From the NCBI RefSeq assembly GCF_013390595.1, contig NZ_JACAWV010000022.1, positions 434,001-498,000 on the forward strand: 64,000 nt of DNA. The letters run 5' to 3'. Below are positions 1 to 64,000 of the stretch, in pieces. Source of the DNA: Rhizobium sp. RM. Its GTDB lineage: Bacteria > Pseudomonadota > Alphaproteobacteria > Rhizobiales > Rhizobiaceae. The notes below the pieces were generated by a model. The model was not told the origin of the DNA. It worked only from the letters and a program-made list of their open reading frames with translations, and ran no database searches. Position numbers and translations under genes: made by a program. Each line of letters opens with the position of its first letter. Position 1 is the stretch's first letter.

Positions 1-1191
1 GGCGTGCCGATTGGCGACATCGTTGCCAGGACCGGAACACCCGCCTTCATCTACGACGCCGCTGTCATGCGCCGGACCTATGCTGATCTGCAGGCGGCGC
101 TGAACGGGTTTGCCGACATCTATTATTCGGTCAAAGCCAACCCGCTGCCAGCCGTCATCGCGCTATTTCATGGCCAGGGTGCTGGTGCCGAGATCGCGTC
201 GATCGGCGAATATCACGCTGCACTGAAGGCTGGAGTCCCGCCTCAACACATCATCTTTGCCGGTCCCGGCAAACGTGAAAGCGAGTTGCGTGCCGTGATC
301 GATGGCGGCATCGGCGAGATACACGTCGAGAGCGCTGAAGAAATCGCCCGCCTCAAGGCCATCGGCAAGCCGGTCAAGGTTTCGATCCGCATCAACCCGG
401 TGCCGGATGCGCAGGCCGGTGCCATGCGTATGGGCGGCAAGGCGACCGCTTTCGGTTTCGATGAGGAAGAACTCGAAACCATTCTGCCGCTTTTCAATAC
501 AGCGCCGAATGTCGATCTCGTCGGCATCCACGTTTATGGCGGCACGCAGATTCTCGATGCGGACGCACTTGTCTCCCAGTGGAGACATGCTGTCACGCTC
601 GGCGGCCGCGTTGCGGCCATGCTCGGCAAACCGCTTGAAACAATTGATCTCGGCGGCGGATTGGGCATCCCCTATTTCACCGGGGAGACGCCGCTTGACC
701 TCAGCGTTGTCGCGTCTGCGATTGCCGATCTCAAAGCCATGCTTGCCGGCGATCCGAACCTTGCGGCGACACGGGTGATTGTCGAACCCGGCCGTTATCT
801 GGTTGGACCGGCGGGCATTTATGTCTGCGAGATCAATTCGGTGAAAGTCTCGCGCGGTACCACATTCCTTGTCACCGATGGTGGCATGCATCATCATCTG
901 GCTGCATCGGGCAATCTCGGCCAGATCGTCAAGCGCAATTATCCCATCGTGGCTCCAGCCAGGATGCGCGAGACATGCGATGAAACCGCAACTGTCGTCG
1001 GCCCGCTCTGCACCCCGCTCGACACCCTCGCCCGCAACGCCGCCCTGCCAAAACTGAAGGCTGGCGACCTAGTCGCTTTCCTGCAATCGGGCGCCTATGG
1101 CGCCAGCGCAAGCCCTGCTGGCTTCCTCAGCCACCCCCATGCGACGGAAGTTCTGGTGGACAATGGCGCGTTTGAGGCGATCGAGCGTTAG
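1..1191 (+). CDS. PLP-dependent (fold type III) decarboxylase, LysA/BtrK-like, 5' end probably cut by window
   Basis: Fold type III PLP decarboxylase related to diaminopimelate and ornithine decarboxylases. Counting from the GTG at position 4, the Schiff-base lysine is K44 in YSVKANP, the phosphate-binding glycines are GGG 217-219, EPGR is at 261-264, and the second-subunit cysteine is C336 in GPLCTPLD. The stretch TDGGMHHHLAASGN (291-304) and the ending closely resemble the subfamily linked to exosortase-A and exopolysaccharide clusters, where it accompanies an AMP-ligase and an acyl carrier protein. True meso-DAP decarboxylase is therefore less likely. The frame is open to the left edge, so the real start probably lies outside the window. 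Substrate unknown. Confidence 0.8.
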   Translation, partial: GVPIGDIVARTGTPAFIYDAAVMRRTYADLQAALNGFADIYYSVKANPLPAVIALFHGQGAGAEIASIGEYHAALKAGVPPQHIIFAGPGKRESELRAVIDGGIGEIHVESAEEIARLKAIGKPVKVSIRINPVPDAQAGAMRMGGKATAFGFDEEELETILPLFNTAPNVDLVGIHVYGGTQILDADALVSQWRHAVTLGGRVAAMLGKPLETIDLGGGLGIPYFTGETPLDLSVVASAIADLKAMLAGDPNLAATRVIVEPGRYLVGPAGIYVCEINSVKVSRGTTFLVTDGGMHHHLAASGNLGQIVKRNYPIVAPARMRETCDETATVVGPLCTPLDTLARNAALPKLKAGDLVAFLQSGAYGASASPAGFLSHPHATEVLVDNGAFEAIER

Positions 1192-1285
1192 TCGACACAA
1201 GCTAGTAATGACCGAAGAGAGATAGGCTACGGAAAGATACCGAGCTTATTCACAGACCAACAGCGAGAAGACAAAAAGCTTCCGC

Positions 1286-2446
1286 TTATCGCCCCTGCAA
1301 CAATCTGTCCCCGACGGCAAATCGGGATTTCAGCAGGCATTCCGCATATTCCGCCTCTGCCTCGGAATCGAAGACAATGCCGCCGCCGACATTGAAGGTG
1401 GCGTTGCCATCTTCAAACAGCGTCATGGTGCGGATTGCCACGGAGAACCGCATCTCTCCACTCGGAGACATGACGCCAATCGCGCCGCAATAGACGTCTC
1501 GGGGTGTCTGCTCCAGATCATGCAGGATCTTCATGGCCCACATTTTCGGAGCGCCGGTAACCGAACCACAGGGAAACAGCGCCGAGAAAATATCTTCGAC
1601 CGTCATGTCTGGCAGGAGTTTTGCCCGCACATGGCTGACCATCTGATGCACGGTGGGATAGGTCTCGATTTCGAACAGCTTCGGAACATCCAGACTGCCG
1701 ACTTCGGTAATCCGGGAAATGTCGTTGCGCAGCAGATCGACGATCATGCGGTTTTCGGCCAGCGTCTTTTCGTCCTCAAGCATCGCCGCGATGATCGCCC
1801 TGTCTTCCGCTTCCGATGCTCCGCGCGGGGTCGTGCCCTTCATCGGGTGCGTTTCGATCCATCCCTCTCCATCGACCGAGAAGAACAGTTCAGGCGAACG
1901 GGACAGGACGACGGGGCCGCCGAGATCGACCAGGGCACCGTATTTGACCGGTTGCCGCTCGATCAACGACCAGAAGGCGGTCAGGGGATCACCGGACCAG
2001 CGTGCATGTACCGGCATTGTCAGATTGCCCTGATAACAATCGCCTTTGCGCAGATGCATGTGCAGACGGTCGAACCGCTCGCGATATTCGGAAAGCGTCC
2101 AGGCCGGGCGTGGATCGGAAAGTAACGCGTCCGCCGCTGGTATGTTCACCGGACGGTCGAATCGGCTATCGTTTTCGTGTGGCCCGGAAAACACCCCGAA
2201 CAGGAGAAGCGGCACCTTGCGATCCGTCTGGGCAAAAGTCGTAAGTTTGGGCTCAAATAGGTAGCCGGCTTCATAAGATATGTAACCGGCAAGATACTTT
2301 CCGCTCTTTCTGAGCGTTTCCATGCGCTGCAGCGCTGCAAAAAACGCCTCTGGCTCGTCCGCAAAAATGATCTCTTCCGGTTCGGTGAACGCCGTCACCG
2401 TACCGGTGGAATCATCCCGGAAAAGAACATAAGGCGCGTTTGCCAA
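1286..2446 (-). CDS. pabB: aminodeoxychorismate synthase component I
   Basis: Joins chorismate and ammonia to give 4-amino-4-deoxychorismate for folate synthesis; the ammonia comes from a separate PabA amidotransferase. The chorismate-binding domain fills the C-terminal two thirds. Lys203 in HPMKGTTPRG is the PabB-type catalytic lysine (anthranilate synthase has alanine there), which favours PabB over TrpE. FPCGSVTGAPK and the NVGGGIV tail are typical of the family. The open frame extends to 2698 but would overlap 210 bases of tgt. The TTG at 2446 lies just past the tgt stop and gives a normal-looking N-terminus of 386 residues, so I prefer it, although no strong Shine-Dalgarno site is visible. 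Confidence 0.88.
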   Translation of the reverse strand: MANAPYVLFRDDSTGTVTAFTEPEEIIFADEPEAFFAALQRMETLRKSGKYLAGYISYEAGYLFEPKLTTFAQTDRKVPLLLFGVFSGPHENDSRFDRPVNIPAADALLSDPRPAWTLSEYRERFDRLHMHLRKGDCYQGNLTMPVHARWSGDPLTAFWSLIERQPVKYGALVDLGGPVVLSRSPELFFSVDGEGWIETHPMKGTTPRGASEAEDRAIIAAMLEDEKTLAENRMIVDLLRNDISRITEVGSLDVPKLFEIETYPTVHQMVSHVRAKLLPDMTVEDIFSALFPCGSVTGAPKMWAMKILHDLEQTPRDVYCGAIGVMSPSGEMRFSVAIRTMTLFEDGNATFNVGGGIVFDSEAEAEYAECLLKSRFAVGDRLLQGR

Positions 2447-2484
2447 GCCAGGGCGTCCGAACTGCAGCGATGGGGAGCGAAGGG

Positions 2485-3615
2485 TCAGACCGGATCGATG
2501 TCGCCTCTCGCCCACATTTCTATGGTTTCCGCATAGAAATCGGCAAAGCGGCCTTCTTCGATCGACTTGCGAATACCCTGCATCAGCTCCTGATAATAGG
2601 CAAGATTGTGCCAGGAGAGCAGCATGCCGCCCAGCGCTTCGTTGGCGCGCACCAGATGGTGCAGGTAAGCGCGGGAATAGTCGCGCGAGGCCGGGCAATT
2701 GGACTGCTCGTCCAGCGGGCGCATGTCTTCGGCATGGCGGGCATTGCGGATGTTGACCTTGCCGCGACGGGTAAATGCCAGACCGTGACGACCCGACCGG
2801 GTCGGCATCACGCAGTCGAACATGTCGATGCCGCGTGCCACCGACTTCAGAATATCATCAGGCGTGCCGACCCCCATCAGGTAACGCGGCTTTTCGCTCG
2901 GCAGAACCGGCAGCGTGATATCGAGCATGCCAAGCATCACGTCCTGCGGCTCGCCAACGGCGAGACCGCCAACAGCATAACCCTTGAGGTCAAGCTGCTT
3001 CAGACCTTCGGCGGAGCGAATGCGCAGATCCGGCTGGTCGCCACCCTGCACGATGCCGAACATCGCCTTGCCCGGCTGCTCACCGAAGGCAACGCGGCAG
3101 CGTTCGGCCCAGCGCAGCGACATTTCCATGGCGCGTTCGATTTCCTTGCGCTCGGCCGGCAGCGCAATGCATTCGTCGAGCTGCATCTGGATATCGGAAT
3201 CCAGCAGGCCCTGAATTTCAATGGAACGTTCCGGTGACATGTGGTGCAGCGAGCCATCGACGTGGCTTTTGAAGGTCACGCCCTTCTCGTCGAGCTTGCG
3301 CAGACCGGACAGCGACATGACCTGGAAACCGCCGGAATCGGTCAGGATCGGATGCGGCCAGCGGATCAGCTCATGCAGACCGCCAAGCCGCGCCACGCGC
3401 TCCGGGCCGGGACGCAGCATCAGGTGATAGGTATTGCCGAGAATGATGTCGGCGCCAAGCTCGCGCACCTGGTCCAGATACATGGCCTTGACGGTACCGA
3501 CAGTACCGACCGGCATGAAGGCCGGCGTGCGGATGACACCGCGCGGCATCGCCACTTCGCCGAGGCGGGCGCCGCCACTGGTTGCTTTCAGGGTGAAGGT
3601 AAAGTTCTCGTGCAT
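2485..3615 (-). CDS. tgt: tRNA-guanine transglycosylase
   Basis: Exchanges guanine-34 for preQ1 in tRNAs with GUN anticodons, the insertion step of queuosine synthesis. Length 376 is normal. The catalytic acid is D93 in [10 protein letters not shown], the GIVQGG loop is at 187-192, and the nucleophile is in [15 protein letters not shown] (264-278). The zinc site is odd. E. coli has CxCxxC followed by a histidine; here the aligned positions are S305, C307 and S310, so two of three cysteine ligands are serine, while YSRAYLHHL is intact. Start overlaps the queA stop by one base (TGATG), so the two are translationally coupled and serve the same pathway. Confidence 0.95.
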
Positions 3616-4697
3616 CAGTTTTTCCGGAACAGCAGGCTGGAATCGCCATAGGAATAGAAACGGTAGCCGGTTTCGATGGCATGGGCATAGGCCGCCCGCA
3701 TCGTTTCCAACCCGCTAAAGGCCGAAACCAGCATGAACAGCGTGGATTTCGGCAGGTGAAAATTCGTCATCAGGATATCGACCGCCCTGAAGCGATAACC
3801 CGGCGTGATGAAGATGCCGGTTGCGGCAGACCACGGCTTGATCTGACCGTCTTCGGCCGCCGCACTTTCGATCAGGCGAAGCGAGGTCGTGCCGACACAG
3901 ATGATGCGCCCGCCCCTCGCCTTCACGGCATTGAGCTTGTCGGCCGTCTCCTGCGAGACGTAACCGATCTCCAGATGCATCTTGTGATCGTCGGTGTCGT
4001 CAGCCTTGACCGGCAGGAACGTGCCCGCACCAACGTGCAGCGTCACGAAATGCCGTTCGATACCGGCCTTGTCGAGCGCCTCGAACAATGCAGGCGTAAA
4101 ATGAAGACCAGCCGTCGGCGCGGCAACCGCGCCTTTTTCACGGGCATAGATGGTCTGGTAATCGGTCTGGTCCTGCGCGTCTTCGGGCCGTTTGGCGGCG
4201 ATGTAAGGCGGCAGCGGAATATGGCCGACGGAGGCAATCGCTTCATCGAGGACCGGGCCCGATACGTCGAACAACAGGGTGATTTCACCCTCGTCGCCCT
4301 TTTCCTCAACAGTCGCCTCAAGGAAGGCCAGACCGCAGGCATTGTCGCGCTCATAACCAAAGCGGATGCGATCGCCCTGCTTGATGCGCTTGCCCGGACG
4401 GGCAAACGCCTTCCAGCGGCTGGCATCGGCACGCATGTGCAGCGTTGCGGAAACCGGTGTTTCCTGCGCGCCTTCACGCAGCCGCACACCTTCAAGCTGG
4501 GCGGGAATGACGCGTGTGTCATTGAACACCAGCGCATCGCCGGGCTTCAGAAATGACGGCAGATCGAACACATTGTGATCCGTCATGCGGTCCGTATTCG
4601 GATCAACCACGAGCAGGCGCGCACTGTCGCGCGGATTGGCCGGGCGAAGGGCAATATTTTCCTCGGGAAGATCAAAATCGAAAAGGTCTACGCGCAT
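3615..4697 (-). CDS. queA: S-adenosylmethionine:tRNA ribosyltransferase-isomerase
   Basis: Transfers and rearranges the ribosyl part of SAM onto preQ1-tRNA to form epoxyqueuosine, directly after Tgt. Family hallmarks are the N-terminal [17 protein letters not shown], then DARVIPAQL-like [25 protein letters not shown] and the C-terminal [16 protein letters not shown]. From the ATG at 4697 the protein is 360 residues, the normal size; a longer frame to 4751 adds 18 unconserved residues. Overlaps tgt by one base in a queA-tgt operon, a frequent arrangement. Confidence 0.95.
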
Positions 4698-4806
4698 GAT
4701 GGTGCTCTTGAAGTTCAAAAACCTGTCCGGCAGTCGCCGCCGCTGCATCACGCCAACGTCGGAACCGATTGTCCGAAAGCGCGATGCCAGGATTTAACAA
4801 GTGAGA

Positions 4807-4836
4807 GCGCCGTGCATCCCAGCGGATGCACGGCGC
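4807..4836 (-). terminator. perfect 13-bp inverted repeat after the cyclophilin operon
   Basis: GCGCCGTGCATCC at 4807-4819 is exactly complementary to 4824-4836 around a 4-base loop. It lies 30 bases past the stop of the cytoplasmic cyclophilin gene. No T-run follows on the minus strand, so it may be an RNA-stabilising hairpin or a weak terminator. Confidence 0.5.
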
Positions 4837-4866
4837 CCTAAGCGGTCAAACGTCTATATCCTGAGC

Positions 4867-5376
4867 TCAGGCTGCGGATGCAAGACGGATGGAAACGATG
4901 GAGTCGGGATCTTTCACCGGCTCGCCGCGCTTTACCTTGTCGATGGATTCCATGCCTTCAATGACCTGGCCCCAGACGGTGTACTGCTTGTTCAGCCATG
5001 GTGCGTCGGTGAAGCAGATGAAGAACTGCGAGTTTGCAGAGTTCGGGCTCTGCGAACGAGCCATCGAGCAGGTGCCGCGAACGTGCGGAACTGCGGAGAA
5101 CTCAGCCTTCAGGTCCGGCTTGTCGGAGCCGCCCATGCCGGCACGCGCCGGGTTGAAGCTCTCGGAACCCTTCTTGCCGAACTTGACGTCGCCGGTCTGG
5201 GCCATGAAGTCTTCGATGACGCGGTGGAACACGACGCCGTCATAAGCACCTTCGGAAACCAGTTCCTTGATGCGGGCAACGTGACCCGGAGCAACGTCCG
5301 GAAGCAACTGGATGACGACCTTGCCAGCCGTCGTTTCCACGATGAGGGTGTTTTCCGGATCTTTGATCTCGGCCAT
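4867..5376 (-). CDS. ppiB: peptidyl-prolyl cis-trans isomerase, cyclophilin type, cytoplasmic
   Basis: Cyclophilin-type prolyl isomerase of 169 residues without a signal peptide, so presumably cytoplasmic. Active-site motifs are VVFHRVIEDFMAQTGD (the F/H/R catalytic stretch), FSAVPHVRGTCSMAR, and NSQFFICF. The neighbour 11 bases upstream is a second cyclophilin with an export signal, so one operon makes a cytoplasmic and a periplasmic copy. A good Shine-Dalgarno site (GGAGAG) precedes the ATG at 5376. Confidence 0.93.
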   Translation of the reverse strand: MAEIKDPENTLIVETTAGKVVIQLLPDVAPGHVARIKELVSEGAYDGVVFHRVIEDFMAQTGDVKFGKKGSESFNPARAGMGGSDKPDLKAEFSAVPHVRGTCSMARSQSPNSANSQFFICFTDAPWLNKQYTVWGQVIEGMESIDKVKRGEPVKDPDSIVSIRLASAA

Positions 5377-5387
5377 GATATCTCTCC

Positions 5388-5957
5388 TTACTTATTTCCG
5401 ACGGTGACTTTGATCATCCGGTCGGGGTTGGAAACTTCGCCATTGCCGCCTTGACCACGCTTGATCTTATCGACGGCTTCCATGCCGGATACGACCTTGC
5501 CGACGACGGTGTACTGACCGTTGAGGAAAGCGCCTTCGGCAAACATGATGAAGAATTGCGAATTGGCGGAATTCGGGTCCTGCGAACGGGCCATACCGAC
5601 GGTGCCGCGCTCAAACGGAACCTTGGAAAACTCGGCCTTGATATCCGGCAGATCGGAGCCGCCGGTGCCGGCGCGCTGGGCACTAAAGCCCTTTTCCATA
5701 TTGCCGAACTGCACGTCGCCGGTCTGCGCCATGAAACCGTCGATGACGCGGTGGAAGGCAACGTTGTCGTAAGCGCCCTTCTTTGCCAGCGCCTCGATCT
5801 GCGCCACATGCTTCGGCGCAACATCAGGCATCAGCTCGATAACAACCGGGCCGTCCTTGAGCTGAATGGTCAGCGTTTCGGCAGCGGAGGCGAGCGTGCT
5901 GGCGGTGAGTGCGCCGACAAACATGGTGCCTGCAAAGGCAAACTTCAGCAGTTTCAT
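5388..5957 (-). CDS. ppiA: peptidyl-prolyl cis-trans isomerase, cyclophilin type, exported
   Basis: Cyclophilin of 189 residues with an N-terminal signal peptide (MKLLKFAFAG..., cleavage expected near ASA-AET), so a periplasmic folding helper. Carries VAFHRVIDGFMAQTGD and NSQFFIMFAEG. The ATG at 5957 has GGGAG seven bases upstream; an in-frame codon 24 bases earlier has none. Lies between coaD and ppiB on the same strand. Confidence 0.93.
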   Translation of the reverse strand: MKLLKFAFAGTMFVGALTASTLASAAETLTIQLKDGPVVIELMPDVAPKHVAQIEALAKKGAYDNVAFHRVIDGFMAQTGDVQFGNMEKGFSAQRAGTGGSDLPDIKAEFSKVPFERGTVGMARSQDPNSANSQFFIMFAEGAFLNGQYTVVGKVVSGMEAVDKIKRGQGGNGEVSNPDRMIKVTVGNK

Positions 5958-5986
5958 TGAATTGGCTCCCAGATATGACACTGAAA

Positions 5987-6481
5987 CTAACGTTTCAGCT
6001 TGCTGTTAAGGGCTTTGAGCACGGCTTTCGGAACGAAGGCTTCCACATTGCCGCCCATCGCGGCGATCTGGCGGACCAATGTGGCCGTAATGGGTCGCGA
6101 CGACGAACCGGCAGGCAGGAATACGGTCTGAATGTCCGGCGCCATCTGGCGGTTCATGCCGGCCATCTGCATTTCGTAATCGAGGTCGGTGCCATCGCGC
6201 AGGCCGCGCAGCAAAAGCCGCGCGCCATGCTGGCGGGCAGCATCGACGACAAGATTGTCAAAGGAGACGACGTCCATCCGGGCCGCCTCGTTGGGAAGGC
6301 TTTCGGCAAGCGCCTGCTTGATCAATGCGGCCCGCTCGTCGAACGAGAACATCGGCGCCTTGCCAGGGTGAACACCGACGGCAACGATCACCTTCGATGC
6401 AACGTTCAACGCCTGGATCAACACATCCAGATGTCCGTTGGTCATCGGATCGAACGATCCGGGATAAAAGGCAATCGTCAT
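5987..6481 (-). CDS. coaD: phosphopantetheine adenylyltransferase
   Basis: Adenylates 4'-phosphopantetheine to dephospho-CoA, the fourth step of CoA synthesis. The nucleotidyltransferase motif [14 protein letters not shown] includes the TxGH signature. [21 protein letters not shown] matches the family substrate-binding stretch. From the ATG at 6481 the product is 164 residues, the usual size; the longer frame to 6610 adds an unrelated basic leader. Commonly next to the cyclophilin genes in rhizobia. Confidence 0.95.
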
Positions 6482-6666
6482 ATCGCTCTCGATACTTCGC
6501 CGGGACTGGCGCCGATACACGGCATTGTTGAGCCGCCTTTTGTCACGGCAAGCGGCGCGGCGCAAGACATTTGCCGTTTTCGCCCACCCCATCAGCGCCC
6601 TGAACGGCATATGAATGGCGTGTTCAGGGGCGTTTCAGAGCCATTCATTTAAATCAGCAGCATCGG

Positions 6667-6692
6667 GAAACCGAAAGGCACTTTCGCTCGTT
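6667..6692 (+). promoter_or_regulatory. weak sigma-EcfG-like promoter
   Basis: GAAAC at 6667-6671, 17 bases, then CGTT at 6689-6692. One mismatch in the -35 element from GGAAC. It lies 21 bases before the ATG of the 22-residue gene at 6713. Called only because the next gene has an exact match. Confidence 0.3.
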
Positions 6693-6712
6693 GAGCACCT
6701 GGAGAAACAAAC

Positions 6713-6781
6713 ATGCTGGCTTTCATGATCGTTCTATCGATCGTCACGTCATTCGCAGCCGAGTACCTTTTTCTCGATTGA
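6713..6781 (+). CDS. 22-residue putative membrane peptide
   Basis: ATG at 6713 with GGAG eight bases upstream, TGA at 6779. The product is almost entirely one hydrophobic segment (starts MLAFMIVLSIV, ends AAEYLFLD). No family recognised. First of three tiny membrane-protein genes in a row on this strand. A real small inner-membrane protein is plausible because of the ribosome site and context, but so short a frame could also be chance. Confidence 0.4.
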   Translation: MLAFMIVLSIVTSFAAEYLFLD

Positions 6782-6871
6782 CGTAAGGAGCCGGTTTTCT
6801 GAACGCCAGATGAACAAGCCATTCAAGGAAGTTTCAGAGGCGCGATGCTAATCGATTTTTATGATTGACGC

Positions 6872-6896
6872 GGAACATGCATGGACATGGCGCGTT
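6872..6896 (+). promoter_or_regulatory. sigma-EcfG (general stress response) promoter
   Basis: GGAAC at 6872-6876, 16 bases, then CGTT at 6893-6896, an exact match to the alphaproteobacterial EcfG/RpoE2 consensus. It ends 27 bases before the ATG of the 59-residue membrane protein at 6924. Confidence 0.7.
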
Positions 6897-6923
6897 CGGA
6901 TCAAATGAACAAGGAATGGACAG

Positions 6924-7103
6924 ATGTTTGTAAAAGAAAAACAGTCTACCTCGGCGAAAATCAGCGTCATCAGCACCGCCTGGACAATGCTGGTCATCGC
7001 GATGGTGGCAACAACGTTTAGCCTTTATGAACAGAAGGCCGAACATCAGGGCCCGGAATATCCGCAACTCACCGCCCGCTATCAGTACATGAACTACTAC
7101 TGA
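6924..7103 (+). CDS. 59-residue single-pass membrane protein
   Basis: Begins MFVKEKQSTSAKISV, then one membrane segment at about residues 12-34 (ISTAWTMLVIAMVATTF), then a short polar tail rich in tyrosine ending YQYMNYY. The ATG has AAGGA eight bases upstream and an exact sigma-EcfG promoter ends 27 bases upstream. No family recognised. Probably made under general stress together with the next gene. Confidence 0.65.
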   Translation: MFVKEKQSTSAKISVISTAWTMLVIAMVATTFSLYEQKAEHQGPEYPQLTARYQYMNYY

Positions 7104-7146
7104 TAATTGAGGCTCAATCCCCCGTCTAAGAAAACGGAGACATGCC

Positions 7147-7281
7147 ATGACCACAGTACTGACAGCGCTTCTTGCCCTCATCAGCCTTATGTTCGTGGCT
7201 TCCATGGTCTCTGCCGTCGCAGAAATGCGGCGTGAAGGCGAGGATTTGAAAGAAGCCATGAAGCGCAACCGGGTCTTCTGA
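7147..7281 (+). CDS. 44-residue membrane protein with charged tail
   Basis: ATG at 7147 with GGAG seven bases upstream. Residues 3-24 form one hydrophobic helix (MTTVLTALLALISLMF...), followed by a charged, probably helical tail (AEMRREGEDLKEAMKRN). Starts 43 bases after the 59-residue gene and ends 38 bases before a terminator, so the two probably share the sigma-EcfG transcript. No family recognised. Confidence 0.6.
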   Translation: MTTVLTALLALISLMFVASMVSAVAEMRREGEDLKEAMKRNRVF

Positions 7282-7319
7282 CGAGAACCTGAGCGCGACA
7301 GCAACGTGATTCTTATTCG

Positions 7320-7350
7320 ACCGTCCGGATTTCCGGGCGGTTATGTTTTG
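7320..7350 (+). terminator. rho-independent terminator
   Basis: ACCGTCCGG (7320-7328) pairs with CCGGGCGGT (7333-7341), one G-T pair, loop ATTT, followed by TATGTTTTG. Closes the small membrane-protein transcription unit. Confidence 0.65.
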
Positions 7351-7799
7351 TCATCGGCAGCAGCGCCGGCCAACCCTGCCTCCGAATGCGAGCAATGCCC
7401 CTGCCTCCTGATCTCAGCCACCGATCGATGCGCACCTGCATACCGAAAAACCCATTCATGCCAATGGCTTGGTGAATTCGGGTTTATATTCGACAGCGAA
7501 ATAACGACGCTGGAAGCGCTCACAAGCAGCAAGAAACGATGCGACGGCTGCGCCGGCAGCCGCCTTTTGCCGGGAGAACGACAGCGCTTGCCGGGTGAGA
7601 TCACAGAACCGTTTTTGCCAAACCCCGTTTTTCCAAGGGAAATTCCCTTCAATTTCCGTTTGGATTGTTTTAAGGAACCCCGATACGGTGCAGCCGGCTA
7701 TGAACGCCGCTGCGGCCATGCCCGGTGTTTTCGCGTCGCTTTGACCAGCACGCTTGGCGCCTGAGTGGCAAACGATGTTCTTTTGAGGTTTGCATAACG
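7351..7799. other. 449-base stretch with no convincing gene
   Basis: Lies between the terminator of the small-protein unit and ppiD. It should hold the ppiD promoter. A minus-strand frame (7456-7719, 87 codons) has no ribosome site and no recognised family. In relatives tpiA is often divergent from ppiD; it is not here. Confidence 0.4.
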
Positions 7800-9692
7800 A
7801 TGCTCGATTCCCTGAGAAATGCTTCTCGAACCATGGCAGCAAAGCTGCTGCTTCTCCTGCTTGTTGTTTCTTTCGGCATCTGGGGTGTCTCCGCATCGCT
7901 TGTCACGTCGAATTCCCACGCGGTGGTGACCGTTGGCGACCAGACGGTTGGCCCGGAGGAATTCCGTCTCGCTTACCAGCGGCAGATTTCCGACCTGAGC
8001 CGCCAGTTCGGCACACGTCTGACGACCGAACAGGCCAAGGCCTTCGGCATTGACCGTCAGGTCTTCAGCCAGCTGGCCGCAGGCGCGGCTCTGGACGAAC
8101 TGGCCTCGAAGATGAACCTCGGCCTGTCCGAAGACCGGCTTGCCAACCTCATCGCCGAAGACCCCGCCTTCAAGTCGGTCAACGGCCAGTTTGACCGCAA
8201 TCTGTTCAGCGAGCGTCTGCGCAACTCCGGTTTCCGCGAGGATGATTACATCAAGGAGCGCAGCAAGGTTGCGGTTCGTAGCCAGATCGTCGAAGCCGTG
8301 TCCGATGGCTTCAAGGCGCCGCAGGTCCTGGTGGACGCGCTCAAGCAATATCGCCACGAACAGCGTTCGGTGGATTATGTGATCCTCTCCAACGCCGTCA
8401 TTCCTCCGGTCAAGGCACCGGGCGACGACGTGCTGACGCCGTGGTTCGAAACCAACAAGTCGAAATATCGCGCTCCGGAATTCCGCAAATTCACCTATGT
8501 TAAGCTTGAGCCATCGGATATTGCCGATCCGACCGCGATCACCGACGCCCAGATCACCGAATATTACGACAGCCACAAGGACAGCTTCCGCACCGCCGGT
8601 CGCCGCACCGTCGAGCAGCTCACCTTCCCGAACAAGGAAATGGCCGAAGCTGCCGCAGAGCAGATCCGCCTTGGCAACACCACCTATGACCAGGTCGTCA
8701 AGGATCAGGGCAAAACGGCGTCTGACGTGATGCTCGGCGAATTCACCCGCGACACCGTTCCTGATCCGGCGCTGGCCGATGCGGTCTTTGCCGTTCAGAA
8801 GGATGGCGGCGTAACGCGGGTCGTCGAAGGTGCATTTGGTCCGGTCGTTCTGCGCGTTACCGGCATCACGCCGGAAACGACCAAGACGCTGGATGAATCG
8901 AAAGAGGAAATCCGCAAGGATCTCGCAACCGCTGCCGCGGCTGAAGAAATCACCAACGTTCATGACCGTTACGAAGACCTGCGCGCAGGCGGCTCCTCGC
9001 TTGCCGACGCCGCCAAGGAACTGAACCTCAAGCCCGTCACCATCGCTGCCGCCGATGCCTCCGGCCTCGACGAAAAGGGCGACACCATTCAGGGTCTGCC
9101 CTCCCCGCAGCTCGTTTCTGACGTGTTCAAGACCGAGCCAGGTACAGAAGCGCTGCCGATCAACCTTGGTCGCGAAGGCTACATTTGGTTCGACGTCGAT
9201 GAAATCATCGCAGCCCGCGACCGCACGCTGGCCGAAGTCCGTGACGATGTCGTCGCCGACTGGACGGCAGAGCAGCAGCGCACGGCACTTGCCGCCAAGG
9301 CGGACGAGCTGAAGGCACGCGTCGAAAAGAGCGAAACGCTGGAAACCATTGCTGGCGAACTCGGCCTTGCCGTCGAGCAGAAGTCGGGCCTGCGCCGCAA
9401 CGGCGAGGACGCGATCTTCGGTCAGCAGACGATCGCCGCTGTATTCTCCGGTGGCGACGGCATGGTCGGCGCAGCCGCGGATGCTGATGGCTCCAGCCGC
9501 ATTCTCTTCAAGGTCACATCCGTCGACGCCAATGCACCGGCAGATGCGCTGACCAACGATGACCAGCAGTTGACGGCCATTGCCTCGGCAGCCGGCGACG
9601 ACATGCTCGACCAGATGGTCAACCGTCTGCAGAACGATTATGGTGTCACCATCAATCAGCCCCTCGCCGATCAGGCGATGGTCGGCTTCTAA
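7800..9692 (+). CDS. ppiD: membrane-anchored SurA/PpiD-type peptidyl-prolyl isomerase
   Basis: Periplasmic folding factor held in the inner membrane. One membrane segment at about residues 12-32 ([19 protein letters not shown]) is followed by a SurA N-terminal chaperone domain and a parvulin-type PPIC domain at roughly residues 245-370. The length of 630 matches PpiD. Start is the ATG at 7800 with GAGG upstream; 25 further upstream residues in frame are unconserved. trpD follows after 17 bases, and the ppiD-trpD-trpC order is typical of rhizobia. Confidence 0.92.
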
Positions 9693-9709
9693 GCGGGAGG
9701 CTTGAACAC

Positions 9710-10723
9710 ATGGCCGAACTGAAGCCGCTGATTGCCAAGGTCGCCAACGGGGAAAGCCTCAACCGCGAAGAATCGCGAGCGGCTTTCGACATCCTGATGT
9801 CCGGTGAGGCCACCCCGTCGCAGATCGGCGCATTTCTGATGGCGCTGCGCGTTCGCGGTGAAACGGTCGACGAAATCGTCGGCGCGGTGTCATCGATGCG
9901 GGCGCGCATGTTGCCAGTCAAGGCGCCTGCGGACGCCATCGATATCGTCGGCACGGGCGGCGACGGCATCGGCACCTACAACATCTCGACCCTGGCTTCG
10001 ATCATTGTTGCCGGCACGGGCGTACCGGTGGCAAAGCACGGCAACCGGGCGCTGAGCTCAAAATCCGGTACGGCCGATGCGCTTTCCGCGCTCGGCGTGA
10101 AGCTCGATATCGGCCCTGACATGATTGCACGCTGCATTGCCGAAGCCGGTCTCGGCTTCATGTTTGCGCAGCTGCACCACTCGGCCATGCGCCATGTCGG
10201 TCCGACCCGCGTCGAGCTTGGCACACGCACGGTGTTCAACCTGCTCGGCCCGCTGTCCAACCCGGCAGGCGCAAAACGCCAGCTGCTCGGCGTCTTCTCG
10301 CTCCGTTGGCTGGTGCCGCTGGCCGAAGTGCTGCGTGACCTCGGTTCGGAAAGCATCTGGGTTGTCCACGGCGATGGCATGGATGAAGTGACCACCACAG
10401 GCGTCACCCATGTTGCAGCACTGGAAAACGGCAAGATCCGCACCTTTGATCTGACGCCGAAGGATTTCGGTGTCGACGTAGCGAAAATGGACGACCTAAA
10501 GGGCGGCGACGGCATTGCCAACGCGGCTGCCCTGCGCGAAGTTCTCTCCGGCAAGCGCAACGCCTATCGCGACGTTTCGCTCTGCAACGCTGCCGCATCG
10601 CTGGTGATCGCCGGCAAGGCGGAAACGCTTGGCGATGCCATGAAGATCGCATCCGCTGCACTCGATGACGGCAAGGCTGCCGCCGCACTCGACCGCCTGG
10701 TCGCCGTTTCCAACGAGGAATGA
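9710..10723 (+). CDS. trpD: anthranilate phosphoribosyltransferase
   Basis: Moves phosphoribose from PRPP onto anthranilate, second step of tryptophan synthesis. Motifs include [14 protein letters not shown] (PRPP binding), [15 protein letters not shown], and the [10 protein letters not shown] anthranilate loop. Length 337 is normal and the protein is not fused to an amidotransferase. Followed by trpC after 10 bases. Confidence 0.97.
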
Positions 10724-10733
10724 GAGCCGCACC

Positions 10734-11549
10734 ATGAGCGACATTCTGAAGAAGATCGAAGCTTACAAGCTGGAAGAAATCGCCGCCGCCAAGGCAAAGG
10801 TTCCGGTTGCGGAACTGAAGGCGATGGCCGCAGACCAGACCGCACCACGCGGTTTTTACAAGGCGTTGCGGGCAAAGCAGGCGGAAGGCAAGTTCGGGCT
10901 GATTGCCGAGATCAAGAAGGCAAGCCCGTCCAAGGGCCTGATCCGTCCGGACTTCAATCCGCCGGCGCTCGCCGCAGCCTATGAAGCTGGTGGCGCTGCC
11001 TGTCTCTCCGTCCTGACCGATACGCCAAGCTTTCAGGGTGCACCGGAATTCCTGACCGCGGCACGCAATGCCTGCGCGTTGCCGGCACTGCGCAAGGATT
11101 TCATGTTCGACACCTACCAGGTGCATGAAGCCCGCGCCTGGGGCGCCGACTGCATTCTGCTGATCATGGCCTCGCTGTCGGACGATGACGCGAAACGCCT
11201 TGAAGACGAAGCGCTCGCGCTCGGCATGGATGTGCTGGTGGAAGTGCACGACGCCGAGGAGACCGAACGGGCACTGAAGCTGTCCTCACCCCTGCTTGGC
11301 ATCAACAACCGCAATCTGCGGACCTTCGAGGTCAGCCTCGAAACCAGCGAGAAGCTGGCCGGTCTCGTGCCCGCCGACAAGCTTTTGGTGGGTGAAAGCG
11401 GCATCTTCACCTTCGAGGATTGCAAGCGTCTCGAAAAGAGCGGCATCAGCACCTTCCTGGTTGGCGAAAGCCTGATGCGCAAGGACGACGTGACGGCGGC
11501 AACCGTGGCGTTGCTGACAGGCAAGACCGGCGTTCTGGCCGCAGAATGA
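10734..11549 (+). CDS. trpC: indole-3-glycerol phosphate synthase
   Basis: Closes the indole ring of CdRP. It is the single-function form of 271 residues, without a TrpF domain. Motifs are [33 protein letters not shown] and VGESLM. The ATG at 10734 gives the standard N-terminus [12 protein letters not shown]. Its stop overlaps the moaC start (ATGA). Confidence 0.97.
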
Positions 11550-12037
11550 GCGGCGACGGCAAGCTGACCCATATCGATGCGTCCGGCGAGGCGCATATGG
11601 TCGACGTTGGCGACAAGGCCGAAACGGTCCGTGTCGCCATCGCCGAAGGTTTCGTAAAAATGAAGCCGGAAACACTTGCCCTGATCCGTGAAGGCAACGC
11701 CAAGAAAGGTGATGTCATTGGTACGGCAAGGCTGGCCGGCATCATGGCTGCCAAACAGACCGCAAGTCTCATACCGTTGTGCCACCCGCTGATGTTGACC
11801 AAGGTGGCGGTAGACATCACCGAAGACAGCGCCCTGCCCGGCCTGCGCGTCGAGGCGATGGCGAAGCTGACGGGAAAAACCGGCGTAGAGATGGAGGCGC
11901 TGACTGCCGTCTCCGTCGCCTGCCTGACGATCTATGACATGGCGAAAGCCGCCGACAAGGCGATGGAAATCATCAACATTCGCCTCGTTGAAAAAAGCGG
12001 CGGAAAATCCGGCGATTTCTGGCGCGAGGAACCCTGA
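11546..12037 (+). CDS. moaC: cyclic pyranopterin monophosphate synthase
   Basis: Acts after MoaA, converting 3',8-cyclo-GTP to cPMP in molybdenum cofactor synthesis. 163 residues. [16 protein letters not shown], the LIPLCHPL loop and [19 protein letters not shown] are diagnostic. Start overlaps trpC by four bases and the stop overlaps moeA by one (TGATG), so trpD-trpC-moaC-moeA look like one coupled operon. Confidence 0.97.
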
Positions 12038-13263
12038 TGAAACCGCTGCTGCCCGTTGACGATGCCAAGGCCCGCCTTCTGGATGCGGCGGCTCCCGTTA
12101 CGGAAAGCGAGTTGCTGCCGCTGTCGGTGTGCGACGGTCGGGTTCTGGCTGCCGATCTGCCTGCCCTTCTCACCCAGCCACCTTTCGATGCGTCGGCCAT
12201 GGACGGTTATGCGCTCAGCGCCGCTGATACCCCGGCCATCGGCTCCGTTCTGACCGTCATTGGCCAGGCTGCCGCCGGACATGCATTTGAGGGAACGCTC
12301 GGCCATGGCGAAGCCGTCCGCATCTTCACCGGCGCGCCCGTGCCGAAAGGTGCAGACGCCATTCTCATTCAGGAAGACGCCGACCGTCTCGACGAGAACA
12401 GGATTCGAACGACGTTCGAAGTCAGGGTCGGACAGCATATTCGCCCGCGCGGGCAGGATTTTGCCGAAGGTGAAACCGTTCTTGCAGCCGGGCGTCAGCT
12501 CGATTTCACCGCATTGACGGTTGCGGCGGCAATGAACCACGCGAAACTTGCCGTCTACCGCAAGCCGCTGATCGCCATCCTCGCCACCGGCGACGAACTG
12601 TTGCCGCCCGGAAGCAGCCCGAACCCGGCTCAGATCATCGCCTCGAACACATTCGGTGTCTCGGCCCTTGCCAAAAATGCAGGCGCGGACGTTCTCGATC
12701 TCGGCATCATTCCTGACGACGATACCTTGATCCGTGCGGCAATCAGCAAGGCAATCGCCGCAAAGGCGGATGTTCTCGTGACACTTGGCGGCGCATCTGT
12801 CGGCGACCATGATCTTGTGCAGGCCGCCTTGAAGGCCGAAGGCATGCAGCTCGATTTCTGGCGCATTGCCATGCGGCCCGGAAAGCCGTTGATGGTTGGG
12901 GCGATCGGCGACATGCAGGTTCTCGGCCTGCCGGGAAATCCCGTGGCAAGCCTTGTCTGCAGCCTGCTGTTCCTGGAGCCGCTGGTCCGCAAGATCGCCC
13001 GTCTTGCCCCCATGCCGCGAATGGGCGTCGCGACGACCGCAACCGCGCTCAAGGCAAACGATCACCGTCAGGACTATGTTCGCGCCCGGCTGATCGTCGA
13101 TGATGGACAGGAAACAGTTGCCGAAGCCTACACCAAGCAGGATTCGTCGATGATGAAGATCCTCGCTCATTCCGACTGCCTGATCGTTCGTCCACCCAAT
13201 GCGCCTGAACTTGCGGCAGGTTCACAATGCCCTATCATTCGCTTCCGGGCCCAGAACGTCTGA
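12037..13263 (+). CDS. moeA: molybdopterin molybdotransferase
   Basis: Inserts molybdate into adenylated molybdopterin. 408 residues with the four-domain MoeA layout: SAMDGYAL near residue 49-56, IFTGAPVPKGADAI, the MoCF-type central domain with TGDELLPPG and TLGGASVGDHD, and GLPGNPVAS near 306. Translationally coupled to moaC. In many rhizobia lexA follows moeA; here an A/T-rich gap and a GGDEF gene follow instead. Confidence 0.96.
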   Translation: MKPLLPVDDAKARLLDAAAPVTESELLPLSVCDGRVLAADLPALLTQPPFDASAMDGYALSAADTPAIGSVLTVIGQAAAGHAFEGTLGHGEAVRIFTGAPVPKGADAILIQEDADRLDENRIRTTFEVRVGQHIRPRGQDFAEGETVLAAGRQLDFTALTVAAAMNHAKLAVYRKPLIAILATGDELLPPGSSPNPAQIIASNTFGVSALAKNAGADVLDLGIIPDDDTLIRAAISKAIAAKADVLVTLGGASVGDHDLVQAALKAEGMQLDFWRIAMRPGKPLMVGAIGDMQVLGLPGNPVASLVCSLLFLEPLVRKIARLAPMPRMGVATTATALKANDHRQDYVRARLIVDDGQETVAEAYTKQDSSMMKILAHSDCLIVRPPNAPELAAGSQCPIIRFRAQNV

Positions 13264-13643
13264 AACATTCCGACGATGTCACCTGCCTGCGACAGTAACG
13301 CCGGTGAAATTTCCCAATAATATCGTTTAAAATATCATCGGCGCAAAGAACACTCTGTTGTATGCGGTCGTTCCGGTGTAAGTGGGCGCTCCCACCGCAA
13401 AGCTTCGTCCACGGCAAGACTTGCATTGTTGAACAATTGCAACCGGACGACCTGCCGGACGGCACGATCAAGAAAAACGACCAAAGAACGAAAAGAAATT
13501 TGAAAACCTATACGTTGTCAAATAAGTACAAATTCCGAAAGATAAATTCAGTGAACAAAAATTACTTCGCTGTAAATTAGGCTTTTCAAAACAAGTTTCC
13601 TAACAATAATCTCTAAAGTAAGCAGACTCACTGGAGTTCCTTG
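13264..13643. other. A/T-rich intergenic stretch before the diguanylate cyclase gene
   Basis: About 380 bases, clearly richer in A and T than its surroundings, especially 13485-13615. No convincing gene; the one plus frame (13362-13580) ends in a lysine/asparagine-rich tail typical of non-coding DNA. Probably holds the promoter of the GGDEF gene. No direct GTTC-N7-GTTC SOS box was seen. Confidence 0.4.
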
Positions 13644-14714
13644 ATGAACACGGTATCCACGCCGAAGGCGACGGGGCCTGATATCGCCGCGCAGATCACC
13701 TATGCGATGCGCAGCATGGGCGTTTCGCCAATTCCGCGTAACTACCAGCTTTTCTACGAAGCCTATATCGGCTCCAACCCGGCCTTGACGAGAGATCTCA
13801 CGGCACTCGGCAGCCGGGCAACGCAGGAAGAGCTGGACGATCTATGCGCGCACTACTTCGACACCAGCGCTGTCAGACTGATCGACGATGTGCAGGAGCG
13901 CGTGCGCCAGGAGCTGGAAGCCCTGTTAAACACGCTGCGTCGCGAACAATCCTCGATCGAGAACTACAACAGAATTCTCGGCGAGACGCGCCAGCGCATC
14001 GATGACAAGAACGCGACCAGCACCAACATCCTGAAAAACGCCATTGCCCTTCTGGCAGAGGCCACAGGAACAAAGCTTGTCGACGGCGAAAAGGCCGTCA
14101 ACGACGTCAACCGCCATGCCGAGGAAATGCATCAGGTTCGTCTGGAGCTGGACGAATACAAGCGCATCGCCAACACCGACTCCCTGACACGGCTTTCCAA
14201 CCGTCGCGCTTTCGACGACCGGCTTGCCAGCATCTATGACAGCTCACTTGGACTGAACTACACAACGCTCGCCCTGCTGGATATCGACCACTTCAAGAAG
14301 ATCAACGACACCTTTGGTCATCCGGTTGGTGACAAGATCCTGGCAACTGTCGCTTCCGTCATTCGCGCCAATGTGCGCAAGGATGGTTTTGTCGCCAGAA
14401 GCGGCGGTGAGGAATTCGCCATTATTCTGGATGGCAATACGCCTGAAGAAGTCATGGTGGCCTGTGAACGCATCCGCCTTGCGCTGGAAAGCACGCCATT
14501 CCGTCACTCCAAGTCGGGCATCGATTACGGCCCGGTGACGATTTCGATCGGCTTCGCGTCTGCTGCCCAGGCGGACAATCCCGGCGAGCTCTACGCCCAT
14601 GCCGATACGGCGCTCTACCATGCCAAGGAAACGGGCCGTAATCGCACCGTCTTTTTTGAAGAGGGCATGCAGAAGAACTACGTCGGCAAGAACTGGCTCA
14701 TCTACAAGAAATAA
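13644..14714 (+). CDS. diguanylate cyclase (soluble, C-terminal GGDEF)
   Basis: Makes cyclic-di-GMP from two GTP. 356 residues, no membrane segment. The first 165 residues are helical with a probable coiled coil at about 85-170. The GGDEF domain covers about 178-340, with the active site GGEEF at 254-258. The product-inhibition I-site should read RxxD five residues before GGEEF; here it is RKDG (245-248), so the aspartate is missing. The ATG at 13644 has TGGAG seven bases upstream. By position it may be the counterpart of A. tumefaciens DgcB, but that is from memory. Strong terminator follows. Confidence 0.9.
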   Translation: MNTVSTPKATGPDIAAQITYAMRSMGVSPIPRNYQLFYEAYIGSNPALTRDLTALGSRATQEELDDLCAHYFDTSAVRLIDDVQERVRQELEALLNTLRREQSSIENYNRILGETRQRIDDKNATSTNILKNAIALLAEATGTKLVDGEKAVNDVNRHAEEMHQVRLELDEYKRIANTDSLTRLSNRRAFDDRLASIYDSSLGLNYTTLALLDIDHFKKINDTFGHPVGDKILATVASVIRANVRKDGFVARSGGEEFAIILDGNTPEEVMVACERIRLALESTPFRHSKSGIDYGPVTISIGFASAAQADNPGELYAHADTALYHAKETGRNRTVFFEEGMQKNYVGKNWLIYKK

Positions 14715-14741
14715 AGGCTGGAACGCCGAAAAAGCTGATAA

Positions 14742-14772
14742 AAAAGGCCGCGAAAGCGGCCTTTTCTCTATT
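14742..14772 (+). terminator. rho-independent terminator
   Basis: AAAAGGCCGC (14742-14751) pairs exactly with GCGGCCTTTT (14756-14765) around GAAA, followed by a T-rich stretch. Ends the GGDEF transcript and may also serve the convergent PNPOx gene. Confidence 0.85.
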
Positions 14773-14795
14773 TTCGCGTCACCACTTTCGCGATG

Positions 14796-15416
14796 TCACC
14801 ACATCGTTTTTGCGGCGCGCACCGGCCATTCCCGATCATAGGTTTCCTGATCGAAGCTTGCCTTTGCGGCCTTCAGCAAGGTGCCGGGCGTTGGCAAGGA
14901 GGTCGGATCAACAAAATGTTCGGGGTTCCACAGTTCGGAGCGCATGAGCGCACGCGCACACTGGAAATAAACCTCGCCGATGGTGATGACGATCACGGTG
15001 CGTGGATGCTTGCCATCCATCTCGAAACTATGCAGCAGGTCGGGATCGACGGAAACCACAGCCGTACCATTGACCCGCATCGTCGTATTGGAACCGGGGA
15101 TCAGGAACATCAGCGCCACACGCGGATCGCGCACGATGTTCATCAGCGAGTCGACACGGTTGTTGCCGCGCCAGTCGGGAAGCAGCAGTGTCGTTTCGTC
15201 GCCGATGCGCACGACACCGTCGCCAGCCTGCGGCCTGTCACCGCGCGGTGAACAGTCCATACCTTCCGGCCCAACCGTCGCCAAAGCCACAAAGGGCGAT
15301 GCCTCGATCATCTGACGATATTCGGCGGTCAGCGCGCTCGTTACCTTGGCAACCGATGCTTCGGTCACGCCGTCATAGATGGCCTTCAATTCCTCGACGC
15401 TACGAATAATCGTCAT
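14796..15416 (-). CDS. pyridoxamine 5'-phosphate oxidase family FMN-binding protein
   Basis: 206 residues with a split-barrel flavin fold of the PNPOx-like type: PFVALATVGPEGMDCSPRG, then LLLPDWRGNNRVDS and ALMFLIPGSNTTMRVNG. This matches the MSMEG_1004-like subgroup, whose members bind FMN (or F420 in actinobacteria). The physiological substrate is unknown. The ATG at 15416 is preceded by GAGGG. It follows the Kef gene by 58 bases on the same strand, so they may be cotranscribed. Confidence 0.85.
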   Translation of the reverse strand: MTIIRSVEELKAIYDGVTEASVAKVTSALTAEYRQMIEASPFVALATVGPEGMDCSPRGDRPQAGDGVVRIGDETTLLLPDWRGNNRVDSLMNIVRDPRVALMFLIPGSNTTMRVNGTAVVSVDPDLLHSFEMDGKHPRTVIVITIGEVYFQCARALMRSELWNPEHFVDPTSLPTPGTLLKAAKASFDQETYDREWPVRAAKTMW

Positions 15417-15474
15417 CTGCCCTCTTCCCTCATCGACATCAGACCATGCCCCCCTCAGGAGAACAACAGCCCGC

Positions 15475-17286
15475 TTACTCCTCGTCCTGCTCCACCTTTT
15501 CCCGTTCGGCACGCTCGCGCGCAGTGCGGGCGGCAACGAGATCGGCAGGCTGGGCATTGCCACGGATCAGCGAACGCCCGGCATAGATACCGCCAACGAT
15601 TTCCATGGCAAAGCGCTCTGCATCCCTGTCGCGGAACTCCTCGACGAGACGCACCGCATCCTCCTGGTCCTCGCCCATGGCAGTCAACACCTCACCGCTG
15701 AAAATCAGCGCCGATTCCAGTGTTTCGCGGATCTGGTAGTCCACCCCGGCCTTCAGCAGATCGATGGCATGGCCACGGTCGAAGGCGCGGGCCAGAACAG
15801 GAATTAGCGGGAACTCGTGCTTGACGATTTCGGCGATACGGATCGCCGCCTCCTTGTCGTCGACACAGATCAGCACGGCACGCGCCGTTCCGGCGCCGGC
15901 GGCATGCAGAATTTCCGCCCGCGAACCATCGCCATAATAGACCTTGAAACCGAACTCCGCCGCATCACGGACGAAATCGGCGTCCCTGTCGATCAGCGAC
16001 AATGTGTAACCGCGCGCCAGAAGCGGCTGGCTGACAATCTGGCCGAAGCGGCCAAAGCCAATCAGCAGGATGCTGCCTTCGACATTTTCCGGCATATCGA
16101 GGTCGTCGGTATTGGGAGCAGCCTTGGGAACGATACGGTCATGCAGGATGACCATTAGCGGCGTCAGCACCATGGAGATGATGATCGTTGCCGTCAGGAT
16201 GGCGTTGGATTCGCGGTCGAGCACGCCGGCGTTGACCGCCGCCGAATAGAGCACGAATGCAAATTCGCCGCCCTGCGCCATCAGTACCGCCCGCTCCAGG
16301 CTTTCGCGGCGCGTCGTGCCAAGTGCACGCGCAACGCCGTAAATCAGGAACGCCTTCAGCAACATGTAACCGGCAACGCTGACCACAACGAGCTGCCAGT
16401 TCGCACCGATCACGCCGATATCGATCGCCATGCCGACGCCGAGAAAAAACAGCCCGAGCAGAATGCCGCGGAATGGCTCGATGTCAGCCTCGAGCTGGTG
16501 GCGGAAAGAGGATTCCGAAAGAAGAACACCGGCGAGAAACGCACCCATCGCCATGGAGAGGCCGCTGACCTGCATCAGAAGCGCTGATCCCAGCACTACC
16601 AGAAGCGCTGCCGCGGTCATCACCTCACGCGCGCCGGAGGCAGCCAGAAGCCGGAAGAACGGATTGAGAAGATAACGGCCCGCCAGAATGAGTGCTCCAA
16701 CGGCGGAAAGCGCAATACCGACCGAAACCCAGCGCTCGGAGGCCGTGACCTCCTCCCCACCTGAACCAAGGAAGGCAACCAGCGCCAGAAGCGGCACGAT
16801 GGCCAGATCCTCGAACAGCAGGATCGCAATGATCCGCTGCCCCTTGAGACTGGACATGCTGTTGCGTTCCTGAAGCATCTGCATGACGATCGCGGTCGAC
16901 GTCAGCACGAAACCCGTTCCGGCAACGAAGGATGGAATGATCGGAAAGCCAAGCGCGATGCCGATCAGTGTCAGGCCGGCCATGCATACGAGCACCTGAA
17001 GTGCGCCGAGCCCGAATATATCCTTGCGCATCGACCACAGCCGTGACGGCTGCATTTCAAGGCCGATGATGAACAGGAACATCACCACGCCAAGTTCGGC
17101 GATGTGGAGAATGGCCTGCGAATTGGAAAAGAAACCGAGACCATAGGGGCCCACGACAAGACCGGCAGCAAGATAGCCGAGAACCGAGCCAAGTCCGATC
17201 CGCTTGAAAATCGGCGCGGCCACAACGCCGGCAGCCAAAAGCACGACCACCTGAGCCAGATCATTTCCGTTCGCTTCGACCGCCAC
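15475..17286 (-). CDS. Kef-type monovalent cation:proton antiporter (CPA2) with RCK domain
   Basis: 603 residues. About twelve membrane segments span residues 8-385 (starts AQVVVLLAAGVV, IGLEMQPSRLW), then an RCK/TrkA-N Rossmann domain from about 408 (LLIGFGRFGQIVSQ, LIDRDADFV, YGDGSRAEIL). This is the layout of KefB/KefC-like K+/H+ antiporters. No ancillary KefG/KefF quinone reductase is adjacent, although a flavin-type protein lies just downstream. Starts with GTG at 17286, with GGGGTGG just upstream. The specific ion is not decided by the sequence. Confidence 0.88.
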   Translation of the reverse strand: MAVEANGNDLAQVVVLLAAGVVAAPIFKRIGLGSVLGYLAAGLVVGPYGLGFFSNSQAILHIAELGVVMFLFIIGLEMQPSRLWSMRKDIFGLGALQVLVCMAGLTLIGIALGFPIIPSFVAGTGFVLTSTAIVMQMLQERNSMSSLKGQRIIAILLFEDLAIVPLLALVAFLGSGGEEVTASERWVSVGIALSAVGALILAGRYLLNPFFRLLAASGAREVMTAAALLVVLGSALLMQVSGLSMAMGAFLAGVLLSESSFRHQLEADIEPFRGILLGLFFLGVGMAIDIGVIGANWQLVVVSVAGYMLLKAFLIYGVARALGTTRRESLERAVLMAQGGEFAFVLYSAAVNAGVLDRESNAILTATIIISMVLTPLMVILHDRIVPKAAPNTDDLDMPENVEGSILLIGFGRFGQIVSQPLLARGYTLSLIDRDADFVRDAAEFGFKVYYGDGSRAEILHAAGAGTARAVLICVDDKEAAIRIAEIVKHEFPLIPVLARAFDRGHAIDLLKAGVDYQIRETLESALIFSGEVLTAMGEDQEDAVRLVEEFRDRDAERFAMEIVGGIYAGRSLIRGNAQPADLVAARTARERAEREKVEQDEE

Positions 17287-17438
17287 GCGCCACCCCGTAT
17301 CAAATGCAGGACGAGGGTGTCGCCCCTCGTCGAATTGCCGTCAAAGTTCAAGAAAGTCCGGAGCAAAGGAGGCGAAGACCCCGGTTTTCCGAAGCATGCC
17401 TCTCTCAACACCCTTGATGTGTTCTAGCGGGATTGCCG

Positions 17439-17792
17439 TTACCGGCTCAAGCCTTTTTCCGCCAGTTCCCGTTCATAGGACTGAAACAGTGCGTCACCCG
17501 TCTCTCCGAGTTCGCGCAGATATCTCCATGTGAAGATGCCGCTGTCGTGGCCATCGTCAAAAACGATCCGGACGGCGTAGTTTCCGGTCGCCGAAAGGGC
17601 GCGAATTGTGACGTTGCGCTTGCCGGGAACCGTGACCTTCTGCCCCGGCCCGTGTCCCTGCACCTCCGCCGACGGAGAAAGGACGCGCAGCATTTCCGCG
17701 CTCAGCCGAAAGGCGGTTCCGTCATCGAACGAGACGGTCAGTTCCTTCCGGTCTTTCGACACACGCAGTTCTATCGGCCAGACATCACTCAT
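17439..17792 (-). CDS. DUF971 domain protein
   Basis: 117 residues, one DUF971 domain (the fold at the N-terminus of gamma-butyrobetaine hydroxylases). Diagnostic are WPIELRVSKDRKELTVSFDDG near the start and the GHDSGIFTWRYLRELG block near the end. Often linked with Fe-S cluster or molybdenum cofactor genes; here it is divergent from moaA with 125 bases between starts. Role unknown. Confidence 0.85.
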   Translation of the reverse strand: MSDVWPIELRVSKDRKELTVSFDDGTAFRLSAEMLRVLSPSAEVQGHGPGQKVTVPGKRNVTIRALSATGNYAVRIVFDDGHDSGIFTWRYLRELGETGDALFQSYERELAEKGLSR

Positions 17793-17917
17793 TTTTCACT
17801 TCCGCAGCAGTGGCTTTTGCGCGAGAATTACGAGCTTGCCCAACGATAGGCAAGGCACTACATCCTAATGAACGCCAAGAGATTTTCTAAACACGTTTGG
17901 CGAACGGAGACGGACAC

Positions 17918-18967
17918 GTGAACGGCTTCCTCGGATCGCTCGATAAAGCGCAGTCCCTGACGGAAACAACCGCACCGATGGTAGACCCATTCGGGCGCGC
18001 GATCACCTATCTGCGCGTCTCCGTGACCGACCGTTGCGACTTCCGCTGCACCTATTGCATGGCGGAGCACATGACCTTCCTGCCCAAGAAGGATCTGCTG
18101 ACGCTGGAAGAGCTCGATCGTCTCTGTTCCGTCTTCGTGGCGCGCGGCGTGCGAAAGCTGCGCCTCACCGGTGGCGAACCGCTGGTGCGCAAGAACATCA
18201 TGGAACTGGTCCGCAATCTCGGCCGTCACGTCCATGCAGGCACGCTTGAAGAACTGACGCTGACCACCAACGGCTCGCAGCTTTCCAAATTCGCAGCCGA
18301 ACTGGCCGATTGCGGCGTCAGGCGCATCAATGTCTCGCTCGACACGCTCGACGCCGACAAGTTTCGCCAGATCACCCGCTGGGGCGATCTCGGCCGGGTC
18401 ATGGAGGGGCTGGACGCAGCGCTCTCCGCCGGCATCAAGGTGAAGCTCAACGCTGTGGCGTTGAAGGATTTCAACGAGGCCGAAATTCCAGAACTGATGC
18501 GCTTTGCGCATGCACGCGGCATGGACCTGACTGTGATCGAAACCATGCCGATGGGCGAGATCGAGGAAGATCGCACTGACCGATATCTGCCGCTGTCCGA
18601 ACTCAGGGCGTCTCTCGAGCAACAGTTCACCCTGACCGACAACGATTACCAGACGGGTGGTCCGGCACGTTACGTCACGGTCAGCGAGACCGGCGGCAGG
18701 CTCGGTTTCATTACGCCGATGACGCATAATTTCTGCGAAAGCTGCAATCGCGTTCGCCTGACCTGCAAAGGCACGCTCTATATGTGTCTCGGCCAGGACG
18801 ATGCTGCGGACCTGCGCACAGCACTCCGGGCTTCCGACGATGATGCCTATCTTTCCAGAGCGATTGACGAAGCCATCCTGCGCAAGCCCAAGGGGCACGA
18901 TTTCATCATCGATCGCACCCATAAACGCCCCGCTGTTGCGCGTCACATGAGCGTAACCGGCGGTTAG
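17918..18967 (+). CDS. moaA: GTP 3',8-cyclase, radical SAM
   Basis: First step of molybdenum cofactor synthesis. 349 residues. The SAM cluster cysteines are C40, C44 and C47 (CDFRCTYCM). The second 4Fe-4S cluster cysteines are C273, C276 and C290. LTGGEPLV binds SAM, and the protein ends in the family's Gly-Gly tail. Start is the GTG at 17918 with GGAGACGG upstream; an upstream TTG at 17897 lacks such a site. Confidence 0.97.
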
Positions 18968-18990
18968 GCGCCAACAGGCGCTTCTTTCTC
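18968..18990 (+). terminator. short rho-independent terminator after moaA
   Basis: GCGCC (18968-18972), AACA loop, GGCGC (18977-18981), then TTCTTTCTC. Directly after the moaA stop codon. Confidence 0.5.
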
Positions 18991-19139
18991 GCGACCCCCA
19001 GATATAAACGGTTGAAATGACATCCGGACCGTGTCACGTCTGAACGGTGGAGGAATGCGGAGTCGTGGCCTTTTTGCAGTGAGATGTCGCTGCTGAGCCA
19101 GACCGACGAACGGCTGCGCATGGTCTAGGACAAGATGGA

Positions 19140-20123
19140 ATGGCATTGACGGACAACACCCGCGGCGCCCTGCTTATGGCGGTTGCGATGGCAAGCTTTA
19201 CAGCCAACGACGCGCTGACGAAATCCGTCACCCCCTACATCAACACCGGCCAGATCATGTTCGTTCGCGGTATCATGACCGCGATCCTCGTCTATTTTGC
19301 CGCACGGCATTTTGGCGCCCTGCGCCCGCTGAAGACGCTGTTCCGGCCAATCATCATCCTGCGCTGTCTCTGCGAGGTGACAGCCGCCGTCCTCTATCTG
19401 ACCGCACTCGGTCTCATCGAATTCTCCAATGCCTCGGCAATCCTACAATCGCTGCCGCTGGTGGTGACGCTTGGGGCGGCCCTGTTCCTGCGCGAGCCGG
19501 TTGGCTGGCGGCGCTGGCTGGCAATCATTGTCGGTTTTCTCGGCGTCCTCGTCATCCTGCGCCCCGGCCCCGATGGCTTCACCTTCGGCGCATTGCTGGT
19601 CGTCGCATCGCTTGCCGTCACCGCCGCCCGCGATCTGCTGACGCGCAAGATGTATGCCGATGTCCCCTCGCTTGCCGTAACCGTCATCACAGCATTCGTG
19701 AACATGGCGATGGGCGGCCTGCTCATTCAGCCTTTCGGCGGCTGGCAACCGATGAATGGCTGGATCATTTCTCACCTTGCCGGTTCGGCGGTGCTGGTTC
19801 TGATCGGCTATCAGGCGATTATCGTCGCCATGCGCACCGGAGAAATCTCCTTTGTGGCGCCATTCCGTTACACCAGCCTCCTCTGGGGCTTCATGATCGG
19901 CATCTTCTTCTTCAACGAACGCATAGATTCCTGGACGATCGTTGGAGCGGCCATCGTCATCGGCTCAGGTCTTTATACATTCTACCGCGAAAGCAAGCGC
20001 AACCGGTCGCAACTTGCCAAGCGTTCGGCCGTCACACCGACCGAGCCGCCAACCGTCAGGCCGGCTTCCGTTACGGAACCTCACGTCACGAGATCCATGC
20101 GCGCGGAAGAAGCGGGAGAGTGA
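19140..20123 (+). CDS. DMT-superfamily (EamA) transporter
   Basis: 327 residues with about ten membrane segments forming two EamA repeats, the drug/metabolite transporter fold. Start at 19140 follows AGGA. The last 45 residues are polar and proline/threonine-rich. An MFS exporter gene starts one base after its stop, so they are cotranscribed. Substrate unknown; exporters of amino acids, purines or metabolites share this fold. Confidence 0.88.
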   Translation: MALTDNTRGALLMAVAMASFTANDALTKSVTPYINTGQIMFVRGIMTAILVYFAARHFGALRPLKTLFRPIIILRCLCEVTAAVLYLTALGLIEFSNASAILQSLPLVVTLGAALFLREPVGWRRWLAIIVGFLGVLVILRPGPDGFTFGALLVVASLAVTAARDLLTRKMYADVPSLAVTVITAFVNMAMGGLLIQPFGGWQPMNGWIISHLAGSAVLVLIGYQAIIVAMRTGEISFVAPFRYTSLLWGFMIGIFFFNERIDSWTIVGAAIVIGSGLYTFYRESKRNRSQLAKRSAVTPTEPPTVRPASVTEPHVTRSMRAEEAGE

Positions 20124-20124
20124 C

Positions 20125-21336
20125 GTGAATACCGGCCGTTTCCTGGACAGGACGACACCGCCCCACATTCTCACGCTGGTCATCATCGCGGGCGTCGCAG
20201 CGCTGTGCATGAACGTCTTCCTGCCGTCGCTTGCGGCCATGGCCGTCTATTTTGAAACCGACTATGCGGTCATGCAGTTTGCCGTATCCGGTTATCTCGC
20301 TGCCACCGCCTGCCTGCAACTCGTTATAGGCCCCCTCTCCGACCGTTTTGGCCGACGCCCGGTCATGCTCGTCAGCATCGCCATCATGATCCTCGCCACG
20401 GTGGTCTGCGGGTTTGCCACCACCACAGGCGTATTCATGGCCGGTCGTGTTGCACAGGCGGCCATCGTCTCGGCTTTCGTGCTGGCCCGCGCCATCGTCA
20501 GGGACATGGTGCCGATGGAACAGGCTGCATCAATGATCGGCTACATCACCATGGGCATGTCGGTCGTGCCGATGATCGGCCCGACGATTGGCGGCATCCT
20601 CAACGATGTCTCCGGCTGGCAGGCCAGTTTTGCACTTCTCGCCATCCTCGGCGTCGTCATCCTGGCGCTGGCCTGGTTCGACCTTGGCGAGACCAACGAC
20701 AGCAAATCCACCAGTTTTTCCGAGCAGTTCCATGCCTGGCCGGAGCTGTTGCGCTCCCCGCTGTTCTGGGGTTACGCACTGACATCGACCTTCTCGTCGG
20801 GCATGTTCTTTTCCTTTCTCGGCGGCGCCCCCTTCGTTGGCAGCGTGATTTACGGCCTCTCACCGGCCATGCTCGGCCTGCAATTCTTCTTCATGGCAAC
20901 GGGCTACATGATCGGAAACTTCATTTCCGGCCGCTACGCCAGCCGCATCGGCATCACCATCATGATGCTGTCGGGCAATGTCATCGGTCTTGCCGGCATT
21001 CTGGCCGCAATAGCACTGACCGGCATCGGCATTCACAGCGCTTATGTCTTCTTCGTACCGCTGGCGCTGATCGGCGTCGGAAATGGCGTGACATTACCCA
21101 GCGCCAATGCCGGCATGGTCAGCGTCCAGCCGCATCTTGCCGGTTCAGCCTCCGGCCTCGGCGGCGCCATGACGATTGGCGGCGGTGCCGCACTTTCGGT
21201 CCTTGCCTCGGCAGTCCTGTCGGAGGAAGCCGGCACATGGCCGCTGCTTCTGGTGATGCTGGTAACCGGCATCATCGCATTCATAACCACCTGGTTCATC
21301 CGCGTTGGGGAAAAGAAACACAATGTCCGTAGCTGA
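20125..21336 (+). CDS. MFS multidrug exporter, Bcr/CflA type
   Basis: 403 residues with twelve predicted membrane segments. The loop motif [14 protein letters not shown] near residues 68-81 and the absence of a large cytoplasmic loop suit the 12-segment drug:H+ antiporters of the Bcr/CflA group. Starts with GTG at 20125, with GGGAGAG upstream, one base after the EamA stop. Overlaps mobA by 14 bases. Role as a drug pump is inferred from family only. Confidence 0.87.
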
Positions 21337-21952
21337 ACGTTTTCCCGGTCTTGTTCTCGCTGGCGGACTTTCCAGACGCATGGGCGCCAACAAGGCGACC
21401 GTCATGCTTGGGAGCGAGCCGCTGCTGGCGCATGTGTTGCGACGCATGACACCGCAGGTCTCGGACGTCGCGGTCAACGCCGCAAATGGTTGGGCAGACC
21501 AGTTCGGAAAGCCGGTGCTCCCGGATACGATCACCGGCCACGCCGGCCCACTGGCGGGTGTTCTGGCCGGAATGCGCTATTTCAAGGCTGCTGCAACCGG
21601 CAAGAGCCATTTTCTCACCGCGCCCGCCGACAGCCCGTTCTTCCCGCAGGATCTGGCAAACCGCCTCGCAGAACATGTTACCAGCGACAACGAGATCGTC
21701 ATCGCCGCCTCCGGCGGTCAGGTTCACCCGGTCTTCGCCCTTTGGCCGGTTGCGCTGGCAGACGATCTGGAAGAATGGCTGCAGGATGAGAAGAACCGGC
21801 GCATCCGCGCCTATCTTGCCCGCCATGTGACGATCGGCGTATCCTTCCCACCGCTTGAAACGGTGAATGGCAGTATCGATCCCTTCTTCAACATCAACAC
21901 GCCGGATGAACTTGCCCTCGCCCGGACCTATCTCGAGAGCATGGAACAGTGA
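21323..21952 (+). CDS. mobA: molybdenum cofactor guanylyltransferase
   Basis: Adds GMP to molybdenum cofactor to make the bis-MGD form used by DMSO-reductase-type enzymes. 209 residues. The nucleotide site [13 protein letters not shown] is at residues 12-24. [10 protein letters not shown] and the [13 protein letters not shown] tail are conserved. The ATG at 21323 lies inside the end of the MFS gene, and the stop overlaps mobB by four bases (GTGA). Confidence 0.95.
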
Positions 21953-22464
21953 GCGGACAAAAAGTCTTCGGCATCGCCGGCTGGAAGAACTCCGGAAAAA
22001 CCGGACTTGCAGTGCGCATTGTCAGCGAACTCACCGCCCGAGGCTACAAGGTTTCGACGATCAAGCACGCCCATCATGATTTCGATATCGATAAGGTCGG
22101 TGCCGATAGCTGGCGACACCGGCAGGCCGGGGCGCATGAGGTCACCATCGTCTCCGGCACGCGTTTCGCCATCATGCATGAGCTGCGCGGTGGGCCAGAA
22201 CCCTCTTTCGAAGACATACTCGCACGGATCGAGCCATGCGATCTGGTGTTGATCGAAGGATACAAATACGAGCCGGTGCCGAAGATCGAGGCCCGGCGTC
22301 TGGAAGCGGCCAAGTCTGAGCCTTTGGCACCGACCGATCCGCACATCATCGCCATTGCCGCCGACCATCCGGTCACCGATAGCGCGCTTCCCGCCTTCGA
22401 TCTCGACGACACGAACACGATAGCCGACTTCATCGAAAAGACGGTCGGCCTTGTCAGGCCATGA
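21949..22464 (+). CDS. mobB: molybdopterin-guanine dinucleotide biosynthesis protein B
   Basis: GTP-binding partner of MobA, 171 residues. The P-loop [10 protein letters not shown] is at 10-19, followed by [13 protein letters not shown] and [13 protein letters not shown]. Starts with GTG at 21949, coupled to mobA. Confidence 0.94.
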
Positions 22465-22521
22465 ACTTGGTTCGGACGATTTCCGACACCCGCCATTCGA
22501 CAAAACAAGATGCCACAAAAT

Positions 22522-22548
22522 GAAAAAGCCGGGCTTTTGACCCGGCTT
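22522..22548 (-). terminator. rho-independent terminator of the LysM/LytM gene
   Basis: AAGCCGGG (22526-22533) pairs with CCCGGCTT (22541-22548). The minus strand gives GGCTTTTTCATTTTG, so it ends the minus-strand LysM gene. It may also stop mobB. Confidence 0.75.
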
Positions 22549-22571
22549 CTTCATTCCTTGAGACGCAATAC

Positions 22572-24197
22572 CTATTCAAGGAAACCTGATGGGTTCACAG
22601 GCGTCGCATCCTTGCGAACCTCGAAGTGAACCTGCGGACGCTTTGCACTGCCAGTCATGCCGGAGGTGGCGATTGTCTGGCCACGCTGGACCTTCTGACC
22701 GCGCTGAACGTCCAGATTGGCGGCGTTGCCGTAAACGGTGACCTTACCGTCGTCATGGCGAACCAGAACGGTGTTGCCGAGCTGTTTCAGGCCGTTACCA
22801 GCGTAGATAACCACACCGTTTTCGGCTGCCTTGATCGGCGTCCCCTCGGGAACCGAGATATTGATACCATCGTTGCGGCTGCCATCGACGTTGTCGCCGA
22901 AGCTGTTGATGACGGCGCCACGGACGGGCCAGCGATATTTGCCGATGCCGGTGGATTCCGGAGCGATGGAGGCAACGTCGGTCTTCTTCTCGATGTCGGC
23001 GACACTTGCCGAAGCAGCCGGAGCCGAAGGTGCGGCAGCAGCAGCCGGTGCCTTGTAGGGCTCGGGCTTCGCAGATGCGGTTTCGACCGGCTTGGCAGGT
23101 GCGGCTTCCTTGGCAGGAACCGATGCCGTTTTGATCGAGTCAGTCGCGGCACCCGGCATGGTCAAGGTCTGACCGACCCGAATGTTTTCATTCGAAATGC
23201 CGTTTGCGGCCTTGAGCGCTGCAACCGAAACACCGTTTTCACGGGCGATCTTGGCGAGGCTGTCGCCCGGCTGAACTTTGTAACCGCCAGTTGGAGGCAG
23301 CGGCTTGCCACCCGGAGGTGTCAGCTTGCCGTTTTCAGCAGAAACCTTGTCACGGGCGGCGCCCTGCGACGGCAGAACGGCAACGTTCTGATCCGGCGTA
23401 CGAAGCGGCGTCGGCTGATCGCCATTACCGTTCAGCGCGATGTTGTCAGCAGCGGCCTTGGCCGGATTGCGGGACTGGCCGAACTTCGGAATGAGGATCG
23501 ACTGACCAGGCTGTACTGCCGAAGCGCTCTTCAGACCGTTGACGCGCAGCAGTTCCTTTTCCGGAACGCCGTAGCGGTTGGAAAGCGTCTTGATGTTTTC
23601 ACCGGCACGCAGGGTAACCGACGATGCACCATCCGTGTGCCAGCCGTTATTGTCCGCCTTGATGGTGGACGTGGTGATGTTATCGGGACGTACCGCAGCC
23701 TGCTGGGTTGGCGGCGCCAGAGTTTGGGCGGCCTTGGGAGCAGCCGACGGGAACGGCTGCGCCATCGCTTCGCTGCGGGTCGACGGTTCGCGGCTCGCAG
23801 GAGCACCAGGCGCGGAGAGTTCCGAACGCTGGACCGGCGATGCGGAGGCCGAACGGGCCATCGACGGCTGAACGCCACCACCATAACCGCCGGACTGCGG
23901 ATAGCCCTGACCACCCATGCCCGAATTGGAGGCCATGTTCTGGTTGGCATAACCACCCTGCGGAGCCGAAGCATAACCGCCATTCATGTCGCCCTGCGGC
24001 ACGGGAACCTGCCCGTACGCACCTGCGCCTTGTCGGTTAGGGATAGATGCCGTCGTCATCTGGTCCGGTCCACTGGAGAAGAGGCCGCTGAACCGCGATG
24101 CATCCGAGCTACAGCCCGTTGCGACGCTTGCCAGCAATGCCGCTGCGAACATTTTTGCGACTGATTTTCCGATTTGAGACGAATTACTCATACGCAT
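22572..24197 (-). CDS. lipoprotein with two LysM domains and a degenerate LytM (M23) domain, NlpD/DipM-like
   Basis: 541 residues. A signal peptide with lipobox VATGC places the lipidated cysteine at residue 29. A Gly/Gln- and Pro-rich linker follows, then LysM repeats at about 190-240 and 298-345 and an M23/LytM domain at about 415-541. The zinc ligands of active M23 enzymes (HxxxD and HxH) are replaced: RNDGINIS at the first site and QVHFE at the second. As in E. coli NlpD and EnvC, it is therefore probably an activator of a peptidoglycan amidase at division. Start chosen at the ATG 24197; ATG 24191 is equally possible. Upstream neighbours pcm and surE are the genes that often precede nlpD. 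Confidence 0.85.
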   Translation of the reverse strand: MRMSNSSQIGKSVAKMFAAALLASVATGCSSDASRFSGLFSSGPDQMTTASIPNRQGAGAYGQVPVPQGDMNGGYASAPQGGYANQNMASNSGMGGQGYPQSGGYGGGVQPSMARSASASPVQRSELSAPGAPASREPSTRSEAMAQPFPSAAPKAAQTLAPPTQQAAVRPDNITTSTIKADNNGWHTDGASSVTLRAGENIKTLSNRYGVPEKELLRVNGLKSASAVQPGQSILIPKFGQSRNPAKAAADNIALNGNGDQPTPLRTPDQNVAVLPSQGAARDKVSAENGKLTPPGGKPLPPTGGYKVQPGDSLAKIARENGVSVAALKAANGISNENIRVGQTLTMPGAATDSIKTASVPAKEAAPAKPVETASAKPEPYKAPAAAAAPSAPAASASVADIEKKTDVASIAPESTGIGKYRWPVRGAVINSFGDNVDGSRNDGINISVPEGTPIKAAENGVVIYAGNGLKQLGNTVLVRHDDGKVTVYGNAANLDVQRGQKVQRGQTIATSGMTGSAKRPQVHFEVRKDATPVNPSGFLE

Positions 24198-24494
24198 GAC
24201 TCGATCTACACTGACGCCAACCCGCCGCATCACGATCGATCCGGCGCAACTTCATTCTTTGCAAGGCATCTTTCCTGAACAGGAAAGCCATGCGTCTATG
24301 GAGATGATTAAAGCGCGTTAGTGTTACCACGCCGTTAAAACGTTAAGCCGTTTGGCGCTTTTTTGACACTTCGATAACCATGTCGAACACGACATGTGCC
24401 ACGAAGAAACAACAATATGATTGAAAATCAGAAGCTTGCGGTAAATCAGCACATTCGAAGACAGACATGAACCGTCTTCGAAAATTTCATTTTG

Positions 24495-25136
24495 TCACAA
24501 ATGACGCGCAATGTGGGTTGCCAGAGGCAGATATGGCGCCTCGAACAGCTCTTCCCGCTCGAATCGGCTGCCGGTCTTGGAAAAGCGCGTCATGACACAG
24601 CGCTCGTCTTCGGTAATGACGGGCGCAATCATCATGCCGCCGGAGACGATCTGCTCCGCGAAAAACCGAGGCATGGTGGTGAACGCCGCCGTCGAAACGA
24701 TTCGGTCGAACGTACCCTCACCCACGAGCCCATTGCTGCCATCCGCCTGGCGGATGACGACATTGCGAATCGAGAGGTCGTCGAGATTGTTCTGCGCCGC
24801 CTGAACTAGCGTCTTGAAACGCTCGAGCGAGAAAACCCGCTCGACACGCCGCGCCATGATCGCCGTCATGAAGCCGCTGCCCGTGCCGATTTCCAGAACG
24901 CGCTGTCCCGGCTTCAATTGCAGGCGGGCAAGTATCTTCACTGCCATGTCAGCCCCTTCCATGAAGGAACCGCAGTCAAGCGGGATCGTGCGGGTGGAAT
25001 AGGCATCGGCGGCGAATTGTGCCGGCACGAATTTGGAACGCGGGGTCTGTTCCACAGCCGTCAGGAGGTCGAGGTCGGAAATCCCCTCGCCCCTCAGCCG
25101 AAGCACGAGAGCAGCAAAACCTTCCTTTTCGACCAT
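24495..25136 (-). CDS. pcm: protein-L-isoaspartate O-methyltransferase family protein
   Basis: SAM-dependent methyltransferase of 213 residues next to surE, the usual pcm position. SAM motif I is VLEIGTGSGFMTAIM, followed by SLERFKTLV and IVSTAAFTTMP. The family's TISQP-like substrate loop is replaced by LDCGSFMEGAD, so repair activity is less certain than the name implies. A TTG at 25148 overlapping the surE stop is an alternative start; the ATG at 25136 is preferred. Confidence 0.87.
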   Translation of the reverse strand: MVEKEGFAALVLRLRGEGISDLDLLTAVEQTPRSKFVPAQFAADAYSTRTIPLDCGSFMEGADMAVKILARLQLKPGQRVLEIGTGSGFMTAIMARRVERVFSLERFKTLVQAAQNNLDDLSIRNVVIRQADGSNGLVGEGTFDRIVSTAAFTTMPRFFAEQIVSGGMMIAPVITEDERCVMTRFSKTGSRFEREELFEAPYLPLATHIARHL

Positions 25137-25144
25137 TGCAGATT

Positions 25145-25915
25145 TCAATCGGCGACTCCGAATCCCAGTGCCTGTGCAACACGATCCTTGACCGTGTAGT
25201 CCGTCAGGTCAAGCTTCAACGGTGTGACCGAAATCTTGCCGTGTTTCAAAGCGTGGATATCCGTACCTTCGCGGAACGTGCCGAGACGCTCGCCGAAGCG
25301 CAGCCAGTAATAAGGAAAACCGCGACCGTCCTTGCGCTCTTCCACGGTCAGACCGAAATCGAGTTTGCCCTGTCCGGTTACGGAAACGCCCTGCACATCT
25401 TTCGGTGCACAATTCGGGAAATTGAGGTTGAGGAACGTCCCGTCAGGCAGGTCGACATTCATCAGCTTGCGGATGAGATCCGGCGCGTAGGTCTCGGCGA
25501 CCTCCCAAGGCGTGACACTGCCTTCGGCATGGTTGAACGCCTGGCTGAGCGCGAAGGAGCGAACGCCCTGCAACGTGCCTTCGATGGCACCGGCGATCGT
25601 GCCTGAATAGGTCACATCATCGGCCATGTTGGCACCGGCATTGACACCGGACAGAACGAGGTCAGGCTTTTCCGGCAGGACTTCGCGAATGCCCATGATG
25701 ACGCAATCGGTCGGTGTGCCGCGTAGCGCATAATGCTTTTCGGAAACCTTGCGCAGCCGCAGCGGCTCGGACAGTGTCAGCGAATGCGCCAGACCGCTCT
25801 GATCGGTTTCAGGCGCAACGATCCAGACATCGTCGGACAGCGTGCGGGCGATCCGCTCTAGAACCGCCAGTCCCTCGGCATGAATGCCATCGTCATTCGT
25901 CAACAGAATCCGCAT
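25145..25915 (-). CDS. surE: 5'/3'-nucleotidase SurE
   Basis: Metal-dependent nucleoside monophosphate phosphatase linked to stationary-phase survival. 256 residues. The N-terminal [15 protein letters not shown] carries the metal aspartates D8 and D9, and [20 protein letters not shown] holds the conserved Asn and Ser residues. The ATG at 25915 follows GGGGG. Overlaps the pcm region in a surE-pcm operon. Confidence 0.96.
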
Positions 25916-25954
25916 ATCAATCCCCCGCAACCCGTTTCATTCGCGCTTCGAACC

Positions 25955-26034
25955 TCCCCGCCAGCCTTACCGCGGCGGGAATGCCCTTTGTCAGCCCAAA
26001 TGCCTGGGCTGACAGGTCCGGCTCGACGCCGGAA
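25955..26034. repeat. cluster of three adjacent inverted repeats
   Basis: Between serS and surE. CCCGCC...GGCGGG (about 25957-25980), then TGTCAGCCCA (25989-25998) exactly complementary to TGGGCTGACA (26005-26014), then TCCGGC...GCCGGA (26017-26033) followed by ATGACG. This resembles dispersed palindromic elements of rhizobia. Copy number cannot be judged from one window. It could also terminate the serS transcript. Confidence 0.45.
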
Positions 26035-26062
26035 TGACGAAATCGGAAACTGGCCGTGAAAC

Positions 26063-27346
26063 TCAGGCCGCTTTTTCGATCCGCTTCAGGCCGCCCATAT
26101 AGGGGAGCAGCACGTCAGGAATTGTGACAGAACCGTCTTCGTTCAGATAATTTTCGAGAACGGCGATCAGGCAGCGGCCGACAGCGGTGCCCGAGCCGTT
26201 CAGCGTGTGAACGAACTTCGTGGCTTTGTCGTCCTTGCTGCGATAACGCGCATTCATGCGACGACCCTGGAAATCACCGCAGACCGAGCAGGACGAGATT
26301 TCGCGGTAGGTGTTCTGGCCCGGCAGCCAGACTTCGAGATCATAGGTCTTGCGCGCGCCGAAGCCCATATCGCCGGTGCACAGCGTCATGGTGCGGAAAT
26401 GCAGGCCAAGACGCTTCAGAACTTCCTCGGCGCAGGCCGTCATGCGCTCGTGCTCGGCAATCGAGCTTTCCGCATCGGTGATCGAAACAAGTTCGCACTT
26501 CCAGAACTGGTGCTGGCGCAGCATGCCGCGCGTATCGCGCCCTGCAGAGCCCGCTTCCGAACGGAAGGACGGCGTCAGCGCGGTAAAGCGCAGCGGCAGC
26601 TTTTCACCGTCGAGAATTTCGGCGGCAACCAGGTTGGTCAGCGTCACCTCAGCCGTCGGGATCAACCAGCGACCGTCGGTTGTCCTGAACAGGTCTTCCG
26701 AAAACTTCGGAAGCTGGCCGGTACCGAACATCGCCTCGTCACGCACCAGAAGCGGCGACGACACCTCCGTATAACCGTGCTCACCGGTGTGCAGGTCGAT
26801 CATGAACTGACCGAGCGCACGCTCCAGACGGGCGAGCTGGCTGGTCAGAACGGTAAAGCGCGACCCCGAAAGCTTGGCGGCACGCTCGAAATCCATGTAC
26901 CCAAGCGCTTCGCCGATGTCGAAGTGTTCCTGGGCTTCGTGGTTCCAGCCAGGCTTCTGGCCAACAACGCGGGCAACGACGTTGTCGTGCTCATCCTTGC
27001 CTTCGGGAACATCCTCAAGCGGAATGTTCGGCAGACGCGACAGGGCATCGTTGAGCTCGGCGGTGACCTGACGGTCCTCCTCCTCGGCGCGCGGCATGTT
27101 TTCCTTGATGGCGGCAACTTCCGCCTTCAGCTTCTCGGCCAGTTCGGCATTCTTCTGCGCCATCGCAGCGCCGATTTCCTTCGACGCGGCGTTGCGGCGC
27201 GACTGCATGTCCTGCAGGGACTGGATGACGGAACGGCGTTTCTCATCGAGAGCGATCAGGCCTGCGGCTGCAGGCTCGGCGCCACGGCGAGCAAGGCCCG
27301 CATCGAAAGCTTCAGGGTTTTCACGTATCCATTTAATGTCGTGCAT
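26063..27346 (-). CDS. serS: seryl-tRNA synthetase
   Basis: Charges tRNA-Ser and tRNA-Sec. 427 residues. The N-terminal coiled-coil arm is at about 27-105. Class II motif 2 is [21 protein letters not shown] and motif 3 is [17 protein letters not shown]. The ATG at 27346 gives [10 protein letters not shown], the usual N-terminus. Confidence 0.97.
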
Positions 27347-27387
27347 CGTCGTTCCAGACCGTTGTTTGCGTCGCCGGCAATATGTCA

Positions 27388-27414
27388 GCAAAACGCCGGG
27401 CGAAGACCCGGCGT
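27388..27414 (-). terminator. terminator of the tatABC operon
   Basis: ACGCCGGG (27393-27400) pairs exactly with CCCGGCGT (27407-27414), loop CGAAGA. The minus strand continues TTTTGC. Lies between the tatC stop and serS. Confidence 0.6.
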
Positions 27415-27448
27415 GTAGAAGTCGTTGAAGCGGAAAGAGCCTTGAACG

Positions 27449-28252
27449 TCAGGTTTCTTCCAGCTCCGTGGTTGCGGATTCCGCAGCGCGCTTCTTCTCC
27501 ACGAGTCGAGCCATGTAGATGGAAATCTCGTAGAGAATGATCGCAGGCAGCGCAAGACCGATCTGGGACATCGGATCGGGGGGCGTCAGCACCGCGGCAA
27601 CCACGAAGGCCAGCACGATGGCGAATTTGCGCTTTTCCCGCAGCCAGTCGCTTGTCAGAATGCCGACACGGGCAAGCAGGGTCGTTACGACAGGCAACTG
27701 GAAAACCAGACCGAAAGACAGCACCAGCGTCATGATGAGGCTGAGATACTCCGAAACCTTCGGCATCAGCGAAATTGCGACTTCACCGTCCTCAGGCAAT
27801 TGCTGCATGGCCAGGAAGAACCACATCACCATGGGTGTGAAGAAGAAGTAGACGAGCGCCGCACCGATCAGGAACAGGATCGGTGATGCGACCAGGAACG
27901 GCAGGAATGCTGCACGCTCGTTCTTGTAAAGGCCGGGCGCCACGAACTTGTAAAGCTGCGAGGCGATAACCGGAAACGCGATGACCATGGCGCCGAACAT
28001 GGCGACCTTGATCTGCGTGAAGAAGAATTCCTGCGGCGCCGTGTAGATCAGCGACGATTTCGTCACGTCGAGGCCAGCCCACAGAACCGCCCACTTATAG
28101 GGAATAACAAGCAGGTTGAAGAGATGCTTGGCAACGGCAAAACAGGCGATGAAGGCAACGAAGAACGCACCGAGCGACCACATCAGTCGCGTGCGCAGTT
28201 CCATGAGGTGTTCGATAAGCGGCTGTGGCTTATCCTCGATTTCCTCACTCAT
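27449..28252 (-). CDS. tatC: Sec-independent protein translocase subunit TatC
   Basis: Receptor and core of the twin-arginine translocase in the inner membrane. 267 residues with six membrane segments. HLMELRTRL near residues 15-23, and the FELP-like FQLPVV and PPDPMSQIGLALP segments, are typical. Starts within the tatB stop (ATGA). Last gene of tatA-tatB-tatC. Confidence 0.96.
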   Translation of the reverse strand: MSEEIEDKPQPLIEHLMELRTRLMWSLGAFFVAFIACFAVAKHLFNLLVIPYKWAVLWAGLDVTKSSLIYTAPQEFFFTQIKVAMFGAMVIAFPVIASQLYKFVAPGLYKNERAAFLPFLVASPILFLIGAALVYFFFTPMVMWFFLAMQQLPEDGEVAISLMPKVSEYLSLIMTLVLSFGLVFQLPVVTTLLARVGILTSDWLREKRKFAIVLAFVVAAVLTPPDPMSQIGLALPAIILYEISIYMARLVEKKRAAESATTELEET

Positions 28253-28980
28253 GCTTCATCCTTCTTGGCCTTTGCAGCCTTTGGTTTTGCCGTTTTTGCC
28301 GCGGCCGCCTTGACGCCGTCCTTTGGCGCAGCCGGCTTCTTGACTGCGGCCTTCTTCGGTGCGGCCGCAACGGTCTCTGCACTTGCCGGCGCCTTCTTTG
28401 CCGCAACGCGCTTCGGCTTTGCAGCAACCGGAGCCGCTGGTGCCGTGACATCTGCTGTCGCTACAGTGTCGGCAGCCGGTATCTTCTTGGCGCGGCTGCG
28501 CTTCGGCTTGGTCTCGCCAGCTTCAGATGCCGTTGCGACGGCAGGAGCCGACGTGGCCGGGCCGACAGCCTCGACCGGAACGACCGGAGGCGTATCCGGC
28601 AGCTTCATGTCCGGTTCCGGCACGCTAACGAGCGGTGCAACAGGCTCGCTCGTCGCGGGTGCAGAGGTTGCGGCAGGCGTCGCCGCTTTCTGCAGGTCCG
28701 ACTTGATGTCGTTGCCAAGCTGGCGCAGCGGGTTCATCGCGTCGCGCAACGAGTTGGTCGGATTGAGATTGCGGACGTCGGATATGGTCTGGCGCACGTC
28801 GTCCATGTCGGCCTCTTTCAAGGCCTCATCAAACTGGGTGCGGAAATCACCCGCCATCTTTCGAAGACCCGCCATCGTCTTGCCGAAGGCGCGGATCATG
28901 GGCGGCAAGTCTTTGGGTCCGACGACCACGATCAACACGACCGCAATCACCAGAAGCTCGCTCCAGCCGATATCTAACAT
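28249..28980 (-). CDS. tatB: Sec-independent protein translocase subunit TatB with long Ala/Lys-rich tail
   Basis: Docks twin-arginine substrates with TatC. The first 100 residues are normal TatB: an N-terminal helix (MLDIGWSELLVIAVVLIVV), then GPKDLPPMIRAFGKT and an amphipathic helix. The rest, to 243, is Pro/Ala-rich, ending in about 75 residues of repeated KKA/PKR/AAK units like histone H1 or other basic tails. The ATG at 28980 is preferred over the TTG one codon earlier. Overlaps tatC by four bases. Confidence 0.93.
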   Translation of the reverse strand: MLDIGWSELLVIAVVLIVVVGPKDLPPMIRAFGKTMAGLRKMAGDFRTQFDEALKEADMDDVRQTISDVRNLNPTNSLRDAMNPLRQLGNDIKSDLQKAATPAATSAPATSEPVAPLVSVPEPDMKLPDTPPVVPVEAVGPATSAPAVATASEAGETKPKRSRAKKIPAADTVATADVTAPAAPVAAKPKRVAAKKAPASAETVAAAPKKAAVKKPAAPKDGVKAAAAKTAKPKAAKAKKDEA

Positions 28981-29036
28981 CAAAACGCTCCCGAAACCGG
29001 TTCGGCAATCTCAAAGTAAACAGGGGAAAACCCTGC

Positions 29037-29246
29037 TTACTTGATCTCGTCAGCCTTGTGCTCGACAGTCTTCGAATTTGCATCGGTCGACTGCGGCGGC
29101 GTCTGATCTTCGTCAGCGATACCCTTCTTGAAGCTCTTGATGCCCTTTGCAACATCGCCCATCAGTTCCGGGATCTTGCCACGTCCGAAGAGGACGAGAA
29201 CGATCACCAGCACGATTAGCCAATGCCACACACTAAAAGAACCCAT
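29037..29246 (-). CDS. tatA: Sec-independent protein translocase subunit TatA
   Basis: Forms the protein-conducting assembly of the Tat system. 69 residues: membrane helix at 5-21 ([15 protein letters not shown]), the [12 protein letters not shown] hinge, an amphipathic helix, then a polar tail. First gene of the tat operon, 56 bases before tatB. Confidence 0.95.
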
Positions 29247-29380
29247 AACTGAAACTCCTGAATTTCGCTTTCAGACGATGTAAGATGTTTGACGTGGTTT
29301 TTCAAACAGCAAATCGCCTCTTCAACAATGAGTGTGCAGAATCTTTTTCCGCCCAAATTCCGTGCAGAAGCACAAGTCGA

Positions 29381-30118
29381 TCAATCGTCGCCGTCGCCAC
29401 CGCTTGGTGCCAGCAATCCGAGCTCTTCCAGATCGAGCTGGGTGATCGGGTCCTCGTCTTCACGCAGGTCGTCGCTCATCATCGGCAACGGGACGCCGAA
29501 ATTGGAGGGGATGCGGCCGGAGAGCAGCCCTGCCCCCTTCAGCTCTTCGAGACCTGGAAGATCGCGCAGCTCCTCAAGCCCGAAATGATCGAGGAATTCG
29601 ACCGTCGTTCCGATCGTGACCGGGCGGCCGGGGGTGCGCCTGCGCCCGCGAAACCGCACCCAGCCCGCCTCCATCAACACGTCGAGCGTGCCGCGTGAGG
29701 TCTGCACACCGCGAATCTCCTCGATCTCGGCCCGGGTCACCGGCTGGTGGTAGGCGATGATGGCAAGAACCTCCAGCGCTGCACGCGACAGCTTCTTCGG
29801 CTCCTTCTCGTCGGTGCGGATCACGAAGGACAAATCGCCCGCGGTGCGGAACGCCCAGTTGCCGCCCACCTGAACGAGACCGACCCCACGGCCATTGTAG
29901 AACACCTTGAGCTTCCACATCAGCGCCGCCACGTCCATGCCACGCGGCAGGCGCTCGGCAATGAAGGCTTCCGAAACCGGCTCGGCAGAGGCGAACACCA
30001 GCGCCTCGGCAATCCGTTCGGCCTCTTTTAGCTGGCGCTCGGAAAACACCGCCGGGTCGTCGCCAACCTCATCCGTCATCAGAACGGTTTCATCGCCGGT
30101 ATTGTGCTCAGACGTCAT
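29381..30118 (-). CDS. scpB: segregation and condensation protein B
   Basis: Winged-helix kleisin-associated subunit of the SMC condensin complex. 245 residues. The two winged-helix domains are visible as EAERIAEALVFASAEPVSE and LEVLAIIAYHQPVTRAEIEEIRG (about 130-152), the latter being the family signature. The C-terminal 50 residues are acidic. The ATG at 30118 overlaps the end of scpA by 11 bases. Confidence 0.93.
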   Translation of the reverse strand: MTSEHNTGDETVLMTDEVGDDPAVFSERQLKEAERIAEALVFASAEPVSEAFIAERLPRGMDVAALMWKLKVFYNGRGVGLVQVGGNWAFRTAGDLSFVIRTDEKEPKKLSRAALEVLAIIAYHQPVTRAEIEEIRGVQTSRGTLDVLMEAGWVRFRGRRRTPGRPVTIGTTVEFLDHFGLEELRDLPGLEELKGAGLLSGRIPSNFGVPLPMMSDDLREDEDPITQLDLEELGLLAPSGGDGDD

Positions 30119-30956
30119 TCCTGGTCCTTTCGGCTGCATCAGCCTCGCCGCCTCGCTCGCCCTTGCGCACGTAGATTGGCTGGAACGCCCCCTCCTGCCG
30201 GATCTGCAGCGAACCTTCACGCACCAGCTCCAGAGAGGCCGCAAACGCGCTGGCAATCGCCGTTACGCGCATTGCCGGGTCCGGCACATAACGCAGCAGA
30301 TAATGATCGAGTGCCGTCCATTCACCAACATCGCCCAGAAGGCTGGTCAGAAGCTCACGGGCCTCCACAAGGGACCAGACCTGGCGTTTTTCAATCGTGA
30401 CCTGGGTGATGGCCTGACGTTGCCGGAGATTGGCGTAAGCACTGAGCAGGTCGTAGAGACTTGCATCATAAGAGGAGCGGCTGACATGCGGAATATGTTC
30501 GGGGGCGCCGCGGGCAAACACATCGCGGCCCAGCTGGTCGCGATTGACAAGCTTCTCCGCCGCATCGCGCATCGCCTCCAGACGTTTCAGCCGGAAAGCC
30601 AGCGTCGCGGCCATTTCTTCACCCGAGGGACCGTCGTCCTTGGCCTGCTGGGGAATGAGAAGCTTGGATTTGAGAAAGGCAAGCCACGCCGCCATCACCA
30701 GATAGTCGGCGGCAAGCTCGATGCGCACCCGACGCGCGCTTTCGACAAACTGCAGATATTGTTCGGCCAGCGCCAGCACCGAGATGCGCGACAGATCGAC
30801 CTTCTGGGTCCGGGCAAGATGCAACAGCAGATCGAGTGGACCTTCGAAGCCGGCCACGTCGATGACAAACGCAGCTTCGCCGGTCAGCCGCTCTGGCGTC
30901 ACATCCTGCCAGAGCTTCTCCATCGGTGTCGAATTGCGAGACTTGTCTGCCGCCAT
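30108..30956 (-). CDS. scpA: segregation and condensation protein A
   Basis: Kleisin subunit bridging the SMC heads. 282 residues. The conserved FEGPLDLLLHLARTQKVDLSRISVL-type block starts at residue 37, and AADYLVMAAWLAFLKSKLLIP lies near 83-103. Translationally coupled to scpB. Directly downstream of nagZ in the direction of transcription. Confidence 0.94.
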   Translation of the reverse strand: MAADKSRNSTPMEKLWQDVTPERLTGEAAFVIDVAGFEGPLDLLLHLARTQKVDLSRISVLALAEQYLQFVESARRVRIELAADYLVMAAWLAFLKSKLLIPQQAKDDGPSGEEMAATLAFRLKRLEAMRDAAEKLVNRDQLGRDVFARGAPEHIPHVSRSSYDASLYDLLSAYANLRQRQAITQVTIEKRQVWSLVEARELLTSLLGDVGEWTALDHYLLRYVPDPAMRVTAIASAFAASLELVREGSLQIRQEGAFQPIYVRKGERGGEADAAERTRNDV

Positions 30957-31014
30957 TGCTCCATCCGCCGGGTTTCCGGCCTGTCGTCCCTACCCAGATG
31001 GCGCCGACTGTTCT

Positions 31015-32031
31015 TCAGGAAACGGCCCACATGGCGTTGAATTCGGCTCTCAGTTCCGCCTCATCGGCTGCATCCGCGACCGTAAAGCCGATCTCGACGG
31101 CGCGTGCGCGCTCCAGGGCGCGGCCGGAAAGGACGGGAACTTCCTTCACGACCTGAAGCATTTCACCCATCACGCCGTTGCAATGCAAGACTATATCACA
31201 GCCGCCCTCAACAATATTCGCCGCCCGCTCGCCAAGCGTGCCCTTGAGCGCATTCATCGAGCTGTCGTCCGACATCAGCAGACCGTCGAAGCCGATACGG
31301 CCACGGATGATCTCGTCGATAACCTTGGCAGAAGTGGTGGCCGGGCGTTCGCGATCGACGGCATTGAAAACGAGATGCGCGCTCATCGCCATCAATTCGT
31401 GTCGGAGGGCGCGGAACGGCACGAAGTCGTGACGATCCAGTTCATCGAGAGGAACATCGACCACGGGCAACTCATGATGCGAATCCACCATGCCGCGACC
31501 ATGGCCGGGCATATGCTTCATCACCGGAAGCATGCCGCCAGCCTTCAGGCCATTGGCGGCCGCCTGCCCCATCTCCGCAACCATCTCAGGCGCGTAACCG
31601 TAGGCGCGGTTGCCGATGACGTTGCTGGCGCCCTCCACCGGTACGTCCAGTACCGGCAGGCAGTCGACATTGATGCCGAACCTCATCAAATCGAAGGCAT
31701 GCAGGCGCGACATCAGCCAGGCCGCACGCAATCCCGTCTCGCGATCGCGCTCATAGATTTCACCGATAATGCGGGCGTTCGGATAGGCCTGAAGGATCGG
31801 CGGCTTGATGCGCTGCACACGTCCACCTTCCTGATCGATCAGCACCGGCGCATTCGGGCGGCCGATAGCGTCACGCATCGATGCAACCAGATCGGTAATC
31901 TGCTGCGGCTCGCCGATATTGCGACCGAACAGAATGAAGCCCCAAGGGCGCTCATCGCGATAAAGGGAGATTTCGTCCGCCGTCAGTTCAAGACCGCTGC
32001 ACCCAAGGATCATAGCTTTGGAAACTGTCAT
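31015..32031 (-). CDS. nagZ: beta-N-acetylhexosaminidase (glycoside hydrolase family 3)
   Basis: Removes GlcNAc from muropeptides during peptidoglycan recycling in the cytoplasm. 338 residues, one GH3 domain. IDQEGGRVQR at about 85 and the catalytic His-Asp loop KHMPGHG...DSHHELP are diagnostic, and no signal peptide is seen. The nucleophile aspartate lies in LLMSDDSSMNAL. ATG at 32031 chosen; the frame extends 15 codons further upstream into the terminator region. Confidence 0.94.
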   Translation of the reverse strand: MTVSKAMILGCSGLELTADEISLYRDERPWGFILFGRNIGEPQQITDLVASMRDAIGRPNAPVLIDQEGGRVQRIKPPILQAYPNARIIGEIYERDRETGLRAAWLMSRLHAFDLMRFGINVDCLPVLDVPVEGASNVIGNRAYGYAPEMVAEMGQAAANGLKAGGMLPVMKHMPGHGRGMVDSHHELPVVDVPLDELDRHDFVPFRALRHELMAMSAHLVFNAVDRERPATTSAKVIDEIIRGRIGFDGLLMSDDSSMNALKGTLGERAANIVEGGCDIVLHCNGVMGEMLQVVKEVPVLSGRALERARAVEIGFTVADAADEAELRAEFNAMWAVS

Positions 32032-32074
32032 GATGTCATGCCCGCAAAAGAAACAGAAAGGGAAGGAAGGCCAC

Positions 32075-32110
32075 AAAAAAGCCGGGAGCGTGGTCGGTCC
32101 CGGCTTTTGT
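32075..32110 (-). terminator. rho-independent terminator of the SPOR protein gene
   Basis: AAAAGCCGGGA (32077-32087) pairs with TCCCGGCTTTT (32098-32108). The minus strand ends in TTTTTTGTGG. It separates the SPOR gene from nagZ. Confidence 0.85.
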
Positions 32111-32127
32111 CTTGAAAGGGTCTGGTA

Positions 32128-35100
32128 TCAGCGTGCGACGAGGCAGCTTCCGCCAGCAGCGCGATAACGTTCGCACAACGCTACGGCTTCGTTCTTGTCA
32201 CCGGCCGGGATGCGGACGCGGTAGAACGTGCCCTTGCCGGCAATTTCGGCTGCCTTGATGTCCACGCCGCGGCCGCCGATGACGGAACCGAACTTGGCGG
32301 ACAGGCTCTGGTAGGACTTCTGCGCTTCAGCCTGGCTCGGCAAGGAGGCAACCTGGACGTAATAACCACCGGAAGACGCCGTGTTCGTGACAGCCGGGGT
32401 CGCCGCAGCCGTCTGCTGCGTGGCCTGCGGCTGCGCAGGCGTTGCCGGCGTCGTCGGGCGAACATTGCCCTGATTGGTTACGGTCGCAACCACGTTGGAA
32501 GGCTGAGCGGACGGACGAGCGGCCGGAACAGGAGCGCCATTCTGGTTGGCAGCCGGAGCCGTCGTTGCAGCAGGCGTGTGTGGCTGCGCCGGTTCAGGCG
32601 TGACGGCAACACGCGATGCGGCGATCACGGCCGGAGCACCCTCACCCGCATTGTTCACCGGCGGCGGCGCCAGCTCGGCAACCTTGTCAGCCGCCGGCTG
32701 CTGTGCTGCCGGAGCATCGATTTCCTGCGCAACGAGCGTGCCATCGGGCTTGACGATCATCGTGCGGACCTTGCGCGGCGAAACGCCTGGGGTCGCAGCC
32801 GTTTCCGTCTGCGCGGCCTTTTCCTGCGGAGACAGAAGGCGCGGATCTTCGGTTTCACCAACAGGCGTACCTGCGGCTTCCATTTCACCGTCATTTTCGC
32901 CTTCCAGCGGAAGCTGCTCGGGGATCAGCGTACGCTGAACCACATCGACAGGCTCTTCGCTGCTGGAAATCAGCGACGGCTGCTTCGGATCTGCAGCGCT
33001 ACCACCGGCAACGCGATCATAAACGGCCTTGTCCTGGTTCGGGACAACACGACCGCCCGGATTTTCCGGAACGACTTTGGTCGGATCGTTGTCGGCGGAA
33101 ATGATGACCGGCGCACCGCCGGAGCCCGTGCTTGACGAACCGCCGAACATCAGAGCGTAGACACCACCACCGATCAGCACGAGGCCAACGGCTGCCGCGA
33201 CCGGCATCAGCCAGCGGCGACCGGAACGTTCTTCTTCACCACGATAAGCTGCCTGATGGTCGGCATAACCATCGTCCTGCATCTGGTTGCCGCGAGACAC
33301 CGAGGCTTCCTGCATGGAGCGACGGAAGTCCTCTTCCAGTGCGCGCTCGAACTCGTCGACATCCTGCGGCGCCGGCGCGGCCGGACGTGCCTGCTGCGCG
33401 TTTCCGCGGGCTTCGGCATGTTTGTGGCGATCAAGACCACCCGTCACTGCGGGCGCAAACAGGGCCGCGAGTTCAGTGTCGATGTCGAGGTCTTCTTCCT
33501 GACGGCGAACAGGCTTCGGTTCGAACGCGGCAACCGGCAGTTCCGGAACATCCATCTCGGTGATGGTTTCCGGATGCTCCTCGGTTTCGCCGATCTGCGA
33601 AGGATCGAACGGCAGGCTTTCAAGCGATGCAGGCTCGGCCACGTGCGGTGCCGGCGCTGCGGCAACAGGCGCTGCCGGACGCGGAGCCGGTGCTACGGCA
33701 ACGGGCGCAGGCGCCGCAACAACAGGAGCCGGGGCAGCAACGCGGCTTGCATTAGCAACAACAGGTGCGGCAGCAACCGTGACAGTCGCAGGACGCTGTG
33801 CCGGCGGCGTGGCGACCCGAACAGGGATCGGCGGCGCGACAGGCGCAGGCTTCGGCTGCGCAGCAACGACTGGTGCCGGTGCGGCTGCGACAGGCTGCGG
33901 CTCGGAGACAACATCGATAGAAGCGATTTCCGACAGGTCGAGATCCAGATCGAGATCATCGAGAGCCAGTTCGAAATCGTCGTCGTTGAAACCGTCAAAA
34001 TCGGCCATCACAGGCGCTTCGACAGGCTTCGGAGCAACAGCTTCAACAACCGGCTCCCTGCGAACGGGAGCGGCAGCAACAGGCTCCTGCGCGGCGGGAG
34101 CTTCCGGCGCGCGGGTCGGAATGGAGTATTTGGCGACGTCGTAGATCAGCTCGTCCATTGGCGAAAGCTGGTCTGCGGAAGGCGTGGCTGCAACCTCGGC
34201 GACAGGCGCGAAGGTGGCTGCAGCATCCTGTGCCTGAACTGTAGCCGGTGTCGGCTCGACACGGGCCTCGACACGGCGCGGTTCGGCAGCCGGCACATCC
34301 CGACGGGCACCGAAATTGGCAAGCGGCAGACGAAGGCCGGAGAACTCCAGCGACGAACGGCCAACCTGCGACGGGGCGCGGACGGAAGGAGCGACATGCG
34401 GCTGAACGGGCGCTGGCGTCACCGGCGCTTCTGCAGCAACCGCCTGCTCCACCTCGTCGGCGAGATCGAACGTCGGAACCTGTGCGACCTCGGCATGCGC
34501 ATAGGGCTGCGCGCTCGAGGAAATATCGGCAGGCAGCGCAGGCATTTCATGCCATTCGGCCTGCTGCGGCTCGAAGGATGGCTCCGGCTGCCATGCAGCC
34601 TGTTCGTAAACCGGCTCTTCGTAAGCTACCGGCTGTGGCTCGCGAGGCTGTACGTCGAACACTTCGGCGACAGCGCCTGCATCATCACGGAAATCATTGC
34701 GGATATCGAAGGCGTGTGCGCCCTCATCCTGCTGCGCATAGGCGAACTCCGCGCCGGGAAGCGGCTCTTCCCTGACCTGCGGCTCTTCGACCGGCGCAAA
34801 TTCCGGCTCGCGACGTGCGAAAACGGATTCGACGCGCTGCATGAAATCGCCGGCATGAATGCCGCCACGAACGTCGTTGGCCGGATCGAGAACGACCGGG
34901 TCGGCGCTTGGCGCGTCATAGACCTCGAACTCGCGCAGCAGCTCGTCTTCAAGATTAAATTCGGGTTCGCGCCGGACATCGGGCGACGCAGCGGACTGCG
35001 TAGCCTGGGACGTCACATGCGAAGGACGATCCTCGAAGCCGACGATACGCGCCAGCTCTGCCAAAGGATCATTGTCAGCGAATTCCTCGGACCGGTTGCC

Positions 35101-35130
35101 CCGGTTATACGCGACATTTTTTTCGACCAT
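32128..35130 (-). CDS. large membrane-anchored SPOR-domain protein
   Basis: 1000 residues. An acidic and Pro/Ala-rich cytoplasmic part of about 635 residues is followed by one membrane segment at about 637-662 (WLMPVAAAVGLVLIGGGVYAL), a Pro/Ala/Thr-rich periplasmic linker and a SPOR domain over the last 75 residues (GGYYVQVASLPSQAEAQKSY...). SPOR domains bind denuded peptidoglycan at division sites, so a division role is likely. The conserved N-terminal DNDPLAELARIVGF motif is typical of rhizobial homologues. The ATG at 35130 has GGA upstream; ATG 35145 is an alternative. Sits between argS and nagZ, as in relatives. Confidence 0.88.
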   Translation of the reverse strand: MVEKNVAYNRGNRSEEFADNDPLAELARIVGFEDRPSHVTSQATQSAASPDVRREPEFNLEDELLREFEVYDAPSADPVVLDPANDVRGGIHAGDFMQRVESVFARREPEFAPVEEPQVREEPLPGAEFAYAQQDEGAHAFDIRNDFRDDAGAVAEVFDVQPREPQPVAYEEPVYEQAAWQPEPSFEPQQAEWHEMPALPADISSSAQPYAHAEVAQVPTFDLADEVEQAVAAEAPVTPAPVQPHVAPSVRAPSQVGRSSLEFSGLRLPLANFGARRDVPAAEPRRVEARVEPTPATVQAQDAAATFAPVAEVAATPSADQLSPMDELIYDVAKYSIPTRAPEAPAAQEPVAAAPVRREPVVEAVAPKPVEAPVMADFDGFNDDDFELALDDLDLDLDLSEIASIDVVSEPQPVAAAPAPVVAAQPKPAPVAPPIPVRVATPPAQRPATVTVAAAPVVANASRVAAPAPVVAAPAPVAVAPAPRPAAPVAAAPAPHVAEPASLESLPFDPSQIGETEEHPETITEMDVPELPVAAFEPKPVRRQEEDLDIDTELAALFAPAVTGGLDRHKHAEARGNAQQARPAAPAPQDVDEFERALEEDFRRSMQEASVSRGNQMQDDGYADHQAAYRGEEERSGRRWLMPVAAAVGLVLIGGGVYALMFGGSSSTGSGGAPVIISADNDPTKVVPENPGGRVVPNQDKAVYDRVAGGSAADPKQPSLISSSEEPVDVVQRTLIPEQLPLEGENDGEMEAAGTPVGETEDPRLLSPQEKAAQTETAATPGVSPRKVRTMIVKPDGTLVAQEIDAPAAQQPAADKVAELAPPPVNNAGEGAPAVIAASRVAVTPEPAQPHTPAATTAPAANQNGAPVPAARPSAQPSNVVATVTNQGNVRPTTPATPAQPQATQQTAAATPAVTNTASSGGYYVQVASLPSQAEAQKSYQSLSAKFGSVIGGRGVDIKAAEIAGKGTFYRVRIPAGDKNEAVALCERYRAAGGSCLVAR

Positions 35131-35196
35131 TACGTGTTCCACCATCTACGCATTGCAGCTCTTGCCAGCGTATTGTGAGCAAATAATGGTGATATG

Positions 35197-36954
35197 TTAT
35201 CGCATTTCGTCAGGTGCGTCCGCTCCCAAAAGAGCAAGTCCGGACTTCAAAACATTCGCGACAGCATTCACCAGCCCGAGTCTGGCAATGCTCAATTCTC
35301 GGTTTTTATCGTTAACAAAACGTAATTCCGGCTGGTCTTTACCTTTATTCCAGTGTCCGTGGAAGAAACTTGCCAGGTCATAAAGGTAAAATGCGAGGCG
35401 ATGAGGCTCATGCGTCAGCGCTGCAGACTCGATCAGGCGCGGATATTCCGCAAGCTTAGCAACAAGCTGCAACTCGTTGATATCACTAATCAATGATGCA
35501 GAGGCAGCCAGCTCTTCCTGCGTCGGAGCAAGCCCCGGAAACGCTTCTTTCGCCTGCCGGAACACGGACATGCAACGCGCATGCGCATACTGCACGTAAA
35601 AGACCGGATTATCCTTCGATTGTTCCGTTACTTTCGCAAAATCGAAGTCGAGCGGCTCGGAATTCTTCCGATAGAGCATCATGAATCGCACCGGATCACG
35701 GCCGACTTCATCCACAACATCGCGCAAAGTGACGAAATCACCGGAGCGCTTCGACATCTTCACCGGCTCACCGTCGCGGAACAGCTTCACGAGCTGGCAC
35801 AACAGAACGGTCAGTTTCGACTTGCCTTCGGAGACAGCTCTTGCCACTGCCTCGAGACGCTTGACGTAGCCGCCATGATCGGCGCCGAGCACGTAGATCA
35901 TCTCGTTGAAGCCACGATCGTACTTGTTCTTGAAGTAGGCCACGTCAGCCGCGAAGTAGGTATAGGAGCCGTCAGACTTCATCAGCGCGCGGTCCATGTC
36001 GTCGCCGACCTCAGTAGAACGGAACAGCGTCTGTTCACGGTCCTCCCAATCGTCCGGCAACTCGCCCTTCGGCGGCGGCAGCGTGCCCTTGTAGACATGG
36101 CCCTTGAAAGTAAGATCGTTGATGGCCGACAGAATGGGGCCGCCATTGCCCTCATGCAGCGTGCGCTCCGAGAAGAACACGTCATGCTTGACGTTGAGGG
36201 CCGCCAGATCCTCACGGATCATCACCATCATCGCATCGATCGCCTTGTCCTTGACGATCGGCATCCACTTTTCTTCCGGCATGGTGCGCAGCTTGATGCC
36301 GTACTCGTCCGCCAGCGCCTGGCCGACCGGAACGAGATAGTCGCCCGGATAAAGACCGGGCGGAATGACGCCGACATCCTCACCCAGCGCTTCGCGGTAA
36401 CGCAGGAACACAGAACGCGCCAGAACATCGATCTGCGAGCCGGCGTCGTTGATGTAATATTCCTTGGTAACGTCATAACCGGCGAAGGACAGCAGGTTCG
36501 CCAGCGTGTCGCCAACGACGGCGCCACGGCAATGGCCGACATGCATCGGTCCCGTCGGGTTTGCCGACACATATTCAACGTTGATCTTCTGACCGACACC
36601 AACCTTCGAGCGACCGAAATCGGTACCCTCGGAGATCATACCCGACAGCAGGCGCTGCCAGTAGCCAACGGACACCTTGAGGTTGATGAAGCCGGGACCG
36701 GCAACATTGACGCTGTCGACATCCGGGTCCTGCTGCAGCGCAGGCACGATCAGTTCCGCCAGCGCGCGTGGATTGGTGCCAAGCGGCTTTGCCAGCACCA
36801 TGGCGGCATTGGTCGCCACATCACCGTGGCTCGCATCACGCGGCGCTTCGACGGTGACTCGTCCAAAATCGATATTTTCGCGGTTCTGTTTCACGAGATC
36901 GACTGTCTCGAGCGCGTTTTTGATCCTGGTATCGAAATCGGCAAAAATATTCAT
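35197..36954 (-). CDS. argS: arginyl-tRNA synthetase
   Basis: Charges tRNA-Arg. 585 residues, class I. The HIGH motif appears as [20 protein letters not shown] near 128-147 and the KMSKS-like motif as [10 protein letters not shown] near 402. The N-terminal additional domain (Add-1) and the C-terminal DALR anticodon-binding domain ([14 protein letters not shown]) are present. Confidence 0.97.
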
Positions 36955-37036
36955 CGTTCCAACCTGCGCGAAGCGTTTTCTGTTCTGATATCCGGCAATA
37001 TGTCACCGGTCGGGGGGTTCGCGATCGCCCGCTGCC

Positions 37037-38254
37037 CTATCGTAAATCCGGTGTATGGTCAAACAGCCGCTGGTGGGTGCGCAGTGCATAACTGTCGGTC
37101 ATCCCTGCCAAATAGTCGCCGACGTGGCGGGCCTTGGCCGCGACACTCATGCCGGAAATGCTGTCCACCCAGTAGTGGCTCTGCATTTCGGCAGGTGTTT
37201 CCATATAACGGTGGAAAAGATCGGTGACGATCTGTGTTGCGCCTGCGCGGATGCGCATGATTTCCGGATGCCGGTAGATATGACCGAACAGCAGCTTCTT
37301 GATCTGCTTGTCGGTTTCAGCCATCGCCGGCGAGAAGGTTGCGACCGTCAGATCGGCGCCGCGAATATCGGCTGCGCTCTTCGGCTTCAGCCTGGCAAGA
37401 TTATGCTGCGCAACGCCGATGACATCTTCCACCATGCGGGTGATTTGCCGGCGCATGATTTCATGGGCAAAACGGTCGTCATCCAGCTTCGGGTATTTCT
37501 CCCGAACCTCGGCCATCAGGCCGCTGAGGAAAGGCACCTCCTCCAGCATCTCGAAGGTCAGATAACCGGCCCGCAGACCATCATCGATGTCGTGCGTGTT
37601 GTAGGCGATGTCATCGGCAATGGCCGCGACCTGCGCTTCAAGGCTTGCATAGGTGCCGATCTCGAGATCCTGTAGCTGACAATATTCGAGGATCGGCAGA
37701 GGCACCGGCCCATGCGTGCCCTCGCCCCTGGCGTCGAGCAGCGGTCCATTATGTTTGACCAGCCCTTCCAGCGTTTCCCAGGTGAGATTGATCCCGTCAT
37801 ATTCGGCGTAGCGGCGCTCCAGCTTGGTGACGATGCGGAGCGACTGGGCGTTATGATCGAACCCGCCATAGGGCTTCAGCACTTCATCCAGAGCATCCTC
37901 GCCGGTATGACCGAAAGGCGTGTGGCCAAAATCGTGGACGAGTGCGACGCCCTCGGCCAGATCCTCATCCAGTTTCAGTGCACGCGCCAGCGCACGCGCA
38001 ATCTGCGCCACCTCGATGGTGTGGGTCAGACGTGTGCGGTAATGGTCACCATCCGGGCTGATAAACACCTGCGTCTTGTGCTTGAGCCGGCGAAACGCCG
38101 TGGTGTGGACGATACGATCGCGGTCGCGCTGGAATTCGGATCGCGTCAGACTGGATGGTTCCGGGAACAGACGCCCACGCGTCGTCCATGGATCGGCGGC
38201 GAAAACCGCACGCTCTCCGCTTCCAAACCCCAGTGCACGCTGATCGATTATCAT
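37037..38254 (-). CDS. dgt: deoxyguanosinetriphosphate triphosphohydrolase-like protein
   Basis: HD-domain dNTP triphosphohydrolase, 405 residues. Residues [29 protein letters not shown] and [16 protein letters not shown] carry the HD metal site, and [19 protein letters not shown] the second part. Rhizobial members are usually annotated as dNTP triphosphohydrolases; specificity for dGTP is not certain. The ATG at 38254 has AGGA eight bases upstream; ATG 38269 is less likely. Divergent from erpA. Confidence 0.92.
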
Positions 38255-38431
38255 GCCTTGTCCTGCCATATGGCCATTGACCTTTTCATCTACCCTTCAT
38301 ACCTATCGCGAAGGTTGCCGCAAAGCACGTTCGCTGTGTGGTAACGCTATAGACGGCCAATTTGACTGGTTTATAATCGGTCTTGCACAGAACTTTACTC
38401 GCCGGTTCTTGACCCCGGTTGGAGAAAACAC

Positions 38432-38761
38432 ATGACGACTGACATCACACTCTCGGAATCCGCTGCAAAACGAATCGCCCAGATCGTCTCTGCCGAGGCT
38501 GGAAAACAGGCTCTTCGCGTCTCTGTCGAAGGGGGCGGCTGTTCCGGCTTTTCCTACAAGTTTGACCTCGACGGCGAACCGACCGACGACGATATCGTCA
38601 TCGCCCGCGGCGACGCCAAGGTGCTGATCGACAGCATGTCCGTGGTCTATATGGCGGGCTCGGAAATCGACTTCGTCGACAATCTGCTTGGCCAGTCGTT
38701 CCAGATCAAGAACCCGAACGCCGTCGCAAGCTGTGGCTGCGGCACCAGCTTCTCGATCTGA
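38432..38761 (+). CDS. erpA: A-type iron-sulfur cluster carrier
   Basis: HesB/IscA family scaffold passing Fe-S clusters to target proteins. 109 residues with the three cluster cysteines C37 (GGGCSGF), C101 and C103 (CGCGTSF). GGAGA lies upstream of the ATG. Named erpA as is usual for rhizobial homologues in this position; iscA or sufA cannot be excluded. Confidence 0.93.
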   Translation: MTTDITLSESAAKRIAQIVSAEAGKQALRVSVEGGGCSGFSYKFDLDGEPTDDDIVIARGDAKVLIDSMSVVYMAGSEIDFVDNLLGQSFQIKNPNAVASCGCGTSFSI

Positions 38762-38770
38762 CCCTTCTTT

Positions 38771-38807
38771 CCACCGCTACCACGCCCCCGCCGGGGGAAA
38801 ACGGTGG
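38771..38807 (+). terminator. G/C-rich hairpin after erpA
   Basis: CCACCG (38771-38776) can pair with CGGTGG (38802-38807), with an inner CCCCCG/CGGGGG hairpin. No T-run, so termination is uncertain. Confidence 0.35.
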
Positions 38808-38856
38808 CAATCACTGCCGCATCGGGTAAAAGGATTCCTGTAAAAAGGAATTACCG

Positions 38857-39654
38857 ATGAAGATTGCCACCTGGAACATCAATGGCGTCAAGGCGCGTAT
38901 CGAAAACCTTTGCCAGTGGCTGAAGGATTCCGCGCCCGATATCGTTTGCCTCCAGGAAATCAAATCGGTCGACGAAGGTTTCCCGCGCCTTGAGATCGAG
39001 GCGCTGGGTTATCATGTCGAGACCCACGGCCAGAAAGGCTTCAACGGGGTCGCCCTGCTCTCCAAGGTGAAACCCGACGAGGTCAATCGCGGCCTGCCGG
39101 GAGACGACGCCGACGAACAGGCCCGCTTCATCGAGGGTGTATTCTCAGTCGAAGGCGGCGTGATCCGTGTCTGCTCGCTTTATCTGCCGAACGGCAACCC
39201 GCCGGACGATCCGGTCAAATACCCCTACAAGCTGGCATGGATGGAGCGTCTTCGTCGTTTCGCCGAAGATCGTCTTGCGCTGGAAGAGCCGCTCATTCTG
39301 GCCGGCGACTACAACGTCATCCCCGAACCGTTCGACTGCCATGACCCACGTGTTTGGGAAGGCGATGCGCTGTTTCTGCCGCAGACCCGCACTGCGTTCC
39401 GCAAGCTGGAGCATCTGGGCCTCACAGACGCAGCACGCGCGACCACCGATGCAGCGGGTCTTTATACATTTTGGGATTATCAGGCAGGCGCCTGGCCGAA
39501 GAACAACGGCATTCGCATCGATCATCTCATGCTTTCGGCGGAAGCGTCCGACCGGCTGCAATCGGTCATGATCGAAAAACACGTTCGCGCCTGGGAAAAA
39601 CCTTCAGACCACGTGCCCGTCTGCGGTTACTTCGATTTCTCGCCGGTCAACTGA
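38857..39654 (+). CDS. xth: exodeoxyribonuclease III
   Basis: AP endonuclease and 3'-5' exonuclease of base excision repair. 265 residues. It has the full EEP fold: ATWNINGVKAR, metal residue E34 in LQEIK, GFNGVALLSK, LAGDYNVIPEP, NNGIRIDHLML and the catalytic SDHVPV near the end. Convergent with exoR. Confidence 0.95.
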   Translation: MKIATWNINGVKARIENLCQWLKDSAPDIVCLQEIKSVDEGFPRLEIEALGYHVETHGQKGFNGVALLSKVKPDEVNRGLPGDDADEQARFIEGVFSVEGGVIRVCSLYLPNGNPPDDPVKYPYKLAWMERLRRFAEDRLALEEPLILAGDYNVIPEPFDCHDPRVWEGDALFLPQTRTAFRKLEHLGLTDAARATTDAAGLYTFWDYQAGAWPKNNGIRIDHLMLSAEASDRLQSVMIEKHVRAWEKPSDHVPVCGYFDFSPVN

Positions 39655-39661
39655 CGCATAA

Positions 39662-39688
39662 GCGCTCGGACCAGACATGTTCGAGCGC
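39662..39688. terminator. inverted repeat between convergent xth and exoR
   Basis: GCGCTCG (39662-39668) is complementary to CGAGCGC (39682-39688). No T-run on either strand. Possible shared terminator. Confidence 0.3.
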
Positions 39689-39729
39689 AACGAACCGGCA
39701 TGTTCAGGACGTCATGAAGGCCGACCGGA

Positions 39730-40524
39730 TCAGTCCAGATCTTCGCCACGCATGCTCTGTGCAAGCGAGATGGCGGCGCGGCGATCGTTCTCGGTGGCAA
39801 GAGAGAAAGCCTGCTCCTGAATGTTCTGAATCCAGGTGCAATCGGCTGCCGCGCACTTGTCCAGCGCCGCCGTCATGAACGCCAGTCCACGCGTCGTCTG
39901 GCCTTCCTGGAACAGGAGATTGCCGAAGATCGACATCGCACCCGCATGGCCGTGTCGGCGTGCCTGGTTGAGCCACTTCTTCGCCTGTTGCACATCAGCG
40001 CGGCCGCCCTCGCCGGCCAGGATCATCTCCGCCAGCTTGAACTGTGCTTCCGCAACACCAAAGGTGGAGGCCACCTGGAAATAGAGTTGACGCGCCTGCG
40101 ACATGTCCATCTTCACCGGGCTGCCGGGAATGCCGTGGCGGTAATAATTGGCGAGAGACAGGAGAGCGTTGACGAAAAATCCGGTATCTTCCGAGCCAGG
40201 TTCGACACCCTGGTTGGCGATTTCGCTGTAGATCTTGAAAGCTTCGAAGTCGTTCTGGGCGACGCCATCGCCATAGGCATACATGTTGGCCAGCGCCCAA
40301 CGGGAGCCGGTGTGACCTTTTTCTGCAGCGTAACGGTAGGCCTCGACAGCCTCATCCTTGTTGCCGTTCTTGTAGGCCTTGAAGCCAAACTTGAACAGAT
40401 CAAAGGGGCCGGATTCCTTGGTCACGCCTGCATTGATATCAAAAGCCGCAGCAGGCATTGCGAGCGACGCAAGCAACATGCCCAGGAAGAGCGGCTTTAT
40501 AACGTTGGCTTCACATTTCAGCAT
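39730..40524 (-). CDS. exoR: exopolysaccharide regulator ExoR, periplasmic Sel1-repeat protein
   Basis: 264 residues: signal peptide (IKPLFLGMLLASLAMPAAA), then Sel1-like repeats throughout (AYRYAAEKGHTGSRWALANMY, AKKWLNQARRHGHAGAM). The sequence FDLFKFGFKAYKNG and GVEPGSEDTGFFVNALLSLA match the Sinorhizobium/Agrobacterium ExoR proteins I know. ExoR holds the ExoS/ChvG sensor kinase inactive in the periplasm; its proteolysis at acid pH turns on ChvI. That controls succinoglycan, motility and host-related genes. Convergent with xth. Confidence 0.92.
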   Translation of the reverse strand: MLKCEANVIKPLFLGMLLASLAMPAAAFDINAGVTKESGPFDLFKFGFKAYKNGNKDEAVEAYRYAAEKGHTGSRWALANMYAYGDGVAQNDFEAFKIYSEIANQGVEPGSEDTGFFVNALLSLANYYRHGIPGSPVKMDMSQARQLYFQVASTFGVAEAQFKLAEMILAGEGGRADVQQAKKWLNQARRHGHAGAMSIFGNLLFQEGQTTRGLAFMTAALDKCAAADCTWIQNIQEQAFSLATENDRRAAISLAQSMRGEDLD

Positions 40525-40552
40525 TTCAGCGAACTTCTCTCACTCTACCCGG

Positions 40553-40582
40553 CGTATAGCCAATACTTGCGGAATACTGCAA
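40553..40582 (-). promoter_or_regulatory. possible exoR promoter
   Basis: Reading the minus strand, TTGCAG (40582-40577), 18 bases, TATACG (40558-40553), ending 28 bases before the exoR ATG. The hexamers are only moderately good. Confidence 0.35.
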
Positions 40583-41025
40583 AGCCAAACTCCGCCGGGT
40601 CGCGATTTTTCGAATACACTGCGTCTTTCCGGCAGCACTTTCCAGCGCACCACCGATGGTCTGTTGCGGTAATTGCTCAAGTTTTTCAGTGAGACAGATA
40701 TAGACATAATTTCCGGCAATATCGCGGCGCCCCACCGCTCTTTTGCCAGGTCCAAACAAGTGCGGGGAGCACAATTCCCTCGTTACTTGCTTAAACCCTG
40801 AATCCAAATCCGTTTTCACTTTCCGCAATTCCACAGGACCATAAAAAACGCCTGCATATTCTTCCATTCCCGCGTCCGTAAACAAAGCCAAGCACCTTGT
40901 TTGTGGCGGGAAATGGACAAATCTGCCCACATTCCAACGCGACTAGAAGCTTGCAGAAAAGTGTTGCGAAATCGTCACAAAACAGACAGGCCCAAAAATT
41001 TTGTCTGTCAGGAATCACAGTCACA
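40583..41025. other. intergenic stretch between the FadL-type gene and exoR
   Basis: About 440 bases with no convincing gene. One minus frame (40526-40930) overlaps the exoR leader and shows no family features. ACAGACA (40982-40988) and TGTCTGT (41002-41008) form a small inverted repeat. The exoR upstream control region must lie here. Confidence 0.4.
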
Positions 41026-41060
41026 AAAGAAAAAAGGCCCGGTTGGTAAACCGGACCTTT
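41026..41060 (-). terminator. rho-independent terminator of the FadL-type gene
   Basis: On the minus strand, AAAGGTCCGGT pairs with ACCGGGCCTTT (one mismatch), followed by TTTCTTTT. 28 bases past the stop of the outer membrane protein gene. Confidence 0.85.
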
Positions 41061-41087
41061 CCAAAACGTCACCCTAGGCAGATCGCC

Positions 41088-42368
41088 TCAGAACTTGACC
41101 TTCACACCGGTCGAGATCGCAGCAACGAGATCGTTGCCGAACCGATAAGATGCTTCGTCACCACATGTCATCGTTCCACACGGTGCACCAGAAATCGAGG
41201 ATTCACCCGATGTCAGGAGACCAATAGCACCAGCAATCTTGAACTCGATATTCTTGTTCGGAGAGTAGACGAGCTGCGTACCGAGCATCCAGGTATCGGT
41301 CTGCGTGCCGATAACTGTCGAGGTACCACGGTCCCAGGTCAGGCTGACCGCGCCGCTCCATTGGTCGTTAAACTTGTGGCCAATACCGCCAGAGATCGTC
41401 CACCCATCACGGTAGTACAGATCCAGTGTGTTGAGCGCGCCGACACCCGGTACGCAGGGTGAAACGCCGACTGCGCAGAACGGAATGAACTGAATCTGGC
41501 TCCAGTCCGTCCACTTGACCGAACCAAACGCCAACCAATCAGGTGCAATACCGGATTGAACCTTAAGCTCAACGCTATCAGGCATCGAGACTGAGCCATA
41601 AACCGGAGTGATCTTGCCGCCATAGGCAACGAGAAGTGGATTACCAGCCGCTGGAACACCGCGAAGGTCAACCGTTCCACTTAGATCATGGTCAACAGCG
41701 CTGTTGTAAACCAGGCTGGTACGGAAGGCGATTTCCGGAATTTCATAGGCAACACCGGCACGCCAACCCCAGCCGTCACCTTCCATTTCCAGCTTGCCGA
41801 CGCCCGAATAAAGCGAAGGATAAGCGGGGCCAAGAGCAAGCGGGGAAACGACCTGACGATATTTGTAACCGCTGAGCTCCTGATAGAAGCCGCCACCGAT
41901 GATCGAGAAGTCACCCTTGCCGAGATCGAACTTCACGCGGCAGGTCGTGGCATAGTTATGCGACTTGACCTTGGTTTCGATGTTGTAGCTCGAGCCCTGC
42001 CAGATGCCTGGCTTCAGATGGGCACCCCATGGCTCCGAATAGTCGAACATGCAGTCGCCGAAATCGCCAATGGCTGCTTTGGCGCCAACGCGGGTCGACC
42101 AGTAGTTTTCGGAATCATCAGCCGATGTCGACCACGAGGCCGGCAGAGGACCGCCGCCCTTCAGCGGCAATGGATTGTCTCGTGCATCCTTCACTTCGCG
42201 CTGAGGCGCAACGAAGGTAGCAGAGCTATCCAGAACATAGTCGGACGGATCGAACAGCAGGTCGATATTGTAGCCGCCGCGCTCAAGGCCGCCAGCCAGC
42301 GAAGGCGTTACCGCTGCGATGCTGACCGCAAAACATACCGCGCCGCGAAAAATTGCAGTTTTTGCCAT
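41088..42368 (-). CDS. FadL/OmpP1-family outer membrane transport protein
   Basis: 426 residues: signal peptide (MAKTAIFRGAVCFAVSIAA...), then a mature start GGLERGGYNIDLLFDPSDY like the N-terminal hatch of FadL. The rest is an alternating beta-barrel pattern with a terminal phenylalanine (VKVKF). FadL proteins carry long-chain fatty acids or aromatic hydrocarbons across the outer membrane. Four cysteines lie in two loops (FCAVGVSPCVPG and PCGTMTC), probably disulfides. The ATG at 42368 has GGGGAGAG upstream. Single-gene unit with its own terminator. Confidence 0.9.
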   Translation of the reverse strand: MAKTAIFRGAVCFAVSIAAVTPSLAGGLERGGYNIDLLFDPSDYVLDSSATFVAPQREVKDARDNPLPLKGGGPLPASWSTSADDSENYWSTRVGAKAAIGDFGDCMFDYSEPWGAHLKPGIWQGSSYNIETKVKSHNYATTCRVKFDLGKGDFSIIGGGFYQELSGYKYRQVVSPLALGPAYPSLYSGVGKLEMEGDGWGWRAGVAYEIPEIAFRTSLVYNSAVDHDLSGTVDLRGVPAAGNPLLVAYGGKITPVYGSVSMPDSVELKVQSGIAPDWLAFGSVKWTDWSQIQFIPFCAVGVSPCVPGVGALNTLDLYYRDGWTISGGIGHKFNDQWSGAVSLTWDRGTSTVIGTQTDTWMLGTQLVYSPNKNIEFKIAGAIGLLTSGESSISGAPCGTMTCGDEASYRFGNDLVAAISTGVKVKF

Positions 42369-42773
42369 CTCTCTCCCCAATCAAGGCAATGTGATCGTCA
42401 ACAGACTGAAGTGGTTCGCGGGAAATAACAATCTGCCGCGAGTTGGCGCAGTTCTGCGACAATGTCCCATTTTTTTACGTAAGATTTTCATGTTCGCCCT
42501 CTCGCCTAATCATTTTAGGCTATTTTTCTAACCCCACAGCAAAAACCAGACATAAAACGAAACAAATTCCCACTCCGGATGGGAAATGTCGCCGAATGAC
42601 AACACTGAAAACTTTCCAAAAGAAAGTCCGTTATCAGGCCGTTTTCATTGGATATTTCGCTGTTTTCGTCCCCTTCGCGCCACGTAGACGGCAACGAAAC
42701 ATTTCACTTTGCGATCATGGACGATTCGTCGCTGCAGCGCAGCAAAGGCCGGAAAAGAAACTTTGCAAAACAC
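42369..42773. other. intergenic stretch upstream of the FadL-type gene
   Basis: About 400 bases, relatively A/T-rich. No convincing gene: a plus frame (42443-42850) runs through the valS terminator and has no family features. Should hold the promoter of the FadL-type gene. Confidence 0.4.
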
Positions 42774-42810
42774 AAAAAAAGCGCCCCTTTTTCAAGGAGC
42801 GCTTTTTTAT
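42774..42810 (-). terminator. rho-independent terminator of valS
   Basis: AAAAAAGCGCCCCTT pairs with AAGGAGCGCTTTTTT (one mismatch), loop TTTC. T-runs exist on both strands. Located 24 bases past the valS stop. Confidence 0.88.
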
Positions 42811-42833
42811 TGCCACAGTAGCTGGAGGCCGGC

Positions 42834-45677
42834 TTATCCGGCTTCGCTGACCCGCTGCAACGCAGTCTTGAGGCTGACAAGCTGAACATCCAGCTCCGCC
42901 TTGCGTTCGCGGTCTGCCGCCACGACTTCCGGATCGGCATTGGCAACGAACTTCTCGTTGCCGAGCTTCTTGTCGATACGTTCCATTTCGGCTTCGACCT
43001 TGCCAATCGCCTTTTCAAGACGTGCCTTCTCAGCCGAGAGATCGATCAGGTTGCCAAGCGGCAGGCAGATGGTCGCTTCGCCGATGATGATCTGCGCGGA
43101 CCCCTTCGGCGCAACATCCGCACCGCGGATTTCGTCCGCACGGGCAAGACGACGGATCGCGGCCGCATGGCGGTCAAGCCGTGCTTCGGTGGACGTGTTG
43201 GCACCGACGACGACGAGCGCTGCCGTCGCACCCGGCGGCACATTCATTTCAGCGCGAGCCGAACGAATGCCGGAAACGAGATCGATCAGCCAGTTGATTT
43301 CCGCAGCCGCAGCATCGTCGCGGAATTCCGGCGTCGGCCAGTCGGTGTGGCAAAGAAGATCAGTGCGCTCTTCACCCTCGCCTGCCGTATGCGCCCACAG
43401 CTCTTCCGTCATGAACGGCATGAAGGGATGCAGAAGCTTGTAGATTTCTTCCAGAACGTAGGCAGCGCATGCCTGCGATTCCTTCTTAGCGGCTTCGTCT
43501 TCGCCGCTGAACACCGGCTTCAGCAGTTCCAGATACCAGTCGCAGAACTGGTTCCAGACGAAGCGGTAGATCGTTCCTGCCGCATCGTTGAAGCGGAAGT
43601 TCTCGATCGCACCGGTCAGATCTCTCGTGGTGTTGGCAAGCTCGGTCAGAATCCAGCGGTTGATCGTCAGCGAAGCGGTTTCCGGCAGGAAATGCGGATC
43701 GCGCTTCACGCCGTTCATTTCGGCAAAGCGGGTCGCGTTCCATAGCTTCGTACCGAAGTTGCGATAACCGGCGATACGCGCCGGATCGAGCTTCACGTCG
43801 CGTCCCTGCGCCGCCATGATGGCAAGCGTGAAGCGCAGCGCATCCGCACCATATTCGTCGATCAGGTCGAGCGGATCGATGACGTTACCCTTGGACTTCG
43901 ACATCTTCTGGCCGTTCTTGTCGCGGACCAGAGCGTGAATGTAGACCGTGCTGAACGGCTCGACCGGATTGCCCGCATCGTCCTTCATGAAGTGCAGACC
44001 CATCTGCATCATACGAACGACCCAGAACGGAATGATATCGAAACCGGTCACAAGCACGTTGGTCGGATAATAGCGCGCCAGTTCCGGCGTCTTTTCCGGC
44101 CAGCCGAGCGTCGAAAACGGCCAGAGTGCCGACGAGAACCAGGTGTCGAGAACGTCCTCGTCACGTGTCAGGATTTCGCCCGGCTTGAAGTTCTCGAGCT
44201 TTTCCTCGACCCATGCCTTCCACGGACCTTCGTGGGCGATGTAGTGCTGGATAGCCGCTTCCAAAGCCTCTTCTTCGGTCTTTTCAACGAAGACCTGACC
44301 ATCCGGGCCGTACCAGGCCGGAATCTGGTGACCCCACCAGAGCTGACGCGAAATGCACCAGGGCTGAATGTTTTCCATCCACTGGAAGTAGGTGTTTTCC
44401 CAGTTCTTCGGAACGAAATTGGTGCGGCCTTCGCGAACCGAAGCAATCGCCGGCTTGGCCAGCGTCTTGTTGTCGACCCACCACTGGTCGGTCAAACGCG
44501 GCTCGATCGGCACACCACCACGGTCGCCATGCGGAACCACATGCTTGTGCGGCTCGATCTTGTCGAGAAGACCGGCTTCTTCGAAGATTTCAACGATGAT
44601 CTTGCGGGCCGTGAAGCGGTCCTGCCCTTCCAGACGATCCCACGCGCCATGCAGGGCAGCCGGGTTGCTCAGTCCTTCGAGGAAGTCCTCATTGTCCTTG
44701 ATCGAGATCGTCGCATCGATGTTCATGACGTTGATGGCGCGCAAACCGGCGCGCTTGCCGACTTCGAAGTCGTTGAAATCATGCGCTGGCGTGATCTTGA
44801 CGGCACCGGTTCCGGCAGCCGGATCGGCATAGCTGTCGGCGACAATCGGGATCTTGCGGCCGACGATCGGCAGAATGACGTGCTTGCCGACGATGCTCTT
44901 GTAACGCTCGTCATCGGGGTTGACCGCAATACCGGTGTCACCGAGCATGGTTTCAGGGCGCGTCGTCGCAACAACGATGTAATCGCGGGTTTCGAACTCG
45001 GTGGGCTTGCCCTCTTCGTCGAAAGCAATCGGATACTGGTAGGTAACGCCCTTTTCCAGCGGGTAGCGGAAATGCCAGAGGTTCCCCTTCACGTCCAGCT
45101 GCTCCACTTCCATGTCGGAAATGGCGGTCAGAAGCTTCGGGTCCCAGTTCACAAGGCGCTTGTCCTTGTAGATCAGGCCATCCTTGTAAAGCGATACGAA
45201 AACTTCGAGAACGGCTTCGGAAAGCCCCTCGTCCATGGTGAAGCGTTCACGCGACCAGTCGCAGGACGCGCCAAGGCGCTTCAACTGGTTGAAGATCAAC
45301 CCGCCGGACTCGGCCTTCCATTCCCAGACCTTTTCGACGAAAGCCTCACGGCCCATGTCGCGACGGCCCGGCAACTGCTGTTCCATCAGCTTGCGCTCGA
45401 CAACCATCTGCGTGGCAATACCGGCATGGTCCATGCCCGGCTGCCACAACACGTCCTTGCCGCGCATGCGCTCGAAACGGATCATGATGTCCTGCAGCGT
45501 ATTGTTGAGCGCGTGGCCCATGTGCAGGGAGCCCGTCACGTTCGGCGGCGGGATCACGATGGTGAAGGTTTCCGCGCCTGGCTTGGCGTTGGCACCGGCA
45601 CGGAAGGCATTGGCCTCGTCCCAGGCTGCGGCGATCTTCGGTTCGACGGATGCGGAATCGTAGGTCTTTTCGAGCAT
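42834..45677 (-). CDS. valS: valyl-tRNA synthetase
   Basis: Charges tRNA-Val and edits threonine. 947 residues, class I. PPPNVTGSLHMGHALNNT contains the HIGH motif near residues 43-60, GQKMSKSKGNVIDP the KMSKS motif near 582, the CP1 editing domain lies between, and the C-terminal coiled-coil arm covers about the last 70 residues. popZ lies upstream with its own terminator. Confidence 0.97.
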   Translation of the reverse strand: MLEKTYDSASVEPKIAAAWDEANAFRAGANAKPGAETFTIVIPPPNVTGSLHMGHALNNTLQDIMIRFERMRGKDVLWQPGMDHAGIATQMVVERKLMEQQLPGRRDMGREAFVEKVWEWKAESGGLIFNQLKRLGASCDWSRERFTMDEGLSEAVLEVFVSLYKDGLIYKDKRLVNWDPKLLTAISDMEVEQLDVKGNLWHFRYPLEKGVTYQYPIAFDEEGKPTEFETRDYIVVATTRPETMLGDTGIAVNPDDERYKSIVGKHVILPIVGRKIPIVADSYADPAAGTGAVKITPAHDFNDFEVGKRAGLRAINVMNIDATISIKDNEDFLEGLSNPAALHGAWDRLEGQDRFTARKIIVEIFEEAGLLDKIEPHKHVVPHGDRGGVPIEPRLTDQWWVDNKTLAKPAIASVREGRTNFVPKNWENTYFQWMENIQPWCISRQLWWGHQIPAWYGPDGQVFVEKTEEEALEAAIQHYIAHEGPWKAWVEEKLENFKPGEILTRDEDVLDTWFSSALWPFSTLGWPEKTPELARYYPTNVLVTGFDIIPFWVVRMMQMGLHFMKDDAGNPVEPFSTVYIHALVRDKNGQKMSKSKGNVIDPLDLIDEYGADALRFTLAIMAAQGRDVKLDPARIAGYRNFGTKLWNATRFAEMNGVKRDPHFLPETASLTINRWILTELANTTRDLTGAIENFRFNDAAGTIYRFVWNQFCDWYLELLKPVFSGEDEAAKKESQACAAYVLEEIYKLLHPFMPFMTEELWAHTAGEGEERTDLLCHTDWPTPEFRDDAAAAEINWLIDLVSGIRSARAEMNVPPGATAALVVVGANTSTEARLDRHAAAIRRLARADEIRGADVAPKGSAQIIIGEATICLPLGNLIDLSAEKARLEKAIGKVEAEMERIDKKLGNEKFVANADPEVVAADRERKAELDVQLVSLKTALQRVSEAG

Positions 45678-45778
45678 TTCCTGACCTGAATTTTAGAGTT
45701 CTATGTTGATTTTTTAAATAAGGATGGCCGGTTGAGAGTCAACAGAAACCGGACATTTCGACGGCAAAGGTTATCAAA

Positions 45779-45812
45779 CAAAAAAGCCGCCCCCGGAACG
45801 GAGCGGCCTTTG
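45779..45812 (-). terminator. rho-independent terminator of popZ
   Basis: On the minus strand, AAGGCCGCTCC pairs imperfectly with GGGGGCGGCTT, followed by TTTTGTTTG. 21 bases past the popZ stop. Confidence 0.75.
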
Positions 45813-45832
45813 TACCTAACCTTATCCGTTGA

Positions 45833-46798
45833 TCAGCGGCGCGAACCGCGCGCCACGCGCTCGATTTCCTCGCGCACGAGACGTTCCACCAGCGTCGGAA
45901 GATTGTCTTCCAGCCAGTCCTGCAGCATCGGCCGCAGCATTTCCTGCGCCATATCTTCAAGCGAACGGCGCTCCACGCCGTCAAAAACCTCGGCAAGTTC
46001 ACCAAAGGAACGGGCAATCTGCTCGCCAGCGGCGGCGGAAATCAGGCTGTTGAGCGAGGACATGCCCTCGGCCTGCGGCTCCTCCGGCTGCTGGATGGGC
46101 TCGATCTGAGCTTCAAACTGCGGTGCTTCCTCGATTTCCGGCAAAACCAGAGACGGCGCTTCGAAGCGTTCTTCGACAACAGGCGTCTCGATGGCACCAC
46201 GCAGGGCGACATTTTCGAAACGCGGTTCGGCGACTGCAACATTTTCGATAGCGGCAGCGGCAGCGCGATCCTCGACCGCACCGAAGTTCGGCTGCTCGCG
46301 GCTTTCCTGCTGTGCGGCAACCATCAAAGGACGGACATCGGTCGGACGCTGCGCGACCGGACGCTCGATCGGAGCGGGTGCGACCGGGCTTGCTGCCTGC
46401 GCCAGTTCTTCTGCACGACGCTGCTGCGCCTGCGCGGCGAATGCCTGCGGTCCCATGGCCGCATTGCGATCGGCAGCAGCTCTGACGCGTGCGGCCACAT
46501 CGGCAAGCGACATGGTCTTTTCGCCGGCACTCTCCTGCTGTTCGGACATAGAGGCAAATTCCTGTGCGGGGCGCTGGCCGTAGGGCTGGTTAGCCGCAGG
46601 TGGAACACGTGTCGGAAGGCTGGACGTATCGGCCGCGAAGGATGTTTCCGCAACCATTTCGTCTTCATCGTCATAGACCGGCGGCAACTGCCCCGAGAAC
46701 GCACCGGCAGGACCAGGCTCGTTACTTTCGATGATCCGGCGGATCGACGCCAGAATTTCTTCCATGGACGGTTCACGCGCTACGCTTGGCTGAGCCAT
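45833..46798 (-). CDS. popZ: polar organizing protein Z (DUF2497)
   Basis: Self-assembling cell-pole scaffold; in Agrobacterium it marks the growth pole and anchors the chromosome origin. 321 residues with PopZ's three parts: the N-terminal helix REPSMEEILASIRRII (8-23) for client binding, a long disordered Pro/Ala/Glu-rich middle (about 30-235), and the C-terminal oligomerisation helices (LRPMLQDWLEDNLPTLVERL...) ending in RGSRR. The ATG at 46798 is preferred; 17 upstream codons in frame look non-coding. Confidence 0.92.
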   Translation of the reverse strand: MAQPSVAREPSMEEILASIRRIIESNEPGPAGAFSGQLPPVYDDEDEMVAETSFAADTSSLPTRVPPAANQPYGQRPAQEFASMSEQQESAGEKTMSLADVAARVRAAADRNAAMGPQAFAAQAQQRRAEELAQAASPVAPAPIERPVAQRPTDVRPLMVAAQQESREQPNFGAVEDRAAAAAIENVAVAEPRFENVALRGAIETPVVEERFEAPSLVLPEIEEAPQFEAQIEPIQQPEEPQAEGMSSLNSLISAAAGEQIARSFGELAEVFDGVERRSLEDMAQEMLRPMLQDWLEDNLPTLVERLVREEIERVARGSRR

Positions 46799-46944
46799 TT
46801 CTATCCCCGAGTTCCACTTAAAGGCCATGCGGGGCGGCAAAACACACACACGCCCCGAATCACCCCTAGTTTAGGCCAGCCGACTCAGGAACTAAATCGC
46901 CGATTGAGCGACTTTCGCAGCGGTACACAGCTTTGTTGCGCCAA

Positions 46945-46980
46945 CAAAAAAGCCGGAATGGAAGAACCATCCCGGCTTTT
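46945..46980 (-). terminator. rho-independent terminator of the PIMT-like gene
   Basis: AAAAGCCGGGATGG pairs with CCATTCCGGCTTTT on the minus strand (one mismatch), followed by TTGTTGG. It stands where rhizobial genomes often have tolC. Confidence 0.85.
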
Positions 46981-47002
46981 ACGAAAAAACATGTGGTTTT
47001 CG

Positions 47003-47674
47003 TCAGAAAACGAAATCCTTGGCCTTGGCAAAGCCCGGAACCGGCTTGATCGACGCGTTGAACAGCGTGACCGAGGACGTGCCGTTGCCGTCACGGCGGT
47101 AAACGGTTGCCTTGGCAGCATTGCCGTAGCCAACGACGACGACCAGTCGTCCGCCGTCGCGAAGCTGACCGAGCAGTCCAGCCGGCACGTCTTCGACAGA
47201 GCCGTTGATGAAGATCAGATCGTAAGGCGCTTCGCCCGCATAACCCTTTTCAAGATCGCCGGTCACAACGGCAACATTGTCGTAGCCAAGCGAAGCGAGG
47301 GTTTCGGTTGCTTCAGCAGCAAGCTGCTCGTCGCTTTCCAGCGAAACGACCGAACCTGCAAGCTGCGACAGGATGGCAGCCGCATAACCGGAACCGCCGC
47401 CGATTTCCAGAACCACGTCGTCCTTCGTCACGGCAGCAAGCTGAAGAAGCTTTGCAAGCGGCGAGGCCTTCATGACGTAACGCGCAGGACGACCGTCCTT
47501 TGCGGGACAGACCTGCAGATCCTCGTCCACATAGGCAATCTGCTTGACGCCAGCCGGCACGAAAGCTTCGCGCGGAACGTTCGCAAACGCCGTGAGCACG
47601 GAATGCGACGTCACGTCGGTCGTACGCAACTGGCTGTCGACCATCTTCGCGCGCGCGGTTTCGAAATCCATCAT
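47003..47674 (-). CDS. PIMT-like SAM-dependent methyltransferase (second pcm paralogue)
   Basis: 223 residues. FETARAKMVDSQLRTTDV and VLEIGGGSGYAAAILSQLAG (SAM motif I, about 88-107) match the PIMT-like proteins found next to tolC in rhizobia. The canonical TIS substrate loop of true isoaspartate methyltransferases is absent (ARYVMKASPLAKLLQ instead). The substrate is unknown and it should not be assumed to repair isoaspartate. Start M1 or M2 is undecided. Confidence 0.83.
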   Translation of the reverse strand: MMDFETARAKMVDSQLRTTDVTSHSVLTAFANVPREAFVPAGVKQIAYVDEDLQVCPAKDGRPARYVMKASPLAKLLQLAAVTKDDVVLEIGGGSGYAAAILSQLAGSVVSLESDEQLAAEATETLASLGYDNVAVVTGDLEKGYAGEAPYDLIFINGSVEDVPAGLLGQLRDGGRLVVVVGYGNAAKATVYRRDGNGTSSVTLFNASIKPVPGFAKAKDFVF

Positions 47675-47912
47675 ATCGTTATCGCCTCAATTTCACGGAT
47701 GCTGGGCAAAAACGCCACGGCTCCAAAGCTCTCAAGCGGCACAGGGCTCCCCCTCGCCTTTCGATAATCTCATAATTGCCCGCGCCCGCGCTTTCAAGCA
47801 CGCGATGAAGCCTAACAAGGAAAAAGAGCAGGAGGATTTCGGGAGAACAACAGAAAACGACCGCACCAACTGAATGGCACGCTGTCTATTCATCACTGTG
47901 TGGTTGAAATTT

Positions 47913-47986
47913 TGGAGGCCTCGCCCGGAATTGAACCGGGGTACAAGGATTTGCAGTCCTCTGCGTCACCACTCCGCCACGAGGCC
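47913..47986 (-). tRNA. tRNA-Cys (GCA)
   Basis: 74 bases with CCA encoded. The acceptor stem GGCCTCG pairs with CGAGGCC, the anticodon loop reads CTGCAAA with anticodon GCA, and the T-arm contains GGTTCAATTCC. Read on the minus strand. Confidence 0.97.
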
Positions 47987-48017
47987 TCACACGCTCTTCG
48001 TTTCGAGCGATGGCGGG

Positions 48018-48046
48018 CATTTAGAACGAATCCATTTTGGGTGCAA
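48018..48046 (-). promoter_or_regulatory. sigma-70-type promoter of tRNA-Cys
   Basis: Minus strand CTTGCAC (-35, TTGCAC at 48046-48041), 17-base spacer, TAAATG (-10, 48023-48018). Ends 31 bases before the tRNA 5' end. Confidence 0.55.
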
Positions 48047-48160
48047 GGGGGTTAAAGTCGAATGCCAATTTTTTCCGTGAACATCTCAACGTCATTCACG
48101 GAACTCTTTGCATTCTTGTGATGGCCCCCCACGACCCAATTTCTGGATAAGCAAAGAAAC

Positions 48161-48200
48161 GGCACCACAGGCTGCATCAAAGAGACACGCCTGTGGTGCC
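48161..48200 (-). terminator. terminator of the DUF3309 gene
   Basis: GGCACCACAGGC (48161-48172) is exactly complementary to GCCTGTGGTGCC (48189-48200). The minus strand continues GTTTCTTTGC. Twelve-base perfect stem with a 16-base loop. Confidence 0.7.
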
Positions 48201-48205
48201 ATCGG

Positions 48206-48358
48206 TTAAACTCGGCCCAGGAGCACGAGGATCAGCACGATCACCAGAACCAGACCAAGGCCGCCCGAGGGGCCGTAGCCGTAATTGTGGTATCCCCAGC
48301 TCGGCAGCGCGCCGATGAGGAAAAGAATAAGAAGAATGACGAGGATTGTGCCGAGCAT
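48206..48358 (-). CDS. DUF3309 small membrane protein
   Basis: 50 residues: hydrophobic start MLGTILVILLILFLIGALPSW, a Tyr/Gly-rich turn (YHNYGYGPSGG), then a second hydrophobic segment (LVLVIVLILVLLG). This is the DUF3309 pattern. A perfect AGGAGGG lies upstream of the ATG at 48358. A longer frame to 48430 has no such site. Function unknown; members are common in stress-related loci of Alphaproteobacteria. Confidence 0.85.
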   Translation of the reverse strand: MLGTILVILLILFLIGALPSWGYHNYGYGPSGGLGLVLVIVLILVLLGRV

Positions 48359-48396
48359 TTGGACCCTCCTGGAGTTGCATTTGTCCTGCGGATTCA

Positions 48397-48421
48397 AATG
48401 GTCGAGCGCGATAAAGGTTCC
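48397..48421 (-). promoter_or_regulatory. weak sigma-EcfG-like promoter before the DUF3309 gene
   Basis: Minus strand GGAAC (48421-48417), 16 bases, CATT (48400-48397). It fits the looser RpoE2 form GGAAC-N18-TT but has A for G in CGTT. 38 bases before the ATG. Confidence 0.35.
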
Positions 48422-48469
48422 GCGGGGCAATGCTGATTCTGCAAGGTAATTTCTCGGCCTATATGTGGG

Positions 48470-48570
48470 ATGCCAGCATGGTACATACTCAAATCAAGTC
48501 GCCCGTCCCCTGAAACTGGCGGGAGGCGAAGAGACCCGGTAACACTGGCAGTGCGCCGGGTCTCTTTTAA
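48470..48570 (+). ncRNA. candidate small RNA ending in a strong terminator
   Basis: AAGAGACCCGG (48529-48539) pairs exactly with CCGGGTCTCTT (48556-48566), followed by TTAAT, a clear plus-strand terminator. No plus-strand gene lies upstream of it; the nearest gene upstream is divergent. A second possible hairpin (TCGCC...GGCGA, about 48499-48529) sits just before. CTATAT at 48459-48464 could be a -10 element, but no good -35 is visible. The 5' end is therefore a guess. Confidence 0.45.
48529..48570 (+). terminator. rho-independent terminator without an upstream plus-strand gene
   Basis: Stem of eleven pairs (48529-48539 with 48556-48566) and a T-run. The minus strand lacks a T-run after the stem, so it acts on plus-strand transcription. 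Confidence 0.75.
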
Positions 48571-48709
48571 TCCATCGGCCCTTTTTCGGGCCTCGCATCT
48601 GTCACGCCGGCGTTTTGTATCGCTGTAAACGGCACCGGCCAGATTGCGTCTTGACCACCCCTTCTCCCGCGGATTGGAAAATCCGAACCGGAGAAAAAAC
48701 GAGAATTCC

Positions 48710-48814
48710 ATGTCCGGTTTCGCGAACCTCATTCCGCTCTTCATCTGCGCGCTGTTCATCTATGTTTTCTTCCGCTGGGTCGCAAAAGACATCCAGACTC
48801 CGAAAAAGAAATAG
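48710..48814 (+). CDS. 34-residue membrane protein
   Basis: MSGFANLIPLFICALFIYVF then a basic tail ending PKKK. One membrane segment at about 6-22. GAGA lies six bases before the ATG. No family recognised. It sits in a field of other small membrane-protein genes, which raises the odds that it is real. Confidence 0.5.
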   Translation: MSGFANLIPLFICALFIYVFFRWVAKDIQTPKKK

Positions 48815-48873
48815 CCGTCCGGCGGCGTTATCCTCGTTGACAAACCGGTGCCTGCGCTGGACACCGGGCATCG

Positions 48874-48898
48874 GGAACCTGTTTGCCCGCACGGCGTT
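48874..48898 (+). promoter_or_regulatory. sigma-EcfG (general stress response) promoter
   Basis: GGAAC at 48874-48878, 16 bases, CGTT at 48895-48898. Exact consensus, ending 26 bases before the lipoprotein ATG at 48925. Confidence 0.7.
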
Positions 48899-48924
48899 TT
48901 CCACGACGCAATTCGGAGGATATG

Positions 48925-49215
48925 ATGAACAAGATCGCGCCTTATGCCGCAACCGTACTGAGCCTTGGGCTGACAGGCTGCACCGTCGCAGCGCCGGCCT
49001 ATGAAGTGGAGCCGATTCCCGGCAGCATCATCTATAATGGGCAACCGCGCACCAAGTTGACGAAGTCGCCAATCGGCAGCACGTTCAGCCATGAGTTCCG
49101 GATCGACAGCAGCACGAAGGCGATCGAGACCTATCGCATCGCGCCGGATCGCTCGCTACAACTCATCAATCGCCGCATCGTGCGCGACTGGCCGATGTTT
49201 GGACGCGACGACTAA
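48925..49215 (+). CDS. small lipoprotein
   Basis: 96 residues. Lipoprotein signal MNKIAPYAATVLSLGLTGC with the lipidated cysteine at 19, then a mature part without a recognised domain (contains IPGSIIYNGQPRTKL and IETYRIAPDRSLQLINRR). GGAGGA lies five bases before the ATG; another ATG three bases earlier is too close to it. Preceded by an exact sigma-EcfG promoter, so likely stress-induced envelope protein. Confidence 0.75.
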   Translation: MNKIAPYAATVLSLGLTGCTVAAPAYEVEPIPGSIIYNGQPRTKLTKSPIGSTFSHEFRIDSSTKAIETYRIAPDRSLQLINRRIVRDWPMFGRDD

Positions 49216-49315
49216 AGGCTGCAGGTTGCGTGCGACATCGTGCGGCGCGGAACGGGATTGCGCATCCCGGCCGCTTGGGTTAGAGCCCGACACAAGATTT
49301 TGACATGGATGAGCG

Positions 49316-49561
49316 ATGAACACGCGCTGGCAAAAACCCGTCCTGATCGCGTTTGAAACGCCGGGCGAGTACACGACCATTGACACCACACAGGCAGCCT
49401 CCTGGGCGCTGATCGAGGATTGGCCTGTCGAAGACGGCGATGCGCTGGACAAAGCGCTGCTGGTCTGCGCCGCTGTCGATGCGGGTAAAAAGAAGCCCGA
49501 AGATGCAAGAAAAGCCTTTGTCGCCGCCGCGATCGAAGCTGGACTGGACTTCAAGGCGTAA
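49316..49561 (+). CDS. DUF982 protein
   Basis: 81 residues matching DUF982, a family expanded in rhizobia: W(x)nPV near the start, ASWALIEDWPVEDGDALDKAL in the middle and KPEDARKAFVAAAIEAG at the end. Function unknown. No clear sigma-EcfG box directly upstream. Confidence 0.8.
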   Translation: MNTRWQKPVLIAFETPGEYTTIDTTQAASWALIEDWPVEDGDALDKALLVCAAVDAGKKKPEDARKAFVAAAIEAGLDFKA

Positions 49562-49613
49562 TAAGCAGCCAATTTACGGCTCTATTGCACAGCGAAAACA
49601 GGATTTCCGACAT

Positions 49614-49703
49614 ATGAAAAAAGCCCTGTTCATTACCCTTCTCTCCTGCCTCGTCATCGGTATCGTCGGCCACCTCGTCGTCGCTTTCGTGATCTCCGGT
49701 TGA
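49614..49703 (+). CDS. 29-residue membrane peptide
   Basis: MKKALFITLLSCLVIGIVGH then a further hydrophobic stretch to the end. One membrane segment spanning nearly the whole peptide. AGGA lies ten bases before the ATG. 52 bases after the DUF982 gene, so possibly cotranscribed. No family recognised. Confidence 0.5.
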   Translation: MKKALFITLLSCLVIGIVGHLVVAFVISG

Positions 49704-49753
49704 CGACCTGAATAACGCTGTCCGTTCCTGACGGAAATTTTGCATTCCCGAAC

Positions 49754-49778
49754 GGAACCACAACACGCATTTGTCGTT
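49754..49778 (+). promoter_or_regulatory. sigma-EcfG (general stress response) promoter
   Basis: GGAAC at 49754-49758, 16 bases, CGTT at 49775-49778. Exact consensus, ending 31 bases before the ATG at 49810. Confidence 0.7.
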
Positions 49779-49809
49779 CATTCTCCACGCGATGCAAGGA
49801 GGAAGAGAC

Positions 49810-49899
49810 ATGCGAGACGGATTGAATGGTGTTCTGGAAATCTCATTGATTGGCGTGGTTATTGCCAGCTGCCTGATGATGGTCAGCCTGCCGATCTGA
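49810..49899 (+). CDS. 29-residue membrane peptide
   Basis: Short polar start MRDGLNGVLE, then one hydrophobic segment (ISLIGVVIASCLMMVSLPI). A very strong Shine-Dalgarno site (AAGGAGGAAGAG) six bases before the ATG and an exact sigma-EcfG promoter upstream make this tiny gene credible. Terminator follows 50 bases later. No family recognised. Confidence 0.65.
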   Translation: MRDGLNGVLEISLIGVVIASCLMMVSLPI

Positions 49900-49949
49900 C
49901 GGCCCCTCACCTCATCCGTTATCCAGTCTCGGACCGGTAAACCCGGTAG

Positions 49950-49984
49950 AAAAAATGCGGCCTTTCGGGCCGCATTTTCTTTTC
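49950..49984. terminator. bidirectional rho-independent terminator
   Basis: AAAATGCGGCC pairs with GGCCGCATTTT around TTTCG, with T-runs on both strands. Serves the 29-residue gene (plus) and wrbA (minus), which converge here. Confidence 0.88.
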
Positions 49985-50000
49985 TGGAAGGAGGCTAGGA

Positions 50001-50600
50001 TCAGGCCGAAACCTTGGCGGCGATTTTCGCCACATGTGCACCCTGGAAACGGGCACCTTCCAGTTCGATCTCGGAAGGCTGGCGCGAACCGTCTCCATCG
50101 GTAATGGTCGACGCACCATAAGGCGAACCACCCTTGATTTCGTCAACGCCCATCTGTCCCTGGAATGCATAGGGAAGACCGGCAACGACCATGCCATGAT
50201 GCAGGAAGGTGGGCAGGAAACCGAGAATGGTGGATTCCTGACCGCCATGCTGGGTGGCAGACGACGTGAAAGCCGAGCCGACCTTGCCGACCAGCTTGCC
50301 GGTGAACCACAGGCCACCGGTCTGATCCCAGAAATTGCGCATCTGCGACGCGACCGTGCCAAAGCGCGTGCCGGCACCAACGATGATTGCGTCATATTCC
50401 GCCAGTTCGTCCACGGTTGCCACAGGAGCAGCCTGGTCCAGCTTGAAATGCGAAGACTTGGCAACGGCTTCCGGAACCAGTTCCGGAACCCGCTTGACGA
50501 CGGCTTCCGCACCGGTCGATTTCACGCCTTCCGCCACGGCATAAGCCATTTTTTCGATATGGCCGTAGGACGAATAATAGAGCACCAGAACCTTGGTCAT
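50001..50600 (-). CDS. wrbA: NAD(P)H:quinone oxidoreductase, WrbA type
   Basis: FMN-dependent two-electron quinone reductase protecting against redox cycling. 199 residues. Flavodoxin-like FMN loops are [12 protein letters not shown] (phosphate), [23 protein letters not shown] and [15 protein letters not shown]. The ATG at 50600 gives the standard N-terminus; the longer frame to 50672 is not conserved. The next 360 bases upstream hold no recognisable gene. Confidence 0.95.
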
Positions 50601-50964
50601 TCTCTTTGTTTCCTTTGCTGTGAGGGTTTCCGGCGTGCCGGCCAGGAACCGTTTCAAAAACTCGATAATCATAAGCGAATATCCCTGAAAGCAAGCTGCG
50701 ATCTCTCAAGGGAGCGCACGGCACTTCCAATCCTTGTTCGCCGCCTGCCGTTATCGCAAAACCGTGCAACAGTTTTGCACGTCTTGCCTGGAAAGCATGG
50801 AACGGAAGGTAGCCAAGAGCCCGGCCCTCGACCAGCCAGACTTCGACAAACGCACTGTTCACGATGATTGAACGAGAAACGCCAGCGTCAATCAATCCTA
50901 TCCATAAGTTCAGCCAAAAGCGCTTTGCATTCCGACGGCAGAGCGCTAACGTCGGGCGAAACAG

Positions 50965-51771
50965 ATGACGAGTACAACCATGTCCAGCCCCTCCTCCACC
51001 CAATCCGTCGTAACCGCAGCCATGCTCGCAATCGGTGACGAACTTCTCTCGGGACGCACCAAGGACAAGAACATCGGTCATCTCGCCGATGTGCTGACCA
51101 TGTCCGGTATCGACCTCAAGGAAGTCCGTATCGTCGCCGATGAAGAAGCCTCGATCGTCGAGGCGCTCAATGCGCTGCGCGCACGTTACGACTATGTTTT
51201 TACCTCGGGTGGCATTGGGCCGACCCATGACGACATCACTGCCGATGCCGTCTCCGCAGCCTTTGGCCTGCCATGCGAACACGATGCGGAAGCGCTGCGT
51301 ATTCTGGGCGACATGTACCGCGTTCGCGAAATGGAATTTACCGAGGCGCGCAAGCGCATGGCCCGCATGCCCAAAGGTGCGGCCCATATCGCCAATCCGG
51401 TCTCCGTTGCGCCCGGTTTCGTCATCGGCAACGTCTATGTGATGGCGGGTGTGCCGCAGGTATTTCAGGCCATGCTCGACAACGTGATGCCGACATTGCG
51501 CACGGGATCGAAGGTCATGTCGCAGGCGGTGCGCTCCCCCTATGGCGAGGGCGATATCGGCACGCCGCTGACCGCAATTCAGAAAGCACATCCCGAAACC
51601 AGCATCGGTTCCTACCCGAAATATGACGGCCAGCGTTTCTCGACGGAGATCGTCGTGCGTGCCCGCGACCCTCAGGTTCTGAAGGCAGCGGCGGATGCCG
51701 TTTCGGAAATGATCGAAGCCATCGGCCGCGAGAAAAGGCTCGCTGCCAGCAAGGGCGATGCAACCGCCTGA
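50965..51771 (+). CDS. CinA/MoaB-domain (molybdopterin-binding) protein
   Basis: 268 residues, one MoCF-type domain at about 15-180: AMLAIGDELLSGRTKDKN, FTSGGIGPTHDDITADAVS and the GVPQVFQAMLDN motif. This is the N-terminal half of competence/damage-inducible protein CinA, lacking the C-terminal nicotinamide-nucleotide amidase domain. Some relatives hydrolyse ADP-ribose; a role in molybdopterin binding is only by family name. ATG 50965 and ATG 50980 are both possible starts. Confidence 0.85.
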   Translation: MTSTTMSSPSSTQSVVTAAMLAIGDELLSGRTKDKNIGHLADVLTMSGIDLKEVRIVADEEASIVEALNALRARYDYVFTSGGIGPTHDDITADAVSAAFGLPCEHDAEALRILGDMYRVREMEFTEARKRMARMPKGAAHIANPVSVAPGFVIGNVYVMAGVPQVFQAMLDNVMPTLRTGSKVMSQAVRSPYGEGDIGTPLTAIQKAHPETSIGSYPKYDGQRFSTEIVVRARDPQVLKAAADAVSEMIEAIGREKRLAASKGDATA

Positions 51772-51873
51772 ACAGCAAAACGGTTTGACCAATATCAAGG
51801 TGATGTCCGCAAAACCGGACCACGCTTCACCATCGAAAATGCCGATATAATGTCGGCCAACGAGGAGAATAGC

Positions 51874-52719
51874 ATGGGTTACAAGACAATACTTGCCGTT
51901 GTCGACAATGTTGCGAACACGCAAAAGCTCGACGATTTCGTCGTCAGCCTTGCCAACCAGTTTTCTGCCCATGTGATCGGCTTGCACATGGAAACCCTTG
52001 CTGCGGTTCCACTCGTGGCGCCAATGGAAATTCCAGATCCTGCAACCGTGCAGGCCATTCAGGATGTGGCGCACAAGGAAACGACGGAGATCGGTTCGAT
52101 TTTCGAACGCACGCTTGCGGCGAATGGCATTTCGCATGAGTGGCGCAGCTTCGTGACCTCGGTGGGTTACGCCTCTGCCGCAGCAATCGACAGCGCGCGG
52201 TGCGCCGACCTGGTCGTTGCACGCCAGAGCAGCACCTCGGCACTGTCCGACAGCCGCTCGGATATCGACAGTTTTCTTTATGAAAGCGGTCGCCCCGTTC
52301 TTCTCGTTCCGCATGTCCTGACCGAACCGAAGCCGATCCGCAAAGTGCTGATTGCCTGGAACGGATCGCGCGAAGCAACGCGCGCGACCTTCGACGCCCT
52401 GCCGTTCCTGAAAGAAGCGGAAAGTGTCGAAATCTTCTCCGTTGATCCGGTTGAAAGCGAAACGCAATCTTCCACCATGGCCGGGGCGGAACTTGCCGCG
52501 ACCCTTGCGCGCCATGGCGTCAACGTCACCGTCACCTCGCAGGAAAAGATCGCCGGCATCTCGCCGCAGGCGGCAATCGAGAACCGCCTGTCCGATAACA
52601 GCATCGATCTGCTCGTGATGGGCGCTTACGGCCACTCACGCTGGTGGGAAATGCTGTTTGGCGGCGTGACGCGCACGCTGCTCGATTCCATGACGGCGAT
52701 GACGCTGCTGTCGCGCTGA
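51874..52719 (+). CDS. tandem-domain universal stress protein (UspA family)
   Basis: 281 residues, two Usp folds (about 1-140 and 155-281). The C-terminal half has the ATP-binding type loop (VMGAYGHSRWWEMLFGGVTRTLL), while the N-terminal half lacks it. The ATG at 51874 has GAGGAG seven bases upstream. Typical of stress- or hypoxia-induced Usp proteins, but no sigma-EcfG box is seen upstream. Confidence 0.9.
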   Translation: MGYKTILAVVDNVANTQKLDDFVVSLANQFSAHVIGLHMETLAAVPLVAPMEIPDPATVQAIQDVAHKETTEIGSIFERTLAANGISHEWRSFVTSVGYASAAAIDSARCADLVVARQSSTSALSDSRSDIDSFLYESGRPVLLVPHVLTEPKPIRKVLIAWNGSREATRATFDALPFLKEAESVEIFSVDPVESETQSSTMAGAELAATLARHGVNVTVTSQEKIAGISPQAAIENRLSDNSIDLLVMGAYGHSRWWEMLFGGVTRTLLDSMTAMTLLSR

Positions 52720-52751
52720 TCGTCGCCGCGCATCTCGTCAGGCAACAGTCA

Positions 52752-52790
52752 GACGCCCCGTCACTCTCAGCCGGGGCGTCCTTTCTTTCC
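52752..52790 (+). terminator. rho-independent terminator after the Usp gene
   Basis: GACGCCCCG (52752-52760) pairs exactly with CGGGGCGTC (52772-52780), followed by CTTTCTTTCC. Confidence 0.75.
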
Positions 52791-52925
52791 GGTTTTGGAT
52801 CGTCCACAGCCCCAAACATTGCAGAACTGCCGTGAAATGGTGGCCGCAGCAGCGCAAAGCTTGCCTTTTTGCTGGACTTGCGGCTATTAGCCCAACCCAT
52901 CACCAATTTGACCGGACGGTAAACG

Positions 52926-53423
52926 ATGTCCCTGCCCGATAAAGCCTTTCCCGTTTCCTGGGATCAGTTCCACCGCGACGCCCGTGCACTCGCCTGGCGT
53001 CTTGCCGGCCTCGACCGCGAGTTCAAGGCCATTGTCTGTATTACCCGCGGCGGCCTCGTACCGGCTGCCATCATTTCCCGCGAGCTGAACATTCGTCTGA
53101 TCGACACCGTCTGCATCGCCACACGTCACGATTATGTGAACCAGGGCGAGACGGTATTGCTGAAGGGCATTGCTCCGGAACTTGCAGCCGATGGCGGCGA
53201 AGGCGTTCTGGTTGTGGACGACCTGACGGACACCGGCAAAACTGCCATTGAAGTGCGCGAGATGCTGCCGAAGGCACACTTTGCCTGCGTCTACGCAAAG
53301 CCGAAGGGCGTGCCGACCATCGACACCTTCGTGACCGAAGTGAGCCAGGACACCTGGATCTACTTCCCCTGGGATATGGGCTTCACCTACCAGGAGCCGA
53401 TCGCCAAGGGTTCGCGCGGCTGA
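52926..53423 (+). CDS. gpt: xanthine(-guanine) phosphoribosyltransferase
   Basis: Purine salvage: xanthine or guanine plus PRPP to the nucleotide. 165 residues. The PRPP motif is [14 protein letters not shown] (about 92-105), [10 protein letters not shown] lies near 38-47 and YFPWDMG near the end. Length and sequence match the Gpt type. Confidence 0.93.
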
Positions 53424-53443
53424 TAGCGAAAGCACATGCAAGC

Positions 53444-53473
53444 AAAAACCGCCTGTTACGGGCGGTTTTTTTA
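53444..53473 (+). terminator. rho-independent terminator after gpt
   Basis: AAAAACCGCC (53444-53453) pairs with GGGCGGTTTTT, followed by a run of seven T. Confidence 0.88.
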
Positions 53474-54088
53474 TGGGGAAAAGGTTCTTTTCCAATCCGG
53501 CAAAAAAGGCCGAAAAAATGATTGCGTCACGAATATGTCGCACCCCAAAAGCCGCAAAATCAGCATTCCGCTAGGAAAGCCAGCCTCGCGCAAGCTTCAA
53601 ATTTATGCGCCAAGTCACTGATTTTTCTAAGAGCTTTTCCTTTCCCCGTTTTCCACAGGCCCTACACACAATATCTTGTGGTTAAAAAACCCTTTCAATC
53701 TATGGCTTGACGAATCTGTGCTGTGTGGGGAAAGTGGCAGTCATGTTGCGGCGGCAACGGAATCGGGTGTCCTGATCATCGGTTCTTTCCAGTTTCAGTT
53801 GATGCGTTTGCCTGCGTTTCGGCCATGAGGGGGTGGAACGTAGAGCTGTTTTCGCGCGCTGATTTTGTCGCCAAAAACATGATACGGGGACTGGCGCTGA
53901 CAAGCTGTGGATACTATATTTAGTAGCTGAATTCGCTTGCAGCCAAATTCGCCACGAGATACAGGGATGACATCTACGGATGAACATCCCATTCATATCG
54001 GCAACAACCGGCTGCACGCAGACTGCGCGTCGCTGGAACGAACTTTTGCGCCCTTTTGCTGGCGCCCAATGGACGAGGACAGGAACCA
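53474..54088. other. long upstream region of nrdJ
   Basis: About 615 bases without a convincing gene. Contains an NrdR-like box at 53666-53681 and a DnaA-box-like TTTTCCACA at 53649-53657. No cobalamin riboswitch signature (B12 box) was found, though NrdJ needs B12. Confidence 0.4.
53666..53681. promoter_or_regulatory. NrdR-box-like site upstream of nrdJ
   Basis: ACACAATATCTTGTGG is a near-palindrome fitting the NrdR box pattern (acaCwAtATaTwGtgt). NrdR represses ribonucleotide reductase genes in response to ATP/dATP. No second box at the usual spacing is clear, and the site is about 400 bases from the nrdJ start. Confidence 0.5.
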
Positions 54089-57000
54089 ATGCGCATTGAA
54101 CGTCGCTTCACGAAGCCCGGCCAGTCGCCTTACGCGGAGATCGATTTCCGCAAGGCCGTCAGTGAAATCAAGAACCCGGATGGTTCCATCGTGTTCCGTC
54201 TGGCGGATATCGACGTTCCCGCGCAGTTCAGCCAGGTTGCGACCGACGTTCTCGCGCAGAAATACTTCCGCAAGGCCGGCGTTCCGAAGATCCTGAAAAA
54301 GGTTGAAGAGAACGACGTTCCATCCTTCCTGTGGCGTTCGGTTGCCGACGAAAAGGCCATGAAGGATCTTCCGGAAGGTGAGCGTTACGGCTCTGAAACC
54401 GACGCTCGTCAGGTTTTTGACCGTCTTGCCGGCACCTGGACCTATTGGGGCTGGAAGGGCAAATATTTCTCGTCCGAAGAAGATGCCCTCGCCTTCCGTG
54501 ATGAGCTTGCCTACATGCTGGCCACCCAGCGCGTTGCGCCGAACTCTCCGCAATGGTTCAACACCGGCCTGCACTGGGCTTATGGCATCGACGGTCCTGG
54601 CCAGGGCCATTTCTATGTCGACCCTTTCACCGGCAAGCTGACCAAGTCCAAGTCCGCTTACGAACATCCCCAGCCGCATGCCTGCTTCATCCAGTCCGTC
54701 GAGGACGATCTGGTCAACGAAGGCGGCATCATGGACCTGTGGGTGCGTGAAGCGCGCCTGTTCAAGTACGGTTCCGGCACCGGCTCCAACTTCTCCTACC
54801 TGCGTGGCGAAGGCGAAAAGCTTTCGGGCGGCGGCAAGTCCTCCGGCCTGATGAGCTTCCTCAAGATCGGCGACCGCGCCGCTGGCGCCATCAAGTCTGG
54901 CGGCACGACCCGCCGCGCCGCAAAGATGGTTGTTGTCGACGCCGACCACCCGGATATCGAAGCCTACATCGACTGGAAGGTGAACGAAGAGCAGAAGGTC
55001 GCGGCTCTCGTGACCGGCTCCAAGATCGTCGCCCGTCACCTGAAGGCGATCATGAAGGCCTGCGTCAATTGCGAAGCCGACAATGGCGATTGCTTTGACC
55101 CGACCAAAAACCCTGCCCTGAAGCGCGAAATCCGCGCCGCCAAGAAGGACCAGGTTCCGGAAAACTACATCAAGCGTGTCATCCAGTTCGCCGAACAGGG
55201 TTACAAGGACATCCAGTTCAAGACCTATGACACCGACTGGGATTCTGAAGCCTACCTCACGGTATCCGGCCAGAACTCCAACAACTCCGTGTCACTGAAG
55301 GATGACTTCCTGCGCGCAGTTGAAAACGACGGCGACTGGAACCTGACGGCACGCCGCGACGGCAAGGTCATGAAGACCCTGAAGGCGCGCGACCTGTGGG
55401 AAAAGATTTCGCATGCCGCATGGGCATCGGCAGATCCCGGCCTGCACTTCAACACGACCATGAACGACTGGCACACCAGCCCGGCTGCCGGCCCGATCCG
55501 CGCATCCAACCCGTGCTCGGAATACATGTTCCTCGACGATACGGCCTGCAACCTTGCTTCGCTGAACCTCATTCAGTTCAAGGATGCCGCCACCAAGAAC
55601 ATCAACATTGCCGATTACGAACATGCGGTTCGTCTGTGGACGATCGTTCTCGAAGTTTCGGTCATGATGGCGCAGTTCCCGTCCCGCCAGATTGCCGAAC
55701 TCTCCTACGAGTACCGGACACTCGGCCTCGGCTACGCCAACATCGGCGGCCTGCTGATGTCGTCGGGCATTCCTTATGACAGCAACGAGGGCCGCGCGAT
55801 TGCCGGTGCTCTGACAGCGATCATGACTGGCGTTTCCTATGCGACCTCGGCTGAAATGGCGGGTGAGCTTGGTCCGTTCCCGGGCTTTGCACCGAACCGC
55901 GACAACATGCTGCGCGTCATCCGTAACCACCGCCGTGCAGCGCAGGGCCTGGCTTACGGTTATGAAGGCCTGTCGGTGAACCCGGTTGCGCTGATCCACG
56001 CTGATTGCCCGGACCAGGACCTCATCACCCATGCAACCGCGGCCTGGGACAAGGCCCTCGAGCTTGGCGAACAGCACGGCTACCGCAACGCCCAGACCAC
56101 CGTTATCGCGCCGACCGGCACGATCGGCCTCGTCATGGATTGCGACACGACCGGCATCGAGCCTGACTTCGCGCTGGTAAAGTTCAAGAAGCTCGCCGGT
56201 GGCGGTTACTTCAAGATCATCAACCGCGCTGTTCCCGACGCACTGCGTTCGCTCGGTTACTCCGAAAGCCAGATCGCCGAGATCGAGGCTTACGCAGTTG
56301 GCCACGGTAACCTGAACCAGGCTCCGGGCGTCAATCCCGGTACGCTGAAGGCAAAGGGCTTCACCGACGAGAAGATCGAAGCTGTCAACGCTGCTCTCAA
56401 GAGCGCCTTCGACATCAAGTTCGTCTTCAACCAGTGGACGCTTGGCGCAGACTTCCTCAAGGACACGCTGAAGGTTTCCGACGAGCAACTGTCCGACATG
56501 ACCTTCAACCTGCTGGACCATCTCGGTTTTGGCAAGAAGGACATTGAAGCGGCCAACGTGCATGTTTGCGGCGCGATGACGCTGGAAGGCGCACCGTTCC
56601 TGAAGAACGAGCATCTGCCTGTCTTCGATTGCGCCAACCCCTGCGGCAAGATCGGCAAGCGTTATCTCTCGGTGGAATCCCACATCCGCATGATGGCTGC
56701 TGCCCAGCCGTTCATCTCGGGTGCGATCTCCAAGACGATCAACATGCCGAACGACGCAACCGTTGAAGATTGCGGCGCAGCCTACATGCTGTCCTGGAAG
56801 CTGGCGCTGAAGGCCAACGCACTTTACCGCGATGGTTCCAAGCTCTCGCAGCCGCTCAATGCCTCGCTGGTCGAGGATGAAGAGGACGAGGATGCACTGG
56901 AAGAGCTGATCGCTCAGCCACAGGCAGCCCAGGCCGTGACCATCACGGAAAAGATCATCGAGCGCGTTGTCGAGCGTGTGACCCGTGAGCGTGAAAAGCT

Positions 57001-57898
57001 GCCGAACCGCCGCCAGGGTTACACCCAGAAGGCTGCTGTCGGTGGACACAAGGTCTACCTGCGCACCGGGGAATTCGGTGATGGCCGTCTCGGCGAAATC
57101 TTCATCGACATGCACAAAGAAGGCGCTGCTTTCCGTGCGATGATGAACAACTTCGCCATCGCCATCTCGCTTGGCCTGCAATACGGCGTGCCGCTGGAAG
57201 AATATGTGGAGGCCTTCACCTTCACCAAGTTCGAACCGGCTGGCATGGTTATCGGCAACGACGCAATCAAGAACGCCACGTCGATCCTTGACTACGTGTT
57301 CCGTGAACTCGCCGTTTCCTACCTCGGCCGTCACGACCTCGCACATGTCGATACGTCGGACTTCTCGAACACGGCACTCGGCAAGGGCATCCAGGAAGGC
57401 AAGACCAACCTCGTTTCCACCGGCTGGACCCGTGGTTACAAGCCGACGCTTGTTTCCAGCAACGGCAGCGAGCGTTCGTCTTCCGAGCCGAAAGGTTCCG
57501 CAACCGCAGCACCTGCCCGCGCTTCGGCCAGCGTGACCTCGATTTCCGGCAATGCAGCCCGCAAGCTGGAACCGGTCATCGCAGCCTCGGCCTCCGAAAT
57601 CGTCGCCTTCAAACGCGACTACGAGGAACGCGCCAAGGAACTAGCGGAAGAGATTGCCGAAGAAGCTTTGGCAACCGAAACCGAACAGGCAGCAACAGCC
57701 CTCTTCTCCGACAAGGCAGCAGCTGATGCCGCATCTGCCAAGACGGAAGCCAAGAAGGTCGAAAACGAACGCCGGATGCGCTCCATCGCACAGGGCTACA
57801 CGGGCAACATGTGCTCCGAGTGCCAGAACTTCACCATGGTGCGCAACGGCACCTGCGAGAAGTGCGACACATGCGGCGCGACGAGCGGTTGCTCTTGA
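54089..57898 (+). CDS. nrdJ: vitamin B12-dependent ribonucleoside-diphosphate reductase (class II)
   Basis: Makes deoxyribonucleotides with adenosylcobalamin, independent of oxygen. 1269 residues. The N-terminal part and alpha/beta barrel include [31 protein letters not shown] and [24 protein letters not shown] long linker leads to a C-terminal TSCPD-like domain and a terminal cysteine cluster ([19 protein letters not shown]) that probably rereduces the active site. The ATG at 54089 has AGGA upstream. It is the only reductase gene in the window; many rhizobia rely on NrdJ alone. Confidence 0.97.
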
Positions 57899-57956
57899 GA
57901 AATACAGGGATAAGTGGTGAAGCCACTTCCCAACAACTTACGTTGACGTGAATATG

Positions 57957-57994
57957 TCCCCGCAGCGATTTGCCTCGCTGCGGGGATTTTTCGT
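57957..57994 (+). terminator. rho-independent terminator of nrdJ
   Basis: TCCCCGCAGCGA (57957-57968) pairs exactly with TCGCTGCGGGGA (57975-57986), followed by TTTTT. Confidence 0.9.
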
Positions 57995-58121
57995 AGGCGA
58001 TCGCTGTGGACTGCCTGCGTCCTCGTGGTTACTCAAAAATGCTGCGTGAAACGCACCATTGTCGGCAGGACAGCGGCCATTGGCACACCATTTCAAATCT
58101 ACTGGAAACCCGTAGTTCGGC

Positions 58122-58400
58122 ATGTTATATTTCGAGTGGGATGAGCAGAAGGCAGTCGCCAATCTTGCCAAGCATGGCGTCAGTTTTGAAACTGCGGCGC
58201 ATGTCTTCAACGATCCGTTTGCAGTCGATATTGAAGAACGTTCAATGGAGTACCACGAAATCAGAAGGCGTATTCTGGGACTTGGCAATGGATTGCTGCT
58301 GACCGTCATTTACACGGAGCGCAGTGAAAAAGTCCGCATCATCTCAGCACGAAAGTCAACGCGGGCAGAGCGTAGGGAGTATGAAGACGATGGGTGGTAA
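58122..58400 (+). CDS. brnT: BrnT-family toxin
   Basis: 92 residues matching BrnT, a RelE-fold ribonuclease toxin: FEWDEQKAVANLAKHGVSFE (4-23), AAHVFNDPF, the RRRILGLGNG strand and the end RIISARKSTRAERREYE. First gene of a toxin-antitoxin pair; the stop overlaps the next gene's start region. Confidence 0.9.
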   Translation: MLYFEWDEQKAVANLAKHGVSFETAAHVFNDPFAVDIEERSMEYHEIRRRILGLGNGLLLTVIYTERSEKVRIISARKSTRAERREYEDDGW

Positions 58401-58722
58401 AACAGATCAAACCGACTGGGCTCGTCTTCACGCGATGACCGATGAAGAAGCGGAAATTAATGCTCTGGCCGACCCCGACAATCGTCCTCTCTCCGCAGAA
58501 CAGTTTGCCGCTGCAAAAAGAATGCCTCGCATAAAAATCATTCGACGCGCATTGAAGCTGACACAAGAAGAGTTTTCGGCCCGATACCATATTCCGCTTG
58601 GAACACTTCGCGACTGGGAACAGGGCCGTAGCGAACCGGATCAGCCGACCAGAGCTTATCTTAGAGTTATTGCTGTCGATCCAGAAGGAACGGCCGCAGC
58701 GCTAAGAAAAGGTGCGGCTTGA
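58381..58722 (+). CDS. HTH (XRE/BrnA-like) antitoxin
   Basis: 113 residues. The N-terminal part is acidic (TDEEAEINALADPD), and the C-terminal helix-turn-helix is RRALKLTQEEFSARYHIPLGTLRDWEQGR (about 61-89), followed by the family ending. This is the HTH partner common with BrnT toxins, not the classic ribbon-helix-helix BrnA. Starts inside brnT; ATG 58390 is an alternative start. Such antitoxins bind the toxin and repress their own promoter. Confidence 0.85.
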   Translation: MKTMGGKTDQTDWARLHAMTDEEAEINALADPDNRPLSAEQFAAAKRMPRIKIIRRALKLTQEEFSARYHIPLGTLRDWEQGRSEPDQPTRAYLRVIAVDPEGTAAALRKGAA

Positions 58723-58729
58723 GCCTGTC

Positions 58730-59500
58730 ATGTCTCTGGCGACATTTAAGACGATGACTCCATACATTTCAATTTGCGTAGTCGGGGTATCATTGTTCTG
58801 GGCACCCGTTGCGCAGGCAACCTGCTTCGACGTCTCAAAGAATGAGCCTTCTGCGTTGAGCGGCCATCTTACCCATCGTATCTTCGCGGGTCCGCCAAAT
58901 TTCGAGGATGTTCAGAAGGGTGACGCCCCGGAACCGGGCTATGTCCTGAAGCTTGATGATCCGATCTGCCTTACCGGCGACGACTTTGCCGATCCGGAGA
59001 GCACATTTGATGAGGTCCAACTCGTTCCCGACGAAATGACCGGGAAGGACATGGCACGGTTGAGAGATACCGATGTCTTCGTTGACGTCGTCAAGCCAAT
59101 GCCGGCAATGACGGGACACCATCATCGGCCTCTTGTCGCCTGGGTAAAGGCAATTGCCCCAGCCCGCGACATCACCGAAAGTTACGGGACGGCAGCAACC
59201 ACGATTGAGGCTTTCTATGCGGCTCTGCAGTCCGGCGACGGCAAGCTTGCATCAACATTCGTCGTGCCAGAGAAAACAAGGAAAGGCGCCTTCAGCCCGC
59301 AGGCTCTGTCCAGCTTCTACGGATCGTTGTCAGAGCCAATCTCGTTGATCGATATCCACAAGGTCGACGAGACACACTTCTCCGTTCGCTATCGTTTCAC
59401 AAGTGGAAAGCGGCCATGCGACGGCTCCGCAGCGATCACCACAGTGAAACGTGACGGAAGAGATTTCATTCAGTCAATTCGCGCGGAGAATGGCTGCTAG
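58730..59500 (+). CDS. secreted DUF4431-like protein
   Basis: 256 residues. The N-terminal hydrophobic signal (ISICVVGVSLFWAPVAQA) has cleavage likely near AQA-TCF. The first part (SALSGHLTHRIFAGPPNFEDVQKGDAPE, then DPICLTGDDF) fits DUF4431. The second part, from about 150, is a separate fold with cysteines near the end. Starts 7 bases after the antitoxin stop; a GTG overlapping that stop and an ATG at 58754 are alternatives. Function unknown. Confidence 0.7.
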   Translation: MSLATFKTMTPYISICVVGVSLFWAPVAQATCFDVSKNEPSALSGHLTHRIFAGPPNFEDVQKGDAPEPGYVLKLDDPICLTGDDFADPESTFDEVQLVPDEMTGKDMARLRDTDVFVDVVKPMPAMTGHHHRPLVAWVKAIAPARDITESYGTAATTIEAFYAALQSGDGKLASTFVVPEKTRKGAFSPQALSSFYGSLSEPISLIDIHKVDETHFSVRYRFTSGKRPCDGSAAITTVKRDGRDFIQSIRAENGC

Positions 59501-59527
59501 AGCGCTTATCAAGCCTTTGTCATCAAA

Positions 59528-59553
59528 GGAACATCCCCGCGCATCGCTGCGTT
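59528..59553 (+). promoter_or_regulatory. sigma-EcfG (general stress response) promoter
   Basis: GGAAC at 59528-59532, 17 bases, CGTT at 59550-59553. Exact consensus, ending 34 bases before the ATG at 59588. Confidence 0.65.
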
Positions 59554-59587
59554 GACCTTGACGACAACCGATCGAGGTCTGGGGTAG

Positions 59588-59818
59588 ATGATGTTGCCAT
59601 TTGATAGACTGAAGCTGATGCAGGAGCCGGGGCGATGGCCACCGTTTTCGGTAAGTGAGCGAAAACCGCGCGAGTGGCTGCTGACAATCAGCGGTCTTGT
59701 TCTGCTGTTCGTGCTCTCGACAGCCATTGCTATGGGCTACCTCGTGACCCGCCACCCCGGCAAGGCGGAACCGAATCCCGGTATTGCGGAAGAGCAGCGC
59801 ATCGAGCAGGGAAGCTAG
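59588..59818 (+). CDS. 76-residue single-pass membrane protein
   Basis: About 28 polar residues, then one membrane segment at about 30-52 (WLLTISGLVLLFVLSTAIA), then a short polar tail. GAGG lies ten bases before the ATG. An exact sigma-EcfG promoter upstream supports a real, stress-induced gene. Convergent with the PAS-GGDEF gene. No family recognised. Confidence 0.6.
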   Translation: MMLPFDRLKLMQEPGRWPPFSVSERKPREWLLTISGLVLLFVLSTAIAMGYLVTRHPGKAEPNPGIAEEQRIEQGS

Positions 59819-59877
59819 GCAAGACGCGCCCTTCGACCGCCACACCATGTCCCATCAGAAAGCTTTTCGCAGCGTCG

Positions 59878-61779
59878 TCAGATAGCACCATTGGCTATGA
59901 GAATGGGAGATAGCTTTTCTTCAGTCCTCGCGCAGTCCCTGCCGGCGGCCTTGGCGGCATAAAGTGCTGCGTCGGCGCACTTTAGCAGTTCGGCTGGTTT
60001 TTCCGATGAGCCGCGATCCGTCGCAATGCCGATGCTGATGGTAACGACGCCCTTCTCACTGAAATGGTGTTCGATTGCCTGAGCCCGAACGGCGGCCACG
60101 GCCATTGCGCCCATCGCTATCGCTTCCTGCGGGAGAGCACGTGGCAATATAACGGCAAACTCCTCACCGCCGTATCTGGCAGTCACCGCACCTTCGAACG
60201 GCAAGAAAACACGGGACAACGCCGCAGCGACTTGTTGGAGGCACTCATCACCGGCAACGTGTCCGTAGCCATCGTTGTAAGCTTTGAAATGATCAACGTC
60301 GATCATCAGCACGGAAAGAGGCACAACCTTGGCCACCGCGTGCGACACTGCCGAGCGCATGGCGTCATCGAAGGCGCGGCGGTTGACCAGCCCTGTCAAA
60401 CTGTCGGTGCTCGCCAGTGCGGTCAGTCTTTCATTCAGATCCCTCAGGCGGTTCTCACGGTCGCGGTTTGCCGTGACGTCCGAATACACGATCATCACGC
60501 CACCGCCCTCCGTAGTGCGTGAATTCGCCTCTATCCATCGACCGTCAGCGAGTTTCACGATGCGGTCGCCATTGCGCATCAGTACGTCGGCAGTACGTTC
60601 GACAAGATCAGAAATGTTTCCGACAGCCTCAGGCTCTTCGCCGCGCTCAAGTGATGCCTGAATGATTTCCCTGAGACACTTGCCAGGCACCCGAACATCC
60701 GCAGTCAAAGGAAAAAGCTCGTGATATCGACGATTGTGGAGGACAAGAATTCCGCTCCCGTCAAACATCGCCAAACCGTCCGCCATGCTTTCAATAGCGT
60801 CGATCAGGGTCGTTTGCGTGCGTGCAAGCCTCTGTTCGAGCCGTTTCCGATCCGTGATCTCACGATTGTGCGTAACGATGCCAATGATATTCCCGCTCAC
60901 GTCGAGAAGCGGCGCCTTGAGTGTCGAAAGCCACGTCTCCGACCCGTTAAGCCCTATGAACTGTTGTTCCACGGTGACCGGACGACCGGAGCTGAGCACA
61001 AGTTCTTCCGGTTCGCGAAACATATTCGCAGTTTCGGATGGATAGTAGTCGGCATCGGTTTTACCGATCAGTTCATTGACCCCGGTCCCCATCATCTTCG
61101 CCGTTGCGGGGTTTGCCAGAAGGAACTGCCCGTGTTCATCCTTTGCGTTCAAGCAATCCGGAAGCGCCTCGATCACTTGCCGATAGCGACGGTTTTCGAC
61201 CGTGGCCGCGTGCCTGCGATGTTCCTGCACAATGGCGAGCCCCGACAGAAGGGTCGCGCCTGCGACGATGATCGCCAGCGGCCCGGTTGCGTCGAGTGTA
61301 AGCGAAGGCCAGTTGGCGACCGGGTACACAACGTAAAAACCCGCCGTCGCACTTACCCCGGCCCAAACAGCAAGGATGGCTGTCGCGCGAGTGGACGCAA
61401 GGTGATTTCTGAACATGTAATGCAGGACGACACCACCTGCGGAGGCAGCGACGATCTGCGGAATAGCGGTGTAAACGCCTGTGCCACCTGTCGACAGTCG
61501 CCGGATAACCGCCGTTGCGAATGGCAACACGGCTGCAAAGGGACCCCCGAAATACGCGGATATCGCCAACAGAGTGTACCGCGCATCGAGCAACACCCCA
61601 GGCAGCCATTCAAACGGGAGTGCCATGGTAGCAAGAACGCCACCCGCCATCACGACGCTGAAGATGGTGGTCCGTGCGGCCCATCTGAGCTGTTCGACGT
61701 GCCGATGGCCGAGTGTCCAGATTGACGTGGTGATTGCGACGACAGCGAGATTCGGAAGGAGTTGATGCCAGAGGCTCAT
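59878..61779 (-). CDS. membrane PAS-PAS-GGDEF diguanylate cyclase
   Basis: 633 residues. The N-terminal 5-6 membrane segments (about 5-185) include a block like the 5TM-5TMR_LYT domain (PGVLLDARYTLLAISAYFGG). Two PAS domains follow (about 195-315 and 330-440), then a GGDEF domain at about 460-620 with active site GGEEF in ARYGGEEFAVI. The inhibitory RxxD before it is absent (FEGA). The ATG at 61779 is preferred over an in-frame TTG 33 bases earlier. Likely makes c-di-GMP in response to a membrane or PAS-sensed signal. Confidence 0.87.
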   Translation of the reverse strand: MSLWHQLLPNLAVVAITTSIWTLGHRHVEQLRWAARTTIFSVVMAGGVLATMALPFEWLPGVLLDARYTLLAISAYFGGPFAAVLPFATAVIRRLSTGGTGVYTAIPQIVAASAGGVVLHYMFRNHLASTRATAILAVWAGVSATAGFYVVYPVANWPSLTLDATGPLAIIVAGATLLSGLAIVQEHRRHAATVENRRYRQVIEALPDCLNAKDEHGQFLLANPATAKMMGTGVNELIGKTDADYYPSETANMFREPEELVLSSGRPVTVEQQFIGLNGSETWLSTLKAPLLDVSGNIIGIVTHNREITDRKRLEQRLARTQTTLIDAIESMADGLAMFDGSGILVLHNRRYHELFPLTADVRVPGKCLREIIQASLERGEEPEAVGNISDLVERTADVLMRNGDRIVKLADGRWIEANSRTTEGGGVMIVYSDVTANRDRENRLRDLNERLTALASTDSLTGLVNRRAFDDAMRSAVSHAVAKVVPLSVLMIDVDHFKAYNDGYGHVAGDECLQQVAAALSRVFLPFEGAVTARYGGEEFAVILPRALPQEAIAMGAMAVAAVRAQAIEHHFSEKGVVTISIGIATDRGSSEKPAELLKCADAALYAAKAAGRDCARTEEKLSPILIANGAI

Positions 61780-62267
61780 CGATAGTCCATCATTTTCGCT
61801 CCGTAATGCCAAGATGGCATGACGACATGGTTTGCAAGCTCATGGCCAGCTTGATCACTATAACTGATGATCCAGAGGATGCGCCTATAGGTAACTGTAA
61901 ACACTGGAAGTTTCGTAATCGCTTACCCAGGTCGTCCGAGGCTAACCATACGTAAGGAACTCACAATTTCTTAGAACAGACTTTCTAGCGGGTATCGCGG
62001 CCGATGACAGCTATGAGTTATCGTGGATAACGTATGCTACTGAGTTATGAAAGCAGTGACGTGAGACGAAGCCAAATTGACGTCGCAAAGACGCACGTCG
62101 GTCGATAGCGATTTGGAATCATTAGGCATTCCATTGCTAAGGCAATCCCGAGCGCAGTCAAAACGCTTGCCTCTTGGGGCCGCTTGCGCTGTCATGGAAG
62201 CGGACCGTCCATCGCCAATAATGCTGTAGATTTCATAGGCGATCTCCACAGACGCCCCGCCATAACA
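61780..62267. other. intergenic stretch with no recognisable gene
   Basis: About 490 bases. A minus frame of 70 codons (62037-62249) has no family features. Probably holds the promoter of the PAS-GGDEF gene. I see no other signal. Confidence 0.35.
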
Positions 62268-63077
62268 TCATTGCTGGAACTTGAAGTTTTTACGGTCGTA
62301 CGCGTGCTCAAACCCCATTTTCCTCAGGTTCTCGTAGGAAATATTGGGTTTGCCAGCTGTGGGCACTTCTGTTTCTACGACAAATGTCGAAATGCCTTCT
62401 GCTATGCCGTAATCAGTGCGAGCCTGGATAAGCGCCTTTTGAACGCCGCGGTTCCGGAACTCCGGATGTGTGGTACCACCACCCAACCACGCATAGTTCC
62501 CAAACGTGAAAATGGCGCCAGTGCCGATTGGCGTTTCCCCATCGAGAGCAAAAAAACACCCCCACCCCTCTTTGCCGACAATGGCTGACCAAAGAGGGAT
62601 CAAGGATGGCGGGAAATTGAAGCCACTGCACATCATCGATCCGAACTGCGACGCCTCGCGAACGTGCACCCTTCGGGTACGGACAGGACTTGGTGCGCGA
62701 AAGCGCTGGGCAGCGGTGAATGTAAGCTTTGCCCAGCCGGGACCGTGTTCATGCAGATCCCTGCCCTGTATCCAGTTTTTCACCTCATCCGAGGCAGTAT
62801 CCATATTCAGTTGGAGGAACCGGTTGCCTGCCCTTCGTCGCATCCAGCCATATGCTTGATCGAGATCCTCGACAGCGCCTAGTCCCAGCACCCGATTTAG
62901 GCCGATCGCCGGCGCGCCTGGCAGGGAGATCGCGCACCCTCCGCTGATGGCAATGCAGTCGAAATGCTCTTCGGGCCGCAGATCCCTAGCTGAGATCCTG
63001 TGCAGACTGAGGAAAGCCTCAGCCTCAATGGCGTCTTCTTTCGTTGGGAATGAGCGTTCTGAAAACTGAGGATTCAA
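62268..63077 (-). CDS. GNAT-family N-acetyltransferase
   Basis: 269 residues, GNAT fold in the C-terminal half: FFALDGETPIGTGAIFTFGNYAWLGGGTTHPEFRNRGVQKALI carries the acetyl-CoA loop (RNRGVQKAL). The N-terminal half may be a degenerate second GNAT fold. Starts with TTG at 63077, with AGGAG seven bases upstream. Substrate unknown. Confidence 0.78.
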   Translation of the reverse strand: MNPQFSERSFPTKEDAIEAEAFLSLHRISARDLRPEEHFDCIAISGGCAISLPGAPAIGLNRVLGLGAVEDLDQAYGWMRRRAGNRFLQLNMDTASDEVKNWIQGRDLHEHGPGWAKLTFTAAQRFRAPSPVRTRRVHVREASQFGSMMCSGFNFPPSLIPLWSAIVGKEGWGCFFALDGETPIGTGAIFTFGNYAWLGGGTTHPEFRNRGVQKALIQARTDYGIAEGISTFVVETEVPTAGKPNISYENLRKMGFEHAYDRKNFKFQQ

Positions 63078-63137
63078 GATTGGCTCCTGAGCCGCCGCCC
63101 CGTGAAAGCCTAATGAAGAAAGACGGACGATTGTCGA

Positions 63138-63611
63138 CTAAAAACCGAATTCGCTGAGACCGGGGTGGTCATTCGGCCTGCGGCCGAGCGGCCACAGGAA
63201 ACGCCGGTCTTCGGCCTTGATGGGCAGGTCGTTGATGCAGGCATGCCGCTTTCGCATCAGGCCACTATCGTCGAATTCCCAGTTCTCGTTTCCGAACGAC
63301 CGGAACCAGTTCCCACTGTCGTCATGCCATTCGTAAGCAAATCTGACAGCTATTCGGTTGCCGCCAAACGCCCAGAGTTCCTTGATCAACCGGTAATCGA
63401 GCTCACGCCGCCATTTTGCAGAAAGAAATGCGACGATTGCATCCCTCCCCGTGACAAACTCGGCACGGTTCCGCCACTGGCTGTCCCTGGTGTAAGCCAA
63501 GGCAACCCTTGCAGGATCGCGACTGTTCCAGCCATCTTCAGCCAGCCTGACCTTTTCAACTGCGCTTTCAAACGTAAAAGGGGGAAAAGGCGGTCGTTCA
63601 GCGTCGATCAT
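63138..63611 (-). CDS. DUF1348 (NTF2-like) protein
   Basis: 157 residues matching DUF1348: [61 protein letters not shown] and [24 protein letters not shown]2-like fold; function unknown. Its ATG overlaps the stop of the PNPOx-type gene by four bases, so they form an operon. Confidence 0.9.
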
Positions 63612-64000
63612 CTCTCTGGGTTCTCCAACCGTGCACGTAAGTTCGCGTTCTCGATTTCCAATCGCTGCAGCCGCTCACGAAGCGGAGCGACTGCCTGCTC
63701 AACCTGCTGTTCCGTGTAGCGCGGCGTTATATGCTGCGGGCAATTCCAGTCAAAAGCCTCGAGCCGCAGCTTGAACACCCGTTCCGGCCTCCCCTTATAG
63801 GTTTGGTCGGACACCAATTCCGTGAGTTCCGGATCGGCATCAAGCGCCAGCCGCTCTACATGCACATAGATTTTGAGCCGGGCTCGCCGCACATAATCCA
63901 TCAGGAACAGGCAGGCACGATCGTTGACGGCAAGGTTGCCGGCACTGATGTATTGACGATTACCCCGATAGTCAGCGAAGGCCATTGTCTGCCGGTCGAT
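63608..64000 (-). CDS. PNPOx-family protein, 5' part outside the window
   Basis: The frame is open to the right edge: five codons (IDRQT) precede the internal methionine at 63985 and continue the family motif [19 protein letters not shown]. So this is the C-terminal 130 residues of a pyridoxamine 5'-phosphate oxidase-like flavoprotein. It ends in a coiled coil (about the last 40 residues: [19 protein letters not shown]). Coupled to the DUF1348 gene downstream. Confidence 0.85.

Follow-up and report, generated by a model that had tools for sequence, protein, structure and literature searches.

Candidate general stress sigma factor (EcfG) promoters ahead of four unrelated small envelope-protein genes in an Agrobacterium genome

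The window analysed here, 64,000 nucleotides of an Agrobacterium genome, carries four short forward-strand genes of 59, 96, 29 and 76 codons (the last hereafter the 75-aa gene), each preceded by an exact match to GGAAC-N16/17-CGTT (Table 1). The gap from the end of the site to the start codon is 27, 26, 31 and 34 nt, respectively, and an adjacent second ATG is present in the case of the lipoprotein ORF (48922) and the 76-aa ORF (59591). A first-pass annotation had reported these four sites, and both their coordinates and their placement 26-34 nt before starts were found to be exact. Its count for the window and its statement that all sites stand just 5' of small genes hold for these four and fall short by one: a fifth exact match (22849-22874) lies antisense within a LysM/M23 peptidase gene (minus strand), making one of the five sites intragenic. 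Dinucleotide shuffles of the window contained a mean of 1.18 sites, and five or more occurred in one of 100 shuffles. The 59-aa gene stands between two further hydrophobic ORFs, with a palindromic box 5' of both it and the first of these ORFs.

Table 1. Promoter sites, palindromic boxes and small ORFs in the window
Feature	Coordinates	Strand	Remarks
Palindromic box TGAA-N7-TGAA-N7-TTCA-N7-TTCA, FeuP-like, 5' of 22-aa ORF	6601..6637		exact copy
22-aa hydrophobic ORF	6713..6781	+	31 distinct ORFs (38 loci), all of 22 codons with ATG
Second palindromic box	6800..6836		35 nt before the -35 element of the 59-aa gene's EcfG promoter
EcfG-type promoter GGAAC-N16-CGTT, 59-aa gene	6872..6896	+	exact match, kept among relatives
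59-aa single-TM protein gene	6924..7103	+	in 39/39 genomes of the genus; pN/pS 0.19
44-aa hydrophobic ORF	7147..7281	+	43 nt past the 59-aa gene; 40 distinct ORFs
EcfG-type promoter GGAAC-N16-CGTT, lipoprotein gene	48874..48898	+	exact match, kept among relatives
96-aa lipoprotein gene, lipobox LTGC	48925..49215	+	
EcfG-type promoter GGAAC-N16-CGTT, 29-aa gene	49754..49778	+	exact match, kept among relatives
29-aa single-TM protein gene	49810..49899	+	32 distinct ORFs, all of 29 codons; pN/pS 0.21
EcfG-type promoter GGAAC-N17-CGTT, 75/76-aa gene	59528..59553	+	exact match, partly kept
75/76-aa single-TM protein gene	59588..59818	+	in 38/39 genomes; pN/pS 0.25

Across the four ORFs pN/pS ranges from 0.17 to 0.25 (sets taken without the lipoprotein paralog L151 and without L067), and by this measure all four evolve as proteins. 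Their products, each having one predicted transmembrane helix or a lipid anchor, are likely to serve as small accessory proteins of the envelope. The earlier view of them as a family of small stress proteins is not borne out, as none of the four has a match in Pfam or NCBIfam and they fall into separate ortholog sets; on these comparisons, no two of them are related. The description of them as mostly unannotated was half right, relatives of the 96- and 59-aa proteins being listed as hypothetical proteins and the 75-aa protein matching one unnamed entry. In the family sample the 29- and 75-aa genes were each confined to a single genus and the 59-aa gene reached three of 109 genera, so that the targets are for the most part specific to their lineage. 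Profile searching of solved structures with the lipoprotein brought up nothing significant (best E 0.026). The AlphaFold prediction for this protein has low confidence overall (mean pLDDT 66.8, pTM 0.45) and includes a small antiparallel sheet predicted at residues 53-89 (pLDDT about 85).

The genome encodes NepR (nepR), an ECF sigma factor (ecfG) and PhyR (phyR), and a GGAAC-N17-CGTT site is found about 45 nt before phyR itself. Both the promoter motif and the NepR/PhyR partner genes are the same as those of the ECF15 regulons governed by EcfG1 in Rhizobium etli, where the motif is GGAAC-N16-CGTT (PMC3892343), and by RpoE2 in Sinorhizobium meliloti. Genes behind the motif include those for Ku, three CsbD proteins, a ferritin/Dps-like protein, DUF892, MscS and PRC-barrel proteins, identified in a scan of 20 proteins picked by eye from the 37 downstream ones. 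Ku, MscS and PRC-barrel genes are EcfG-dependent in Sphingomonas melonis Fr1, for which a looser motif, GGAAC-N17-20-GTT, is reported (PMC6599016).

Across the whole genome the motif is not enriched by count, with 127 sites compared with 149 for the reversed pattern and 139 for N19/20 spacing. Counting alone would therefore not carry a claim of EcfG control, and placement and conservation were tested in its stead. Sites of true spacing were intergenic in 63 of 100 cases, against 12 of 85 rows of the wrong-spacing control (10 of 83 once one pair counted twice is removed), in a comparison that took in 100 of the 127 true sites and 83 of the 139 control sites. Among genes of 60 aa or more, a start on the same strand lay within 100 nt of 26 sites of true spacing and of one control. 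The gene caller, identical for true and control sites, was a basic script built on codon usage; it overlooks short genes, the 29- and 76-aa genes of the window among them. The first-pass annotation had staked its reading on such sites not being equally common away from gene starts across the genome, and these placements uphold it despite the lack of a count excess. Tiny envelope ORFs lie downstream of eight of the 63 intergenic sites, compared with one of 63 when these sites are read in the opposite direction (p 0.03, weakly significant) and 44 of 8586 at arbitrary, mostly coding positions (strongly significant); with the window's own four removed, the figure is four of 59.

Conservation was assessed by presence counts and by a rank test that compared 115-116 upstream offsets, these being the fair tests because identities in the -35 and -10 elements, save at the first -10 base, are preset by the search pattern. 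Presence counts leave aside the paralog L151 and the duplicates L071-L073; for the 59-aa gene they cover Agrobacterium, and the three loci from other genera are given separately. Of 39 Agrobacterium genomes, 38 retain the site at the 59-aa gene, the exception being the congener G014 (locus L135), as do two of the three loci from other genera. In the 36 genomes used for the next two genes (the set without G014, G209 and G210), the lipoprotein gene has GGAAC-N16-NGTT in all 36 (21 CGTT, 15 AGTT) and the 29-aa gene has the EcfG site in all 36. The 75-aa gene has it in 23 of 38 genomes; GGAAC is lost or altered in the other 15, ten of which carry TGAAC-N16-CGTT. No EcfG site precedes the lipoprotein's own paralog (L151). 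In the rank test, run without the own locus and without L151, L067, L071, L074, L103 and L355, the EcfG site ranked first at the 29-aa gene and at the 75-aa gene. At the lipoprotein gene it was one of the two top offsets, which overlap, and at the 59-aa gene it came second, behind the palindromic box. Counting against an EcfG reading are the missing count excess, the changes at the 75-aa gene's site, AGTT at the lipoprotein gene in 15 of 36 genomes, and G014 and L151, which have no site.

Since these promoters are kept in related species, membership of the four genes in the known stress regulon is very probable. Placement, the stress genes behind the motif, promoter conservation within the genus and the coding character of the ORFs together give sigma-EcfG control good support from sequence, and the original promoter reading emerges strongly supported. 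With high probability, the four sites are promoters at which EcfG, the alphaproteobacterial general stress sigma factor, acts directly, and from each of them a small envelope-protein gene is transcribed behind a short leader. In stressed cells, PhyR in its phosphorylated form would bind NepR and free EcfG, which would direct RNA polymerase to GGAAC-N16/17-CGTT; transcription would begin a few bases 3' of the site and the ORF would be translated from its own Shine-Dalgarno site. The four genes would be EcfG-dependent and stress-induced.

A second input probably reaches the 59-aa gene by way of its conserved palindromic box. The two boxes are the sole exact copies in the genome, and both are present to within one mismatch in all 42 loci, including L067 and L135, which lack an EcfG site, whereas the EcfG site occurs in 40 of the 42. 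Each box holds TTCA-N7-TTCA, put forward as the FeuP site in S. meliloti (PMC3616915), once per strand. This element is common to the boxes and the candidate S. meliloti site, but those described here are 37-bp palindromes in which two half-sites are direct and two inverted. As other regulators that might act at the boxes, ChvI and BvrR were set aside, the published passages on them giving other motifs or no letters. The new elements here are the box at the 59-aa gene and its second copy before the 22-aa ORF. The latter ORF (pN 0.161, pS 0.480) had an EcfG site within 130 nt in none of 39 cases, and the 44-aa ORF (pN 0.194, pS 0.608) in none of 42; the 44-aa ORF is possibly co-transcribed with the 59-aa gene. 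We tentatively envisage that the 22/59/44-aa membrane-peptide cassette (6601-7281) may be a conserved module that adjusts the envelope, integrating a FeuP-type osmotic two-component input through the two palindromes with the PhyR-EcfG stress input, an arrangement that is possible rather than probable. The 59-aa gene might instead be chiefly the target of a FeuP-type response regulator, with EcfG a minor input, as the more complete retention of the boxes, their uniqueness in the genome and their resemblance to the S. meliloti element would suggest; the assignment of that element to FeuP is itself a proposal, and such control would cover one of the four genes and be compatible with EcfG. We rate this somewhat below an even chance.

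The motif may be shared with other sigma factors, and the main user of the sites could in principle be another ECF sigma factor, either an RpoE6-like ECF26 protein or a second, non-canonical EcfG, in place of the PhyR-controlled one. In S. meliloti the RpoE2 regulon overlaps 27 of 40 RpoE6 targets (PMC6180224), and A. tumefaciens C58 has been cited as having two EcfG proteins (PMC3188799); however, the ECF26 consensus is GGAATA/GT and not GGAAC/CGTT (PMC6180224), and in this genome the motif also precedes phyR and typical stress genes, making a different main user improbable. EcfG-dependent non-coding RNAs are known from S. meliloti, but it is very improbable that the sites drive small regulatory RNAs with the tiny ORFs incidental, given the retained ORF lengths and frames and the low pN/pS in all four. 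Least probable of all are chance matches selected by the reader for lying before small ORFs: unremarkable genome-wide counts and the intragenic fifth site would fit them, but placement differs strongly from the spacing control, and orthologous promoters in other species keep the -35, the -10 and the spacing, which refutes chance for the 59-, 96- and 29-aa genes and, more weakly, for the 75-aa gene.

Taken as EcfG targets, the genes behind the motif form a regulon of mostly ordinary stress genes in which tiny envelope ORFs account for the eight of 63 intergenic sites noted above. It resembles the S. meliloti RpoE2 regulon, where 150 of 202 rpoE2-responsive genes have no predicted function (PMC3616915), in including many targets without a known function, and differs from the R. 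etli and S. meliloti regulons in that the targets described here are mostly lineage-specific and their EcfG dependence is deduced from DNA. No EcfG regulon of Agrobacterium was described in the literature searched, which consisted of titles and abstract beginnings with sparse coverage of subscription journals. The site list and its orthologs in up to 39 genomes provide candidate direct EcfG targets, some of them peptides of 24 to 76 aa, which annotation readily overlooks; if these are EcfG-dependent, what tiny envelope proteins contribute to stress survival in a plant-associated genus becomes directly testable by deletion. Of four further tiny ORFs (L010, L247, L257 and L266), conservation was scored for L247 and L266. 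The 24-aa ORF (L247) had the motif in all 30 loci examined, from 39 genomes with the gene, and was accepted as a further case. The 28-aa ORF (L266) was rejected, with the motif in 20 of 29 loci (a set of 30, one without the ORF), about 109 nt upstream, and with 24 of 116 offsets scoring equally well. A 53-aa ORF (L026), which has an entericidin domain, Cys22 and a GGAAC-N16-CGTT site 62 nt from its start, probably encodes a small envelope lipoprotein of the same EcfG regulon. It matches in length and cysteine position Atu8019, an entericidin-type small lipoprotein of A. tumefaciens (53 aa) for which a C22A mutant has been described (PMC7296081), and this type belongs to a different sequence family from the four proteins of the window.

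The window (C11:434001-498000 of a 5.59-Mb genome in 26 contigs) contains five exact matches to GGAAC-N16/17-CGTT in a pattern scan of its 64 kb, all on the forward strand. Four lie before small genes as the first-pass annotation described, with 27, 26, 31, and 34 nt separating the end of the site from ORFs of 59, 96, 29, and 76 codons, respectively; the fifth, omitted from that annotation's count of four, is most simply explained as a chance match and probably is one, although an antisense transcript arising from it is conceivable. Shuffled versions of the window held 1.18 sites on average, and five were reached in one of 100 shuffles. Genome-wide, the motif shows no excess by count (127 sites versus 149 for the pattern read backwards and 139 for a spacing of 19/20). 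Placement was assessed by applying one gene-calling script to 100 of the 127 true-spacing sites and to 85 control rows covering 83 of the 139 sites with spacing 19/20. True-spacing sites were intergenic in 63/100 cases versus 12/85 for controls (p 5.5e-12; 10/83 and p 7e-13 after removal of a control pair that had been counted twice), and 26 versus one lay within 100 nt of where a gene of 60 aa or more starts on the same strand. The sites are hence not equally common away from gene starts, and roughly half of the exact matches would appear to be functional.

Coordinates of the features discussed, counted from the start of the window unless a contig is named
Feature	Position	Strand	Remark
59-aa gene	6924-7103	+	EcfG-type site 6872-6896
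96-aa lipoprotein gene	48925-49215	+	EcfG-type site 48874-48898
29-aa gene	49810-49899	+	EcfG-type site 49754-49778
75/76-aa gene	59588-59818	+	EcfG-type site 59528-59553
Fifth exact site, GGAAC-N17-CGTT	22849-22874	+	antisense within LysM/M23 peptidase gene
22-aa hydrophobic ORF	6713-6781		coding-looking, conserved
44-aa hydrophobic ORF	7147-7281		coding-looking, conserved
34-aa hydrophobic ORF	48710-48814		coding-looking, conserved
29-aa hydrophobic ORF	49614-49703		coding-looking, conserved
37-bp palindrome, TGAA-N7-TGAA-N7-TTCA-N7-TTCA	6601-6637		before 22-aa ORF
37-bp palindrome, TGAA-N7-TGAA-N7-TTCA-N7-TTCA	6800-6836		before 59-aa gene
Lipoprotein paralog (L151)	C11:1181788-1182027		no EcfG-type site
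24-aa peptide MNQIIYIVGLVVIVLAILSFFGFR (L247/L348)	C20:334719-334790		
53-aa entericidin-domain lipoprotein (L026)	C11 ~524700		exact EcfG-type site 62 nt upstream
75-aa relatives lacking GGAAC (L069, L070, L125-L131, L139-L144)			15 more distant congeners

Conservation of the four promoters differs between genes. The 59-aa gene was found in 39/39 genomes of the genus, Agrobacterium, with its promoter in 38, and in other genera the promoter accompanied two of three loci. The lipoprotein is encoded by 36 of the 37 genus genomes searched and GGAAC-N16-NGTT is kept in all 36 (CGTT in 21, AGTT in 15), and the strict motif accompanies the 29-aa gene in 36/36. The 75/76-aa gene (38/39 genomes) carries the motif in 23 and lacks it in 15; of these, 10 have TGAAC-N16-CGTT and the other five a TGAAAC variant, pointing to drift of the promoter or a switch to another sigma factor. 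In a rank test scoring, at each upstream offset, the recurrence of that offset's own 5+4 bases in relatives, the EcfG site came top for the 29- and 75-aa genes and for a 24-aa peptide gene elsewhere in the genome, was within the best two for the lipoprotein (the other overlapping it), and was second for the 59-aa gene, where first place fell in a palindromic box.

The genome has a single NepR match, adjoining an ECF sigma gene and a divergent phyR that is itself preceded at ~45 nt by GGAAC-N17-CGTT. Within 200 nt of the intergenic sites, 37 proteins are predicted in the same orientation, and the 20 of these picked by eye for a domain scan include Ku, three CsbD proteins, a ferritin/Dps-like protein, DUF892, a short-chain dehydrogenase, a transglycosylase-associated protein, DUF1269, a PRC-barrel protein, and an MscS channel. 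Dependence of Ku, MscS, and a PRC-barrel gene on EcfG is described in Sphingomonas (PMC6599016), and GGAAC-N16-CGTT is given as the EcfG1 motif of Rhizobium etli (PMC3892343). Sites might be shared with a second EcfG or with an RpoE6-like factor. Sigma-EcfG control of the four genes, as originally proposed, is well supported at the sequence level, and the finding is an extension of a known regulon. Under stress, active PhyR would remove NepR from EcfG, a pathway that is established up to the promoter; EcfG-RNA polymerase would then transcribe the small genes, whose products would go to the inner membrane, with the outer membrane the probable destination of the lipoprotein. We infer both the stress induction and the function of these proteins.

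All four ORFs are conserved in length and frame, with changes concentrated at third codon positions and pN/pS values of 0.19 (59-aa), 0.17 (96-aa), 0.21 (29-aa), and 0.25 (75-aa). None of the four proteins matched Pfam or NCBIfam, and the suggestion that they constitute one protein family was not supported. Homologs of the lipoprotein number 305 (120 listed), and an alignment of 36 shares the core EPIPGSITYxGQPRTKLTKSPIGST. Where an organism is named among the 28 homologs of the 59-aa protein, it is Rhizobium or Agrobacterium; a search with the 75-aa protein gave one unnamed entry. Across a family sample of 151 genomes from 109 genera, the 59-aa gene was found in three genera and each of the 75- and 29-aa genes in a single genus. 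No EcfG-type site precedes the lipoprotein paralog, which suggests that the two copies are differently regulated.

The notion of a regulon of tiny envelope genes holds for a minority of sites. ORFs of 20-100 aa with a ribosome site and a hydrophobic segment or lipobox, 18-70 nt past the site, follow 8/63 intergenic sites, compared with 1/63 in the reverse direction (p 0.03) and 44/8586 arbitrary positions. The window was picked because it holds four of these eight cases, and without them the count is 4/59. One of the other four is the 24-aa peptide, which has two paralogs in this genome. It is present in 39/39 genus genomes, its sequence is unchanged in 36 of the best matches listed, and its EcfG-type motif was kept in 30/30 loci examined. 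The entericidin-domain lipoprotein, another of the four, resembles Atu8019, described as involved in outer membrane vesicle docking (PMC7296081), in length and in cysteine 22, and is probably its ortholog. A 28-aa ORF considered as a further case failed the promoter conservation/rank test.

Four further tiny hydrophobic ORFs (at 6713, 7147, 48710, and 49614) stand beside the EcfG-promoter genes; no EcfG site was found within 130 nt of them in any of 22 to 42 loci. The first of these stands upstream of the 59-aa gene, and each of the two is preceded by a palindromic box. Exact copies of the palindrome occur nowhere else in the genome (one mismatch at two places, two mismatches at three), and a reversed control pattern had no match. 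Both boxes are kept in 42/42 loci: in 40 of these the copies are exact, and the remaining two loci have a single mismatch in one box. They contain TTCA-N7-TTCA, the proposed site of the FeuP response regulator in Sinorhizobium meliloti (PMC3616915). From these motifs we infer a two-input locus, with a FeuP-like candidate box in addition to EcfG, and this conserved locus of tiny peptides, which may be under dual control, is the most interesting part of the finding. Both boxes are also retained at L067 and L135, the two loci that lack an EcfG site.
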